A stretch of DNA of 52,975 bases from Muribaculaceae bacterium Zag1 (GTDB taxonomy: Bacteria > Bacteroidota > Bacteroidia > Bacteroidales > Muribaculaceae). The notes below the pieces were generated by a model that was not told the origin of the DNA, ran no database searches, and saw only the letters and a list, made by a program, of their open reading frames with translations. Where the stretch lies: the NCBI GenBank assembly GCA_002633115.1, contig NWBJ01000069.1:57385-110359 (forward strand), in the 5' to 3' direction. A program made the translations under genes and the position numbers. Below are positions 1-52,975 of this stretch, in pieces. How positions within the stretch are numbered: the first letter of the stretch is position 1; the number at the start of each line of letters is the position of its first letter.

Positions 1-47
1 CCCCAGCAGGCGGTAGCCTCCCCCCGCTGCGGGGGTTAGGGGGCTCC
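1..47. repeat. Dispersed C-rich intergenic repeat, copy 1
   Basis: The block begins CCCCAGCAGGCGGTAGCC, continues with a C-run and a CCGCTGCGGGGG hairpin, and ends TTAGGGGGCT. A second copy with the same order lies at 3118-3164, and a shorter inverted relative at 51834-51859. It ends next to the murB stop codon. It may act as a terminator for murB, but its reuse at unrelated sites points to a dispersed repeat. The window start may truncate it. Confidence 0.75.
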
Positions 48-49
48 TC

Positions 50-1075
50 TTACACCTTCTCCACTTCGGGTGTCAATTCGATGCCGAAGCGTTCGAGGAC
101 TGAGGCGGCGATGGCACGCTCCAGGGCGATGATGTCGGCCGGCTGCGCCTTGCGGTCGGGATTGGTGATAACCAGCGGCTGATTGTGCCAGACGGTGGCT
201 GGGCCCAGGCTCTTGCCCTTCCAGCCGCACTGCTCGATAAGCCATGCGGCAGGGATCTTAACCTTGCCATTTTCCATGTCGTAATGGGGTAAGGTCAGAC
301 CAGATGCAGCGGCTACGACTCGGTCGTAGACCTCGCGGTCGACCACGGGATTTTTGAAATAACTGCCGGCGCTCGGCACAACGGCCGGGTCGGGCAATTT
401 GTCGCGGCGAATAGCAGCCACGGCATCGCGCACCTCGGCCGGGGTCAGGCTCTTGGGGTCGCGGCCCTCAAAAACTTTCTTGAGAGCCGGGTATTCAATA
501 TTGGGACACGGAAATTTGTATACCAGCAATTCGACGGTATGCACGATGTAGCGGCCTTTGTTCTCTGGTGCCTTGAACATCGAGGTACGGTAACCAAAGT
601 CGCAATCCCATTGCGGAAAATAGAGTGTGTCGCCAAGCTGTTTGTCAAAGGCATGGACATCCATGGCGCGATAGCCCATCTCGGCGCCGTAGGCTCCGGC
701 GTTTTGCACCACGGCAGCGCCGACTTCGCCAGGGATTGAGGCGAGGTTCTCCAAGCCCCACAGGCCTTGGTCGGTGGTAATGCGCACCAGGTCGTCGAGC
801 TTCATGCCAGCATCGACCACAAGGTTTACGCGGTCGATCATATCCATGTATTTGATACCCTTGGCGCGGCAATGCAGCACGGCCCCGTCATAGTCCTGAG
901 TGAACAGCAGATTGCTGCCGCTGCCGATATGGATATGGCGAGGCAACTCTGCGGCAAGACGCAGCACTTCGGGTATTTCTTGCGGACGGTCATATTCGAG
1001 GAATCGGGCGCAACGCACTTTCATGCCAAAGGTGTTGTGCTCGCTGAGGTCATAATTATCTATAGTTGAAACCAT
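50..1075 (-). CDS. murB: UDP-N-acetylenolpyruvoylglucosamine reductase
   Basis: This 341-residue protein is the FAD-dependent, NADPH-using cytoplasmic enzyme that reduces UDP-GlcNAc-enolpyruvate to UDP-MurNAc in peptidoglycan precursor synthesis. The length and motifs fit type I (E. coli-like) MurB. Visible are the FAD-binding HIHIGSGSNLLF segment, the IPGEVGAAVVQNAGAYGAEM block, the FGYRTS arginine, the proton-donor serine in SAGSYFKNP and the C-terminal catalytic glutamate in LTPEVEKV. It starts at ATG 1075 with VSTIDNYDLSEHNTFG, the usual N-terminus. The stop lies only 3 nt from the C-rich repeat at 1-47. Its 5' side faces the divergent GH9 gene, with a 12-bp-arm hairpin between them. Identification is firm. 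Confidence 0.97.
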   Translation of the reverse strand: MVSTIDNYDLSEHNTFGMKVRCARFLEYDRPQEIPEVLRLAAELPRHIHIGSGSNLLFTQDYDGAVLHCRAKGIKYMDMIDRVNLVVDAGMKLDDLVRITTDQGLWGLENLASIPGEVGAAVVQNAGAYGAEMGYRAMDVHAFDKQLGDTLYFPQWDCDFGYRTSMFKAPENKGRYIVHTVELLVYKFPCPNIEYPALKKVFEGRDPKSLTPAEVRDAVAAIRRDKLPDPAVVPSAGSYFKNPVVDREVYDRVVAAASGLTLPHYDMENGKVKIPAAWLIEQCGWKGKSLGPATVWHNQPLVITNPDRKAQPADIIALERAIAASVLERFGIELTPEVEKV

Positions 1076-1120
1076 AATGCCTTTTTCTTTATAAACAACA
1101 GAAAAGCACTCATTGTTGTA

Positions 1121-1175
1121 CTAAATCGCCCCCTTTGGGGCACACCCCTTAGAGCCCCCAAAAGGGGCGATTTAG
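1121..1175. repeat. Inverted repeat between divergent murB and GH9 gene
   Basis: The arms CTAAATCGCCCC (1121-1132) and GGGGCGATTTAG (1164-1175) are perfectly complementary over 12 bp. The inner part also carries C-runs against G-runs. The two flanking genes diverge, so the hairpin is not a terminator for either. It could fold in the 5' leader of one of them or be another member of the intergenic hairpin set in this window. Confidence 0.8.
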
Positions 1176-1228
1176 GAGAGAAAACTTAAATTTATGTGAA
1201 TAAATCATAATTTACATTTAATCAATTT

Positions 1229-1256
1229 ATTGTTACAGAAATTATGAGTAATTTTG
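1229..1256 (+). promoter_or_regulatory. Possible Bacteroidetes promoter for the GH9 gene
   Basis: A TAATTTTG element (1249-1256) matches the Bacteroidetes -7 consensus TAnnTTTG. It lies 45 nt before the GH9 start. The candidate upstream element ATTG (1229-1232) sits 16 nt away, shorter than the usual 19-20, so only the -7 part is convincing. Confidence 0.5.
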
Positions 1257-1300
1257 TGACTAGAAAATCAATTCCCTAACAGGGGCTTAACTTTTAGACA

Positions 1301-3080
1301 ATGAAGAAACTAACCGTTGCGCTGACGGCGATAGCAGCCTCAGCTATGGCTCTACAAGCCGAAACTCTAATCCGTGTCAATAGCGTGGGCTACCTCACCG
1401 ATGATTCAAAGGTGGCCGTATTGCTATCCCATGAGCCAATCCAGGCTGAATCGTTCACAATCATCAATGTCGCCAATGGCAACACCGTCTCGCTCCCTGC
1501 CAAGAGCGTGGGCGAATACGCGCCCTTTGCCTCGACAGCCCGTCTCGACTTCTCATCAGTGACCGAGCCCGGCTCATACCGCATAGAAGCCGCTGGGGCC
1601 AAGTCGCCGATTTTCCGAATCAGCGATGACGCTTACGTTGGCCTCAACGAGATACCCTTGCGATACATGCGCCAGCAGCGTTGCGGCTACAACCCATTCC
1701 TGCGCGACAGCTGCCATCGCCACGACGGCGTGGTAGTGCTCCACCCCACCCTCGAGGGTCAACACATCGATGTGACCGGCGGTTGGCACGATGCCAGCGA
1801 CTACCTGCAGTACCTGACCACTTCGGCCAATGCCACCTATCAGATGCTATTTGCCTACTCGATGAATCCCGAGGCTTGGGCCGATGAGTACGATGCCGCC
1901 GGCAACCCCGGGGCAAACGGCATACCTGACATCCTCGATGAGGCTCGCTGGGGCTTGGAGTGGATGGTCAAGATGAATCCTGACAGCGCCACCTATTTCA
2001 ACCAGATTGCCGACGACCGCGACCACCGCATGGCTCAACTGCCCACTGGCGACAAGGTCGACTATGGCTGGGGCGATGGCGCAGCACGTCCCATTTACCC
2101 CTGCTATGGCGCTCCCTATGGACTGCAAAAGTACAAGAACCGCAGCCGCGGCTTGGCCAGCTCGGTAGGCAAATACGCCTCATCGTTCTCGCTCGGCAGC
2201 CAGCTGTTCAGCAAAATCGACCCCCAATTTGCCGCCGACATCGCTCAGCGTTCGGCCAACGCCTACGCTGTAGCCAAGGCTAACCCCGGCGAGTGCCAGA
2301 CTGCTTGCTGCGTGTCGCCTTATTTCTACGAGGAAGACAACTGGGCCGACGACATGGAACTCGCAGCCATCGAGATGTTCAAGGCCACAGGCGACCGCTC
2401 GTACCTGACCGATGCCATCGGCTATGGTCGTATCGAACCAGTAACTCCCTGGATGGGAGCCGATTCAGCTCGCCACTACCAGTGGTATCCCTTTGTCAAC
2501 ATCGGCCATTTCCAGATCAGCCGTCACGGTGGCGACAGGGAGAAGCAGGAATTTGTACGCAATATGCGTTCGGGTCTCAGCCGGGTGGCCGACAGGGCCG
2601 AAGGCAACCCGTTCTGCAACGGCGTGCCGGGCATCTGGTGCTCCAACAACCTCACTGTCGGCCTCATCACCCAAGCCATGCTGTATCGCCAGCTCACGGG
2701 CGATGAGCAATTCCGCGAGATGGAGACCTCGCTGCGCGACTGGCTGTTCGGAGTCAATCCCTGGGGGCAAGACAATGATCATCGGCATACGCCCCGATGT
2801 TGACTATCCCAAGGATCCGCACTCAGCGTTCACCAACCTGCACCAGTATCCCATCGATGGGGGTTTGGTCGACGGACCTGTTTACGCCTCCATCTTCAAC
2901 TCGCTGTGGGGAGTGCATCTGCGAAACGAGGACCGCTATGCGGCCTATCAGGGCGGACAGCTCGTGTATCATGATGATTACAACGACTATTCGACCAACG
3001 AGCCCACCATGGACGGCACCGCCTCCCTGACATATATGCTATCAGTGCTCGCCTCGGCAGAGAGTAAGCACCCGCGGTAA
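1301..3080 (+). pseudogene. Glycoside hydrolase family 9 (cellulase-type), frameshifted
   Basis: The first frame encodes a signal peptide (MKKLTVALTAIAASAMALQA), an N-terminal Ig-like domain (about residues 22-105) and most of an alpha/alpha6 GH9 catalytic domain, with the base-catalyst motif GGWHDASDY near residue 160. After LFGVNPWG it reads into QDNDHRHTPRC and stops at 2803. The expected continuation, KTMIIGIRPDVDYPKDPHSAF to the stop at 3080, is in the +1 frame. The switch point is the G-run at 2763-2767; four Gs instead of five would restore one 592-residue protein. The catalytic acid region (DYSTNEPTMDGTAS) lies after the shift, so the upstream product alone should be inactive. A sequencing or assembly error is possible. 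The intact protein would be an exported beta-glucan hydrolase. Confidence 0.88.
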
Positions 3081-3117
3081 AACCACGGGACACTCGACTG
3101 AAAAGCGGAGCCAGGCT

Positions 3118-3164
3118 CCCCCAGCAGGCGGCAGCCTCCCCCCCCTTTAGGGGGTTAGGGGGCT
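3118..3164. repeat. Dispersed C-rich intergenic repeat, copy 2
   Basis: This block repeats the order seen at 1-47: CCCCAGCAGGCGGCAGCC, a C-run, then GGGGTTAGGGGGCT. It lies 38 nt after the GH9 stop, on the same side as in copy 1 if both were terminators, but copy 1 follows a minus-strand gene and this one a plus-strand gene. That makes a mobile or recombining repeat more likely than a gene-specific terminator. Confidence 0.75.
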
Positions 3165-3190
3165 GGTATGTAAATTTTTCCTTAAAAAGA

Positions 3191-3224
3191 TTTTGTGGTG
3201 TGGGAAAAAATGAGTAATTTTGCA
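3191..3224 (+). promoter_or_regulatory. Promoter of rpmE2
   Basis: TTTTG (3191-3195) is followed after exactly 19 nt by TAATTTTGCA (3215-3224), a textbook Bacteroidetes sigma-70-type promoter. It predicts a leader of about 70 nt before the L31 start at 3300. Confidence 0.85.
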
Positions 3225-3299
3225 CGCCATTACGAATAAGGGCGCCCTACCAGCGCCGTACATTCAAGAATTGACAACAAAATAGAGCTCTATACAACA

Positions 3300-3554
3300 A
3301 TGAAAGAAGGAATCCATCCTAAAAATTACCGCGAAGTGGTGTTCAAAGACATGTCAAATGATGAAATCTTCATCACCCGCAGCACAGTGGCTTCGCGCGA
3401 GACTATCGAAGTAGACGGCAAGACCTATCCCCTGGTGAAGCTCGAGATCACCAGCTCGTCGCACCCCTTCTTCACCGGCAAGCAGAAGCTGGTGGACACC
3501 GCAGGCCGCGTCGACAAGTTCATGAGCCGCTACGGCAACCGCAACAAGAAATAA
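3300..3554 (+). CDS. rpmE2: 50S ribosomal protein L31, type B
   Basis: This 84-residue protein is a component of the large ribosomal subunit that contributes to the bridge between subunits. It starts [17 protein letters not shown] and ends [16 protein letters not shown], both signatures of L31. The zinc-binding CxxC of type A L31 is absent, which defines the zinc-independent type B paralogue. It is monocistronic here, with a strong promoter upstream and an intrinsic terminator just downstream, as expected for a highly expressed ribosomal gene. The identification is secure. Confidence 0.97.
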
Positions 3555-3574
3555 TCCCCACCACGGATATATCT

Positions 3575-3612
3575 AAAAAAGGAAGCATCCCCATCAGGAT
3601 GCTTCCTTTTTT
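3575..3612 (+). terminator. Intrinsic terminator of rpmE2
   Basis: A perfect 10-bp stem GGAAGCATCC/GGATGCTTCC (3581-3590/3597-3606) with a 6-nt loop is preceded by an A-run and followed by six T residues. It lies 26 nt after the rpmE2 stop and would work in both directions. Confidence 0.92.
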
Positions 3613-3740
3613 ATTCTACACAGATTTTATTCTACACAGATTTTATTCTACACATAGGCGACCCTACAGGCCGCATGGGAGAGCGATTTATTGGCACTCC
3701 TACACAGAGGCGCACCCTACGGGACGCATGGGAGAGGAAT
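3611..3740. repeat. Short direct repeats in the rpmE2/rubrerythrin gap
   Basis: The word TTATTCTACACAGATT occurs in about three head-to-tail copies (3611-3655). Next come two diverged copies of a roughly 38-nt unit that starts CTACACA and ends CGCATGGGAGAG (3647-3684 and 3699-3736). The gap lies between convergent genes. No ORF is visible here. Confidence 0.7.
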
Positions 3741-3754
3741 GCCACACATAAGGA

Positions 3755-4309
3755 TTAATAGTTCTCGGCGCGCACCTGGAAGTATGCCTGCGGGTGGGCG
3801 CATACCGGGCAAACAGCCGGAGCCTCCTTGCCAACCACGATGTGGCCGCAGTTGGAGCACTGCCATACGGCTTCGCCATCCTTTGAGAACACCTTGCGGT
3901 CCTCGATATTCTTGAGCAGCTTGCGGTAGCGCTCCTCGTGCTCGCGTTCGATGCGGGCTACGCCCTCCATCTTAGCGGCAATCTCGTCGAAGCCCTCTTC
4001 GCGAGCCTCGCGAGCCATGCGCTCGTACATGTCGGTCCATTCGTAGTTCTCGCCAGCGGCAGCCTCGGCCAGATTCTCCTCGGTGGTGCCGATGGCGCCT
4101 CCGTTGAGGTATTTGTACCAGAGCTTGGCATGCTCCTGCTCGTTCTTGGCTGTTTCCTCGAATATGGCAGCCATCTGCACATATCCGTCCTTCTTGGCCT
4201 TGGAGGCGAAGTAGGTGTATTTGTTGCGGGCCATTGATTCGCCGGCAAAAGCGTCCTTGAGGTTCTGCTCGGTCTTAGTGCCCTTGAGGGATTTTTTTTC
4301 TGTGCTCAT
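3755..4309 (-). CDS. rbr: Rubrerythrin
   Basis: This 184-residue non-heme iron protein reduces hydrogen peroxide in the cytoplasm of anaerobes. The N-terminal ferritin-like four-helix diiron domain (about residues 10-145) shows the ligand motifs [22 protein letters not shown] and IEREHEERY. The C-terminal rubredoxin-like domain (about 147-184) has CSNCG and CPVCAHP, which would bind a single FeS4 iron. The length is normal. A perfect -7 element lies 70 nt upstream on the minus strand. It is a single-gene unit for oxidative-stress defence. Confidence 0.97.
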
Positions 4310-4378
4310 ACAATAAATTGAATGAATGTGGTTAATACGAAATTTAGTCTCTTAGGATTTCTCTCTATTGGAAATCGG

Positions 4379-4388
4379 TACAAAGTTA
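4379..4388 (-). promoter_or_regulatory. -7 element of the rubrerythrin promoter
   Basis: The minus strand reads TAACTTTGTA, a full match to TAnnTTTGnA, 70 nt upstream of the rubrerythrin ATG. No clear TTTG is seen at the expected upstream distance, so only the core element is claimed. Confidence 0.65.
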
Positions 4389-4496
4389 GCACAAAAAATC
4401 GAATCATCATACGCTAATAGATTAAAAAATCACCGATGACCAAAAAATCACCTATATTTGACGAAAATTATGCCATCGAAATAAAAGAATTATTAC

Positions 4497-4504
4497 TAAC
4501 TTTG
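4497..4504 (+). promoter_or_regulatory. -7 element upstream of the DUF2264 gene
   Basis: TAACTTTG lies 41 nt upstream of the ATG at 4545 and matches the Bacteroidetes -7 consensus. The upstream element is not clear. Confidence 0.6.
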
Positions 4505-4544
4505 CCATATCGACAACAACCGATTATTCACATCACCCTAAATC

Positions 4545-6533
4545 ATGAGACGCTTCATCTCCATATTCCTTATCCTATCCGTGGCCCTCGGCGCAATGGC
4601 CGAGCAAAAGGGCAAGCAAGTGTTCACCATCACCGACCCCGACTATGAGCTCAGCCCGTACACCGGCCTGACGCGCAAGCACTGGGTGCAAGCCGCCGAG
4701 TATCTGCTTGACGGAGCCTTCGGCTACATCCACAACCTCGACGACCCGATGTATTTCCCCAAGCAGCTCGACAAGACCTACCCTAACAATGAGGCGAGCG
4801 TGCCGGTCGCAAAACTCGAGGGCTTGGCCCGCACATTCTTCCTATCGGCTCCGCTGCTGAGAGAGAATCCCGACCTAACCTTCAACGGCATCAAGTGCGC
4901 CGACTATTATCGCCATCAGGTGTTGAGCCTGGTCGACCCAGAGAGTCCTAACCTTATACCCTTCCCACCCACTAGCCCTACGCAGACCATGCTTGAGCTT
5001 GGCGCCATCTGCCTGTCGCTCAAGCTGTCGCAGCCTGTAGTATGGGATACATTTACCCAGGAGCAAAAAGACCGCTTGGCCGAGATGCTCAAGAGCTACG
5101 GCGAGGGCCCAACGATCAGCAGCAACTGGCAATTCTTCAACTCATTCATCCTGAGTTTCCTCAAAGACCAAGGTTACCAAATCAACGAGGAGTATCTCAG
5201 AGAGCGCCTCGTCAACCTTCTGGCTCTGTATCGCGGCGAGGGATGGTACAACGATGTACCAGCCTACGACTACTACAGCATGTGGGCATTCCAGACCTAC
5301 GGCCCCCTGTTGGCTATGCTCTACGGCGAGAAACAATACCCCGACCTGGCCGAACAATTCCTGAGCCACCAGCAAGACATGCTGGATAATTATCCCTATA
5401 TGTTCGCACGTGACGGCCGCATGAACATGTGGGGCCGCAGCCTCCCCTACCGCTTCGCCTCAGTGGCTCCATTCACCCTGCTCGACCGTCCCGGTCTGAA
5501 GAATGTGAATTTCGGTTGGCTGCGCCAGATATCCTCAGCCACGCTGATGCAATTCATGGGCCATCCCGACTTTATGCAGGACGGGGTGCCGACCATGGGA
5601 TTCTACGGCCCATTCGCCCCGTGCGTGCAAATCTACAGCTGCCGAGGCAGCGTGTACTGGATGGGCAAGGCTTTCTTCAACTTGCTCATGCCCGAGGATT
5701 CGCCCTACTGGACTGCTGTGGAAAATCAAGGCCCTTGGGAAACCGAACTTAAGCCCGGTAGCTCGTACGACCGTTTCCAGCCAGCCACAAACTTGATGAT
5801 TACCGATTACCCCGACTGCGGGGGCGCCGAGATGCGCTCGTGGTGCCACGAGACAGTGGCGGGAGACTGGCAGAAATTCCGCAGTTCGGAGAATTACAAC
5901 AAGCTGGCCTACCACACCGAATTTCCATGGATGGCCGATGGCCCCGACGGACTGGTATCGATGAACTACGCCACCCTCAACCCCAAAGGCGAGTGGGAGG
6001 TGCTACGCCTATATGAATTCCAGAGCTATGACGATGGCGTGTATCGACGCGATGCCGTGCTTGAAAGCGATTCGGCCTACAAATACCAGCTCGCCGACAT
6101 CACGATGGCCGACGGGGTGCTGCGCATCGACCGCTTCACCACGCCACAGGCCACCACTGTGCATCTTGGCACCTACTCGCTGCCGGATTTGGGCAAAGGG
6201 ATAACGAGCAAAGCTATCGCCAACAAAGATGGGCGCAAAGCCGTAATCATCGACAATGGACAATACCAAGTGGCAGCCGTCACTCTCAGCGGCTGGGACA
6301 GAATCGAGGACGCCCGCGGCAGCGGACTGCATCCCATGGCAGAAGATTGCGCAGTAGTCATCACCCAAAAGCAAGCCACCTCTGGCACCACTATGCTGGC
6401 GACATTGCACCTGTGGAAAAAATCAGACTCGCCATTCACCCCATCAGAACTTTTCCCTGACATCCGCATATCAGAGCAAGACGATGCCATCACTGTGACT
6501 ATGGCCGATGGCTCGACCAAGAAATTGCAGTGA
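4545..6533 (+). CDS. DUF2264 domain-containing exported protein
   Basis: This 662-residue protein begins with a signal peptide ([21 protein letters not shown]). The N-terminal two thirds match DUF2264: [20 protein letters not shown], the [15 protein letters not shown] region, and [20 protein letters not shown]. This domain is predicted to be an alpha/alpha toroid, as in polysaccharide lyases and unsaturated glucuronyl hydrolases. The C-terminal third is probably beta-rich. Such proteins are often found among Bacteroidetes polysaccharide-use genes, but I cannot assign a substrate and there is no SusC/SusD pair nearby. It is a single-gene unit with a -7 element upstream. The family call is good; the enzymatic role is inference. 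Confidence 0.85.
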
Positions 6534-6542
6534 CAACACCCA

Positions 6543-6743
6543 TTAAGCATTCGCTTCACCCACGGAGACGATTAATATCGAATCTCCGGGGTGAATGATT
6601 GTGTACGGCCACAAGCATCGCTTCACCAACTTTTTGTTGATGGCAACAGCAGCGCGCCCGACTATGCCCAGGCGCTTCAGCATCTCTTCGATTGAGCTTC
6701 CGTCAGGAAAAGTGCCCTTAATATTATCCTCTCTTAGCAGCAT
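6543..6743 (-). CDS. ThiS/MoaD-like beta-grasp mini-protein lacking the C-terminal Gly-Gly
   Basis: This 66-residue protein resembles the ThiS sulfur carrier in layout. It has a first beta hairpin ending FPDGSSIEEMLKRLGI, then GRAAVAINKKLVKRCLWPYTIIHPGDSILIV, the usual ThiS core of AVA-N-x-LV-x-x-x-W and a late GD turn. True ThiS and MoaD end in Gly-Gly, which is adenylated and thiolated. This one ends SVGEANA with no Gly-Gly and no frameshift that would restore it. It therefore probably does not carry sulfur and may be a structural or regulatory relative. It diverges from nagB through a symmetric promoter. There is no thiamine or molybdopterin gene nearby. Its reality is likely from the promoter and conserved pattern; its function is unknown. 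Confidence 0.65.
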   Translation of the reverse strand: MLLREDNIKGTFPDGSSIEEMLKRLGIVGRAAVAINKKLVKRCLWPYTIIHPGDSILIVSVGEANA

Positions 6744-6768
6744 AATGTCAAATCAGATTATTCTACGG

Positions 6769-6818
6769 CAAATATAGCGATTTTTATGGGAATTTCCAAA
6801 AAAATCGCTACCTTTGCA
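6769..6818. promoter_or_regulatory. Mirror-symmetric divergent promoter/operator (ThiS-like gene and nagB)
   Basis: A 36-bp near-palindrome has perfect 11-bp arms TAGCGATTTTT (6775-6785) and AAAAATCGCTA (6800-6810). The outer TA of each arm is the first TA of a -7 element: TACCTTTG on plus (6809-6816) for nagB and TATATTTG on minus (6776-6769) for the ThiS-like gene. On minus, TTTG (6800-6797) sits 20 nt upstream of its -7 element; the plus equivalent is the weaker TATG (6785-6788). One dimeric regulator could control both genes. Confidence 0.75.
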
Positions 6819-6882
6819 GACTAAATCCCTAAATTTTTGTCAGACGCCCCAACTCGGGGCCTCCAATCATAAAAACTGATAG

Positions 6883-7668
6883 ATGAGACTTGTAATCGAA
6901 AAAGACTACGACGCAATGTCGCGCTGGGCTGCCGACTATGTGGCCGCTCGCATCAACGCCGCCAACCCTACCCCGGAGCATCCTTTCGTGCTCGGATGCC
7001 CCACCGGCAGTTCTCCACTGGGAATGTATCGCGCCCTGATTGACCTGTACAAGGAGGGTAAAGTATCGTTCAAGAATGTTGTGACATTCAACATGGATGA
7101 ATACTGTGGAATACCTGAGGACCATGAGCAGAGCTACCACACATTCATGTGGACCAACTTCTTCTCGCACATCGATATCAAGAAGGAAAATGTGAACTTC
7201 CTCGACGGCAACGCTGCCGACATCGAGGCTGAGTGCAAGCGTTACGAGGATAAGATCAAGAGCTACGGAGGCGTAGACCTCTTCATGGGCGGCGTGGGCC
7301 AGGACGGCCACATTGCCTTCAACGAGCCGGGCTCGTCGCTCGCTTCTCGCACTCGTCAGATGGCCCTCACCACTGACACCATCATCGCCAACTCGCGATT
7401 CTTCGGGGGCGACCTCAACGCAGTGCCCAAGACTGCCCTCACCGTGGGCGTAGGCACCGTGATGGATGCCCGCACCGTGTTATTGCTGGTCAACGGCCAC
7501 GCCAAATCGCGCGCCTTGTACCACGGCGTAGAGGGTGGCATCACCCAGATGTGGACCATCTCGGCCCTGCAGTTCCACCCCGATGCCATCATCGCTTGCG
7601 ACGAGGCTGCCTGCGATGACCTCAAGGTATCAACCTACCGCTACTACAAGGACATTGAACATAAGTAA
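6883..7668 (+). CDS. nagB: Glucosamine-6-phosphate deaminase
   Basis: This 261-residue cytoplasmic enzyme converts glucosamine-6-phosphate to fructose-6-phosphate and ammonia, the exit step of amino-sugar catabolism. Diagnostic motifs are [16 protein letters not shown] (phosphate binding), the catalytic aspartate in FNMDEYCGI, and [19 protein letters not shown] with the ring-opening histidine and its glutamate partner. The length is normal for a hexameric NagB. It is transcribed alone from the divergent promoter shared with the ThiS-like gene. Tandem GAGTTAT words begin at its stop codon. Confidence 0.97.
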
Positions 7669-7740
7669 TGAGTTATGAGTTATGAGTTATGAGTTATGAG
7701 TCCCCCGGATGGTTACTCATAACTCACAACTCATAACTAC
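7666..7740. repeat. GAGTTAT-word inverted array between nagB and DUF3108 gene
   Basis: Four and a half tandem 9-nt words (TGAGTTATG type) begin at the nagB stop codon (7666-7700). A short CCCCCGGATGG core follows, then three inverted words (ACTCATAACTCACAACTC and so on, 7715-7738). The whole can fold into one long imperfect hairpin. The same word reappears in one orientation at 45853-45892, directly against the amidase start codon. It may terminate nagB, but its word structure links it to the wider repeat set. Confidence 0.85.
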
Positions 7741-7750
7741 ATTAAACCTT

Positions 7751-7784
7751 TTTGGTCTGAAACACTCTAATGTTTCAGACCAAA
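7751..7784 (+). terminator. Perfect 14-bp hairpin just upstream of the DUF3108 start
   Basis: TTTGGTCTGAAACA (7751-7764) and TGTTTCAGACCAAA (7771-7784) are perfectly complementary around a 6-nt loop, followed by TTTTAAT. It ends 11 nt before the DUF3108 ATG. It could terminate nagB transcription or act as a leader hairpin that hides the next gene's start. The short distance to the ATG is unusual. Confidence 0.7.
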
Positions 7785-7795
7785 TTTTAATCGAA

Positions 7796-8545
7796 ATGAA
7801 GAAAATACTCATAGCCATAATGGCACTGGGAGCTACATTGTGGGCCAGCGCCTACAATTTTCCCGACGAGACTATCAGCTACAAGGTGATGTACAAATGG
7901 GGCCTGATTAACAAAAAAGCCGGCACCGTCGACATACATCTTAAGAACCACGACGACCGATACCAGTCGGTGCTGACTGGAGCCTCAGCCTCCTGGGCCG
8001 ACAAGTTTTTTAAAGTACGCGACACCCTCTACACCGAGATGTACAAGGAATCGTTGCAGCCACTGCGCTACGAGAAGATAGCCCACGAGGGCAACGATGA
8101 CAAGCACGACACCGTAATATTCAGTTACAACGGCAACACTGTCACTGGCCAGTGCACGCGCTTGGAGAAGCGCGACGGAAAGGTGCGCAAGGACGAGCAA
8201 CGCACACTCGAGGCCGAGGGCGAAACCCTCGACATGCTCTGCTCCTTTTACTACATGCGCAACCTGCCATTTGAGGACTGGAGCCCCAACCACAAAGTGA
8301 CAGTGAATATCTTCTCGGGCAAGCGCAAGGAGCTGCTCACAATCCAGTATCATGGCAGCGAAATGGTGGAATATGACAATCACAAATACGATTGTTACAA
8401 AATTACATTCATTTTCACCTCTGATGGCAAGGAAAAGACCAGCGATGACATGTATGCCTGGATCGACAAGACATCGCGGATACCCGTCAAACTGGAGGGA
8501 AAACTGCCGCTGGGCAGCATAAAATGCTTTTACATAACAGATTAA
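7796..8545 (+). CDS. DUF3108 domain-containing exported protein
   Basis: The ATG at 7796 (MKKILIAIMALGATLWASA) gives a clean signal peptide; an earlier in-frame start would place the protein across the hairpin and repeat. The mature part, about 230 residues, matches the DUF3108 pattern: YKVMYKWGLINKKAGTVDI at the start, a FYYMRNLPF segment mid-protein and MYAWIDKTSRIPVKLEGKLPLGSI at the end. This suggests a periplasmic or outer-membrane-facing beta-rich protein resembling LolA/LppX-type folds. The function is unknown. A terminator follows directly. Confidence 0.88.
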   Translation: MKKILIAIMALGATLWASAYNFPDETISYKVMYKWGLINKKAGTVDIHLKNHDDRYQSVLTGASASWADKFFKVRDTLYTEMYKESLQPLRYEKIAHEGNDDKHDTVIFSYNGNTVTGQCTRLEKRDGKVRKDEQRTLEAEGETLDMLCSFYYMRNLPFEDWSPNHKVTVNIFSGKRKELLTIQYHGSEMVEYDNHKYDCYKITFIFTSDGKEKTSDDMYAWIDKTSRIPVKLEGKLPLGSIKCFYITD

Positions 8546-8551
8546 GACCAA

Positions 8552-8612
8552 CAAAAAAGGCGACTCTCACGAGCCGCCTATTTTTCAACCTATGATTCAC
8601 TTATTGAATCCG
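8552..8612 (-). ncRNA. Candidate short RNA, minus strand
   Basis: On the minus strand TTG (8646-8644) is followed 20 nt later by TAACTTTGTA (8623-8614), a very good promoter. No ORF follows. The predicted transcript starts near 8610 with the hairpin GATTCA-ataag-TGAATC (8610-8594) and ends at the bidirectional terminator (8585-8558), giving an RNA of about 55-60 nt. It would be 3'-adjacent and tail-to-tail with the DUF3108 gene. This is inferred only from signals. Confidence 0.4.
8558..8585. terminator. Bidirectional terminator after the DUF3108 gene
   Basis: AGGCGACTC (8558-8566) pairs with GAGCCGCCT (8571-8579) with one mismatch and a TCAC loop. A-run and T-run flank both sides. It ends the DUF3108 transcript and, on minus, the possible short RNA that starts near 8610. 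Confidence 0.85.
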
Positions 8613-8750
8613 ATACAAAGTTATTCCTTATTTTTGAATTGACCAACACTCTTTGCATTATTTAATGATTAGAAACACAATTTTTAACAATTAACTACTC
8701 CCAAAGGGTAAAAAATCGGTCAAAATGCGTCTATTCAGTAGAGTTTTTGG

Positions 8751-9071
8751 TCATTTCAAGATGTCGAAGCTATCGACATAAATTTCGGTGATGTGATGCT
8801 TGATTGTGTTACGGTCCTCCCATACTCGGGTACGGATTTTGCCCTCGACAAGCAGCCGAGTGCCCTTGCGGATGTATTTTTCAGCAATCTCGGCCGACTG
8901 GTCAAACATCACAATGTTGTGCCACTCGGTGCGCTCAGGGATTTCAGCTCCTGAGGCCGAGCGGCGTGCCCTCTCAGTGGTTGCGAGGGTGAATGTCGCC
9001 AGAGGGCGACTCTCTATGTAACGGATTTCGGGGTCGCGACCTACGTACCCCATCAGGATGGCTTTGTTCAA
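8751..9071 (-). CDS. ssb: Single-stranded DNA-binding protein
   Basis: This roughly 106-residue OB-fold protein binds ssDNA during replication and repair. The core reads NKAILMGYVGRDPEIRYIESRPLATFTLATTER, then ERTEWHNIVMFDQSAEIAEKYIRKGTRLLVEGKI, all characteristic of SSB. It ends at VDSFDILK and lacks the long acidic C-terminal tail. No ATG is found at the expected place. The codons before NKA are ATT (9074) and TTG (9071); family members usually begin MLNK, so the ATG seems to have become ATT where an ATGAAAA repeat abuts. The upstream ATG at 9146 would add a repeat-encoded extension. TTG is taken as start, with doubt. Confidence 0.85.
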   Translation of the reverse strand: MNKAILMGYVGRDPEIRYIESRPLATFTLATTERARRSASGAEIPERTEWHNIVMFDQSAEIAEKYIRKGTRLLVEGKIRTRVWEDRNTIKHHITEIYVDSFDILK

Positions 9072-9096
9072 AATGAAAAATGAAAAATGAAAAATA
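9072..9096. repeat. ATGAAAA repeat overlapping the ssb start region
   Basis: Three and a half tandem AAATGAAA-type words (AAATGAAAAATGAAAAATGA) run from directly next to the ssb first codon, occupying the ribosome-binding region of ssb on the minus strand. The same word recurs at 22461, 29392, 31029, 42793, 42845 and 44416. Confidence 0.8.
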
Positions 9097-9147
9097 ACGA
9101 TTGTGGTCTCTATGATAATAACGTCAGATGGCAATTTTATTGTCATT

Positions 9148-9250
9148 ACAGATTAGGATTCCTAGGATGCCTAAGATTCCTAATCTTTATGGGCAGCCGG
9201 ATAGGAATCCTAGGCAGCCAAAGATTCCTAATCTGCTATCTCAGGAATCT
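9148..9250. repeat. AGATTCCTAATC-word repeat between ssb and the patatin gene
   Basis: The words AGATTAGGATTCCTAGG, AAGATTCCTAATCT (twice) and GGAATCCTAGGCAGCC alternate in direct and inverted orientation around a GCCGGATAGG core (9197-9206). The block runs through the last codons of the patatin gene (RFLR and its stop at 9236). It can form several alternative hairpins. Confidence 0.75.
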
Positions 9251-11596
9251 CGGAGCTGGCAAGAATACCCCAAAGGATATGCCCAGATTCCAGTTGCGAG
9301 CCGGGTGCGACGCATAGTTGCCATAAGCCACCAAGGTGGCAAAGGGCAAGCTGTAGCTGATGTCGAGTTCTCCGAAAAATTCGGGATGGCTCAGCCAATG
9401 TTTGCAGTACACTGCTTGGCCATCATGATTCTCAATCTTGCGCAGCGGCATGAAGGCATAGCCCGACAGGCGAAACGACACATTGGTATTGAGCTTGTAG
9501 ATCGGCACCAGGCCAACAGCGGCAAACGAATTGGAGCGGAACGCCCCATTGTAGGTGTTGTAGCTCGAGGGCGTGGGCTGGAAAGCCGGAGCGGCAACCA
9601 TCGAGGCGTAATAGTCGCCCATCAGTTTGCGCGAACTGATCAGCACATCTCCCTCCAAGCCGAAAGCGAAATGCCTGCCCAAGTCGAAATAGGTGCGGGC
9701 AATCGCCTCGCCTTGCACCCATTTAGGATGCTTCCTGACCTCTGTGCGGTTATCTTTGGGCCCTATTATCTCCTTGTAATGGCCCAGCACGCCCATGGCT
9801 CCAAAACTGAAGAATTTGCCCTGGGTGGGGAAATTGAGGTCATCGAGGGTATTGGTTGAGAATTTCAAGAAGACCTGGCCCAATTTGTAGCGCACATGGT
9901 CGCGATAGCCAAATGATTCGACATCACCCACCGGCTTGTAGAAATCATCATTGAGATGGCCGTAACCGCCACCGATGGCTCCATCCCAGTTGGTGCCGAG
10001 AGCGAGGGCCCACTTTAAGCGCCCGAAATATTCGATGTCGTGGATAAACGATGGCGACTTTTTCTCAAAAAACATATAGTCGTCTTCATAATACTTCTCT
10101 CGGAATGCCACAGCCTCGAGTTCGATTGCCGATGGCTGCGGGGTGTGGAGGAATAGGCGCGAGGTAAGCAACGCGCCAAGATAGCTCTGGCCAAGCCATA
10201 CGCCCACATTTGCCGAAACCGAATTGAAGCTCAGAGTCGAGTACCCGGCATTGACATACACATAGCCGAGAGCCGATGAGGTAAGGTATCCGCCGATGCC
10301 AACCTTGAAGTTGTCTTTGACCGACGCCTTGAGTTTGAGCAAAAACAAGCCCGTGGAATCATTGTAGTAGGCATGAGGCACGAAATCACGCAGTTTGCCA
10401 GGTGAAATGGCCCGATAATAAGCATGGCGAGCTTTGTCGATGCCAAAGGTGTCGGAATGGGTGTGGAAAAGATACTCCAAATACTCATTCTGTCGCGGTG
10501 ACGCACCAGTCACCTTGACCGAGTCGAAACGCAGATAGGGCGAGTGGGACTTGAATACTCGGCGCCGCAATTCGCGGTCCTGTGCTGGCACGCGGCTCTT
10601 GACACGGCTCTTGATCGAATCCATCATAGCCATGGCCCCGTCGTAGCCGATCTTGTAGATTTGGTTGGCCTTGGGGAAATCCAACAGTCCGAACTCATTC
10701 AAGTCATATCGTATGCGTATGCCATCGGCCGGGTCGAGATAATAGTCATTATTCTGGATAACCAGATTCTCGAGCTGGTCCATTAGCGAGGTCTGAGGCC
10801 CAATATTCTCAGATGCAACCACGATGCCAAGGATGAAATCGGGAGCAAAGGTCTCCTTCATCACATCCACCGGGAAATTATCATATAGGCCCCCATCGTA
10901 AAGAGTCATGCTGTCAATCTGGGTGGGTTGGAATACGATGGGAAAACTCATCGAGGCGCGTATCGAATAGCCCAAGTCGCCCGACCCAAGCACTACCTTG
11001 TGCTTAGCCGCAGCGTCAGAGGCTACGCAGCGAAAGGGCACGAACAGATTGTCGAAATTGCCACCGCATTGCGCCGTATAGCCCGCAAACAGGTCCATAA
11101 CGGCGAAATTCATAGGCATGGGCGAAATCACCGATGCCATCACAGCATCCTTGGCTGCTTGTATCGAATCCTTGCCGCTCGAGATGGGGATGGTGATCAT
11201 GACCGGCGAGGGATTGTCAGAGGCGAAATAATAGCTGAGAGCCGGGTCGATCTGGCCAGTCGACCAATAAGAGAAAGGTTTGGACAATATCAAATCAAGC
11301 ATCTCCTTGGGTGTGTATCCGGCGGCATAAAGTCCGCCGATGATTGCGCCCATCGAGGTGCCTGTCACATAGTCAATCGGGATATCATTCTCTTCAAGAG
11401 CCTGGATTACGCCTATGTGGGCTATGCCCTTAGCTCCGCCTCCGCTCAGCACCAAGCCGATCGATTGCTGACGCGTGTAGGCTGAATCGGGCAGGGCCAA
11501 AGACGATGACTGGGCCGCTTCCTGGCCCTGCATGGTGCCAACGGAAGCGCCCCAAATCAAAGTCGCCACGAGGGCTCGCTTCATAATTTTCTCCAT
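9236..11596 (-). CDS. Patatin-like phospholipase with C-terminal outer-membrane beta-barrel
   Basis: This 786-residue protein has a signal peptide (MKRALVATLIWGASVGTMQG, probably starting at the second ATG, 11584). The patatin domain (about residues 45-330) carries the oxyanion motif SGGGAKG (52-57), the nucleophile Ser81 in GTSMG, and the partner aspartate in YDGGLYDNF near 235. A POTRA-like linker (about 345-420) and a BamA/Omp85-type 16-strand barrel follow to the C-terminus. The domain order is that of the type Vd autotransporters PlpD and FplA, so a surface-associated phospholipase A1 activity is likely. It diverges from surE, with a 34-bp-arm hairpin between them. Confidence 0.92.
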   Translation of the reverse strand: MEKIMKRALVATLIWGASVGTMQGQEAAQSSSLALPDSAYTRQQSIGLVLSGGGAKGIAHIGVIQALEENDIPIDYVTGTSMGAIIGGLYAAGYTPKEMLDLILSKPFSYWSTGQIDPALSYYFASDNPSPVMITIPISSGKDSIQAAKDAVMASVISPMPMNFAVMDLFAGYTAQCGGNFDNLFVPFRCVASDAAAKHKVVLGSGDLGYSIRASMSFPIVFQPTQIDSMTLYDGGLYDNFPVDVMKETFAPDFILGIVVASENIGPQTSLMDQLENLVIQNNDYYLDPADGIRIRYDLNEFGLLDFPKANQIYKIGYDGAMAMMDSIKSRVKSRVPAQDRELRRRVFKSHSPYLRFDSVKVTGASPRQNEYLEYLFHTHSDTFGIDKARHAYYRAISPGKLRDFVPHAYYNDSTGLFLLKLKASVKDNFKVGIGGYLTSSALGYVYVNAGYSTLSFNSVSANVGVWLGQSYLGALLTSRLFLHTPQPSAIELEAVAFREKYYEDDYMFFEKKSPSFIHDIEYFGRLKWALALGTNWDGAIGGGYGHLNDDFYKPVGDVESFGYRDHVRYKLGQVFLKFSTNTLDDLNFPTQGKFFSFGAMGVLGHYKEIIGPKDNRTEVRKHPKWVQGEAIARTYFDLGRHFAFGLEGDVLISSRKLMGDYYASMVAAPAFQPTPSSYNTYNGAFRSNSFAAVGLVPIYKLNTNVSFRLSGYAFMPLRKIENHDGQAVYCKHWLSHPEFFGELDISYSLPFATLVAYGNYASHPARNWNLGISFGVFLPAPRFLR

Positions 11597-11660
11597 TTCT
11601 CTCCTCTATTTAAACAGTTGACGTAATTACAACGCCCAGCCCTCCCCAGTGGTTCAGTCA

Positions 11661-11745
11661 GACCATAAGGGCATAAGATACATAAGGCCATAAGGTCGGG
11701 GGTGTATTTAGCTTGTGTCCTTATGCATCTCATGTCCTTGCGGTC
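11661..11745. repeat. 34-nt-arm inverted repeat of the ACATAAGG family, copy 1
   Basis: The arms are 11661-11694 (starts GACCATAAGGGCATAAGA) and 11712-11745, with a 17-nt loop. They differ at about 7 of 34 positions, nearly all transitions. Each arm is made of two TAAGGNCATAAG words. The same 34-nt arm, with perfect complementarity, occurs at 47096-47172. Here it sits between divergent genes (patatin and surE), so it cannot be a terminator for either. Confidence 0.85.
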
Positions 11746-11772
11746 TTTAGGGTCTTTAGGGTCTTTAGGGTC
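11745..11772. repeat. GGGTCTTTA tandem repeat
   Basis: Three tandem copies of the 9-nt word GGGTCTTTA follow directly on the arm of the preceding inverted repeat and end about 100 nt before surE. The word GGTCTTTA also forms the end of that arm, so this looks like local expansion. Confidence 0.8.
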
Positions 11773-11824
11773 AAAAATCCCAGCATTTCAATACTACATT
11801 TATCTAAATACAAATTAAAATTCG

Positions 11825-11834
11825 TAACTTTGCA
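11825..11834 (+). promoter_or_regulatory. -7 element of the surE-guaA operon
   Basis: TAACTTTGCA is a full match to the Bacteroidetes -7 consensus and lies 38 nt upstream of the surE ATG at 11872. The upstream TTTG element is not obvious. Confidence 0.65.
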
Positions 11835-11871
11835 CCAAATATGTGAAAAAGAAGAAAAACAAAAGATCCAA

Positions 11872-12648
11872 ATGGATGAAAAATCGCGACTTTTGATACT
11901 CGTCACTAATGACGACGGCATCTCAGCCAAGGGGCTGATGCACCTGGTGGATTGCGTAAAGGATAAGGGCGACGTGGTGGTCGTGGCTCCCGATCACCCG
12001 CAGTCGGGCATGTCATCGGCTATCACCGTGGGTGCTCCGCTCCATATCACTGCCCATCCCGACCAGCACGGCGCCCGAGTATTCTCTGTCTCCGGCACGC
12101 CGGTCGATTGCGTCAAGCTGGCAATGCACAGCATACTGTCGCGGCACCCCGACCTGATACTGTCGGGCATCAACCATGGCTCAAACTCTGGCACAGCCAT
12201 CACATACTCCGGCACCATGGGAGCCGTGATGGAGGGTTGCATGAATGGTATACAGTCGATAGGATTCTCGCTGCTGCACCATTCGCTCAAGGCCGACTTC
12301 TCTATGTCGACACGCATCGTGGTCGACATCATCGACAAGACCCTGGAGCATCCGCTGCCATTCTGGACAGCCCTCAATGTCAACATTCCGGCATTGGTGG
12401 TGCCCAAGGGTGCGAGAGTGTGCCGCGCTGCTCGCGGCCACTGGAGCGAGGAGTATGAGCGATACACCGATCCGCAGGGCAACCCCTTCTATTGGCTCAC
12501 TGGCCGATTTGTCAATGATGAGCCCCAGGCCACCGACACCGACGAATACTGGCTCGGCGAGAAATTCGCCTCGGTGGTGCCAGTTACGCCCGACCAGACT
12601 CTCGACTCAGCAATACCAGCACTCTCCAACATCTATGATATCAACTAA
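11872..12648 (+). CDS. surE: 5'/3'-nucleotidase SurE
   Basis: This 258-residue survival protein is a metal-dependent nucleoside monophosphate phosphatase in the cytoplasm. The N-terminal metal site ILVTNDDGISAKG, the serine in HPQSGMSSAIT and SGINHGSNSGTAITYSGTMGA are the family's active-site blocks. The ATG at 11872 follows the -7 element by a normal distance; an in-frame start at 11713 would extend the frame over the repeats and promoter and is rejected. guaA starts 6 nt after its stop, so the two genes form an operon linking purine monophosphate hydrolysis and synthesis. Confidence 0.95.
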   Translation: MDEKSRLLILVTNDDGISAKGLMHLVDCVKDKGDVVVVAPDHPQSGMSSAITVGAPLHITAHPDQHGARVFSVSGTPVDCVKLAMHSILSRHPDLILSGINHGSNSGTAITYSGTMGAVMEGCMNGIQSIGFSLLHHSLKADFSMSTRIVVDIIDKTLEHPLPFWTALNVNIPALVVPKGARVCRAARGHWSEEYERYTDPQGNPFYWLTGRFVNDEPQATDTDEYWLGEKFASVVPVTPDQTLDSAIPALSNIYDIN

Positions 12649-12654
12649 TATCTT

Positions 12655-14178
12655 ATGCAAGAGAAAATCATAATCCTCGACTTCGGATCGCAGACCACTC
12701 AGCTCATCGGACGCCGCGTGCGCGAGCTCAACACCTACTGCGAAATCGTGCCTTACAACAAATTTCCGGCCGACGACCCCTCGGTGATCGGCGTAATCCT
12801 ATCGGGCAGCCCATTCTCGGTGTATGATGCCAAGGCTTTCAAGCTGGCTCTCGACGGCATCCGTGGCCATTACCCGCTGCTGGGCATCTGCTACGGAGCC
12901 CAACTGATGGCTTACGACAATGGCGGAACGGTCGAACCGGCCGCTACCCGCGAATACGGCCGCGCTCACCTCTCTGAGGTTGACCATCACGACCCGCTGA
13001 TGCGCGACATCCCCGTGGGCGCACAGGTATGGATGAGCCATGGCGACACCATCACCTCGCTGCCCGAGACATTCAAGGTAATCGCCTCGACTGCCAAGGT
13101 ACGCTGCGCCGCATACCGCGCCGAGGGCGAGAAGCTCTGGGGCGTGCAATTCCACCCCGAGGTGTACCATAGCGAGTGCGGCACTCAGTTGCTGCGCAAT
13201 TTCGTGGTTGACATCTGCGGCTCTAAGCAGGACTGGAGCGCTGCATCGTTTATCGAATCGACCGTGGCAGCACTGCGCGAGCAACTGGGCGATGACAAGG
13301 TAGTGCTCGGCCTGAGCGGAGGCGTTGACTCGTCGGTTGCCGCTGTGCTGCTCAACCGCGCCATCGGCGACCGCCTCACCTGCATCTTTGTCGACCATGG
13401 CATGCTGCGCAAAAATGAGTTCCGCGATGTGCTGCGCGACTATCAGGGCCTGGGCCTGAATGTGATTGGCATCGATGCCTCAGAGAAATTCTTTACCGAC
13501 CTGGCCGGAGTGACCGACCCGGAGAAGAAACGCAAGATCATCGGTCGCGACTTCATCGAGGTATTTGATGCCGAGGCGCAGAAACTAACCGATGTGAAAT
13601 GGCTGGGCCAAGGCACCATCTACCCCGACTGCATCGAATCGCTCTCGATCACCGGCACCACCATTAAGAGCCACCATAATGTGGGCGGTCTGCCCGAGAA
13701 GATGCACCTCAAGTTGTGCGAACCCCTGCGCCTGCTCTTCAAGGACGAGGTGCGCGCCGTGGGCCGCGAATTGGGAATGCCTGAGCGTCTGATCAAGCGT
13801 CACCCATTCCCGGGCCCGGGTCTGGCTGTGCGCATCCTCGGCGACATCACCCCCGAGAAGGTAAGAGTGCTGCAAGATGCCGATGACATCTTCATCCAGG
13901 GGCTGCGCGACAATGGGCTGTACGACCAAGTATGGCAAGCCGGCGTGATCCTGCTGCCGGTGCAGAGCGTGGGCGTGATGGGCGATGAGCGCACCTACGA
14001 GCGCGCCGTGGCCCTAAGGGCTGTCACCAGCACCGATGCCATGACCGCCGACTGGGCTCACCTGCCCTACGAGTTCCTGGCCAAAGTCTCGACCGACATC
14101 ATCAACAAGGTCAAGGGCGTCAATCGCGTCTGCTACGACATCTCCTCCAAACCCCCAAGCACCATTGAGTGGGAGTAG
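12655..14178 (+). CDS. guaA: GMP synthase (glutamine-hydrolysing)
   Basis: This 507-residue enzyme converts XMP, ATP and glutamine to GMP. The class I amidotransferase domain (about 1-190) has the nucleophile cysteine in LGICYGAQ and the His-Glu pair in [11 protein letters not shown]. The ATP pyrophosphatase domain (about 200-390) starts with [13 protein letters not shown]. The C-terminal dimerisation domain ends with KPPSTIEWE, which closes the XMP site. The length is close to normal. It is the second gene of the surE operon. A terminator lies about 115 nt downstream. Confidence 0.98.
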
Positions 14179-14245
14179 CATCCCATATTCAGCCCTATCG
14201 CCAACCTCTCCTCCCCCAAAATATCCTAGCCTCCCCTCAACTATA

Positions 14246-14333
14246 TCCGGATGGCGGCTACCGTGGCGAGCCACTTAGTGGTTCGCGCCTACAAAAAAGT
14301 TGCACAATCACAATTGGATTGTGCAACTTTTTG
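14246..14333 (+). terminator. guaA terminator preceded by a CCGGATGG-containing block
   Basis: A strong stem AAAAAGTTGCACAATC/GATTGTGCAACTTTTT (14293-14308/14318-14333) is a good bidirectional terminator. Upstream, ATCCGGATGG (14246-14255) and the hairpin-forming CCACTTAGTGG (14271-14281) share the core word seen in other intergenic repeats of this window. Confidence 0.85.
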
Positions 14334-14394
14334 ATTACTTGGATGATAACTCAAAAAATTTTTGATATTTTTGCTCAATCTTTCGTCAAAATTC

Positions 14395-14427
14395 TTTGTT
14401 AATATGAAAAGAAACCGTAACTTTGCG
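14395..14427 (+). promoter_or_regulatory. Strong promoter of the 61-residue gene
   Basis: TTTG (14395-14398), exactly 19 nt, then TAACTTTGCG (14418-14427). The ATG follows 25 nt later. Confidence 0.85.
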
Positions 14428-14452
14428 ACACAAATTAATTAAGAATCGTAAG

Positions 14453-14638
14453 ATGAACGACCAAGAATACAACGAATTTATAATCCGAGTGCCATTTGGC
14501 GCCGAGACATCATTGTTTAAGAAGCTGATTGACCGCATGGGATGGCGCATAGAGCGGAGGATCGACCCCGAGCCAGCCCAAGTGAGTGGTCCGCCCGAAC
14601 AATCGCTTGATGATCTCTGGAGCCAAATCCTGGGATAG
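14453..14638 (+). CDS. Small conserved-style hypothetical protein, 61 residues
   Basis: The protein starts MNDQEYNEFIIRVPFGAE and continues SLFKKLIDRMGWRIERRI, then a proline-rich acidic tail ending SLDDLWSQILG. It looks like one beta strand, one amphipathic helix and a second strand, with no signal peptide and no recognised motif. The C-terminal SLDDLW segment resembles the short helices in small DNA-binding or antitoxin-like proteins, but no toxin gene is adjacent. It has its own very good promoter and a perfect 13-bp terminator, so it is a real, independently expressed gene. Function unknown. Confidence 0.7.
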   Translation: MNDQEYNEFIIRVPFGAETSLFKKLIDRMGWRIERRIDPEPAQVSGPPEQSLDDLWSQILG

Positions 14639-14652
14639 ACCTAACCATAGCT

Positions 14653-14692
14653 GAAGAGGAAGCCGTCGCGCAAGCCCGGCTTCCTCTTCACT
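14653..14692 (+). terminator. Terminator of the 61-residue gene
   Basis: GAAGAGGAAGCCG (14653-14665) and CGGCTTCCTCTTC (14677-14689) form a perfect 13-bp stem with an 11-nt loop. There is no strong T-run. Confidence 0.8.
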
Positions 14693-14712
14693 TATATTAA
14701 CTCAGAGGCCAG

Positions 14713-14824
14713 TCGTGGAACATTTTTTGGCCTTTCCCGAAAATTCGTGGAACATTTGTTTTGGTATGTGAGAATTTTTGTGTTACTTTGCGCACAAGTT
14801 AGAAAATTCACCCAATTTCCACGA
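14713..14824 (+). promoter_or_regulatory. parA promoter with three half-parS-like sites
   Basis: TTTG (14760-14763), 19 nt, then TTACTTTG (14783-14790) is the likely promoter. TCGTGGAACATTT occurs twice in direct orientation (14713-14725 and 14745-14757, 32 bp apart, about three helical turns). The inverted core TTCCACGA lies in the leader (14817-14824). CGTGGAACA is one half of a parS-type palindrome (TGTTCCACGTGGAACA), so these may be ParB or repressor contacts that autoregulate parAB. Confidence 0.6.
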
Positions 14825-14838
14825 AAGAAATACACTAC

Positions 14839-15630
14839 ATGGGAAAAATCATAGCTATAGCCAATCAGAAAGGGGGCGTAGGCAAGACCACTACCGCTAT
14901 CAACCTCTCAGCCTCGCTGGCTGCCGAGGGCAAGAAGGTGCTGCTTGTCGACGCCGACCCCCAAGCCAATTCAACCTCGGGCTACGGCATCGACCCTCGC
15001 AGCATGACTTCATCTATATATGAATGTCTGGCCGACGGCTACCCAGCCGACGGAGCCCAGGTGGCTACCTGCGTCGAGGGCCTCGAACTGCTCGGCTCGC
15101 GCATCGACTTGGCTGGCGCGGAAATCGAGCTTATCTCCAAGCCCGACCGCGAAAGAGTGATGGCAAACCTCCTCAACCCTATTAAGGACAAATACGACTA
15201 TATCCTAATCGACTGTTCACCCTCACTGGGCCTGATCACTGTCAACGCTCTCACAGCCGCCGACTCGGTAATCATCCCAGTGCAAGCCGAATACTTCGCT
15301 CTCGAGGGTATCAGCAAGCTGTTAAACACAATACGCATACTCAAGACGCGCCTCAACCCTACGCTCGAAATCGAGGGTTTCCTCCTCACCATGTACGACG
15401 CGCGCCTGCGCCTGGCCAACCAAATCTACGAAGAGCTGAAAGGCCACTTCGGCGATATGGTGTTCAGCACTGTGATTCCGCGCAACATACGCCTGAGCGA
15501 AGCCCCGAGCCACGGGCTCCCGGCCCTGCTCTACGACCCCGACAGCCGTGGAGCCACATCTCATGTGATGCTCGCCAAAGAGCTAATCGCTAAGCACCGC
15601 GCCGGTCACAAAAAGAAACAAACCGCTTGA
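14839..15630 (+). CDS. parA: Chromosome-partitioning ATPase ParA (Soj)
   Basis: This 263-residue deviant-Walker ATPase drives segregation of the chromosomal origin with ParB. The P-loop KGGVGKTT lies at residues 11-18, the Walker A' aspartates in LLVDADPQAN, and the Walker B in YDYILIDCSPS. The protein starts MGKIIAIANQKGG, as usual for chromosomal ParA without an N-terminal HTH. parB begins 18 nt after its stop. In many bacteria this pair lies near the replication origin. The identification is certain; nearness to the origin here is inference. Confidence 0.97.
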   Translation: MGKIIAIANQKGGVGKTTTAINLSASLAAEGKKVLLVDADPQANSTSGYGIDPRSMTSSIYECLADGYPADGAQVATCVEGLELLGSRIDLAGAEIELISKPDRERVMANLLNPIKDKYDYILIDCSPSLGLITVNALTAADSVIIPVQAEYFALEGISKLLNTIRILKTRLNPTLEIEGFLLTMYDARLRLANQIYEELKGHFGDMVFSTVIPRNIRLSEAPSHGLPALLYDPDSRGATSHVMLAKELIAKHRAGHKKKQTA

Positions 15631-15647
15631 TACCCCCACCCTATACC

Positions 15648-16544
15648 ATGGCCCAATTACCAAAACGCAACGCATTAGGCCGAGGCCTGGATGCCCTAAT
15701 ATCGATGGATGATGCCCCGGCTCGGGGCTCATCGGCGATCAGCGACATCCCGCTCGCTCGAATATCTCCAAACCCTGAGCAACCGCGCTCTCTATTTGAC
15801 GAAGAGAGCCTGGAAGAATTAGCCACGTCGATACGCGAACTCGGAATCATTCAACCTCTGTCGCTGCGCAAGACCAGTCCCGACACCTACCAGATCATTG
15901 CTGGCGAGCGCCGCTATCGCGCCGCGCTCAAGGCTGGCCTCACGAGCGTGCCGGCCTACATACGCACAGCCAATGAGGCCGAACTCACCGAGATGGCCCT
16001 CATCGAGAATATCCAGCGCGAAGACCTCAACGCCATAGAAATCGCTTTGGCGTTCAAAAAGCTGATTGACCAGTACAGCCTGACCCAGGAGAAGCTGAGC
16101 GAACGCATAGGCAAGAAGCGAGCAACAATCGCCAATTTCCTGCGCCTGCTCAAGCTACCCGCCGAGGTGCAGCTCGGATTGCGCGACAAGCGTGTCGACA
16201 TGGGTCATGCTCGCGCCCTGCTCACCATCGAAAAGCCAGCACTGCAGCTCAAGCTATACAACGAGATCCTGAAGCATGGCCTATCGGTGCGCAAAGTCGA
16301 GGAATTGGCCAAGGCTTACCAAAAGGGCGACTTCGACAAGGAAGAACCAGCCCCCTCGCCCCTGCGTTCGCGCTTCAGTTCGGGCGACTTCGATATTCTG
16401 AAGAAGCATCTCTCGGCGGCATTCTCCACTCCGGTGCAATTCTCGTGCGACAAGCAGGGCAAAGGCAAAATCACCTTCCCCTTCAAAAACGACGAAGAGC
16501 TCGAACGCCTAATCGCCATCTTCGACAACATGCACCAATCCTAA
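15648..16544 (+). CDS. parB: Chromosome-partitioning protein ParB (Spo0J)
   Basis: This 298-residue CTPase clamp binds parS and spreads along DNA to form the partition complex. The N-terminal region (RNALGRGLDALIS) is the ParA-stimulating segment. The CTP-binding motif GERRYR is at 86-91, followed by ALIENIQREDLNAIE and the helix-turn-helix LTQEKLSERIGKKRATIANFLRL. The C-terminal part is a dimerisation domain. The ATG at 15648 (MAQLPKRNALGRG) is chosen over a TTG at 15627 that overlaps the parA stop. No complete parS palindrome was noticed in this window. Confidence 0.96.
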   Translation: MAQLPKRNALGRGLDALISMDDAPARGSSAISDIPLARISPNPEQPRSLFDEESLEELATSIRELGIIQPLSLRKTSPDTYQIIAGERRYRAALKAGLTSVPAYIRTANEAELTEMALIENIQREDLNAIEIALAFKKLIDQYSLTQEKLSERIGKKRATIANFLRLLKLPAEVQLGLRDKRVDMGHARALLTIEKPALQLKLYNEILKHGLSVRKVEELAKAYQKGDFDKEEPAPSPLRSRFSSGDFDILKKHLSAAFSTPVQFSCDKQGKGKITFPFKNDEELERLIAIFDNMHQS

Positions 16545-16552
16545 CCCCACAG

Positions 16553-16653
16553 CTATTTGAAAGAACCCCTACGGGGTACCACTGCGTTAGCCCACTTTTG
16601 ATCTATTTGAAAGAACCCCACGTTAGCTCACTTTTGACTTTTGACTTTTGACT
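16553..16653. repeat. CTATTTGAAAGAACCCC direct repeat and TTTTGAC array
   Basis: CTATTTGAAAGAACCCC occurs at 16553-16569 and 16603-16619. Each copy is followed by a GTTAGCYCACTTTTGA segment. The second copy runs into three tandem TTTTGAC words (about 16630-16652), and the last word supplies the apparent TTG start codon of the next gene. Confidence 0.8.
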
Positions 16654-17397
16654 AGAATAATATACATAGTCCTTCTGCTGATGGCATTTGCGGCGCATGC
16701 GCAAATGCCAGACCCTGCAGCCCTCCCCGATTCCATACCTATGGAACCGAAGTATGTCGATTACCCTGACGAAGAGGCCATCCAAGTGCAAGAATTCACC
16801 ACCGAGGGCAACCGCTTCAACATTCTCGGCTCTGACACAATCCCCGTAATCGCCCCTATTGACAAATGGGCCGGTTACAATGTGTGGGAAGAGCGCGAAG
16901 TGGCTTACAACCCTGATCCTAATCGCGCAGTGTGGATGTCGGCCTTGTTCCCCGGATTGGGCCAGGTCTACAACCGCCGCTACTGGAAGCTGCCCATCAT
17001 CGTGGGCGCCTATCTGGGCCTCGGATATGCCACCTCGTGGAATCATACCATGCTCACCGACTATACCCGAGCATACCGCGACATCACCGATACTGACCCA
17101 TCGACCAAGAGCTACATGAACTTCTTCCCGCCCACTGTGACGGAGAGCAGCCTCGACAAGACTTGGCTGACCAATATCCTGCAGTCGCGACGCAACTATT
17201 TCCGTCGCAACCGCGACTTGTGCATCATCTGCATGGTGGGGGTATATTTCTTGGCAATGGTTGATGCTTACGTCGATGCCTCGCTGGCTCACTTCGACAT
17301 CTCGCACGACCTGACTGTCGACTGGGCGCCGGCAGTGTTCCAGGACGGTCGCAACCGCTTGCCATCGGTCGGGTTGGTCTGGGCCTTTAACTTCTAA
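16648..17397 (+). CDS. DUF5683 domain-containing membrane-associated protein
   Basis: This 249-residue protein has a signal peptide (IIYIVLLLMAFAAHAQ) and a C-terminal hydrophobic domain with the DUF5683 signature: AVWMSALFPGLGQVYNRRYWKLPIIVGAYLGLGYA, a second segment DLCIICMVGVYFLAMVDAYVDA, and the terminal AHFDIS. In Bacteroidetes it is found with parAB and mltD, as here, which suggests an envelope role linked to division or cell-wall turnover. No ATG is available before the signal peptide. The TTG at 16648 inside the TTTTGAC repeat is the only plausible start. Function unknown. Confidence 0.88.
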   Translation: MTRIIYIVLLLMAFAAHAQMPDPAALPDSIPMEPKYVDYPDEEAIQVQEFTTEGNRFNILGSDTIPVIAPIDKWAGYNVWEEREVAYNPDPNRAVWMSALFPGLGQVYNRRYWKLPIIVGAYLGLGYATSWNHTMLTDYTRAYRDITDTDPSTKSYMNFFPPTVTESSLDKTWLTNILQSRRNYFRRNRDLCIICMVGVYFLAMVDAYVDASLAHFDISHDLTVDWAPAVFQDGRNRLPSVGLVWAFNF

Positions 17398-17438
17398 AGG
17401 AAGAATACAGAATCTAAAAACAGGAAAATTGTAGGTAT

Positions 17439-19001
17439 ATGAAACATAAGAAGATTCTTTTTTGCTTGCTGTCCTTAGCTTCGGGATGGTGGTCGGCCTC
17501 AGCTGACGTGGCTATCCAAGACACCATCACCGACAATCACATCGTGTACCCGGCCTCGATGGACACTGATGTCAACCTCCTGAAAAACAATTGGTACATG
17601 CAGCGTTATGCCGTGCTCGACAGCGTGGCCAAGCGCAGCACCGGCACTACGCCCACCGATGCGGTCTACAAGCAGCGTCTGCAGCGCTTGCCCAACGTGA
17701 TCGAGATGCCGTTCAATTCGATTGTGCGCAGCTACATCGAGATGTACGCCAATCGCAAGCCTGAGCTGGTAGAGCAGATGCTCGGCATGAGCATCTACTA
17801 CATGCCAATGTTTGAGGAGGCACTCGAGAAATACCAACTACCCTCAGAGCTCAAATATCTCCCTGTGATTGAATCAGCCCTCAATCCTAATGCGGTGTCA
17901 AAAGCCGGAGCTGCTGGCCTGTGGCAATTCATGACTGCTACTGCCACTGGCGAGGGTCTTGAGGTAAACTCGCTCATTGATGAGCGTCGCGATCCCATCG
18001 CATCGTCCGATGCCGCTGCCCATTACCTGAAGACCCTGTATGGCATCTACAACGACTGGCCATTGGCCATCGCCGCCTACAATTGCGGTCCGGGCAATGT
18101 CAACAAAGCCATCAAGCGCGCTGGCGATGTCTACGACTATTGGGCTATCTACAAATTCTTGCCCGAGGAGACTCGCGGATACGTGCCGGCATTCATCGCC
18201 GCAAACTACATCATGAATTACTATGCCGAGCATGGCATCTCTCATGCTCTGGCTCGTCGACCGATCATCACCGATACTGTGCATGTCAACCAGAAGGTGC
18301 ATTTCCAGCAGATTTCTGATGTGATGGGCATTCCTATCGAGGAGCTGCGCAGCCTCAACCCCCAATATCGCCAAGACATCATCCCGGGCCATATCAAGCC
18401 TTATCACTTGATTCTGCCCTCGGTGCAAGCATATTGCTATGTGGCCAACGAGGATACCATTATTAACCACAACCGCTCGCAATTCTTCACTCGCGACGAG
18501 GTTGAGCCTTACACCCCGGCTTCATCATTGGTTGCCTCTTCGTCGTCTTCGGCCTCAGCTTCAAGCCCCAAGACGCATATTGTCAAGAAAGGCGAGACTC
18601 TCAAATCCATCGCTACGAAATACGGCGTTACTGTCGAGAGCATACGCAGTGCCAACAATCTGTCGTCGACCAAGGTCAAGACTGGCACCAAGCTCACGAT
18701 ATACACTGACGACACGCTGACAGCCTCAGCATCAAAGACAGGTTCGGCCGCAGCATCGGCCAAGACGGCCGCTGCCGCAAACAAACCGGCCACCTCGACA
18801 ACATCTAAGAAATCGAAAACCTCGACCACCAAGAAGCAGAGCACAACTGCCTCGACTACTACCCATACCGTCAAGGCTGGCGAATCGCTCGAGCGCATCG
18901 CTCGCAAATACGGCGTATCGGTTGAGTCAATCAAAAAGGCCAACGGCTTGAAATCAAATATGATACATCCAAAGGACAAACTTAAGATACCCAAGAAATA
19001 A
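17439..19001 (+). CDS. mltD: Membrane-bound lytic murein transglycosylase D with LysM domains
   Basis: This 520-residue exported protein cleaves the MurNAc-GlcNAc bond to form 1,6-anhydromuropeptides. A signal peptide (about 1-23) is followed by the SLT domain (about 125-260), with the catalytic glutamate in [20 protein letters not shown] and the family motif [16 protein letters not shown] LysM-like segment (about 278-325) comes next, then two clear LysM repeats for peptidoglycan binding (about 383-425 and 473-518), separated by a low-complexity Ser/Thr/Ala/Lys linker. It ends the parA-parB-DUF5683-mltD cluster. Confidence 0.95.
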
Positions 19002-19053
19002 CCTTTTTTCCAATTACCATAAACACCCTGATTTTAAAGACACTTGACATCCT

Positions 19054-21054
19054 ATGACTACTGAAAAAGTGAAAGAACGCGAGCCGGAGTACGCGCCGGC
19101 TGAGCTCGAACCCGTCGACTTGCCAGAGAACGCGTTTCGCGAACTCGCGGCCGACGAGGAGTACCATCCCATAATGAATCCGGCGCACGACTATCCCGAG
19201 GTGACGCCGTATTCGGTGACTATGGGTTTGATTTTGGCCGTAATCTTCAGCGCGGCCGCTGCCTATCTGGGCCTCAAGGTGGGCCAAGTATTTGAGGCAG
19301 CCATCCCTATCGCCATCATCGCTGTGGGCCTGTCGGGCGCTTTGAAAAAGAACAAAGCCCTGGGCCAGAATGTGATTATCCAATCGATTGGCGCCTGCTC
19401 GGGCGTGATCGTGGCTGGTGCCATCTTCACCCTCCCGGCTCTGTACATCCTCCAGGCTTCGTATCCTGAGATTACTGTCAACTTCTTCCAGATTTTCCTC
19501 AGTTCGCTCTTCGGCGGTGTGCTGGGTATTCTGTTCTTCATTCCTTTCCGCAAGTATTTCGTAAAGGATATGCACGGCAAGTACCCCTTCCCTGAGGCTA
19601 CCGCTACCACTCAGGTGCTCTGCAGCGGTCAAAGCGCTGCCGCATCCTCTGGCGGTCAGGCCAAGCTGCTGGTAATCGCTTCGCTCATCGGTGGTATCTA
19701 CGACTACATCGTGGCTACCTTTGGTTGGTGGGCCGAGACTGTCACCACCACAGCTTATGCTTGGGGCGCATCGGTGGTTGAGAAGACCAAATTCTTGGTA
19801 TCTTGCAACACCTCGGCTGCTGTGCTTGGCCTGGGCTACATCATCGGCCTCAAGTATGCTTTTATCATCTTCTCTGGTTCAATCTTTGTGTGGTGGGTGC
19901 TTATCCCTCTGTTTGGCACCTATGGCGCGCCTGAGATTTCTGCTCTGTCGGCCCAAGGCATCTTCAGCAACTATGCCCGCATGATGGGCATCGGCGGTAT
20001 CGCTATGGCTGGCATCATCGGCATCGTCAAGTCGTGGCCCATTATCCAACAGGCAGTCGGTCTCGCTGGCCGCGAGTTCAAGGGCTCGGCAGGCAAGCAA
20101 GCCACTCTGCGTTGGCAGCGCGACATCTCGATGAAGTCGATCACCTATATGATTGCCATTGCTCTCGCGGCTGTGTTCATCTTCTTCTGGTTTGGCGTAA
20201 TCCATACTTTCTGGCAGGCTGTGATTGCTTGGTTTGTGGTAACAGTGATTGCTTTCCTCTTCACTACCGTGGCTGCCAATGCCATCGCTATCGTGGGCAC
20301 CAACCCAGTGAGCGGCATGACCCTGATGACTCTTATCATCGCTTCGGGCATCTTCGTAGCTATCGGTCTTAATGGCACCTCGGGCATCGTCACTTCGATG
20401 GTGCTGGGCGGTGTCGTTTGTACCGCGCTCTCTATGGCTGGCGGTTTTGTCACCGACCTCAAGATAGGATATTGGCTTGGCTCAACGCCTCGCAAGCAGG
20501 AGCAATGGAAATTCCTCGGCACTCTGGTATCGGCCGCTACCGTTGGCGGCGTAATCATGGTGCTCAACCAGGTCTACGGCTTCGGCCCTGATTCATCTCT
20601 CGCAGCGCCACAGGCAAATGCTATGGCCAAGGTGATCGAACCTATGATGACCGGCGGCGATACCCCCTGGACTCTCTATATCGTTGGCGCAGTGCTTGCC
20701 ATCATTCTCAACTGGCTTGGCGTACCGGCTCTGCCTTTCTGCCTCGGCATGTTCATTCCTCTGCAGCTCAACACTCCGCTGCTCGTGGGCGGTCTGGTAG
20801 CTTGGGCTGTGAATCGCAGCAGCAAGGATCCCGACATCGTTAAGGCTCGCAACGACCGCGGCACTCTCATCTCATCGGGTCTGATCGCTGGCGGCGCTCT
20901 GTTTGGCGTATTCTCGGCCATCACCATCATGTGTGGCAAGACTCCTCCATCCAACAATGACGAGTTTGTGCCTCAGATCCTGGGCCTGATTGCCTACGCA
21001 GCCATCATCGCCTACCTCTACATCGCCTCCTGCCGCACCAAATCCAACCGCTAA
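19054..21054 (+). CDS. Oligopeptide transporter, OPT family
   Basis: This 666-residue polytopic inner-membrane protein belongs to the OPT superfamily. After a charged N-terminal tail (about 1-50), many hydrophobic helices follow, including YSVTMGLILAVIFSAAAAYLGLKVGQ, which is characteristic of bacterial OPT transporters, and GKYPFPEATATTQVL, the OPT loop signature. These carriers take up oligopeptides or related metal chelates driven by protons. No signal for a specific substrate. The stop codon lies in the first arm of the next inverted repeat. Confidence 0.92.
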   Translation: MTTEKVKEREPEYAPAELEPVDLPENAFRELAADEEYHPIMNPAHDYPEVTPYSVTMGLILAVIFSAAAAYLGLKVGQVFEAAIPIAIIAVGLSGALKKNKALGQNVIIQSIGACSGVIVAGAIFTLPALYILQASYPEITVNFFQIFLSSLFGGVLGILFFIPFRKYFVKDMHGKYPFPEATATTQVLCSGQSAAASSGGQAKLLVIASLIGGIYDYIVATFGWWAETVTTTAYAWGASVVEKTKFLVSCNTSAAVLGLGYIIGLKYAFIIFSGSIFVWWVLIPLFGTYGAPEISALSAQGIFSNYARMMGIGGIAMAGIIGIVKSWPIIQQAVGLAGREFKGSAGKQATLRWQRDISMKSITYMIAIALAAVFIFFWFGVIHTFWQAVIAWFVVTVIAFLFTTVAANAIAIVGTNPVSGMTLMTLIIASGIFVAIGLNGTSGIVTSMVLGGVVCTALSMAGGFVTDLKIGYWLGSTPRKQEQWKFLGTLVSAATVGGVIMVLNQVYGFGPDSSLAAPQANAMAKVIEPMMTGGDTPWTLYIVGAVLAIILNWLGVPALPFCLGMFIPLQLNTPLLVGGLVAWAVNRSSKDPDIVKARNDRGTLISSGLIAGGALFGVFSAITIMCGKTPPSNNDEFVPQILGLIAYAAIIAYLYIASCRTKSNR

Positions 21055-21157
21055 AACGTAAGCACAAAAAACGTAAACACGAAAAACGTAAGCACAAAAA
21101 AACGTAAACACATAAGCTTTACGTTTTTCGTATTTACGTTTTTCGTGCTTACGTTTT
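21053..21157. repeat. ACGTAAGCAC-word long inverted repeat
   Basis: About 42-nt arms, each built of three AAAACGTAA(G/A)CAC words, face each other (left from 21053, right ending 21157), with a few mismatches and one indel. The left arm starts inside the OPT stop codon and the right arm ends 7 nt before the MATE start. Because the flanking genes are codirectional, it could attenuate read-through. The word is related to the ACATAAGG arms at 11661 and 47096. Confidence 0.88.
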
Positions 21158-21164
21158 CAAGATT

Positions 21165-22466
21165 ATGAATCGCATCAATCAGGAAATACTACGTCTGTCA
21201 ATCCCAGCAATTGTGTCGAATATTACCACACCATTGCTGGGATTGGTGGATACTGCCATCACCGGCCACATGGGAGCCGCCTCATACATCGGAGCCATAG
21301 CGGTTGGCGGCAGCATGTTCAGCCTCGCCTACTGGCTGATGAATTTCCTGCGCATGGGCACAAGCGGTCTCACCTCCCAAGCCTACGGAGCGCAGATTGC
21401 CGGCCATGCCGCTGACGCGCCCAAGCTGATTCTTTGGCGTGCCCTCTTGGTGGGCATAGCCCTCTCGGCAGCGCTAATCGTGCTCAGCCCATGGATTGCT
21501 GATGCGCTGCTGTATTTCATGGATGCGCAGCCCGACACCTCGGCTATGGCTCGCACTTATTTCCTGATTGTGATTTTTGGCGCACCAGCCGTTTTGTGCA
21601 CGTATTCGCTGACGGGTTGGCTCTTGGGAATGCAAGACTCGCGCGCGCCGATGTGGATGGCTCTCGTCACCAACGTTGCCAACATCGCTGCCAGCCTGAT
21701 TCTGGTCTACGGCTTTGGCCTCAAGATTGAGGGTGTGGCCATTGGCACCCTGTCGGCGCAATGGATAGGGCTGGGCTGCGGCTTATGGTTGGCGCATCGC
21801 CGCTACCGCCCTTTTGCCGGAGCTATGCAAGCCACATGGACGCAACTGCGCCGAGGCATGCGCCGTTTCTTCTCGCTTAATACTGATATCTTCTTGCGTA
21901 CGCTCTGCCTTGTGGCTGTTACTTTATGGTTCACACGCTCTGGGGCTCGCTCAGGCAGCGACATACTCGCCGCCAATGCACTGCTGATGCAGCTGTTCAT
22001 TCTCTTTTCTTATTTCATGGATGGCTTCGCTTTTGCTGGCGAGGCAATGGCTGGCAAATATTTCGGTCAAGGCAACCGTCCTATGCTCTCAGCCACCATC
22101 CGTGGCATTTTCCAATGGAGCCTGGGGGTGGTGATTCTCTTCACCCTGCTCTATGGCTTGGGTGGACGCCTGATTCTCGAACTTCTCACTGATGACCCGG
22201 CTGTGGTGGATACTGCCATGAGTTACTTGCCCTGGGCCATCGCCGTACCCGCCGCAGGCGTGATGGCCTTTGTCTGGGATGGCATCTTCATCGGCCTTAC
22301 TCTCAGCCGCCAGATGCTCCTCTCCATGCTCTGCGCCTCAGCCGTATATTTCCTCCTCTACTTCCTCCTCACCCCTACCCTCTCCAACCACGGCCTCTGG
22401 CTCTCCTTCATCTCCTACCTCCTCACCCGCGGCCTCATCCAGTCCCTCCTCTACCCCAAAAAATGA
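21165..22466 (+). CDS. MATE family efflux transporter (DinF-like)
   Basis: This 433-residue protein has about 12 membrane segments and the MATE N-terminal pattern LRLSIPAIVSNITTPLLGLVDTAITGHM, typical of the DinF subgroup. These carriers export cationic drugs or metabolites using Na+ or H+. The repeated half, around LNTDIFLRTLCLVAVTLW, marks the second bundle. Its ATG lies 8 nt after the preceding inverted repeat. Its stop codon is in an AAATGAAAAATGA word, which also marks the left edge of the AT-rich island. Confidence 0.94.
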   Translation: MNRINQEILRLSIPAIVSNITTPLLGLVDTAITGHMGAASYIGAIAVGGSMFSLAYWLMNFLRMGTSGLTSQAYGAQIAGHAADAPKLILWRALLVGIALSAALIVLSPWIADALLYFMDAQPDTSAMARTYFLIVIFGAPAVLCTYSLTGWLLGMQDSRAPMWMALVTNVANIAASLILVYGFGLKIEGVAIGTLSAQWIGLGCGLWLAHRRYRPFAGAMQATWTQLRRGMRRFFSLNTDIFLRTLCLVAVTLWFTRSGARSGSDILAANALLMQLFILFSYFMDGFAFAGEAMAGKYFGQGNRPMLSATIRGIFQWSLGVVILFTLLYGLGGRLILELLTDDPAVVDTAMSYLPWAIAVPAAGVMAFVWDGIFIGLTLSRQMLLSMLCASAVYFLLYFLLTPTLSNHGLWLSFISYLLTRGLIQSLLYPKK

Positions 22467-22488
22467 AAAATGATTCTTTTTACTCCCA

Positions 22489-22707
22489 TTATTCTAAAGG
22501 CACTCCTTTCTCTTTCATAAAGTCTATAACATCATCTGTGAAATACTCTCGACTAAAAGTATGTAGGGGATCGTATCCTGGCACCAAATAGCCATCTATT
22601 ATATTAGAATCCTTTAACCGGCGATAAACAGTAGCCAAAGGGAGGCCGAGCCTTTCGGCTACGCTTCCTATCACAGCGGTTACAAATTCAAGTTGTTTGA
22701 AATCCAT
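22489..22707 (-). CDS. DUF3791 domain-containing protein
   Basis: This 72-residue protein starts MDFKQLEFVTAVIGSVAERLG and has the DUF3791 pattern: TVYRRLKDSNIIDGYLVPGYDPLHTFSREYFTDDVIDFMKEKG. Such proteins are often paired with DUF3990 genes and behave like accessory, possibly toxin-antitoxin, modules; here the partner is absent. It has its own promoter, so the longer in-frame start at 22791 is rejected. The low GC fits the island. The role is unknown. Confidence 0.8.
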   Translation of the reverse strand: MDFKQLEFVTAVIGSVAERLGLPLATVYRRLKDSNIIDGYLVPGYDPLHTFSREYFTDDVIDFMKEKGVPLE

Positions 22708-22723
22708 AATCTTAAAAATTTGA

Positions 22724-22758
22724 TACAAAAATACTACCTTTTCTTTGAAGTAACAAAA
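22724..22758 (-). promoter_or_regulatory. Promoter of the DUF3791 gene
   Basis: On the minus strand TTTTG (22758-22754) is followed after 20 nt by TATTTTTGTA (22733-22724). The ATG is 16 nt further on. This sets the start of the gene at 22707. Confidence 0.8.
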
Positions 22759-22834
22759 TTTGAAACCAAATTTTCCTTCATTTCTCCACAAAATCTGCCA
22801 TATACTGCGATCAATCGGGAGGTGCAGGGATTCT

Positions 22835-23887
22835 TCAAATAAGATTAAGGTCGTTATAGACTTGTTCTATCGGTTGATTGAGAAGAGCGGAGGCTTTGGA
22901 GATAGAGATAATACCAGTAGCGAGAGCACAGAATACAAGGCGCTCAAAGCGACTCGATTTCTCGTCTCTATACCGAGAGCCCTCAACCAGCTCCCTGAAT
23001 TGTGGCAGAGCCTTTTTCTTCATACAGAAACCAGCATACCTATGCTCAGAGATGATACCGCAACATTTGGCTTTATACATCAGTGCGTCTATAGAAATGC
23101 CATATTGACACTGAAGGTCAATAAGTTCTTGCAGTGAGATGTCATGTCTACGCTCTCCAATTAGGGATTTGAACCTATCGCTGGATATGAGCATTTCACG
23201 GGCAAAAATGTTACAAAGGTGGTCTCTCTCCTTTGAGTCACTCTCTGGATCAAATTCTAATATCAAATACCCAAGTTCGCGAAGTACAGTGAAGCGCTTG
23301 CGCTCAGCGGTAAAATTGGAATTGAGTACGATGACGCGTAGGCTTTCTCCTACCATGGCGCTTAGAGCATCAATCATGGTTGGTGCTTCTATCTCTATCA
23401 CCTTGATGCAATTGTTTTCAAGAGTTTCTATTTCATTCGCAATGCCATTGTCACCAAGGCGCCATTCTTTTTTGAGGTTGGCAACAATAGACCCAATATC
23501 ATTATCCTCTCTGATATTCGCGTTGCGGATACCATTTACCATCTTAGATTCTATGCCACACAACTCCTCTATCTCCAGATAACATTCTAACTGGTCCCTT
23601 ACCATCTCCTTAATGGAGGCAAGGGGTTTTCCACTTAGCTTTACGTAACTATGAAATACTGTTTCTCCGATGCTTGGCCCTATTGGCCGCAAAAGTGAAT
23701 CAGGGGTTACTTCGAGAGCATTAGCCAAAAGAATCAAGGAGCGACTATCGGGCATCATTTGTCCCGCCTCATATTTATGAATAGACTGCTTGGTCAGAGC
23801 GTAGTCCAATCGCTTTACGAGTTCATCCATCGACAAACCGCGCATCACGCGAGCCTGCTTTAACCGTATGGGGAAAACTGTTTTCAT
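22835..23887 (-). CDS. XRE family regulator with degenerate ImmA/IrrE peptidase domain
   Basis: This 350-residue protein has an N-terminal helix-turn-helix (about 6-62; LKQARVMRGLSMDELVKRLD then LTKQSIHKYEAGQMMPDSRS). The C-terminal part follows the ImmA/IrrE layout, with ERKRFTVLRELGYLILEF around residue 205. In functional members this is HELGH, the zinc-binding HEXXH; here it reads RELGY (203-207), so both histidines are lost and peptidase activity is unlikely. It lies upstream of and divergent from the restriction-modification pair. A GTTTACAAA inverted repeat overlaps its own promoter, suggesting autoregulation. A control role for the R-M operon is inference. Confidence 0.88.
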   Translation of the reverse strand: MKTVFPIRLKQARVMRGLSMDELVKRLDYALTKQSIHKYEAGQMMPDSRSLILLANALEVTPDSLLRPIGPSIGETVFHSYVKLSGKPLASIKEMVRDQLECYLEIEELCGIESKMVNGIRNANIREDNDIGSIVANLKKEWRLGDNGIANEIETLENNCIKVIEIEAPTMIDALSAMVGESLRVIVLNSNFTAERKRFTVLRELGYLILEFDPESDSKERDHLCNIFAREMLISSDRFKSLIGERRHDISLQELIDLQCQYGISIDALMYKAKCCGIISEHRYAGFCMKKKALPQFRELVEGSRYRDEKSSRFERLVFCALATGIISISKASALLNQPIEQVYNDLNLI

Positions 23888-23902
23888 CTCTAAGACCTTT
23901 TG

Positions 23903-23939
23903 GTTTACAAAATTAGTTATAATTTCTCAATTTGTAAAC
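23903..23939 (-). promoter_or_regulatory. XRE regulator promoter overlapped by an inverted-repeat operator
   Basis: GTTTACAAA (23903-23911) and TTTGTAAAC (23931-23939) are perfect 9-bp inverted arms with 19 nt between. On the minus strand the -7 element TAATTTTGTA (23915-23906) overlaps one arm, and the -33 region falls in the other. Binding there would block RNA polymerase, an arrangement typical of self-repression. The regulator ATG follows about 18 nt later. Confidence 0.7.
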
Positions 23940-24068
23940 TCTAATTTCAAAATTTTTCTGTAGGACGTAAAGAGAGCCGGTGTCCTCAAACTCTAGACGT
24001 GCCCTCAAGGTATAAATAAGGAGCCTTGCAGTGAACTTCCTGCGCTGGGTGCAATTTGACGCGTTCAT
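23913..24068 (-). CDS. Possible 51-residue small protein upstream of the XRE gene
   Basis: An ATG at 24068 opens a 51-codon frame starting MNASNCTQRRKFTARLLIYT and ending FEIRVYKLRNYN, with the TAA stop lying in the -7 element of the XRE gene. It is basic and has no recognised domain. A good minus-strand promoter lies about 22 nt upstream (24122-24090). It may be a real leader peptide gene, a remnant, or the shadow of a structured leader RNA; the sequence around 23960-24060 also has short inverted words (for example CCTTGAGGGCAC). Low certainty. Confidence 0.35.
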   Translation of the reverse strand: MNASNCTQRRKFTARLLIYTLRARLEFEDTGSLYVLQKNFEIRVYKLRNYN

Positions 24069-24089
24069 ATTTGTCTGATTTTTGTTTTT

Positions 24090-24122
24090 TGCAAATTTAC
24101 ACCATATTCTTTAATAACAAAA
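24090..24122 (-). promoter_or_regulatory. Minus-strand promoter upstream of the small ORF
   Basis: TTTTG (24122-24118) is followed after 18 nt by TAAATTTGCA (24099-24090) on the minus strand. It would make a transcript through the 51-residue frame into the XRE gene, giving that gene a second, longer mRNA of about 200 nt leader. Confidence 0.65.
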
Positions 24123-24164
24123 TGGCCTTCACCCAGTTTGTTTCTAACTCCTACTTCCCACCCC

Positions 24165-24251
24165 TTAGTCCATTTTACATTCCCCGCCTAATGATGACGA
24201 TTTTTATGGACTAAATTAATCCATATTTGATTTTTTTATTGTAATTTTGTA
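24165..24251 (+). promoter_or_regulatory. R-M operon promoter with TTARTCCAT operators
   Basis: The -7 element TAATTTTGTA (24242-24251) precedes the endonuclease ATG by 21 nt. The segment ATGGACTAAATTAATCCAT (24206-24224) is a 19-bp near-perfect palindrome that overlaps the -33 region. A further TTAGTCCAT copy lies at 24165-24173. The three TTARTCCAT half-sites resemble, in layout, the C-boxes bound by restriction-modification control proteins. Confidence 0.6.
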
Positions 24252-24272
24252 CCGTAATTCTACCAATCAGAA

Positions 24273-25499
24273 ATGAATCAGGACAATCAACAACTCACCG
24301 CTGGGTACGACATTCTTTTGGCCCAAGACCAACCTCTTTCTCCCAAAGAAATGAGGGAGGTCATTATGGGTAAATTAGGGGCTCAGTGTAATTATACAGA
24401 AGTTGAAGGAAAGAAACGCATCATTTATCATAACGGCTCAAAAGATATAATCATTTTTGCAAAGGCTATTACATACCTTGGTAATCCACATCCTATCTTT
24501 AAAAAGAGGATTCAGATTCCTAAATATTGGATTGAAGATGCAGTCTCCCTATCCAAATTAGGTTATGATGTAAGATTCATAGGAGTATATCATTTTGAAG
24601 GTTTTATTATATTTGCTGACTTTGTCAAAGATTCCTACATTCAACATCAATGCAACAACTCCGCCGCCCATATCTACATTAACGATTTATACCAAGGCGA
24701 CCTTTATGATTATTTCTCCAAAATAGATCAAAATGGAAATGAAATAAGGACAATCTCTAATCGTAAGTTCGCTCAATACTTACAAGGAGAAATGGCAGAA
24801 AGTAATTTGTTCAAACTTTTTGCCCAGTTCAACTATGGATTCTGTTTTGGGGAATGGCTGACTGCTATAGATGCTATTCAAGAGATGCATCAAAAACACT
24901 GGTCGCAATGGCGCCAAGCCGAATGGGCCGGATGGTTCCTAGAGTATAGATTCAGTCATTTTACCGAAAAAGATGAAATCCATCCCTATATTCAATACAC
25001 GGCCCTAACACATAAAAGTTCTCACGATCCAGATGTTTTTGATTTTGATATCTGGTTCCCAGCCCACAGATTTTATGGGGATCTAAAAGCCAGTGATAAA
25101 TCTAAAAAAGAAACTCCAGGCAACGACCAGATCGCCTTTGTTGAATGTCTCAAGAAGTATGGGAAGTTTTGGTACGTCATCTACCAACACGAAACCATCA
25201 AAGATTCCGATAAAGACTTTGAAGCGACATTATTCCGTAATAAATATTTAAAAGAAATAGACAATGCCCCAGACTCATCTTTTGATCCAATGAGTTACCA
25301 TCAAAGGATGAAACATAGTGTCAAATTCACAGATATGTGTATTCTGGAGATTAATCGTATTAACCTCCATTCTATTCTTTCAGATTTTAATCAAGGACGT
25401 CAACCCGATGGGAACCCACGGAATCCTAAATTCAAAATCAACAAGAAGGACATAGACAATTTTGTAATTTATCGTTATCACCATAAAGATGAGCAATAA
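24273..25499 (+). CDS. Candidate type II restriction endonuclease
   Basis: I do not recognise the family of this 408-residue protein by name. The gene overlaps the start of the C5 methyltransferase gene by 11 nt (ATGAGCAATAA), a layout typical of R-M operons. A candidate PD-(D/E)XK core is visible: FDFDIWFPAHRFYGDLKAS, with D257/D259, D270 and K272. There is no signal peptide or membrane segment. The region N-terminal to the core (about 1-240) would hold the recognition part. It is AT-rich like its neighbours, suggesting horizontal acquisition. Target sequence cannot be read from the protein. The call rests on context plus the motif. Confidence 0.7.
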   Translation: MNQDNQQLTAGYDILLAQDQPLSPKEMREVIMGKLGAQCNYTEVEGKKRIIYHNGSKDIIIFAKAITYLGNPHPIFKKRIQIPKYWIEDAVSLSKLGYDVRFIGVYHFEGFIIFADFVKDSYIQHQCNNSAAHIYINDLYQGDLYDYFSKIDQNGNEIRTISNRKFAQYLQGEMAESNLFKLFAQFNYGFCFGEWLTAIDAIQEMHQKHWSQWRQAEWAGWFLEYRFSHFTEKDEIHPYIQYTALTHKSSHDPDVFDFDIWFPAHRFYGDLKASDKSKKETPGNDQIAFVECLKKYGKFWYVIYQHETIKDSDKDFEATLFRNKYLKEIDNAPDSSFDPMSYHQRMKHSVKFTDMCILEINRINLHSILSDFNQGRQPDGNPRNPKFKINKKDIDNFVIYRYHHKDEQ

Positions 25500-27153
25500 A
25501 AAATTCCGTTTCGTTGACCTATTCTGTGGAATTGGCGGATTCCATCAGGCGATGACGAAATTTGGCGGTGAATGTGTTTTTGCTGCGGAGATAGATCCAG
25601 ACTGTATTGATACCTACTATAAGAATTATGGTATAGATGCAGCCCATGACATGACACAAATAGATGTTGAACGAGTGCCTGAGCATGAGGTGCTCTGCGC
25701 TGGCTTCCCCTGTCAGGCTTTTTCCAAAGCCGGTAAACAGGCCGGAATCAACGATACACGTGGTACACTCTTTTTTGAGATAGAAAGATTGCTGCGCTAT
25801 CATCATACCCCATTTATACTTCTCGAGAATGTACGCAATTTGGTAAGTCATGATCAAGGGCGCACATGGCAAATTATAACCGATGTCCTTCATGATATCG
25901 GCTATCGCCTAACCACTGAGCCCTTGATTCTAAGTCCTCATCAATTTGGTGTCCCTCAACTACGCGAAAGGGTCTATATAGTAGGAGTATATGACCCAGA
26001 GAACGTTAAGACACCCTTGGATATTTCGTTCTCGAATCTTCTTTCCAAGACTGATCTAAGCATATACTCTGTTTTGGAAAATGAGAAACCAGAGGGGCAA
26101 GATTCTACCATTAGCGACCAAGAATTGTTAGTGCTTCAGGCTTGGGATGAGTTTTACCAAGGGATTAAGGAAAAGGTTATCGGCTTTCCAATCAATGTGG
26201 AGTATTTTAATTGGACTGACGATATTTCTTATTTGCCAGAATGGAAGCAACAACATATTGTAAAGAACCGTCAACTCTATGCCAATAATCGTGAGTTCAT
26301 TAACAAATGGCTCGAGGATTGGGATGGTTTAAAATCTTTCACCCCTACTCAGCGTAAACTCGAATGGCAATGCGGGACAGGGGTAAATACTATTTTTGAG
26401 GGCATAATTCAAATGCGCCCCTCAGGAATAAGAGTTAAACTCCCCAATGTTTTCCCAGCATTGGTAGCCATGGTACAGATACCTATTATTGGGAGATACA
26501 AACGGCGTTTAACTGTGAGAGAGTGTGCCAGACTTCAAAGTTTTCCAGACTCTTTCCGCCCTTGCGCCAATAGACATCAAGCACTAAAGCAGTTTGGCAA
26601 TTCGGTCAACGTGAATGTCCTTGAGGCTATATTCACTCAACTTGACTCCAAGTATGGGCCTATTCGTCTAAAGCCAAATAGATTGGAGATTTCAAGTAAA
26701 ACGGCTTATCGTGCTGCTCCTCTGGCAGTACAGTTGTCTCTGTTTGAAAGCCAAGTCATTTATCAATCAAGGAAAGATTGTACTTTCCTAATTGCTACTT
26801 GTCGACAGGGGAATAAGCAATGGATACTCGACAACATGCTCTATAATTACCCTATTACTGAAGACGAGATAGCATCTCATCCAGAACTTATGGGGGCTAA
26901 ACGTCTTATGCTTCTGCATCGCAAAAAGTTCTTAGGTTTCTTTGAGGTATCCAAAGCAGAGATTGTTGACCTACAATGGCTCAAGGACCATAAATATCCT
27001 GTAAATAAACGTCATAAGGCCAACTCCTACCTCCTCTATCACCTTAGGGCTGAGGAGCCTCCATTGCCCCAAGATATCCGAAGAGAAGATTTCATTATAT
27101 TCTTCGGTAAAGGAGTAAAAAACGAAACAGAGGAAAAAGAGACCTCAAATTGA
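25489..27153 (+). CDS. DNA (cytosine-5)-methyltransferase with C-terminal extension
   Basis: This 554-residue protein has the ordered C5-MTase motifs: I FVDLFCGIGGF (8-18), IV GFPCQAFSKAG with catalytic Cys75, VI LLENVRNLV, VIII QLRERVYIVGV, IX RECARLQSFPDSF and X QFGNSVNVNV (around 367). These end near residue 385. A further 165 residues follow (about 390-554), including MGAKRLMLLHRKKFLGFFEV and a basic NKRHKANSYLLYHL segment, not part of the standard enzyme. I cannot assign this domain. It protects host DNA from the overlapping endonuclease and would be made first or together with it. Confidence 0.93.
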   Translation: MSNKKFRFVDLFCGIGGFHQAMTKFGGECVFAAEIDPDCIDTYYKNYGIDAAHDMTQIDVERVPEHEVLCAGFPCQAFSKAGKQAGINDTRGTLFFEIERLLRYHHTPFILLENVRNLVSHDQGRTWQIITDVLHDIGYRLTTEPLILSPHQFGVPQLRERVYIVGVYDPENVKTPLDISFSNLLSKTDLSIYSVLENEKPEGQDSTISDQELLVLQAWDEFYQGIKEKVIGFPINVEYFNWTDDISYLPEWKQQHIVKNRQLYANNREFINKWLEDWDGLKSFTPTQRKLEWQCGTGVNTIFEGIIQMRPSGIRVKLPNVFPALVAMVQIPIIGRYKRRLTVRECARLQSFPDSFRPCANRHQALKQFGNSVNVNVLEAIFTQLDSKYGPIRLKPNRLEISSKTAYRAAPLAVQLSLFESQVIYQSRKDCTFLIATCRQGNKQWILDNMLYNYPITEDEIASHPELMGAKRLMLLHRKKFLGFFEVSKAEIVDLQWLKDHKYPVNKRHKANSYLLYHLRAEEPPLPQDIRREDFIIFFGKGVKNETEEKETSN

Positions 27154-27171
27154 TAAAGTATTTGTAAGGAT

Positions 27172-28046
27172 ATGAATATAGGGCGAGACGACCCCAGAGC
27201 CGATATAGTGTTCTACAAGATATTTGGCGAGCATAAGCATTTGTGCATGAGCTTGCAAACGCCTTGCTGCCTCTGAAGGAGGAAGAGAAGATAGTATCGA
27301 TTGAGTATATGTCCCCAAAGGAGATTCCTTTGTTTGGATGGAGCAAGGATTCACTCATAGATGTCTTATGCAAGGACCAAAAAGGCCATAGCTTTATCGT
27401 AATGATTCAGTTGTACTGGACTGAGCCCTTCCTGATGAAAACTGTACTCAACGCCTCAAAGGCCTATTATATGCGAGCCGAAAGAGGCAAAGAGGCCATG
27501 GAGTCCCAGGCGATTTATTGCTTGTACCTACTCGATAAATGCATGCCTCAAGCCAAAGAGTTCAAGGATGAATACCGACATGTCAAATTCATTTGCCATG
27601 GCAAAAACAAAGAGCTCCCCATCGGCGATATAAAGTTTGTGTTCGTAGACCTCCCCAAGCTCAATTCGCTCAACTCTGGCAATAAGTTAGATGAGCTTTG
27701 GCTATCATTTTTGACAATGATTCAATATAACAATGAGGGGATTGTACCTGAGTACCTGACCAAAAACAAGACCATCGCTGAGGCGGTCGATATAGTTAAG
27801 GAGCTGCAGCTCACTCCCGAGGAAAGAGCCCACTATGATAAATTTTGGGATGAAGTTTCATGCGAACGCACCCTACTCTCAGAAAGATTTGACCAAGGGA
27901 AGGAAGAAGGGGAAAAGATTGGCTTTGAGAAAGGCGAGTTAAAAGGCAAACAAGAGACGGCACGCAACCTCAAGTCTTTGGGTGTAGACATCAACACCAT
28001 CGCTCAGGCCACTGGCCTCACAATCGAAGAGATAAACAAACTATAA
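27172..28046 (+). pseudogene. Rpn-family PD-(D/E)XK nuclease/putative transposase, frameshifted copy
   Basis: The natural start is ATG 27172 (NIGRDDPRADIVFYKIFGEH). The frame breaks at about 27256: one base is missing compared with the intact copy at 28534, so the first frame stops at 27276 and the remaining 267 codons are only open from 27243. The catalytic glutamate of the core (FIVEMQ in the other copy) is also changed, to FIVMIQ, so the protein would be inactive even if the frame were repaired. The C-terminus keeps the family's charged helix and TARNLKSLGVDINTIAQATG tail. Two independent lesions mark it as decaying. Confidence 0.85.
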
Positions 28047-28049
28047 AAA

Positions 28050-28084
28050 ACGGGCCCTTCTCCTATTGTGGAGGGCCCGTTTTT
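28050..28084 (+). terminator. Terminator after the first Rpn copy
   Basis: CGGGCCCT (28051-28058) and AGGGCCCG (28072-28079) form a GC-rich stem flanked by an A-run and five T residues, 5 nt after the stop. Confidence 0.9.
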
Positions 28085-28463
28085 CATAACTTAAGGAAGA
28101 GTAACTACTCAGGTATCTGATTAAAAAATTTAGCTACGATGAATTGGTCAGGGACTAAAGGCCCCGACTAAACAATCGATGCAATTTCTGATTAAAGCTT
28201 CGCCACTTCCACCAACTGCTCTCATTCGTTTAATACTAAAATTTGCGTCAATGTTGATTGAGGTTATGGATCAGTGTGCCTTGGCAGAATCGCTGAGTAG
28301 TTACAGTGAGATTCTTGAATATGACTTCTTTCTGGATCTTAGTAGAGAATCAAAAATTAATAATGGGGAAGATAAAAAGAGTCGTATCCAAGATCCATAG
28401 TACTCTCATCTTCCGAGTTGACTATGAAGTTTTTCAAGACCTCATTCAAAAAGATAGTAGGTA
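28085..28463. other. AT-rich gap between the two Rpn copies
   Basis: This stretch holds a 73-codon frame at 28179 with no promoter, no domain and no conserved feel, plus the short hairpin GGGACTAAAGGCCCC near 28150. I see no convincing gene. Confidence 0.5.
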
Positions 28464-28465
28464 TT

Positions 28466-28501
28466 TTTTTGGGGTTTAGAGAAAAAAGGTGTAAATTTGC
28501 A
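28466..28501 (+). promoter_or_regulatory. Promoter of the intact Rpn gene
   Basis: A T-run ending in TTTTG (to 28471) lies 20 nt upstream of TAAATTTGCA (28492-28501). The gene starts 33 nt later. Confidence 0.8.
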
Positions 28502-28533
28502 TTATAACTATTAAAGAAAGGTAATTATCAAAT

Positions 28534-29388
28534 ATGAGTGTGGTGCAATACGACCCAAGGGCCGACATAGTGTTTCGTAAGATTTTTGGCGAGCATAAGC
28601 ATTTGTGCATGAGCTTGCTCAACTCGCTTTTGCCATTGAGTGAGGATAAGAAGATTGTCTCGCTTGAATACTTGCCATCTGATATGTTACCTTTAACTGG
28701 CAACGGTAAGAATTCTATCGTAGATGTCAGATGCAAGGACAAGTATGGCCGTACCTTCATCGTGGAAATGCAGATGTACTGGACAGAGGCTTTCCTGATG
28801 AGGGCACTCCTCAACGCATCCAAAGCCTTTGCCAGCCAAGCAGATAAAGGTGTAGAATTCAAAGAACTACAACCCGTCTACAGCCTTTGCTTGCTCAATG
28901 AAAGCATGCCCAAAGCCAAGGAGTACAAGGACGAGTATCGACACGTCTTCATTATCTGCCACGAGAACCACAAGGAGCTAACCATGGATGGCATGAAGTT
29001 CGTATTCGTCGAACTCCTCAAATTCCACTCGCTCAACAAAGGCCATAACAAACTCATGGAACTCTGGCTGTCTTTCCTGACAATGCTGCAGGGTAACAAT
29101 GAGGGGATTGTACCTGAGTACCTGACCAAAAACAAGACCATCGCTGAGGCGGTCGATATAGTTAAGGAGCTGCAGCTCACTCCCGAGGAAAGAGCCCACT
29201 ATGATAAATTTTGGGATGAAGTATCATGCGAACGGACCCTACTCTCAGAAAGATTTGACCAAGGGGTAGAAGTAGGTGAACTTAAAGGCAAAGTAGAGAC
29301 GGCTCGTAACCTTAAGTCTTTGGGCGTAGATATCCACACTATCGCTCAGGCCACTGGCCTCACAATCGAAGAAATCAATGAACTATAG
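28534..29388 (+). CDS. Rpn family recombination-promoting nuclease/putative transposase
   Basis: This 284-residue protein starts MSVVQYDPRADIVFRKIFGEHKHL, the typical N-terminus of PD-(D/E)XK transposase-like (PDDEXK_2, Rpn) proteins. The core has SIVDVRCKDKYGRTFIVEMQMYW with the catalytic aspartate and Glu78-x-Gln. After the core comes a helical stretch, an EERAHYDKFWDE segment and the tail TARNLKSLGVDIHTIAQATG. Relatives are RecA-independent recombination nucleases. It is intact and has a good promoter. A 169-nt block (29097-29265) is almost identical to the decayed first copy. Confidence 0.92.
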   Translation: MSVVQYDPRADIVFRKIFGEHKHLCMSLLNSLLPLSEDKKIVSLEYLPSDMLPLTGNGKNSIVDVRCKDKYGRTFIVEMQMYWTEAFLMRALLNASKAFASQADKGVEFKELQPVYSLCLLNESMPKAKEYKDEYRHVFIICHENHKELTMDGMKFVFVELLKFHSLNKGHNKLMELWLSFLTMLQGNNEGIVPEYLTKNKTIAEAVDIVKELQLTPEERAHYDKFWDEVSCERTLLSERFDQGVEVGELKGKVETARNLKSLGVDIHTIAQATGLTIEEINEL

Positions 29389-29391
29389 GAA

Positions 29392-29480
29392 TGAAAAATG
29401 AAAAATGAAGAATGAAAAATGAAAAATTGAGCCTCAGCCGGATGGGCTGAGGCTCAATTTTTCAATCTTCATTTTTCATT
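29392..29480. repeat. ATGAAAA inverted array with an 18-bp perfect stem
   Basis: Four ATGAA(A/G)A-type words lead into a perfect stem AAAAATTGAGCCTCAGCC (29422-29439) around a GGATG loop, whose partner is 29445-29462. Inverted TTTTTCATT words follow to 29480. The core contains CCGGATGG. It lies after the intact Rpn gene and forms the right edge of the AT-rich island. Confidence 0.9.
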
Positions 29481-29624
29481 TCTTGAGGGTGGAGAAGTAG
29501 AGGGAGTGGTCGCGGAGGTCGTTGCGGAGCTGGGAGGAGAATTAAGATAGAATATTGGAGGAGTAGGCAAAACATCTTAGAGGGGTCAGAGGTTATAATA
29601 GTGTAACTATTTATTTTGCGAAAT

Positions 29625-31028
29625 ATGCGCTTATACCAAATTCAAGTATTCACCGCTGCGGCCTGCCTATGGGCAACCGGGCTCATAGCTCAGGCCCAGC
29701 AGCAGATTTCTACGGCTCAGATGCCACAGAAATGGCAATATGCCAGCGAGTTCAGTCCCGCCGACCCGGTTTCTGACGATTGGTGGCGCCAATTCCAAGA
29801 CCCCACCCTCGATTCCCTGATCAACCTGGGCGTCGACAACAATTATGACCTGCTGATGGCCTCGCGCCGCATCGAGATAGCCCGGCAAGCCCTGAGGCAG
29901 ACTCGCGCTTCGTATTATCCATCATTTAACCTGAGCGGAGGCTGGACACGCGCCCGCTCATCGGGCATGCTCGGCGACGTGGCTGGCAAGGCCACCACAG
30001 CCTCGTATTTCGACCTCGGCGTGGATATGAGTTGGGAGCTTGATGTCTTTGGCAAAATCACCTCGCGCGCCAAGGAGAGCAAAGCGGCCCTCAATGCCAC
30101 ACGCGCCGAATACGACGGCGCCATGGTGGCAATGGCCGCCAAGATAGCCTCAGCATATTTCGGATTGCGCACCGTGCAAGCCGAAATACAAGTGCTTGAG
30201 CGTCACATCGCCCAGCAAGACACCGTGGTCAAGATTGCCAAGACGCGCCACGAGGTGGGCCTCGCCTCCGGCCTCGACGTGGCACAAGCCCTGACCACCT
30301 ACTACTCGACCGTGGCTTCGCTCTCATCGCTCAAATCATCAGAGATATCTTACGCCAACTCGATAGCGGTGCTCATCGGCTGCTTCCCAGAGGATGTCGA
30401 GCCTCTGCTCGAACTGCCCATGCGCATGCCCGCCTATCAGCAGATGGTAGCCGTAGGCGTGCCAACCGAACTGTTGCGCCGACGCCCCGACGTAATCGAG
30501 GCTGAATACAATCTGGCTCAATACGCCGCAGCCGTGGGCATTGCCAAAAAGGATTTCCTCCCCACCCTGTCGCTGTCTGGTTCGATCGGCACATCGGCCC
30601 ACAAGTTCGATGACCTGTTTGGCAAGCAGAGTCTCACCTACGCCATAGCCCCGACCCTCTCCTGGACCATCTTCGACGGTTTCAGCCGAGCCGCCTCATT
30701 GGCATCGGCCAAAGAGCAAATGCAGATAGGCATCGACAACTACAACCTGACCCTGCTCACCGCTGTCGAGGAGGTAGAGAGCGCCTTGGCGGCATACAAT
30801 GCCGACCTGCACTATATCGAGAATCTCGAAAAGGTTGTCGAGGAGGCTCGCAAGTCTTTTGAGCTGTCATTAGACCTGTATAAGCAGGGCCTGACGGCAT
30901 TTATCAACGTCACCGATTCAGAAATTTCGCTGCTGCAATACTCCAACGAGCTGGTGAGCGCCAAGGGCCAAGCCCTTAGCGACCTGGTATCGCTCTACGA
31001 GGCCCTGGGCGGCGGGTGGATCCAGTAG
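29625..31028 (+). CDS. RND efflux outer-membrane protein, TolC/NodT family
   Basis: This 467-residue outer-membrane channel is the exit duct of a tripartite efflux pump. The signal peptide (MRLYQIQVFTAAACLWATGLIAQAQ) and two repeated helical domains fit TolC. Visible are NYDLLMASRRIEIARQALRQT, the ASYYPSFNLSGGW strand, LLRRRPDVIEAEYNLAQYAAAVGIAKKDFLPTLSLSG and the LYKQGLTAFINVTDSE repeat. There is no lipobox. The ATG at 29625 is chosen over a TTG three codons earlier. It is the first gene of the operon with the adaptor and pump genes. Confidence 0.93.
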   Translation: MRLYQIQVFTAAACLWATGLIAQAQQQISTAQMPQKWQYASEFSPADPVSDDWWRQFQDPTLDSLINLGVDNNYDLLMASRRIEIARQALRQTRASYYPSFNLSGGWTRARSSGMLGDVAGKATTASYFDLGVDMSWELDVFGKITSRAKESKAALNATRAEYDGAMVAMAAKIASAYFGLRTVQAEIQVLERHIAQQDTVVKIAKTRHEVGLASGLDVAQALTTYYSTVASLSSLKSSEISYANSIAVLIGCFPEDVEPLLELPMRMPAYQQMVAVGVPTELLRRRPDVIEAEYNLAQYAAAVGIAKKDFLPTLSLSGSIGTSAHKFDDLFGKQSLTYAIAPTLSWTIFDGFSRAASLASAKEQMQIGIDNYNLTLLTAVEEVESALAAYNADLHYIENLEKVVEEARKSFELSLDLYKQGLTAFINVTDSEISLLQYSNELVSAKGQALSDLVSLYEALGGGWIQ

Positions 31029-31155
31029 AATGAAGAATGAAAAATGAAAAATGAAAAATTCCACTGGATCGGAGAGAATGAAAAAATGAAGAATGAAAAA
31101 TGAAAAATGAAAAATTCCACTGAATCGGAGAAAATGAACAATGAAAAATGAAAAA
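31029..31155. repeat. ATGAAAA array and tandem 50-nt-class repeat between TolC and adaptor genes
   Basis: Two copies of a unit made of ATGAAGAATGAAAAATGAAAAATGAAAAATT plus TCCACTGRATCGGAGA... lie in tandem (from about 31030 and 31085). A third partial ATGAAAA run ends 11 nt before the adaptor ATG. All lie in the gap between two genes of one operon. Confidence 0.85.
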
Positions 31156-31165
31156 TATTGGCACT

Positions 31166-32287
31166 ATGGATAAACGTTACTTATTAGTGATTGGATGCGC
31201 AGCCGCCTTATGCCTGACCGGTTGCGACAAGACAAAAAAGAAAGCTACCGGCACCGACGAAGTGCTGCCCGTGGATGTGGCAATTGCCCCAGTCGATACC
31301 GTGCTGCTGAGCAAGCCCTATCCCGGCACCCTCACTGCTGTTGGTTCGGTCGACATTGTAGGACGCGTCAACGGCGTGCTCCTCACACAGGATTTCAAAG
31401 ATGGCGATATGGTCAAGAAGGGCCAACTGCTGTTTACCATCGAGGACGGCCCTTATGTCGATGCCGTGCGCGAGGCCGAGGCAACTCTGACTACCGCCCA
31501 GAGTCAATACGAATACAACTCCAAGCATTATGATGCCATGCAAAAGGCCCTGGCAAGCGATGCCGTAGCGCAAATCGAGGTGTTGCAAGCCAAGAGCGCC
31601 GTTGAGCAATCCGAGGCCGACATCAAGAGCGCCAAAGCAGCATTGGCTGGAGCCCACAGCAACCTCTCCTACTGCACCATCTACTCTCCTCTCGACGGCC
31701 AGAGCAACATCGGCGCGTACACGCCCGGCACTTACATCAGCGGCGCAGACTCGCCCGTCGTGCTCGCCACCATTTATGACAACTCGCAGCTCAACGCCAA
31801 CTTCTTTATCGAAGACGCATCATTCCTGCGCTCGTTTGTCAACGAGAATGGCCGCTCAAAGATCGACTACGACAGCGTGCCGGTAATATTCAGCGAGACG
31901 CTGCCCCACGAGTACAAAGGCAAGCTAATCTATCTGGCCCCCGATGTCGACACCAGCACCGGTACGCTGCATGTGCGCTGCCGCATCCAGAATCCTTACG
32001 GCGAACTCAAAGCCGGCATGTATGCCACCATCAACCTGCCCTACAAGCTTGAGCCTCACGCCGTGCTGGTCAAGGATGCCTCGATATCAACCAGCCAGAC
32101 CAACAAATTCCTATACGTTGTCAACGACTCAAACCGCATCGTCTACACCCCCATCGAGGTGGGCGAAATGGCCAACGATTCGATGCGCATCGTCACCAAG
32201 GGCCTCAAGGGCGGCGAGAAATACGTCACCAAAGCCCTGCTGAAAGTGCGTCCCGGAATGGAAATCAAACCCATACTCACCAAATAA
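31166..32287 (+). CDS. RND efflux periplasmic adaptor (AcrA/HlyD family)
   Basis: This 373-residue lipoprotein joins the inner-membrane pump to the outer-membrane channel. The ATG at 31166 gives MDKRYLLVIGCAAALCLTGC, with a lipobox LTGC; an earlier ATG at 31148 comes from the ATGAAAA repeat. Barrel-sandwich and hairpin blocks follow: GRVNGVLLTQDFKDGDMVKKGQLLFTIEDGPY, the coiled-coil to about residue 160, then SNLSYCTIYSPLDGQSNI, and the beta-barrel with LKAGMYATINL. It belongs to the AcrA group. It is translated between the TolC-like and AcrB-like genes. Confidence 0.95.
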   Translation: MDKRYLLVIGCAAALCLTGCDKTKKKATGTDEVLPVDVAIAPVDTVLLSKPYPGTLTAVGSVDIVGRVNGVLLTQDFKDGDMVKKGQLLFTIEDGPYVDAVREAEATLTTAQSQYEYNSKHYDAMQKALASDAVAQIEVLQAKSAVEQSEADIKSAKAALAGAHSNLSYCTIYSPLDGQSNIGAYTPGTYISGADSPVVLATIYDNSQLNANFFIEDASFLRSFVNENGRSKIDYDSVPVIFSETLPHEYKGKLIYLAPDVDTSTGTLHVRCRIQNPYGELKAGMYATINLPYKLEPHAVLVKDASISTSQTNKFLYVVNDSNRIVYTPIEVGEMANDSMRIVTKGLKGGEKYVTKALLKVRPGMEIKPILTK

Positions 32288-32302
32288 AACCACCCCAAGG
32301 AT

Positions 32303-35300
32303 ATGTTTTCTAAATTTTTCATCGACCGACCAATTTTCGCCATTGTCCTCGCTGTGCTGATGATTTTGGCGGGATTGCTCACGGTGGAGACTTTGCCCGT
32401 GGCGCAATACCCCGACATCACGCCTCCCACCGTGATGGTATCAGCCACATATCCTGGAGCTGATGCCGAGACAGTGGCTACAGTTGTGGGCGAACCCATC
32501 GAGGAGCAGGTGAATGGCGTAGAGGGGATGCTCTACATGAGTTCGAGTTCGGGCTCTGACGGCAGCTACATGCTCACCATCACCTTTGAGAATGGCGTAG
32601 ACCAAGACATGGCAGCCGTAAAGGTGCAAAACCGCGTGTCTCTGGCCGAGCCTACGCTGCCATCGGCAGTGCAAGAGCAAGGCATCGATGTGATGTCGCG
32701 ATCATCCAACACCATCCTGTTTATCGCTCTCGAGGGCGATTCGGCCTACAACTACGATGCCCTATACCTCACCAACTATGCCCAGCTCAACATCGTCGAC
32801 GAGCTCGCGCGCATCGACGGCGTAGGCGAGGCTCAGGCCTTCGGCTCGGGCGATTACAGCATGCGCATCTGGCTCGACCCCGAGAAGATGAGAGTGCGCA
32901 GCCTGTCGCCCTCAGATGTGGTCACAGCCATAGAATCGCAAAATATGCAGGTGTCGGCTGGCCAGGTGGGCGAACCGCCAATGAGCGCCAACCAAGCATT
33001 TGAATACACCCTTACCACCAAGGGGCGCCTCGTCACCCCCGAGGAGTTTGGCGACATCATCATCCGAGCCAACGCCGACGGCTCGATGCTTAAGCTGAAA
33101 GATGTGGCGACGGTCGAACTCGGCAACGAGTCGTACACCAACATCACCCTGGTCGACGGCCGACAAGCCGGCCTGATAGGCATCAACCAGCTACCCGGTG
33201 CCAACGCTCTCGAGGTGAGCAAGAATGTGATCAGCAAGCTTGACCAGTTGCAACAATACTTCCCCGAGGGTGTGCACTACACCATCATCGAGAATGCCTC
33301 CAATTTCGTGACCGCATCAATCGATGAACTGCTCGTCACCTTTGTCGAGACTACCCTGATCGTGTTGCTGGTAATCCTGATATTCTTGCAGAACTGGCGA
33401 GCCACCATCATCCCTATGATTACCATCCCGGTGTCGCTGATCGCAACATTCGCTGTGATGAAGATTATGGGATTCACCCTCAACACTCTTACCCTCTTCG
33501 GCTTGGTGCTGGCAATCGCAATCGTGGTGGATGACGCCATCGTGGTGGTTGAGGATTGTGCGCGCATTCTATCGCAAGGCAAGCTCAATCCTCGACAAAG
33601 CGCCGAGAAGGCTATGATGGAGCTGCAAGGCCCAATCGTGGGCGAGGTGCTGGTGCTCCTGTCAGTGTTCATCCCTACGGCCTTCGTATCCGGCATCACT
33701 GGCGAACTGTACAAGCAATTTGCTCTCACCATCGCCGTATCAACGGCATTCTCAGGCTTCAACGCCTTGACCCTCACCCCAGCGCTCTGCGCCCTGTTCC
33801 TCAAGCGCAGAGATCCCAAGGTGGAGCAGTTCTTCATCTACCGCTGGTGGAATAAAGGCTACGGAGCCACGCTCAACCTGTATATGCGCATCGTCGAGAC
33901 CTTCCTCAAGAAACCTTGGGTGGCCATCCTCGCCTACTTCGTCATCACGGCAGCCGCATTCTGGGGCTTCCTATCGATGCCATCGAGCTATCTGCCCCAG
34001 GAGGATATGGGCTACTGGATGGGCTCGGCTCAGCTGCCCACTGGCGCTACCATCGACCGCACCCAAAAGGTGCTTGAGCAAATCGGCGACGACATACGCA
34101 AGCAGCCCGGTGTACAACATGTGATCACCATGGCAGGCTTCTCATTCATGGCCGATGGTTCGGGCGGCAACTTGGGCTCCATCATCGTCACCATGGAGCC
34201 GTGGAAGAAACGCAAAGCCAAGGACGAGAGCGTCGATGCCTCGATTAAGCAATTTGAGGAGAAGGCTGCCGGAATCCAAGAGGCTGTCTGCTTCGGCTTG
34301 AATCCGCCGTCTATTCCCGGCTTGGGCATGACATCAGGCTTGCAGATGCAGCTGCTCGACATTAACAACTATGGTCCGGATGCTATGGCTGATGCCATCG
34401 TCAAGATTAAGGATGCCGCAGCCAAGGATAGCCGCATCGAGGAGATAACCTCGCTCTACGAGGGCGGCGTGCCGCAGTACCGCTTGGATTTTGACCGCGA
34501 GAAGATCAAGCTCGAGCAACTCACCATGAGCCAGGTGTTCTCAACAATCTCGGCATATATGGGAGGACAATATGTCAACGACTTCACTGAGTTTGACCGC
34601 GTATACCAAGTCAATGTCAAGGCTGAAGCCCTGGCTCGCGGCGACATCAACGATGTGTTGCGTCTGAGCGTGGCCAATGCTGATGGCAAGATGGTGCCGT
34701 TCTCATCGTTCACCACCATCGTGCCAACGACCGGCGAATCGACCATCAACCGCTATAATATGTACACCACCGCCTCGGTCACCGCTACCATACCTCACGG
34801 CGTGAGCTCATCTGAGGGCATCAAGGCGATGGAGGAGATTGTAAAGGATACCCTCGGCAATCAATACTCCTACGCCTGGACAGGCGAGGCATACCAAGAG
34901 ACCAAGGGTGGCACCACAATATCATTCGTGATGTTGCTGGCCGTGATTATCACGCTGCTCGTGCTGGCTGCTCAGCATGAGAGTCTTACCGACCCTGTGG
35001 CTGTGGTTATCTCGATGCCTACTGCAATCCTCGGTACTGTCATCGGCTGTTTGATCATGGGCCAAAGCATAGATATCTACACCGAGATTGGTATTATCCT
35101 GCTCTTGGGTCTGTCGGCCAAGAATGCAATCTTGATTGTGGAGTACGCCATCGACTTCCGCAAGGCTGGTCTCGATGTGAATCAAGCGGCAGCCAACGCA
35201 GGCCGAATTCGTTTCCGACCGATTATGATGACGGCCCTCGCCTTTGTGTTCGGTGTGATGCCTATGCTCTTTGCAACGGGCGCGGGCGCGGCCTCGCGAA

Positions 35301-35488
35301 TCGCTCTTGGCACGGCTGTGGTATTCGGTATGTTCATCAACGCCGTGGTCGGCACGCTGTTCGTGCCAAACTTCTGGGAACTCCTCGAGAGATTCCGCGA
35401 GAAGCATCTCGACAAGTTCTTCAATGCCAACAAAGATACTCCGGCGCCTAATGCTGCCCAAGAGGCAGCCGACGAGGCCAAAGTATAA
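32303..35488 (+). CDS. RND multidrug efflux transporter (AcrB/HAE1 family)
   Basis: This 1061-residue proton-driven pump exports drugs and detergents. The start [39 protein letters not shown] is standard for HAE1 transporters. The TM4 proton relay [11 protein letters not shown] and the TM10 lysine in [13 protein letters not shown] are present. Porter-domain blocks such as [27 protein letters not shown] are seen. The length is normal. The gene is 15 nt after the adaptor and closes the operon, followed by a strong terminator. No TetR-type repressor lies next to it. Confidence 0.97.
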   Translation: [1061 protein letters not shown]

Positions 35489-35499
35489 TGTGGATTCTA

Positions 35500-35534
35500 C
35501 AGCGAGAGAATCGGCCGATTCTCTCGCTGTTTTT
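35500..35534 (+). terminator. Terminator of the RND operon
   Basis: A perfect 28-bp palindrome, AGCGAGAGAATCGG with its complement (35501-35528), is followed by TGTTTTT. It lies 12 nt after the pump stop codon. Confidence 0.9.
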
Positions 35535-35829
35535 GTCTCATCTGGGGCCGTGCTCAATAGCCAAAAATTGTCTATCTATTGAGGATTTTTCCCCTGAATT
35601 GATGGGTTAGGAGGTCGTTTTTAACGTAAATTCATCAAATTACTACGTTTGCGACCATATCCTTAATAATGTTTTGTATTTTTTAAAACAGTAGGCTATT
35701 CCAAACCCCCAGTCTCGGTTGTTATAATTACGTAGCTTGAAAAGAATAAGCGTCATAATTTCCCTCGTCTTTTTAACCGAGTAGTGATACTGGATTAAAA
35801 AGCTCTCATAAATAAATAGTTGAAACGTG
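35535..35829. other. Gap after the RND operon, no convincing gene
   Basis: This AT-rich stretch has a TACGTTTG element at 35644 on the plus strand and a 70-codon minus-strand frame (35643-35855) with no recognisable domain and no good promoter. I do not annotate a gene here. Confidence 0.5.
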
Positions 35830-35863
35830 GAGGGGGCGGCGACCGTTAGGTTCACCGCCCCCT
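35830..35863 (-). terminator. Terminator of the polyvalent kinase gene
   Basis: GGGGGCGG and CCGCCCCC (35832-35839/35854-35861) form a GC-rich stem about 12 nt downstream of the minus-strand kinase stop. Confidence 0.7.
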
Positions 35864-35873
35864 TTGCGTATCC

Positions 35874-36554
35874 CTACTCCCGGCGCTTCTTCCAGTTAGG
35901 CGACTTGGATTTGTATGTATCGAAATAGTCGTCGGAGGTAGGACTCAATATGGTATCTATGAAATAGAGTTGGCCATCCTTCCCATGCAGCACATTGTTG
36001 GGCACGGCATCGAAAATGTCGATCTTGCCATCAGAGAAATATTCTCCTTCATCCATTGGCATGAAACCCATCAACGCCATTGCCCCGGCAATCTCTTCAA
36101 TCGATGCCTCTCGGTCAGCCCTGATAAAGGGCTGCGATAAGACGGCGCAAACCTTCCCTTCTCGATTCTCAGAAAAGCTTATCAAATCATAAGGGCAACC
36201 TGAAAATAGAGAATTGTGTATTCTTAATCTTTCAAAAAAAGATGTCAAATTATCATCTGCATAACGAAAATCATTGAGTTTATATACCGTGTCATTGGAG
36301 GGTTGTACATAAACTTCATTTTCTGATCCTCGATCAGAATAATCTCCTAAAATATCGGGATTTGGAATCCAACAATTATTAGCTTGAGCCCACTTTTTCA
36401 ACCCTGCGATTTGGACTCCCTTGCAAGACGTTGTTCCCGCAATCTCTTGAATTGCTCGTAGTATTCTTCCGGCTTCATCGGATGCTGCTTCCAATAAGCC
36501 ACTGATGCCTTCTGTTTCTCTATTGCTTCTTTGTGGTATCTTGTCATCACTCAT
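35874..36554 (-). CDS. Putative polyvalent protein kinase domain protein
   Basis: This 226-residue protein contains the pattern seen in kinase-like domains of phage polyvalent proteins: GSENEVYVQPSNDTVYKLND (nucleotide-binding strand and lysine), FFERLRIHNSLFSGCPYDLI, a hinge CAVLSQPFIRAD, and IDIFDAVPNNVLHGKDGQLYFIDT in place of the catalytic loop (D-x-x-x-x-N) and DFG-type aspartate (FID). Its start is ATG 36554. It lies on the same strand as, and just downstream of, tRNA-Lys, with the tRNA terminator between them, leaving little room for its own promoter. This is consistent with an integrated accessory gene. Function unknown. Confidence 0.78.
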   Translation of the reverse strand: MSDDKIPQRSNRETEGISGLLEAASDEAGRILRAIQEIAGTTSCKGVQIAGLKKWAQANNCWIPNPDILGDYSDRGSENEVYVQPSNDTVYKLNDFRYADDNLTSFFERLRIHNSLFSGCPYDLISFSENREGKVCAVLSQPFIRADREASIEEIAGAMALMGFMPMDEGEYFSDGKIDIFDAVPNNVLHGKDGQLYFIDTILSPTSDDYFDTYKSKSPNWKKRRE

Positions 36555-36567
36555 TGTATTAGTAGTA

Positions 36568-36607
36568 TTATAAAAACAAAAGGAGAAGAAACAATGTTTC
36601 TTCTCCT
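36568..36607 (-). terminator. Terminator of the tRNA-Lys gene
   Basis: AGGAGAAGAAAC (36581-36592) and GTTTCTTCTCCT (36596-36607) are perfectly complementary around a 3-nt loop. On the minus strand a TTTTGTTTTT run follows. Confidence 0.92.
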
Positions 36608-36622
36608 CATGATTTCAATGAG

Positions 36623-36695
<73 letters not shown>

Positions 36696-36887
36696 AAAAT
36701 TTTTGAATTCCATCGAGGCACGCTTGCCTCTCAAATGCGGTGCAAATTTACGACCTTTTTTTGAATTGACAAAATTTTTCTCCACTTTTTTTCAAAAAAA
36801 TTTACTTTTCCCCAATTTTGCCCTCAAAGATACATTTCTGACCCTTAGTAGATACATTTCGTGACCCAGTGAGCCCCCAATAATCAT

Positions 36888-36897
36888 TAACTTTGCA
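36888..36897 (+). promoter_or_regulatory. -7 element of the GH3 gene
   Basis: TAACTTTGCA is a full match to the Bacteroidetes -7 consensus, 26 nt upstream of the ATG at 36923. It shows that the in-frame TTG start at 36893 lies in the promoter and is not used. Confidence 0.65.
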
Positions 36898-36922
36898 ACA
36901 GAAAAAATCCAATACAACTATC

Positions 36923-39247
36923 ATGAACTACCTTACCATCACTATCACTGGCGCAGCCCTGCTCGCCGTCTCAGCAGCCTCGGCTGAGGTCAAGCTCGCC
37001 CCAAACACCATCGACAAAGTGCTCAAAGAGATGACCCTCGAGGAGAAAGCCAAGCTCCTCACCGGCTACAGCTTCGGTGTCAGCTACTGGGGTCTCCCCT
37101 CTGACCCGGACCCCAATGCCGAGGCCATCGTACTCGGCGCCGCTGGCAACACTGCCAAGATTGACCGCCTCGGCATCCCCCACACCGTACTCGCCGACGG
37201 TCCGGCCGGAGTGCACATTTCAGCCGAACGCGGAGGCGACGACCGCCGCTTCTACACCACAGCCATTCCTATCGGTTCGCTCATCTCCTCATCGTGGGAC
37301 CCCGAGATGGCTTACGCCATGGGCGACGTTGTCGGCCAGGAATGTCTCGACTATGGCGTTGACGTTATCCTCGGCCCCGGCCTCAACCTGATGCGCAACC
37401 CGCTTTGCGGTCGCAACTTCGAGTACTATTCCGAAGACCCCTTCCTCTCGGGCAACATAGCCGCCGGATATGTCAACGGCGTGCAAGCCCACGGCGTGGG
37501 CACCTCGCCTAAGCATTTCGCTGCCAACAGCCAGGAGGGCAACCGCTCATTCAACAACGCCATCGTCGACCAGCGCCCACTGCGCGAGCTATACCTCAAG
37601 GGCTTTGAGATCATGGTCAAGAAGAGCCAGCCCTGGACCATCATGAGCAGCTACAACTACATCAACGGCCAATACACCCAGGAGAGCCACGATCTGCTTG
37701 AGGATATCTTGCGCGACGAGTGGGGATTCAAAGGCATCGTGATGACCGACTGGACCAACACCCGCAACACCGCCAAGCAGATGCACGCGGGCAACGACCT
37801 GCTCACCCCCGGCAACGCCGAACAGATTGAACAAATCGTGGCTGGCGTCAACGATGGCTCGATCAAGATTGCCGATGTCGACCGCAATGTCAAGCGCATA
37901 CTGCAATATATCGTAAAGACCCCGCGATTCAAAGGCACCGAATACGCCGAACAGACCGACCTCACCGCTCATGCCGCCACAGTGCGCCAATGCGCTCCCC
38001 AAGGCATGGTGCTACTCCAAAATGCCAAGTCGACCCTGCCCATCTCTCAGCCCGAAGGCAAGAAGGTAGCCCTCTTTGGCACCCACAGCTACAGCTTCTA
38101 CAGCGGCGGTTCGGGTTCTGGCGATGTCAACTCGCTGCTCAAGGTCAACCTCAACGATGGCCTCACCGCCGCAGGATTCATGCTCGACCCGCTCATCGCC
38201 GACACATATCAGAAATATGCTGCCTTTGCCAAGGCTGAAGCCGAGGCCGGAATGGGCATCCACCTCACCAGCAACAGCTATTTCCCACGCTCGCGCGTGG
38301 CCGAGGCCAAGCTGGGCAAATACTCATACCTCAATGCCGCTCAGGAGAATGACCTCGCCATCATCACCATCGCTCGCAAGTCGGGCGAGGGCGGCGACCG
38401 CCTCTCGGAGGACTATCCCCTCTACCCCGATGAAATCGAGATGCTGAGCCAAGTATCAGCCGCTTTCCATGCCCAAGGCAAACCAGTGGTGGTTGTGCTT
38501 AACACTGGCGGACCCCTCGAAACCGAACCCATCAAGCGCTATGCCGATGCCATCCTGCTGGCTTGGCAACCCGGCGTGTACGCTGGCCACAGCGTGGCCG
38601 ATGTGCTTACCGGCAAGAACTACCCCTCGGGCAAACTGCCTATGACCTGGCCAGTAGCCGTGACCGATGTGCCATCTACCGCTAACTTCCCCGACCATTT
38701 CGACTGGCGCGATGAGATGCTGTGGGGCTTCGACAAGATCAACGCTACCCCCAACCTGGGCAACACCGATTATGCCGAGGGCCTGAATGTTGGGTATCGC
38801 TATTTCGCCACCGCCGACAAACCCGTGTCCTACCCCTTTGGCTACGGCCTCAGTTACACCACATTTGAGTATTCTGCTCCCGTGATCAGCCGCAAGGGCG
38901 ACAAATACACTGCCACCGTCACTGTCACCAACACCGGCTCAGCTGCAGGCCGCGAAGCCGTGCAACTCTATGTCTCGGCGCCCAAGGGCACGCTCGAAAA
39001 GCCCAAGATGGAACTCAAAGCGTTCGGCAAGACCGCTGAGCTGCAGCCCGGCGAGAGCCAGCAGGTGACCATGGAATTTACCAACTACGACCTGGCCTCG
39101 TTCGATGAATCCAAGTCGGCCTTCGTGACCGATGCTGGCGAATACCAGGCCCTGTTTGCCGCCTCGGCAGCCGATGTGCGCCAGAGCGCACCCTTCACTG
39201 CCAAAGCAGCCACCTATAAGGTGCATAATGCCCTGCAAAAGCAATAA
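36923..39247 (+). CDS. Glycoside hydrolase family 3 beta-glucosidase-type enzyme
   Basis: This 774-residue exported enzyme has a signal peptide (MNYLTITITGAALLAVSAASA). The GH3 N-domain shows LGIPHTVLADGPAGVH, the block GPGLNLMRNPLCGRNFEYYSEDPFLSG, TSPKHFAANSQEGNR and the nucleophile aspartate in FKGIVMTDWTN. The GH3 C-domain (about 340-620) contains NDLAIITIARKSGEGGDR with the acid/base region. A fibronectin III-like domain closes the protein. It removes beta-linked sugars from oligosaccharides, most likely beta-glucosides, in the periplasm. It is a single-gene unit with a terminator directly followed by the riboswitch promoter. Confidence 0.94.
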   Translation: MNYLTITITGAALLAVSAASAEVKLAPNTIDKVLKEMTLEEKAKLLTGYSFGVSYWGLPSDPDPNAEAIVLGAAGNTAKIDRLGIPHTVLADGPAGVHISAERGGDDRRFYTTAIPIGSLISSSWDPEMAYAMGDVVGQECLDYGVDVILGPGLNLMRNPLCGRNFEYYSEDPFLSGNIAAGYVNGVQAHGVGTSPKHFAANSQEGNRSFNNAIVDQRPLRELYLKGFEIMVKKSQPWTIMSSYNYINGQYTQESHDLLEDILRDEWGFKGIVMTDWTNTRNTAKQMHAGNDLLTPGNAEQIEQIVAGVNDGSIKIADVDRNVKRILQYIVKTPRFKGTEYAEQTDLTAHAATVRQCAPQGMVLLQNAKSTLPISQPEGKKVALFGTHSYSFYSGGSGSGDVNSLLKVNLNDGLTAAGFMLDPLIADTYQKYAAFAKAEAEAGMGIHLTSNSYFPRSRVAEAKLGKYSYLNAAQENDLAIITIARKSGEGGDRLSEDYPLYPDEIEMLSQVSAAFHAQGKPVVVVLNTGGPLETEPIKRYADAILLAWQPGVYAGHSVADVLTGKNYPSGKLPMTWPVAVTDVPSTANFPDHFDWRDEMLWGFDKINATPNLGNTDYAEGLNVGYRYFATADKPVSYPFGYGLSYTTFEYSAPVISRKGDKYTATVTVTNTGSAAGREAVQLYVSAPKGTLEKPKMELKAFGKTAELQPGESQQVTMEFTNYDLASFDESKSAFVTDAGEYQALFAASAADVRQSAPFTAKAATYKVHNALQKQ

Positions 39248-39269
39248 TCCAAAAGGATTAAAAATATTT

Positions 39270-39309
39270 AAAAGTGGTGAGTGGTCACAAATCTCTCACC
39301 ACTTTTTTT
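39270..39309 (+). terminator. Terminator of the GH3 gene
   Basis: GTGGTGAG (39274-39281) pairs with CTCACCAC (39295-39302), extended by A-T pairs on the outside, then a T-run. The next promoter's TTTTTG lies only a few bases downstream. Confidence 0.88.
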
Positions 39310-39315
39310 ATTTTG

Positions 39316-39350
39316 TTTTTGTTATCAATTATAAATTTTGTAATTTTGCA
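39316..39350 (+). promoter_or_regulatory. Promoter of the cobalamin riboswitch / btuB transcript
   Basis: TTTTTG (39316-39321), 19 nt, then TAATTTTGCA (39341-39350). The riboswitch starts right after it. Confidence 0.88.
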
Positions 39351-39354
39351 GCGC

Positions 39355-39548
39355 AATTGGTGGCCGCGAGGCCTCAATAGGGAACGAGGTGAGAATCCCC
39401 GACAGTCCCGCTGCGGTATTTCTGCCATGCGCTCGCGATGGGCGCAACCTCAAATGCAAAGCCACTGATTCCGAGTGAGGGAGTTGGGAAGGCGCATTCA
39501 TAGAGGGAAGGCGATAAGTCCGAAGACCTGCCATTGCGTGATACGATG
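39355..39548 (+). promoter_or_regulatory. Cobalamin riboswitch
   Basis: The conserved B12 elements occur in order: GGGAACGAGGTGAGAATCCC then CGACAGTCCCGCTGC (39380-39414), the GCCACTG core (39461-39467), GGGAAGGCGC (39486-39495) and the B12-box AAGTCCGAAGACCTGCC (39515-39531). It lies 15 nt before the btuB-like gene and would repress it, by blocking translation start or transcription, when adenosylcobalamin is plentiful. The exact outer bounds are approximate. Confidence 0.95.
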
Positions 39549-39562
39549 TTTTTCTTTCCAGG

Positions 39563-41554
39563 ATGAGAAAGCATATTGTTGCAGACATACTGAGGATGGC
39601 TCTGCCATTGATGATTTCGGCACCGGGGCTAATGGCCCAGGAGGCTGACAGTGCGCGTGTGTTAAAGAGCGTAGAGATCACAACCCGACGAGCTGAGAAA
39701 GAAGTAGTCAGCACTGCCCCAATCCACCGGTATGATGAAGAGGAATTGCGCCGCCAGGGCGTAACCTCTGTGGCCGATGCCGTGCACCGTCTGCCTGGCG
39801 TGACACTCCGCGACTACGGCGGAGCCGGTGGCCTCAAGACGGTATCGGTGCGCGGATTCGGCGCTGGCCATACTGCTGTAATCTATGATGGCGCAACCCT
39901 AAGCGATGCCCAGTCGGGTCAAATCGACCTGCAGCGCTACTCGACCGACAATGTGGGCCAACTCTCACTTGTGGTTGGTGACAACGAGGACATCTTCATT
40001 CCTGCTCGCGCCGCCGCCTCGGCTGCCTCGCTCACCATTGCCTCGGTAGCCGAGGACTGGGAGCCAATGCTCGTGGCCCAGATGCGCGGCGGCTCGTGGG
40101 ACTATGTTAATCCGTTCCTCAAGGGCGGAATCCAACTCAGTGAAAACGCCTACGGCTGGGTGCTTGGCGAGTTCACCCACGCCGACAACGACTACCCATT
40201 CACCCTGCGCAATGGCACCCTCGTCACCAAGGAGCGGCGCCACAACACCCGCATGAACTCGGGCCACGGCGAGGTCAACCTGACCTGGCGCCCATGGTCG
40301 AGAGCCACTCTCAAATCCAAAGTCTACTACTACGACAATTCGCGCCGCCTGCCGGGTCCGGTGATATATTACAATGATGTGAGCAACGAATCGCTACGCG
40401 AGCGCAACGCATTCGCCCAGTCGCAGCTCCGCGCCTCGCTGTCGGCCAATGTGTCACTGATGGCGATAGCAAAGTTCAACTTCGCCTACTCGGGCTATGC
40501 CGATGTCAATGGCAAATATCCCAACGGCAAGCTCGACCAAAGATATTGGCAGAGAGAATGGTACGGATCAGCTTGCGCCCTGTGGTCTCCCTCGCGTCCC
40601 TGGGCTCTCGACTACTCAGTCGACTACTCTTACGCCAACCTATCCTCTAATCTCGTATCCAACAATCGCCCATGGCGCCACTCGCTGCTGCAGAGCGCCA
40701 CTGCCCGCTACCGCGCCAGTCGCATCACGGCTATGGCTCGCCTGCTGCTGTCGGTCTACGACAACGGCGCACACACTGGCGATGCCGCCAAGGATGCCAC
40801 TCGCCTCTCACCCTCGGCCAGCGTGTCGGTGCAACCTTGGAGGGAACAGAATCTATTCCTACGCGCATCGTTCAAAGAGATTTTCCGAATGCCTACATTC
40901 AATGAGGCATACTTCGACCACTACGGCAGCGCCGATGTGCTGCCCGAGACCACCTCGCAATACAACCTGGGCATTACCTACAGCACTCCCGCTTGGGGAT
41001 GCCTGTCGGCAGCCACAGTCACTGTCGACGGCTATTACAACCATATCAAGGATATGATCGTGGCCGTACCTTATAATATGTTTGTGTGGCGCATCACCAA
41101 CCTGGGCAAGGCTCGCATCTTTGGCATCGATGCCACGCTCAACGCCTCGGTGACCCCGGCGCGCTTGCATACCATCGACCTCACCGCCAACTACAGTTAC
41201 CAACGCGCTCAGCCGCGCACCGACCCCACTATGTCGGACTGGATGAAGCAAGTGGCCTATATCCCCCTCAACTCGGGCAGCTTGGCCCTGAGCTGGGAGA
41301 ATCCCTGGGTCAATGTTTCGGTCAACGCCACCGGGGTCAGCTCGCGCTATACCACCAACAACAACCTGCCCGACACCCGCATCGATGGGTACATGGAATT
41401 TGGAGCACGCCTGTGGCGCCTCTTCCCTATCCGGGGCCACACCCTCGAGGCTCGCGTCGATGTCCTCAACCTGGGCAACAAGCAATACGAGGTGGTAGCC
41501 CGCTACCCAATGCCCGGCCGCTCCTGGCAAGCCACCCTGAGATTTACCCTGTAA
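39563..41554 (+). CDS. btuB: TonB-dependent vitamin B12 receptor, BtuB-like
   Basis: This 663-residue outer-membrane receptor has a signal peptide (to about residue 26), a plug domain starting RVLKSVEITTRRAEKEV with VADAVHRLPGVTLRDYGGAGGLKTVSVRGFGA, and a 22-strand barrel whose last strand ends RSWQATLRFTL. The upstream cobalamin riboswitch and the BtuG-like gene downstream show that it imports corrinoids in a TonB-dependent way. The length is standard for Bacteroidetes BtuB. Confidence 0.93.
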   Translation: MRKHIVADILRMALPLMISAPGLMAQEADSARVLKSVEITTRRAEKEVVSTAPIHRYDEEELRRQGVTSVADAVHRLPGVTLRDYGGAGGLKTVSVRGFGAGHTAVIYDGATLSDAQSGQIDLQRYSTDNVGQLSLVVGDNEDIFIPARAAASAASLTIASVAEDWEPMLVAQMRGGSWDYVNPFLKGGIQLSENAYGWVLGEFTHADNDYPFTLRNGTLVTKERRHNTRMNSGHGEVNLTWRPWSRATLKSKVYYYDNSRRLPGPVIYYNDVSNESLRERNAFAQSQLRASLSANVSLMAIAKFNFAYSGYADVNGKYPNGKLDQRYWQREWYGSACALWSPSRPWALDYSVDYSYANLSSNLVSNNRPWRHSLLQSATARYRASRITAMARLLLSVYDNGAHTGDAAKDATRLSPSASVSVQPWREQNLFLRASFKEIFRMPTFNEAYFDHYGSADVLPETTSQYNLGITYSTPAWGCLSAATVTVDGYYNHIKDMIVAVPYNMFVWRITNLGKARIFGIDATLNASVTPARLHTIDLTANYSYQRAQPRTDPTMSDWMKQVAYIPLNSGSLALSWENPWVNVSVNATGVSSRYTTNNNLPDTRIDGYMEFGARLWRLFPIRGHTLEARVDVLNLGNKQYEVVARYPMPGRSWQATLRFTL

Positions 41555-41640
41555 GCTTGGCGCCCGAAGCGCCAAGCACAGTGGCGCCCCACTGGCAATC
41601 ATAGCCCAACAGTAATGGCGCCCCACTGGCCTCCCATGGC
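41553..41640. repeat. GC-rich hairpin and GGCGCCCCACTGG direct repeat
   Basis: GCTTGGCGC (41555-41563) pairs with GCGCCAAGC (41569-41577) and starts directly at the btuB stop. GTGGCGCCCCACTGGC and ATGGCGCCCCACTGGC follow at about 41582 and 41614. A late GGCGCTTTAGGCGCC hairpin lies at about 41655-41670. It may attenuate read-through from btuB to btuG. Confidence 0.75.
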
Positions 41641-41711
41641 ACCACGGTTCACGGCGCTTTAGGCGCCGGTCAAAAAGACATCTCACTTAATAACCATTAA
41701 TACATACACTT

Positions 41712-42797
41712 ATGAAAAAAAGTATCCTCTATGGCGCATTAATCGCGCTCTCAGCTGCAGCAGTCACCGCCTGCAGCGACGATGATGACGACTACACCCC
41801 CGTCGATCCCGAGCAGCCTACCGAATCGGTAGCCGGATTCTACGTGCTCAACCAGGGCAACATGGGCTACCAAATCGAGGGCGACCTAAGCTATGGCGAC
41901 TACTCGACCGGAGCCGCCACTCAGGACCTGTTCCAGAACGCCAACGGCCGCAGCCTCGGCAACACCCCGCAGACTGCCATCGTATATGGCAACCACATGT
42001 ACATCGGCGTGTATGAGTCAAACACCATCGAAATCGTCAATCCCAAGACCTACGCGGTCGAGAAGCAAATCAGCCTCGCCAACGAGACTGGCCAGAATCC
42101 TCGCTCGATGGTAGCCACCGAGGGCAAGGTCTACATCTCGATGTACAACGGCTATGTGTGCCGTCTTGACACCGCCTCGCTCTCGATCGATGCCACTGTC
42201 AAGGTTGGGCCCAATCCCGAGATTATGGCTATCAGCAACCGCTACCTGTATGTGCCTAACAGCGACGGCATGAACTGGGAGGTGGGCTACGGCACAACTG
42301 CCAGCAAGATCGACCTCAACAACTTCCAGGTGGTCAAGACCTTTGAGGTAGGCCTCAACCCCTCCCGCTTTATCTCAAATGCCAATGGCGACCTGTTTGT
42401 GCTCTGCATGGGCAACTATGGCGACGTAGCCGCTACCGTCTACAAGGTGCGCAGCGATGATTCGCTGGTCGAGGTGACCGAAGCCACCAATGTGGCCATG
42501 GATGGCAACTATCTGTATATGTGCAATGCGCCTTACGGCATCGACAAGGTGGTTTACTACCGCTATGACACCACCAGCGACACCCTCGTGGGCTGGGAGC
42601 CCTCAAAGGATGTTGACAGCATCGCTGGCATGGCAGTTGATGCAACCGACGGCTACGTGCTCATCTCGTCGTACTCGCTCGATGGCGGCTATGCCAGCTA
42701 CTCGCTGCCTGGCTATGTCAACCAGTACGACCTCGAGGGCAACTTCATCCGCACCTACAGCGCCGGTGTCGGTCCCTGCTGGATCTTCTTTAAATGA
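41712..42797 (+). CDS. btuG: BtuG-like cobalamin-binding beta-propeller lipoprotein (DUF5074/YncE type)
   Basis: This 361-residue lipoprotein has a lipobox AVTAC with Cys21 followed by acidic residues (SDDDDD), typical of Bacteroidetes surface-export signals. The rest shows repeated propeller blades: GNHMYIGVYESNTIEIVNPKT, ISNRYLYVPNSDG, NGDLFVLCMGNYGDV, GNYLYMCNAPYGID and others, in total about seven. BtuG proteins bind cobalamin at the cell surface with very high affinity and hand it to BtuB. Its position after btuB under the riboswitch supports the same role. The assignment is by fold and neighbourhood. Confidence 0.82.
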   Translation: MKKSILYGALIALSAAAVTACSDDDDDYTPVDPEQPTESVAGFYVLNQGNMGYQIEGDLSYGDYSTGAATQDLFQNANGRSLGNTPQTAIVYGNHMYIGVYESNTIEIVNPKTYAVEKQISLANETGQNPRSMVATEGKVYISMYNGYVCRLDTASLSIDATVKVGPNPEIMAISNRYLYVPNSDGMNWEVGYGTTASKIDLNNFQVVKTFEVGLNPSRFISNANGDLFVLCMGNYGDVAATVYKVRSDDSLVEVTEATNVAMDGNYLYMCNAPYGIDKVVYYRYDTTSDTLVGWEPSKDVDSIAGMAVDATDGYVLISSYSLDGGYASYSLPGYVNQYDLEGNFIRTYSAGVGPCWIFFK

Positions 42798-42870
42798 AAA
42801 ATGAAAAATGGCCATCCGAGATAACACCCGGATGGCCATTATTCATTATTCATTATTCATTTTTCATTTA
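42793..42870. repeat. ATGAAAA inverted array with CCATCCG/CGGATGG stem
   Basis: AAATGAAAAATGAAAAATG (42793-42811) leads to the stem ATGGCCATCCG (42808-42818)/CGGATGGCCAT (42829-42839), then ATTATTCATTATTC and TTTTTCATTT (42840-42870). It starts in the last codons of btuG and ends at the stop of the convergent MFS gene. It can serve as terminator for both. Confidence 0.9.
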
Positions 42871-44259
42871 GATGACGTCGCGTACGTCGGGACCGAGGGG
42901 ATTCTCCTCCTCAACGGGGATGTCAGTGTTGACATTCTTGCAACCGATCAGACCGTACCAGAGGATGTAAGCAACCATCAGCACGATCAGCCAGTAGCTC
43001 TGTACGATGCCGACAGCGGGACGCAGCACCATGTCCTGGATCAGAGGCATCACACCGCCGCCGACCACGAGCATCATGAAGATACCCGATGCTTGCTCGG
43101 TGTACTTGCCGAGGCCCTCAACACAGAGGTTGAAGATACCGCCCCACATTACCGAGGTGCAGATACCGCAAGCAGCGATAAATGCGAATTTCAGAGGCAC
43201 AGGCACTCCGCTTACAGTCCAGGTGATGTCGCTGGGCAGCAAGATACCAGTGATCAAAAGCACGAGAGCGAGAGATGAGAGGGTGACGAGCTGAGCGCGA
43301 GTCGAAACCTTGGCGCTGATAGCTGAGCTGATAGTACGGCCAGCAAGCATAAGCAACCAGTAAGCGGCCACGAACGAGCCAGCCACTGCGGCTGCGCCAT
43401 CGATGGGCAGGCCATTGGCTCCGAAGATTTCCTGAGAGATGTAGAAGTTCATTTCGCCCGGGATACCAATCTCAACACCTACGTAGAAGAAGATAGCGAG
43501 AGCTCCGAACACAAAGTGACGGAACGACCAAGCCGAATGTTCATATTTGAGCTTCTGGATGCCACGTTCGCGAGCAGCGCGTGCGCGCTCAAGAGCGGGC
43601 TCAGGTATTTGCACATAGCTGATTACGATAAATGCTACCACAAAGATGCCCATGCCGATAAAGAGCAGAGGAGCTACGCTGCCCATAGTGGTGTGAGGGG
43701 TGACAGTGCCGATGAGGACGCCCACCAGGAAGGGGGTCAGAGTGCCAGAGAGCGAGTTGAGAGCGCCACCGGCCTGGATGAGCTGGTTGCCCTTGTTGCC
43801 GCCACCGCCGAGGATGTTGAGCATAGGGTTAACCACGGTGTTGAGCATACATACGCAGAAACCGCAGATGAATGCGCCGAGCAGGTAGATAAAGAGGTTG
43901 AGGGTAACAGGCACAGCGCTAACCACGCCATCAACAACCTTGTCATAGCTGAATACGATAGTTTCGGCTCCGAGCAAGCTTGAGAGGTATTGCACCAGCA
44001 GACCCACGATGCCCACGCCGAGAGCGATAAGGGCAGTCTTTTTGTAACCTACGGTGGTGAGCATCTTGCCAGCGGGGATGCCCATGAAGAGATAAGCTGC
44101 GAAGTTCATCATGTTACCCATCATGCCGGCCCAGTCATATTTGTAGCCCCAGATGTTGCCAAAGGGGGCGGCCATGTTGGTGACGAATGAGATCATCGCG
44201 AAGATGAAGAACATAGTGATGATGGCTATCACGCGTCCTTTTGAGCTTTGTTGTTCCAT
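42868..44259 (-). CDS. MFS transporter, FucP/GlcP-like sugar permease
   Basis: This about 463-residue inner-membrane protein has 12 membrane segments. The N-terminal helix SKGRVIAIITMFFIFAMISFVTN, the loop GMMGNMMNFAAYLFMGIPAGKMLTTVGYKKTAL and FCVCMLNTVVNPMLNILGG fit the FHS (L-fucose/glucose-galactose:H+ symporter) group. The substrate is not clear from sequence. The start at 44259 (MEQQSSKG) is taken; an in-frame ATG at 44313 adds an unlikely charged extension. The GH9 and GH3 enzymes in this window do not lie next to it. Confidence 0.9.
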   Translation of the reverse strand: MEQQSSKGRVIAIITMFFIFAMISFVTNMAAPFGNIWGYKYDWAGMMGNMMNFAAYLFMGIPAGKMLTTVGYKKTALIALGVGIVGLLVQYLSSLLGAETIVFSYDKVVDGVVSAVPVTLNLFIYLLGAFICGFCVCMLNTVVNPMLNILGGGGNKGNQLIQAGGALNSLSGTLTPFLVGVLIGTVTPHTTMGSVAPLLFIGMGIFVVAFIVISYVQIPEPALERARAARERGIQKLKYEHSAWSFRHFVFGALAIFFYVGVEIGIPGEMNFYISQEIFGANGLPIDGAAAVAGSFVAAYWLLMLAGRTISSAISAKVSTRAQLVTLSSLALVLLITGILLPSDITWTVSGVPVPLKFAFIAACGICTSVMWGGIFNLCVEGLGKYTEQASGIFMMLVVGGGVMPLIQDMVLRPAVGIVQSYWLIVLMVAYILWYGLIGCKNVNTDIPVEEENPLGPDVRDVI

Positions 44260-44404
44260 TGTCGATGATTGATTAATACTTTTTTTCTTTTCTTTAACTT
44301 TCAAGTCCTCCATGGCTTAAACAGTTTTTGAGTGAGAAATTATGGTTGATTGTCTATTAATATATCTTACAAAAAGCGTTGTTACTACTTAGTCCACCCT
44401 CGCA

Positions 44405-44440
44405 ATATTATCAATTTTTCACTTTTCATTTTTCATTACT
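44405..44440. repeat. TTTTTCATTTTTCATT word run
   Basis: Inverted ATGAAAA words (TTTTTCACTTTTCATTTTTCATTA) end at the stop codon of the YggS gene on minus. They run between that stop and the 5' side of the MFS gene. No partner arm is nearby. Confidence 0.7.
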
Positions 44441-45108
44441 CAATATTCTCTCGGCCCGAAAATCGCGGTGCCAATGCGCACCAGGTTGCTTCCGGCCTCG
44501 ATGGCGAGGGGGTAGTCGTGGCTCATGCCCATCGACAATACGTCAAAGCCGCGCAGGTCGGGGGCTATCTCTTTGATGCGTTGGTAGCAAGCGGCTATGT
44601 CGCGGAAATCGCGAGCCACTCGCTCCATATCGTCGGTATTGCTGGCCATGCCCATCACTCCGCAGATGTGGGTGGCGCGCAGCTGCTCAAATCGGCGGTC
44701 GCTGAAGTATGCCTCCAGTTCCTCGGGATAGAACCCGAACTTGGTCTCCTCCCGAGCCACATGCACCTGCATCAGCACGCGGGTGGTAACGCCGGCGCGC
44801 TCTGACTCCTTGTCGATCAGGTCAAGCAGGCGCTCGGTGTCGACGCTCTCGATCATGGCGACCTTGCCAACGAGCGAGCGCACCTTGTTGGTCTGCAGAT
44901 GGCCGATAAAGTGCCACTGCGTGTCAGCCGGCATCTGGGGTATCTTGGCCAGCAACTCCTGCTGGCGACTCTCGCCAAACAGGCGCTGACCGGCCTCGTA
45001 GGCCTCCATCAGCTCCTCGACGGGATGGAATTTAGAGACCGCGACCATCCTCACCCCCGCTGGGAGCGAGGCGCGGATCTCTTGTATATGCTGGGCTATA
45101 GGGGTCAT
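44440..45108 (-). CDS. YggS family pyridoxal phosphate homeostasis protein
   Basis: This 222-residue protein binds pyridoxal 5'-phosphate through the lysine in VRMVAVSKFHP and helps control vitamin B6 and amino-acid pools. Family motifs RLFGESRQQELLAKI, WHFIGHLQTNKVRSLV, MQVHVAREETKFGF and LSMGMSHDYPLAIEAGSNLVRIGTAIFG are all present. Its start overlaps the DUF4494 stop by 4 nt (ATGA), so the two are translationally coupled. Confidence 0.96.
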   Translation of the reverse strand: MTPIAQHIQEIRASLPAGVRMVAVSKFHPVEELMEAYEAGQRLFGESRQQELLAKIPQMPADTQWHFIGHLQTNKVRSLVGKVAMIESVDTERLLDLIDKESERAGVTTRVLMQVHVAREETKFGFYPEELEAYFSDRRFEQLRATHICGVMGMASNTDDMERVARDFRDIAACYQRIKEIAPDLRGFDVLSMGMSHDYPLAIEAGSNLVRIGTAIFGPREY

Positions 45109-45581
45109 TGGTTGGCAGCCTCTTTTTGCGAGGCATTTTTCACGGGGTAGACGTCAAGGATTTGAGTCTCATTAATTTGTGCTATATCGAAATCGGCCAT
45201 GGTATTTTTCATGCACTCCATAAATTCGTCGAGAGCGCCCTGGAAATCGCTGGCTTGCACCAGTGTCAGCACAGCCACCTTCTTCTCCACTGGGGGCTTG
45301 CCCACGGCAGCGGGCTTCTCATCGATGGTGGTGATGAGCCATTTCACCAGATACCACTTGTCGCCGGTGTCGTCATAAAAAATCTCTTGTATCTTGGTGC
45401 GCTTAACGGCCGACACCGAGAAATCGCCCGAGATGTAGGGCTGTCTCTCCTCGATGATGCGCTGCTCGGCCTCAGTGAACGACAAAGCATCGACCAGGAA
45501 AGTCTCGGTCACCTTCTTGACCGAGGTGCCGTTTTCCTGGAGCTTATCGTAGCGTACTTTACATTCAAACCAGTTTGCCAT
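45105..45581 (-). CDS. DUF4494 domain-containing protein
   Basis: This 158-residue cytoplasmic protein starts MANWFECKVRYDKLQENGTSVKKVTETFLVDALSFTEAEQRI and follows the DUF4494 pattern throughout, ending with a short charged tail. The family is common in Bacteroidetes, and its function is unknown. The upstream -7 element TAACTTTGCA (45620-45611 on minus) fits a promoter for the DUF4494-yggS pair. Confidence 0.92.
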   Translation of the reverse strand: MANWFECKVRYDKLQENGTSVKKVTETFLVDALSFTEAEQRIIEERQPYISGDFSVSAVKRTKIQEIFYDDTGDKWYLVKWLITTIDEKPAAVGKPPVEKKVAVLTLVQASDFQGALDEFMECMKNTMADFDIAQINETQILDVYPVKNASQKEAANQ

Positions 45582-45610
45582 ACGTGCAGATAGTGTTTTT
45601 TCTAATCAAC

Positions 45611-45620
45611 TGCAAAGTTA
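45611..45620 (-). promoter_or_regulatory. -7 element of the DUF4494-yggS operon
   Basis: The minus strand reads TAACTTTGCA, 30 nt upstream of the DUF4494 start. The upstream element is less clear. Confidence 0.65.
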
Positions 45621-45739
45621 AGAAATTTTGAGCAATCACGGCAATTTTTCTTTTGAAAAAATGTTATTACACTCATTTTCAGCGAACATTTGCAATTCTA
45701 CGCCGTTTTTCAAATAAAAACCACAAGGAATCTTTGGCA

Positions 45740-45831
45740 CCACGGATTACACGGATTACACGGATACCATCCGGATACGTATTCCAGGGTACCATGGACT
45801 CCCCTCAAAAATCCGTGTAATCTGTGGTTTT
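45740..45831. repeat. ACGGATTAC-word inverted repeat with CATCCGGAT core
   Basis: ACCACGGATTACACGGATT (45740-45758) and AATCCGTGTAATCTGTGGT (45813-45831) are complementary with one mismatch. Another GGATTACACGGAT copy follows the left arm. The middle has ACCATCCGGATAC. It lies between divergent genes (DUF4494 and amidase), so it is not their terminator. Confidence 0.85.
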
Positions 45832-45852
45832 TAAGATCAACTACCCACAATC

Positions 45853-45892
45853 CACAACTCATAACTCACAACTCTTAACTCATAACTCATAA
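45853..45892. repeat. ACTCATA word run directly upstream of the amidase start
   Basis: About four ACTCATAACTCACAACT-type words fill the 40 nt before the ATG at 45892. The last word, ACTCATAATG, contains the start codon. They occupy the ribosome-binding region. Confidence 0.8.
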
Positions 45893-47091
45893 TGAAGTCG
45901 TTGATTCGCGCTTATTTGGCCATGGCCTTGGGCCTGTTGGCATTTGTGATGGCCTTTTCGGCCGAGCCAGTTGATTCAATCTACGCCAAGCCCTGGTATG
46001 GGCGCACCCTCGATGGCGCCTTCCTGCTCTATGGCAATGGCGATGACCGCCTTGGCGGTTCCAAGATGGGCTTTATCGATTCGGGCATCCCAGTCGAGGT
46101 GACCGGCGAATCGGGCTACCTCTATCGGCTGCAGCTCTCGTCGGGCCGCTGGGCGTATATCGAGAAGAAATACGTCGACGCGGCTCCCTCGCTGACCTCG
46201 CTCCCGGCCGTCAACACCGGCAAATGGACCATCAAGAATATTGGCCGCTCTGACCAGATCACCATCTCGCTGCCTCGCCCCCTGCCCTATCGCTCATGGA
46301 CGCTGATCGACCCCATGACCATCTGCATCGAGCTGTACGGAGCCATGGACAATAGCAACTGGATGACCCAGACTGGCACCCTCGGCATGATCGACTATGC
46401 CTATTTTGAGCAGCCCGAGAGCGACGTCTACAAGATATACCTGCGGCTCAAACGGCAGTATTGCTGGGGCTACAGCCTGTCGTACCAGGGCAATTCGCTG
46501 GTCATCGATGTGCGCCATCAGCCTGACAAGCTTGACCTTAAGTATCTGACAATCGGCCTCGATGCCGGCCACGGCGGTTCGAATACCGGCGCAGTCAGCG
46601 CATCGGGCTTGACCGAAAAAGAGGCCAACCTTGACATCATCCTGCGGCTGCGCGACCTGTTGGAGAAAGCCGGTGCACGGGTGGTGCTGACTCGCGCCGA
46701 TGACACCAACCTGTCGATGGCCGAGCGCAAAAAAATCTGGAAGGATGCGCGTGTCGACCTGGCAGTGTCGGTGCACAACAATTCGGGCGGTGGCCCGGAT
46801 GCCAACCCCGGCACTTCGGTGTATTACAAGCATCTGTTTGACCGCCCATTGGCACAGTGCCTGTACAAGCGCATGCTCGACCTGGGTGTCAACGACTATG
46901 GGTTGACCTCCAACTTCAATTTCGCCCTCAACGCGCCCACTGACTATCCTAATGCGCTAGTCGAGGCGCTGTTCCTCTCATCGACCTACGAATCGGCCCT
47001 GCTCGCCGACCCCAAATACCGCCAAAAGATCGCCAAACAAATCTTCGACGGCCTCAAAGACTACCTCTCCCTCGTCAAATCCACTAAGTAA
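45892..47091 (+). CDS. N-acetylmuramoyl-L-alanine amidase with N-terminal SH3 domain
   Basis: This 399-residue exported enzyme cuts the amide bond between MurNAc and the stem peptide in peptidoglycan. A signal peptide (to about 24) is followed by an SH3-like domain (about 30-100), a middle AMIN-like region (about 105-215) and the Amidase_3 catalytic domain (about 220-395). Zinc ligands are the histidine in DAGHGG, the glutamate in EKEANLD and the histidine in SVHNNSGG; the catalytic glutamate is in VEALFLSS. The length is typical. Its stop lies 5 nt before a long inverted repeat shared with the next gene. Confidence 0.95.
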   Translation: MKSLIRAYLAMALGLLAFVMAFSAEPVDSIYAKPWYGRTLDGAFLLYGNGDDRLGGSKMGFIDSGIPVEVTGESGYLYRLQLSSGRWAYIEKKYVDAAPSLTSLPAVNTGKWTIKNIGRSDQITISLPRPLPYRSWTLIDPMTICIELYGAMDNSNWMTQTGTLGMIDYAYFEQPESDVYKIYLRLKRQYCWGYSLSYQGNSLVIDVRHQPDKLDLKYLTIGLDAGHGGSNTGAVSASGLTEKEANLDIILRLRDLLEKAGARVVLTRADDTNLSMAERKKIWKDARVDLAVSVHNNSGGGPDANPGTSVYYKHLFDRPLAQCLYKRMLDLGVNDYGLTSNFNFALNAPTDYPNALVEALFLSSTYESALLADPKYRQKIAKQIFDGLKDYLSLVKSTK

Positions 47092-47095
47092 CTAA

Positions 47096-47172
47096 GACCG
47101 TAAGGACATAAGAAACGTAAGGACATAAGGCTCAAAATCTTATGTCCTTACGTTTCTTATGTCCTTACGGTC
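47096..47172. repeat. 34-nt-arm inverted repeat of the ACATAAGG family, copy 2
   Basis: The arms 47096-47129 (starts GACCGTAAGGACATAAGA) and 47139-47172 are perfectly complementary over 34 nt with a 9-nt loop. Each arm has two GTAAGGACATAAG words. The right arm overlaps the stop of the minus-strand phosphoesterase gene. It lies between convergent genes, so it could be a shared terminator here. Copy 1 at 11661 has homologous arms between divergent genes. Confidence 0.92.
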
Positions 47173-48997
47173 ATTCCCGCCGTAGGCGCAACACAGTACC
47201 CTCCACCAACGAGAGCCAGAGGGAGCCATCGACGGGGTCGATGTCGATGCCATTGATTTCGCTCGAGCCTAGGCAGCGCTGCCATGCCACGCGCCGCTGG
47301 CGCGTATCAACCGCCGTGAGCAGCCCTCGCCTGCTGCCCACATACGCCACGCCGTCGCGCTCGACTATTGGGCACGGCGCATGATCATACCCGATGCCCA
47401 TATCCACCGTCCACAGCTCAGTAAACACCGGAGCCTTGGCATCGACAGCCACCAATTCGCCATCCATCGTCTTGGCGTACACCACTTTGCCGTCAGCGCT
47501 TGCGCCCATGCTCTCGCGATATCGATGGCTCTTATCGCGCCAGCGCGTCTGGCCCGTGCGTCGGTCGATGCTGGTCATATACCTGTCCGGCGCCACAATC
47601 ACTACCGCGCTGTCAGTCACCATCGGCACAACATTGCCGGGCGACAGCAACTGTTGCTTAGAGCCATTGGTCCATGCCCAGCGCAGTTCGCCTGTCTGCG
47701 CATCTATGCAGCGCAGAGCGCCATCCCAAGCCCCGAATATCAGGTCATCGCCGCTGAGCGTGGGTTGCGCTTGGCAGTAATTCCCGAGAGAATCATAACT
47801 CCAGACCAGCGCCCCCGACAGGGCATTGCGCCGCTCCATGCGCTTGTAGCCGCCTTGATAGTAGGCATCTCCATCCACCAGTCCGTCAGCCACATAGGGG
47901 CCTTGGCCTGAGGGCAGTTTCTCTACGACTTGGCCCGTAGCTGCATCAATAATCCATATCGCCTCGGCAGCCGGAAAAGCCACCTTGCCGCCTGGCAGTA
48001 CGGTCGGACGAGAGAAGAGCGAAGCCCCAGTTGGCACTGCCCAGCGCCTCTGGCCGGTAGTCTTGCTGACGGCAACCGCCTCGCCCAGCGAGTTGCCGAA
48101 ATACACATTCTCGGCATCGGCAGCCACGCGAGTGAAGATTGATGCCGCATCGGCGTAGAATGGCGTCTCCGCCTGAGGCATCAGGCTGTCGGCGGCGTGA
48201 GGCGCGATCAGCGGAGCGTTGACGAATGCCGCCTTGCGCTCCATGGCTCGGCCAGTGGGTTTGTTGAATACTCGCAGCGAGTCGCTCGATATCTCCACCA
48301 CGGCATAACCGCCGAGGGTGTCGCCCTTCATGGCCAGAGCGCGAGTCATCATGGCCGGGATGTGACCCGCTATCTGATAGGGTTGCCAATGGTGGTAATG
48401 GCCATTGACATGCAGCATCACCGGGTAGTGCGTAAGCGTCTGGGCATAAGTGCCATAGTTGTCGAGGTCATCCTTGCGCACCGGGTAGTGGTTGAACGAC
48501 AGTACCCTGCGCTTGCCATCCTGGGTGAGCCTATCCAGTTCACGTTCCATCCACGCTAAGTCTTCGCGCTTGACATGGCCGTCGCCCATCTTCATGTATG
48601 GGCCGCAGTTGATGCCAATGGCGACAATCGAGTCGTTGTACCACAGAAATCGGTCAGAACCCCACAGGTCGACAAAGGTCTTTGTGGCGCTCTGGCTCCA
48701 GTTGTTTTCATGGTTGCCGGGGAGCACAAACAGTGGGTGCTCGATGTCATCGAGGATTGACTTAACATACTTGAGCTCAGAGTCTAAGCCCTGGTTGGTG
48801 AGGTCGCCGTTCATCACCACTATGTCATAGTCGGCGGCGTTGATGTCCGCTACCGCGCGGCGCAGCAGCGTGTCGCAGCGGTTGCCCTCGGTGACATGCA
48901 CATCGCTCAGCACAGCCACCCTCAGCGGCCGCTGCGCCATCGCAGCCACCGCCATCCCCGTCGCCATCGCGGCCACCAAAATCATCTTAATTCCCAT
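47171..48997 (-). CDS. Metallophosphoesterase fused to a PQQ-type beta-propeller
   Basis: This about 608-residue exported protein has a signal peptide (MGIKMILVAAMATGMAVAAMAQ). The calcineurin-like phosphoesterase domain (about 25-290) shows the metal motifs VLSDVHV, MNGDLTNQG, LPGNHENN, NHYPV and VNGHYHH. The C-terminal half (about 320-605) is a propeller with repeats such as GRRRWAVPTG-like TGQRRWAVPTG, TGELRWAWTNG and TGQTRWRD, the WxxxxG pattern of PQQ repeats. The promoter -7 element at 49035-49026 fixes the start at 48997 rather than 49030. The substrate is unknown. Confidence 0.9.
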   Translation of the reverse strand: MGIKMILVAAMATGMAVAAMAQRPLRVAVLSDVHVTEGNRCDTLLRRAVADINAADYDIVVMNGDLTNQGLDSELKYVKSILDDIEHPLFVLPGNHENNWSQSATKTFVDLWGSDRFLWYNDSIVAIGINCGPYMKMGDGHVKREDLAWMERELDRLTQDGKRRVLSFNHYPVRKDDLDNYGTYAQTLTHYPVMLHVNGHYHHWQPYQIAGHIPAMMTRALAMKGDTLGGYAVVEISSDSLRVFNKPTGRAMERKAAFVNAPLIAPHAADSLMPQAETPFYADAASIFTRVAADAENVYFGNSLGEAVAVSKTTGQRRWAVPTGASLFSRPTVLPGGKVAFPAAEAIWIIDAATGQVVEKLPSGQGPYVADGLVDGDAYYQGGYKRMERRNALSGALVWSYDSLGNYCQAQPTLSGDDLIFGAWDGALRCIDAQTGELRWAWTNGSKQQLLSPGNVVPMVTDSAVVIVAPDRYMTSIDRRTGQTRWRDKSHRYRESMGASADGKVVYAKTMDGELVAVDAKAPVFTELWTVDMGIGYDHAPCPIVERDGVAYVGSRRGLLTAVDTRQRRVAWQRCLGSSEINGIDIDPVDGSLWLSLVEGTVLRLRRE

Positions 48998-49025
48998 AGT
49001 CTTTATCTTTTTAAGTCTAATTTCT

Positions 49026-49035
49026 CGCAAAGTTA
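49026..49035 (-). promoter_or_regulatory. -7 element of the phosphoesterase gene
   Basis: TAACTTTGCG on the minus strand, 28 nt upstream of the ATG at 48997. The in-frame ATG at 49030 lies inside it and can be excluded. Confidence 0.7.
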
Positions 49036-49055
49036 CTAATTTTATTTGATAACTT

Positions 49056-49197
49056 AACCACGAAGATAAACTTAACCACGAAGGTCTCTAATTTTGTACT
49101 CCGGAGTACAAAATTAGAGACCTTAGTGAAATCCTTCGAGACCTTCGTGGTTTCTATTCATTAGACCTTCGTGGTTTCTATTCATTAAGGTGGTTTT
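49056..49197. repeat. Composite palindrome and CCACGAAGG/CCTTCGTGG repeats
   Basis: A perfect 44-bp palindrome (49081-49124; starts AAGGTCTCTAATTTTG) has TAATTTTGTA in each arm. It is flanked on the left by two TTAACCACGAAG words and on the right by two tandem 24-nt units that start ACCTTCGTGGTTTC (49141-49164, 49165-49188). The left AACCACGAAGGTCT also pairs with the right AGACCTTCGTGGTT. No ORF. Confidence 0.9.
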
Positions 49198-49244
49198 AGA
49201 ACAATTTCTGTGTTAAAATTGAGCAATTTTTAGAATTTTTTTCG

Positions 49245-49254
49245 TAACTTTGTC
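49245..49254 (+). promoter_or_regulatory. -7 element of the first fimbrillin gene
   Basis: TAACTTTGTC, 81 nt upstream of the ATG at 49336. It matches the consensus in the TAnnTTTG part. The upstream element is not well placed. Confidence 0.55.
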
Positions 49255-49335
49255 GATTAATTTACACCCAGGGGCAGCGGCACAGGGCCGCTCTGCCTCG
49301 CCTTGCGTATAACACATTGATTGACAAAGACATTT

Positions 49336-50496
49336 ATGCATAACTACAGACACGCTACTCTCCCATTCATCTTAGCGTCGACCGTTGCTGCGGGGTTGCT
49401 CTGTTCGTGCGGTTCTTCTAAAGAAGAAGAGCCCCAGCCCTCCCCGTCCCTCTCCTATCCTATGACCTTCCAAGCCACCGCCGGCCAAGCCGCCCAATCC
49501 CGCGCCAGCGAAACAGCCTTAGAGGACGTCCACCAGACATTCGGCGTATGGGCATATAAAACCAATTCTGAGGGTGGCACCGAGGCAGTGCTGATGCATT
49601 CCGACGGCAATGCCTACGAGACACGCTACGAGTCCCCTGAATGGCATTACGATGTGATGACCCAAAACGAGCGTATCCAGCAATACATCCGCTATTGGGA
49701 CCTCTCGGCCAAGGATTATTGGTTCACAGCTTACGCTCCCTATTATGTCAACGGCGCAGATGCCCATGATTCAAATAAATACAATATATCTCTCACTCCC
49801 GACCGATTAGGGGTTAATATCCACCATGTACAAGGCAATCTCCTCACCACCGACGACTCTGCCGTAGATTGGGTAGTGGCCACCCATCAGCGCATAGCTG
49901 GCACCACGGTTCTGGATTATGACATTTACGCCAATCCATCAAAAACTGGAGATCCACATTCTACCCATACCACTCTTACCGATGTGGTGAGTCCAATTTT
50001 CCATCATATTCTCTCTAAAGTTGAATTTAAGTTATACAATAGCGGAGAGACCCCAGCCTCAGTCAGCTCAATCACTCTGACCCTAACTGATGCACTCAAA
50101 ACAGAGGGGAATTTCACAGGCGCGTCATTTACCCTCTCTTCCCCGGAAGCTGAATCTACATCCTTCCCTATTGTTCTTTCTCTCCCAACCTCCTTCAATG
50201 CAACGGACAAGGATGGTGCCACCTCACTTTGCGAGACATTACAATTGCCACAAGAATTAGCTGACAAGAAGCTTAATGTTTCCATTACCATCACAGATGG
50301 CGAAACAACCACTACTCTTACCGACACATTTGACTTCGATGAGACTATAAAACTTTGGGAAGGCGAAAAGTACTACATTTACACCTTATCCTTCAGCTTT
50401 ACCAAGGGTTCATCTGAGATTATCCTCATGACAGTCACAGCCGAATCCTGGACCCAAGGCGAGCTCCTCGAAACCGACACCCAAACCAACTGGTAG
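49336..50496 (+). CDS. Fimbrillin family lipoprotein A
   Basis: This about 386-residue protein has a lipoprotein signal peptide ending in LLCSCGSS, followed by an acidic patch. The mature part has the two-domain fimbrillin pattern: SRASETALEDVHQTFGVWAYKTN, YWFTAYAPYYVNG, a VSPIFHHILSKVEFKLYNSG segment and the closing beta strands ETIKLWEGEKYYIYTLSFSF. Such Mfa1/FimA-type proteins are exported as lipoproteins, cut and polymerised into adhesive fimbriae. The ATG at 49336 is used rather than TTG 49321. The strongly beta-rich, threonine-rich C-terminal half fits a fimbrial stalk subunit. Which position it has in the fibre is unknown. Confidence 0.85.
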   Translation: MHNYRHATLPFILASTVAAGLLCSCGSSKEEEPQPSPSLSYPMTFQATAGQAAQSRASETALEDVHQTFGVWAYKTNSEGGTEAVLMHSDGNAYETRYESPEWHYDVMTQNERIQQYIRYWDLSAKDYWFTAYAPYYVNGADAHDSNKYNISLTPDRLGVNIHHVQGNLLTTDDSAVDWVVATHQRIAGTTVLDYDIYANPSKTGDPHSTHTTLTDVVSPIFHHILSKVEFKLYNSGETPASVSSITLTLTDALKTEGNFTGASFTLSSPEAESTSFPIVLSLPTSFNATDKDGATSLCETLQLPQELADKKLNVSITITDGETTTTLTDTFDFDETIKLWEGEKYYIYTLSFSFTKGSSEIILMTVTAESWTQGELLETDTQTNW

Positions 50497-50546
50497 GATG
50501 CCATCAAAAGAAACTATTCAAAAATCCCTTATATGAGGTATTTACA

Positions 50547-50654
50547 GTGCGTAGCACGAGGCTTGTCTGTTAACCCCACATGGAGTGCTAAGCACGGAAT
50601 GTGGGGTATCGGGACATTCCTCCCTTTTCTAAGAGTGCGTAGCACGGCTCTCAA
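50547..50654. repeat. GTGCGTAGCACG repeat between the fimbrillin genes
   Basis: GTGCGTAGCACG occurs at about 50549 and 50636, with the relative GTGCTAAGCACG between them. CCCCACAT and ATGTGGGG form an inverted pair around the middle copy. Each word is itself a short palindrome. Together they could form several hairpins. Confidence 0.75.
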
Positions 50655-50672
50655 GAACTAATCCTAAATAAC

Positions 50673-51833
50673 ATGAAAAGATATAGCATTTACATATTCA
50701 CCACTGCCTTTGCCTTGGCCAGCTGCTCAGGAGGCGATGACGAGCCAAAGAGCCAAGTCGCCACCTCGCCACAGATACTGATAGGCACTGGCTCGAGCAG
50801 CATCGGCTGGTCAGCCGTGGCCACCAGCCGCGTTGAACACCCAGACATATCCACCGTTATGCCCACCACCATGGGCGTGTGGGGGTATATTAGCGGCACC
50901 ACGGTATTTGAAAACCAAAAGATGTTTTATTTGGATAGCCTAAAAGATGGTGATCCAATCACGAAGGCTGAATGGGATAATTATTCCCCAAATAAATGGC
51001 CTTACAAACCTACTAAGGAATGGGGCCCCAGTACCGCCTACCAATTTGCCGCATACGCTCCCTATCTTGACCCTAGTGGAGAAAGAAAGGCAGAATTGCT
51101 AAATTCTGAAGGCGATGCTGCCGCGATGGGCACTATCTCCCAACTGCGTTGGAGCCACATTCCTCGCAGCGGAGCCACTGACTATATGTTTGGCACCTCG
51201 ATAGTCAACTATACCAGCAAAGCGACTACAGGTAACCCCGAGCAGCAGGTGACCCTCCGCCATATCGGCACGCGCCTTAGATTCAATTTCTTGATGGGAG
51301 AGGAATTCCTCGAGCTGCGTCGCTTGCACCTCAAGGAGGTTTCTATCGAGACCCCCAACGGGGCACTCTATACCGTGACCGTAAACTATGACTCTGATGG
51401 CAATGCCTCGACACCTATCTGGGAGGCTGAAACCACCACCAAAGATAATACGTGGGAGAATCTAATCCATGAGACCAACACAGACGATGGCTATCTCTGG
51501 CTGACAAACTCTTACCAGCCATTTGGCAGTTGCTACGTTTATCCAGGCCAAAGCATGGAGACCCTAAATGTGAAGGTAACTTATGATGTCTACGACCTCA
51601 GCACGCTGAGTGACTTCGAGTCTGGGAAATCCGATATTCCCGGCCAGCTGCTGCGCGAGAATGACACTGCCACCAACGTGGTCTGGCTCAAGCTGATTGA
51701 CAATACCCAGGTTGGCGATCGTGTGCTCGAGGCTGGGAAATATTTCGATGTGATGATCCGCATCGAGCCAGCGTTCATATATGTGCTTTCCGACAACGAC
51801 CCAACAGCGGATGGGTATATAATAATAGAATAG
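50673..51833 (+). CDS. Fimbrillin family lipoprotein B
   Basis: This 386-residue protein has the lipobox LASCSGGDDE after MKRYSIYIFTTAFA. The N-terminal domain has SRVEHPDISTVMPTTMGVWGYIS, YQFAAYAPYLDPSG, and TLRHIGTRLRFNFLMGEEF, the fimbrillin-type core with the invariant H-x-x-T/S-K/R region. The C-terminal domain closes with GKYFDVMIRIEPAFIYVLS. It follows fimbrillin A and likely forms part of the same fimbria, as an accessory or anchor subunit. The size is near normal. The relation is by pattern, not by high identity that I can verify. Confidence 0.85.
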   Translation: MKRYSIYIFTTAFALASCSGGDDEPKSQVATSPQILIGTGSSSIGWSAVATSRVEHPDISTVMPTTMGVWGYISGTTVFENQKMFYLDSLKDGDPITKAEWDNYSPNKWPYKPTKEWGPSTAYQFAAYAPYLDPSGERKAELLNSEGDAAAMGTISQLRWSHIPRSGATDYMFGTSIVNYTSKATTGNPEQQVTLRHIGTRLRFNFLMGEEFLELRRLHLKEVSIETPNGALYTVTVNYDSDGNASTPIWEAETTTKDNTWENLIHETNTDDGYLWLTNSYQPFGSCYVYPGQSMETLNVKVTYDVYDLSTLSDFESGKSDIPGQLLRENDTATNVVWLKLIDNTQVGDRVLEAGKYFDVMIRIEPAFIYVLSDNDPTADGYIIIE

Positions 51834-51859
51834 GCCCCCCAGCCCCCGCAGCGGGGGAG
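51834..51859. repeat. C-rich repeat, short inverted relative
   Basis: CCCCCGCAGCGGGGG (51843-51857) is the same hairpin core as the CCGCTGCGGGGG of the repeat at 1-47, here directly after the fimbrillin B stop and in the opposite orientation. Confidence 0.7.
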
Positions 51860-51869
51860 TTGCCATCCG

Positions 51870-52097
51870 GATGCGCCGCGTCAGCCACCTTATCACTTAT
51901 CCCTTATAGTTTATCCTTACCGTGAGGATGCGCTGCGTTAGCCACCCTATCACTTATCCCTTATAGTTTATCCTTACCGTGAGGATGCGCCGCGTCAGCC
52001 ACCTTATCACTTATCCCTTATAGTTTATCCTTACCGTGAGGATGCGCTGCGTTAGCCACCTTATCACTTATCACTTACACTTTATCCTTAGTATGAT
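51870..52097. repeat. Four 57-bp tandem repeats, alternating A-B-A-B
   Basis: Four 57-bp units start at 51870, 51927, 51984 and 52041, each beginning GATGCGCYGCGTYAGCCACC and ending TATCCTTAC-type. Units 1 and 3 have GCGCCGCGTCAGCC, units 2 and 4 GCGCTGCGTTAGCC, so the array looks like a doubled 114-bp dimer. Each unit contains TTATCACTTATCCCTTATAG-type words. The last, altered unit overlaps the ATG of the next gene. Confidence 0.93.
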
Positions 52098-52596
52098 GCA
52101 TAAATATTTTCGCAACGGACTTAAAACCGCATTGCTAATTTGCTCATTCATTGCTTTGTCTAATGCAACGGCCCACGCCGATGTATGGGACGGATCCTCG
52201 GTTTCCTCCTCGCTCAAAGGCTCAGGTACCGAAGACGATCCATACCAAATCTGGACCGGTGCCGACCTTAAATACCTACAGGAGACCTCCTCGCTATGGG
52301 CCTTTGGCACCTATTTCGTCCAAAAGGATGACATCGACCTGGATAATCACGAGTTAGGCAACATTGGCCATGGCACCGGCACCCCCTTCTCCGCCACCTA
52401 TGATGGCCGAGGATGCAAAATTAGCAACCTGTATATTGACTGGACCGATGTGAGCAGCGCTGACAAATACTCCCATGCCCTATTCGGGTATCTCAACGGC
52501 ACTGTGCGCAATATACATATCGATAATGCATTGGCTTCCCGCACTGCTAATACTACAACTAACATAAATGCGGATATTATAGTAACACGCAATTAG
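52093..52596 (+). CDS. GLUG-type adhesin fragment, probably truncated
   Basis: This 167-residue protein starts MMHKYFRNGLKTALLICSFIALSNATAHA (signal peptide). It then has GSGTEDDPYQIWTGADLKYLQETS and FVQKDDIDLDNHELGNIGHGTGTPFSATYDGRG, followed by HALFGYLNGTVRNIHIDNA, a GLUG motif. Proteins of this type are usually several hundred residues long with many GLUG repeats and act as surface adhesins. Here the frame ends after RTANTTTNINADIIVTRN, only about 50 nt before an IS630-type transposase gene. An insertion has probably cut it, with the remainder beyond the window. It follows the two fimbrillin genes. Confidence 0.75.
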   Translation: MMHKYFRNGLKTALLICSFIALSNATAHADVWDGSSVSSSLKGSGTEDDPYQIWTGADLKYLQETSSLWAFGTYFVQKDDIDLDNHELGNIGHGTGTPFSATYDGRGCKISNLYIDWTDVSSADKYSHALFGYLNGTVRNIHIDNALASRTANTTTNINADIIVTRN

Positions 52597-52607
52597 TTTG
52601 AGAAAAA

Positions 52608-52641
52608 TTTGCAAGGTTGGAAAAAGTTCCCTACCTTTGCA
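52608..52641 (+). promoter_or_regulatory. Promoter of the IS630 transposase
   Basis: TTTG (52608-52611), 20 nt, then TACCTTTGCA (52632-52641). The ATG follows at 52644, so the predicted transcript start falls on or next to the start codon and the mRNA may be leaderless. Confidence 0.8.
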
Positions 52642-52643
52642 GC

Positions 52644-52975
52644 ATGAATCTGGAGATGAGTAAAGAGCAGTTGAAGGAGTTGGAAAAGATCCAACGGAAC
52701 GTAGTGGGCACCCCGGCTTATGTGAAGGTGACCGCAATCATCATGCTTGCCAAGCACTACTCTCCCGGCGATGTTTCCTCCTGCCTCGGAGTGGATTTGT
52801 CCACAGCCTACCGTTACGTGAAGGCATATCGGGAGTGCGGAGTTGACGGTCTCATGGAGAACAAGCACAAGGGCTACTTTGGAAAGCTCACCTGTCTGCA
52901 AATCTCCGCGTTGAGGAAAGAGCTCAGGAGCAAGATCTACACTGATGCGAAATCCGTCTGCGCATGGGTCAAGTG
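52644..52975 (+). CDS. IS630 family transposase, N-terminal part (runs off the window)
   Basis: About 110 residues are visible: MNLEMSKEQLKELEKIQRNVV, then VKVTAIIMLAKHYSPGDVSSCLGVDLSTAYRYVKAY, a helix-turn-helix, and GVDGLMENKHKGYFGKLTCLQISALRKELRSKIYTDAKSVCAWVK, the winged helix typical of IS630/Tc1-type transposases. The DDE catalytic domain is beyond the window. The frame is open to the last base. It lies just after the truncated GLUG protein. Confidence 0.88.
   Translation, partial: MNLEMSKEQLKELEKIQRNVVGTPAYVKVTAIIMLAKHYSPGDVSSCLGVDLSTAYRYVKAYRECGVDGLMENKHKGYFGKLTCLQISALRKELRSKIYTDAKSVCAWVK

What the first reader, a model, noticed from the sequence alone, without database searches (positions are those of the whole stretch)
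7666..52097. A grammar of short-word intergenic arrays across the window
Many gaps contain arrays of one 7-9 nt word, different from gap to gap: GAGTTATGA (7666, inverted at 7715; 45853), ATGAAAA (9072, 29392, 31029, 42793, 44405), ACGTAAGCAC (21053), ACATAAGG (11661, 47096), TTTTGAC (16630), GGGTCTTTA (11745), ACGGATTAC (45740), CCACGAAGG (49056), TTATCACTTATCCC (51870). Most occur as inverted pairs and many touch the stop or start codon next to them. This is a shared architecture with variable words, which I do not know as a described element class.
Basis: partly seen in the sequence, partly recalled or inferred. Interest (0 to 1): 0.8.

Follow-up and report, generated by a model that had tools for sequence, protein, structure and literature searches.

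The report
Gene-less hairpin elements with word arms
The short repeated words between genes look like empty copies of two families of tiny insertions that, when complete, hold one small gene between mirrored word arrays, and that are spread over many bacterial phyla and probably archaea.

Summary
All 15 listed arrays exist at the stated places; 8 of 15 are inverted pairs, so "most" is overstated. One sister species shares the commonest word array; the 35 other same-genus genomes searched lack it. Slippage alone does not explain the arrays: the same words, as inverted arms, bracket one of two small genes. Four-helix-bundle genes (PF05635/TIGR02436, the 23S rRNA intervening-sequence protein family) sit between arms of 7-nt words (20 of 28 loci); GxxExxY genes (PF13366/TIGR04256, nuclease-like) sit between arms of 8-10-nt words (39 of 52). 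Word length predicts the gene (period 7/14: 27 of 31 against 0 of 41, plasmid test included). Six of the finding's nine words flank such a gene in this genome or its sister. At two gaps the sisters carry different insertions between 93-95% identical flanks; at one of them two relatives have only 2-9 bases. By record titles, one 26-base array occurs in eleven bacterial phyla and in archaeal records. Best reading: gene-less copies of two families of small mobile stem-loop elements that land between stop and start codons. Mobility is inferred from comparison; that the enclosed protein drives it is untested. My searches found no printed description.

The parts
7664..7744 (.). 7-nt word (AGTTATG) inverted pair, arms 7664-7701 and 7715-7744; overlaps the stop codon of the gene at 6883-7668
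   Evidence: (fold z -9.4); same word brackets a four-helix-bundle gene at G000:C23 (L287)
9070..9095 (.). 7-nt word AATGAAA, single arm, next to the ssb gene
   Evidence: no partner; present in sister with one substitution
9154..9230 (.).
   Evidence: (z -5.9)
11661..11745 (.). 8-nt word ACATAAGG inverted pair; sister keeps only the right arm
   Evidence: (z -6.5)
11742..11772 (.). 9-nt word GGGTCTTTA, single array; absent in sister
16621..16653 (+). 7-nt word TTTTGAC arm with linker CGTTAGC-CAC, matching a stretch beside the gene of the four-helix-bundle element L288
   Evidence: (33 columns, 1 mismatch), position; does not fold
21053..21157 (.). ACGTAAGCAC word inverted pair; contains the stop codon of the gene at 19054-21054; same word brackets a GxxExxY gene at G000:C70 (L194)
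   Evidence: (z -10.0)
29390..29481 (.). 7-nt word ATGAAAA inverted pair around a GC-rich hairpin
   Evidence: (z -10.5)
31029..31156 (+). 7-nt word ATGAAAA, three same-orientation arrays in a 56-bp repeat; about one unit fewer in sister
   Evidence: does not fold
42792..42869 (.). 7-nt word ATGAAAA/ATGAATA inverted pair filling the whole gap between two convergent stop codons
   Evidence: (z -7.5)
44412..44440 (-). 7-nt word ATGAAAA single arm at a stop codon; three more words in sister
   Evidence: does not fold
45739..45828 (.). 9-nt word CACGGATTA inverted pair; gap wholly different in sister
   Evidence: (z -5.4)
45856..45892 (-). 7-nt word AGTTATG single arm running into the start codon at 45892
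   Evidence: does not fold
47096..47172 (.). 8-nt word ACATAAGG near-perfect inverted pair in a convergent gap; sister has a different, larger sequence there
   Evidence: (z -16.4)
49056..49187 (.). 9-nt word CCACGAAGG inverted pair with inner hairpin; same word brackets a GxxExxY gene in sister (L197)
   Evidence: (z -8.0)
51869..52092 (+). 57-bp repeat x 3.9 with linker GCGTTAGCC and 7-nt word TTATCAC; 51931-51975 matches the right arm of the four-helix-bundle element at G000:C94 (L286)
   Evidence: (46 columns); folds weakly (z -1.8)

Best explanation
The arrays are gene-less, partly decayed copies of two families of small stem-loop insertion elements. A complete element is about 0.5 kb: a left arm of tandem short words, one small gene, and a right arm of the same word inverted. 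With 7-nt words the gene is a four-helix-bundle protein (PF05635); with 8-10-nt words it is a GxxExxY protein of the PD-(D/E)XK nuclease group. Elements land between the stop codon of one gene and the start codon of the next. In RNA the arms form a long hairpin that RNase III could cut, as it cuts the related rRNA intervening sequences, which would make insertion into an operon tolerable (inferred). Words drift but arms keep pairing, probably because slippage changes copy number and one arm is copied from the other (inferred). The enclosed protein most likely acts on arm DNA or RNA to help copying, for its own element and in trans for empty ones (inferred, untested). Shown: architecture, word-length rule, spread over phyla, presence/absence between relatives.
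For: Inverted flanks (local alignment score >=30): GxxExxY 39 of 52 loci, left/right flanks of different loci 68 of 2652; four-helix 20 of 28, mismatched 11 of 756; ordinary genes 2 of 165. Arm period: four-helix 7 or 14 in 17 of 20, others 6, 8, 9; GxxExxY 8-10 in 37 of 39, weak 2, never 7. Test with criterion written down before fetching on plasmids: four-helix 11 of 12 bracketed (mismatched 14 of 132, as several share words), period 7/14 in 10 of 11; GxxExxY 4 of 8 (mismatched 1 of 56), periods 8-10 in these 4. Pooled, two weak ones left out, Fisher p 7e-16 (loci not all independent). Words of the finding around such genes in G000/G006: GAGTTATGA, ATGAAAA, TTTTGAC, TTATCAC, ACGTAAGCAC, CCACGAAGG. 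Presence/absence: L046 1802-2350 is a four-helix element; sister G006 has about 78 bp of another word, G017 and G027 have 2-9 bp between stop and start. In another gap G000 and G006 carry different GxxExxY elements (proteins 45% identical, arms different) between 95% identical flanks. Two window arrays share non-word linker with full elements. 48 of 104 loci of other organisms have the inverted partner word within 300 bp, reversed-word control 0 of 104. D, E and K of the nuclease motif invariant in 16 of 16 aligned GxxExxY.
Against: No insertion event was caught: target duplications were not searched, and I did not see one nearly identical element at two places of one genome (seven loci compared). 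13 of 52 and 8 of 28 loci, and 4 of 8 and 1 of 12 on plasmids, are not bracketed at the threshold. 7 of 15 window sites have one arm only, and 5 of 15 folded stretches do not fold better than shuffles. Starting from arrays instead of genes, only 1 of 23 long-core inverted pairs held a cargo gene; in the 11 spans that I translated the others look by eye like ordinary genes between neighbouring gaps with the same word. G000 has only 3 GxxExxY and 7 PF05635 matches, 5 over the cut-off, but hundreds of arrays. The two window arrays of ATGAAAA type tested show only the word in common with a full element. Core motif CCATCCGGATGG is enriched near arrays, but CATCCGG/CCGGATG is seen in only 16 of 100 array gaps (3 of 154 others).
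Confidence: 0.62

Rival explanations
1. Slipped-strand simple repeats: heptamer-biased polymerase slippage makes arrays anywhere non-coding, with no mobile element; small genes in gaps are chance passengers.
For: Copy-number differences between sisters at 3609, 31029 and 44405; heptamer excess in bacteria is known and was ascribed to slippage (PMC4679880, introduction read).
Against: Arms are inverted, matched in word, and bracket two specific genes far above controls; same 26-mer across phyla; presence/absence of whole insertions. Slippage does explain length change within arms.
Confidence: 0.15
2. Host terminators or RNA-stability hairpins kept by selection at gene ends.
For: 9 of 15 window stretches fold far better than shuffles (z -5 to -16); arrays lie nearer to stops than random placement gives.
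Against: 5 of 15 window stretches do not fold better than shuffles and one only weakly; arrays occur in divergent gaps and the convergent excess was not reproduced; the commonest array is absent from 35 of 36 same-genus genomes (some incomplete) and words are replaced between sisters. Acquired terminator function is quite possible.
Confidence: 0.12
3. REP-like sequences moved by Y1 (RAYT/TnpA-REP) transposases.
For: G000 has 5 and G006 2 Y1 matches; one G006 Y1 gene sits between inverted copies of a dispersed element that is also in the window at about 50545-50655.
Against: By eye none of 7 Y1 loci has word-array arms: one has the separate GTGCGTAGCACG element, two have other inverted flanks, four are under threshold; Y1 genes also occur in relatives without the commonest array.
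Confidence: 0.06
4. Reverse-transcriptase-driven elements, since PF05635 resembles Avd of diversity-generating retroelements.
For: PF05635/Avd resemblance (PMC10053308, passages read).
Against: No RVT_1 match in 14 of 21 genomes, among them G006 and several with cargo genes; G000 has three weak ones.
Confidence: 0.05

Closest known systems
23S rRNA intervening sequences (IVS) with an S23 ORF
   Same: Same protein family (PF05635/TIGR02436) encoded inside a stem-loop; called a selfish element, cut out by RNase III (PMC4990558, abstract and passages read).
   Different: The elements here lie between protein genes, not in rRNA; arms are tandem 7-nt words; most copies lack the gene; a second, unrelated cargo (GxxExxY) exists.
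Cyanobacterial STRR heptamers (recalled) and TAACTGA repeats (MacGregor 2015, PMC4679880, introduction and passages read)
   Same: Intergenic 7-nt tandem words, near start or stop codons, in Cyanobacteria and Bacteroidetes.
   Different: Described there as direct repeats with a proposed translational role; no cargo gene or inverted-arm element in the passages read. Here heptamer arms bracket four-helix genes on Nostoc, Anabaena and Calothrix plasmids.
GGGAATC / GGGGATT heptamers of Xanthomonas and Nostoc (PMC4692102, passages read)
   Same: Heptamers, some inverted, many intergenic.
   Different: Studied as G-quadruplex formers; no enclosed gene reported in those passages.
REP/REPIN with RAYT (abstract starts in the listing, and recalled)
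   Same: Abundant non-coding hairpins plus a rare single-domain protein gene between copies.
   Different: Other proteins; REP is defined by sequence, these arms by word length and pairing.

Membership tests
23S rRNA IVS | inserted in a 23S rRNA helix | tested here: not met
   no rRNA match in the window; the cargo loci that I read lie between protein genes
23S rRNA IVS | stem-loop enclosing a PF05635/TIGR02436 gene | tested here: met
   for complete elements: 20 of 28 loci, TIGR02436 E 2.3e-28 or better in 3 of 3; the window copies lack the gene
23S rRNA IVS | excision by RNase III | not testable with these tools
   needs RNA
STRR / LSSR heptamers | tandem 7-nt units, intergenic | tested here: met
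   7 is the commonest period of non-coding arrays in both samples; the 8-10-nt class does not fit
REP/RAYT | RAYT (Y1) gene associated with the repeat | tested here: not met
   0 of 7 Y1 loci with word arms
MITE | terminal inverted repeats shared with a transposase-coding element | tested here: inconclusive
   arms shared with gene-bearing elements, but the gene is not a known transposase
MITE | target-site duplication | not tested
   empty-site sequences printed, no systematic search
PD-(D/E)XK nucleases (GxxExxY) | D...ExK catalytic residues | tested here: met
   invariant in 16 of 16 aligned; fold model failed, pLDDT 40.6
Diversity-generating retroelement | reverse transcriptase | tested here: not met
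   no match in 14 of 21 genomes

The most novel reading that the evidence does not exclude
A universal, undescribed class of mobile elements whose ends are not a fixed sequence but a grammar: any word will do, if it has the right length for the cargo protein and is mirrored. Four-helix-bundle proteins read 7-nt repeats and GxxExxY nucleases read 8-10-nt repeats, moving cognate gene-less hairpins into stop-start junctions over bacteria and archaea. The scattered heptamer repeats of cyanobacteria, Beggiatoa and Bacteroidetes, and the rRNA intervening sequences, would all be its traces.
Probability: 0.35. Interest if true: 0.95.

Novelty: new variant of a known kind. Interest (0 to 1): 0.85.

Why it matters
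It would give origin and agent to repeats that have been reported without either (heptamers, TAACTGA), give two widespread protein families of unknown function a setting and a testable job, and explain why identical word arrays appear in unrelated phyla. It also warns that 'intergenic tandem repeats', odd protein C-termini and assembly breaks can be element ends. The word-length rule is a sharp, cheap prediction for any genome.

Tried and rejected
Convergent-gap (terminator) preference: strong in my selected stretches, gone in the contig-start sample; dropped. Fold-back duplication of the upstream gene end, seen at L046 about 1768-1835: not general (array gaps 4 of 107, others 2 of 137 at score 24; the other high scorers were arrays running into genes). 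Reverse test from arrays to cargo: 1 of 23, not specific. Reverse transcriptase and Y1 transposase as drivers: see rivals. Shared core: only CCATCCGGATGG-related 8-mers stood out. Structure of a GxxExxY protein: useless model. PDB sequence search: four-helix 2rld E 5e-34, GxxExxY no credible hit. Viral contigs hold the four-unit ATGAAAA array in 6 stretches only, not followed. The two PDDEXK_2 genes in the window are not bracketed. Counts contain one duplicate locus and wrong offsets for a few minus-strand loci at contig ends; I replaced them, which drops 3 duplicate and 5 contig-edge loci and 3 without a model hit. One search used 80 of the 104 loci; one search repeats it on all 104.
Full report
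Observation. The 15 listed arrays are present. Array density is 499 per Mb in the window plus 20 stretches (many chosen near AATGAAAA hits), 359 per Mb in 259 kb of contig starts picked without looking, 45 per Mb in a Markov shuffle, 96 per Mb in 62.5 kb of four relatives. Among non-coding arrays period 7 is commonest, then 9, 8 and 14. Eight of 15 listed sites are inverted pairs; 9 of 15 lie within 5 nt of a called stop or start codon.

Host and relatives. The window is G000:C69:57385-110359 of a 4.46-Mb genome. No call names it; from gene content I take it for a Bacteroidales. AATGAAAAATGAAAAATGA occurs 129 times there and 96 times in G006, a same-genus genome of 4.1 Mb, mostly 89-96% identical over aligned stretches of the window (two stretches 73-79%); 0 times in the other 35 same-genus genomes, which have 1.9-2.9 Mb and are 71-99% complete; and once or twice in two of 24 more distant genomes.

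Sister gaps. Of 18 window gaps sent to alignment, 15 had joint anchors (part of its printout, within gap 29392, was cut). Some differ mainly in copy number (3609, 31029, 44405). In 11661 the sister keeps one arm. In 45740 and 47096 the gap holds quite different sequence between stretches that are 90-96% identical.

Other organisms. These name Bacteroidota, Verrucomicrobiota, Planctomycetota, Desulfobacterota (Desulfococcaceae), Chloroflexota, Acidobacteria, Spirochaetes, Bacillota (Clostridium, Symbiobacteriaceae), Chlamydiota, Pseudomonadota (Azospirillum, Magnetovibrio), Poribacteria and archaea (Methanolobus, Nanoarchaeota, an unnamed archaeon). Most are metagenome bins, so single assignments may be wrong, but isolates are among them (grouping into phyla is mine). 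48 of 104 have an inverted partner within 300 bp, reversed-word control 0 of 104. In the unnamed archaeal bin (L131) the array lies 24 bp behind the stop of a GxxExxY gene, with no mirrored arm seen in front; the two GxxExxY loci tested from that genome are not bracketed (L216, L234).

Cargo. From memory I suspected GxxExxY and four-helix-bundle genes near such words, and tested it. Loci were those the tools returned: for PF13366, 26 of the 28 matches in same-genus and same-order relatives and 30 of 61 in genomes behind; for PF05635, 30 of 63 matches plus two more of G000. Left flank against reverse complement of right flank (350 bp) scored 30 or more in 39 of 52 GxxExxY and 20 of 28 four-helix loci; flanks of different loci 68 of 2652 and 11 of 756; ordinary genes 2 of 165. 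Several loci under threshold also show words by eye. The arm period separates the two: 8, 9 or 10 in 37 of 39 (2 weak, none 7) and 7 or 14 in 17 of 20. I then wrote the criterion in the notebook before fetching 21 plasmid loci (all 8 GxxExxY hits; the 13 of 19 four-helix hits that cover at least 80% of the query): 4 of 8 and, after one duplicate, 11 of 12 bracketed, against 1 of 56 and 14 of 132 mismatched pairs; periods as predicted in 4 of 4 and 10 of 11. Some sit inside gene rows that look like operons: fabD-GxxExxY-fabG, cas6-four-helix-cas4 twice, and a four-helix gene between two ribonucleotide reductase genes. Pooled, period 7/14 goes with four-helix genes in 27 of 31 and with GxxExxY in 0 of 41, two weak ones left out; orthologous or near-related loci are included, so the p value is not exact.

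Link to the window. In G000 or G006, four-helix genes sit between GAGTTATGA (L287), AGTCAAA (L288, L289), ATGAAAA (L290), GGATAAA/GTGATAA (L286), AGTAATA (L285) and GTTTTTG (L246) arms; GxxExxY genes between ACGTAAGCAC (L194) and CCACGAAGG (L197) arms. That is six of the finding's nine words in these two genomes. ACATAAGG-like and ACACGGATT-like arms surround GxxExxY genes in related or other genomes (L190, L196, L236); GGGTCTTTA was not met around a cargo gene. Beyond the word, the arrays at 16621-16653 and 51931-51975 share linkers CGTTAGC-CAC and GCGTTAGCC with full elements; for the GAGTTATGA and ATGAAAA arrays tested only the word region matched. By eye, six of the seven four-helix elements of G000/G006 begin at the upstream stop codon (in L246 an inverted copy of the gene end lies between) and all seven end within about 10 nt of the next start codon.

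Insertion. L046 1802-2350 (four-helix element) is matched in G006 by about 78 bp of another word, with flanks 93-94% identical, and in G017 and G027 by 9 and 2 bp between stop and start. Another gap (crcB and nth by eye, no call names them) carries an ACGTAAGCAC GxxExxY element in G000 and an ACCACAAGGACATAAAACC one in G006; their proteins are 45% identical while flanks are 95% identical. So gaps are reused by different elements. Whether by fresh insertion or by replacement of an older copy cannot be told.

Mechanism. GxxExxY keeps D66, E76, K78 in 16 of 16 aligned sequences, so nuclease activity is likely; cruciform or hairpin arms would be a natural substrate (inferred). The four-helix family includes rRNA intervening-sequence proteins, whose stem-loops RNase III removes (PMC4990558), and resembles Avd (PMC10053308). 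A reverse transcriptase seems not to be needed. How words change while arms stay matched is open; slippage plus arm-to-arm copying is my guess.

Literature. Searches for the word letters (0 papers), GxxExxY (2 papers; the one whose passage I read, PMC8934634 is on reverse transcriptases; the other seen in the listing only), family accessions (2 papers, one read in passages, the other listed only), heptamers, IVS and four-helix terms (4 papers; 449 and 459 papers, only 12 and 15 listed) and REP/RAYT showed me no paper tying these genes to word arrays. Only open-licence PubMed Central text was searched.

Noticed in passing
window 50545-50655: About 110-bp dispersed element with GTGCGTAGCACG hairpins, in over 30 places in sister G006, where inverted copies flank a Y1 transposase gene (L209): an ordinary-looking REP/RAYT family, distinct from the word arrays.
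   Followed up: partly
L046 1768-1835: The last ~30 bp of a gene are repeated as an inverted copy right after its stop codon, beside a four-helix element: a fold-back-like duplication.
   Followed up: partly
window 22835-29388: Stretch with an HTH/M78 protein, MTaX1 protein, C5 DNA methylase and two PDDEXK_2 transposase-like genes; may be a defence or mobile island.
   Followed up: no
window 39341-39548: Cobalamin riboswitch upstream of a gene with a TonB-receptor plug domain.
   Followed up: no
L322, L323 (Anabaena and Pseudanabaena plasmids): Four-helix-bundle genes with heptamer arms between cas6 and cas4 in two cyanobacteria; could be mistaken for a CRISPR accessory gene.
   Followed up: no
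G000 and G006: The two genomes rich in the ATGAAAA array have 4.5 and 4.1 Mb while the other 35 same-genus genomes seen have 1.9-2.9 Mb.
   Followed up: no
L046 7516, L056 18572, L058 12559: Arrays run into called genes and supply their last codons, giving odd C-termini.
   Followed up: no
window 1-45 and 3114-3170: Other dispersed repeats hitting many G006 contigs.
   Followed up: no
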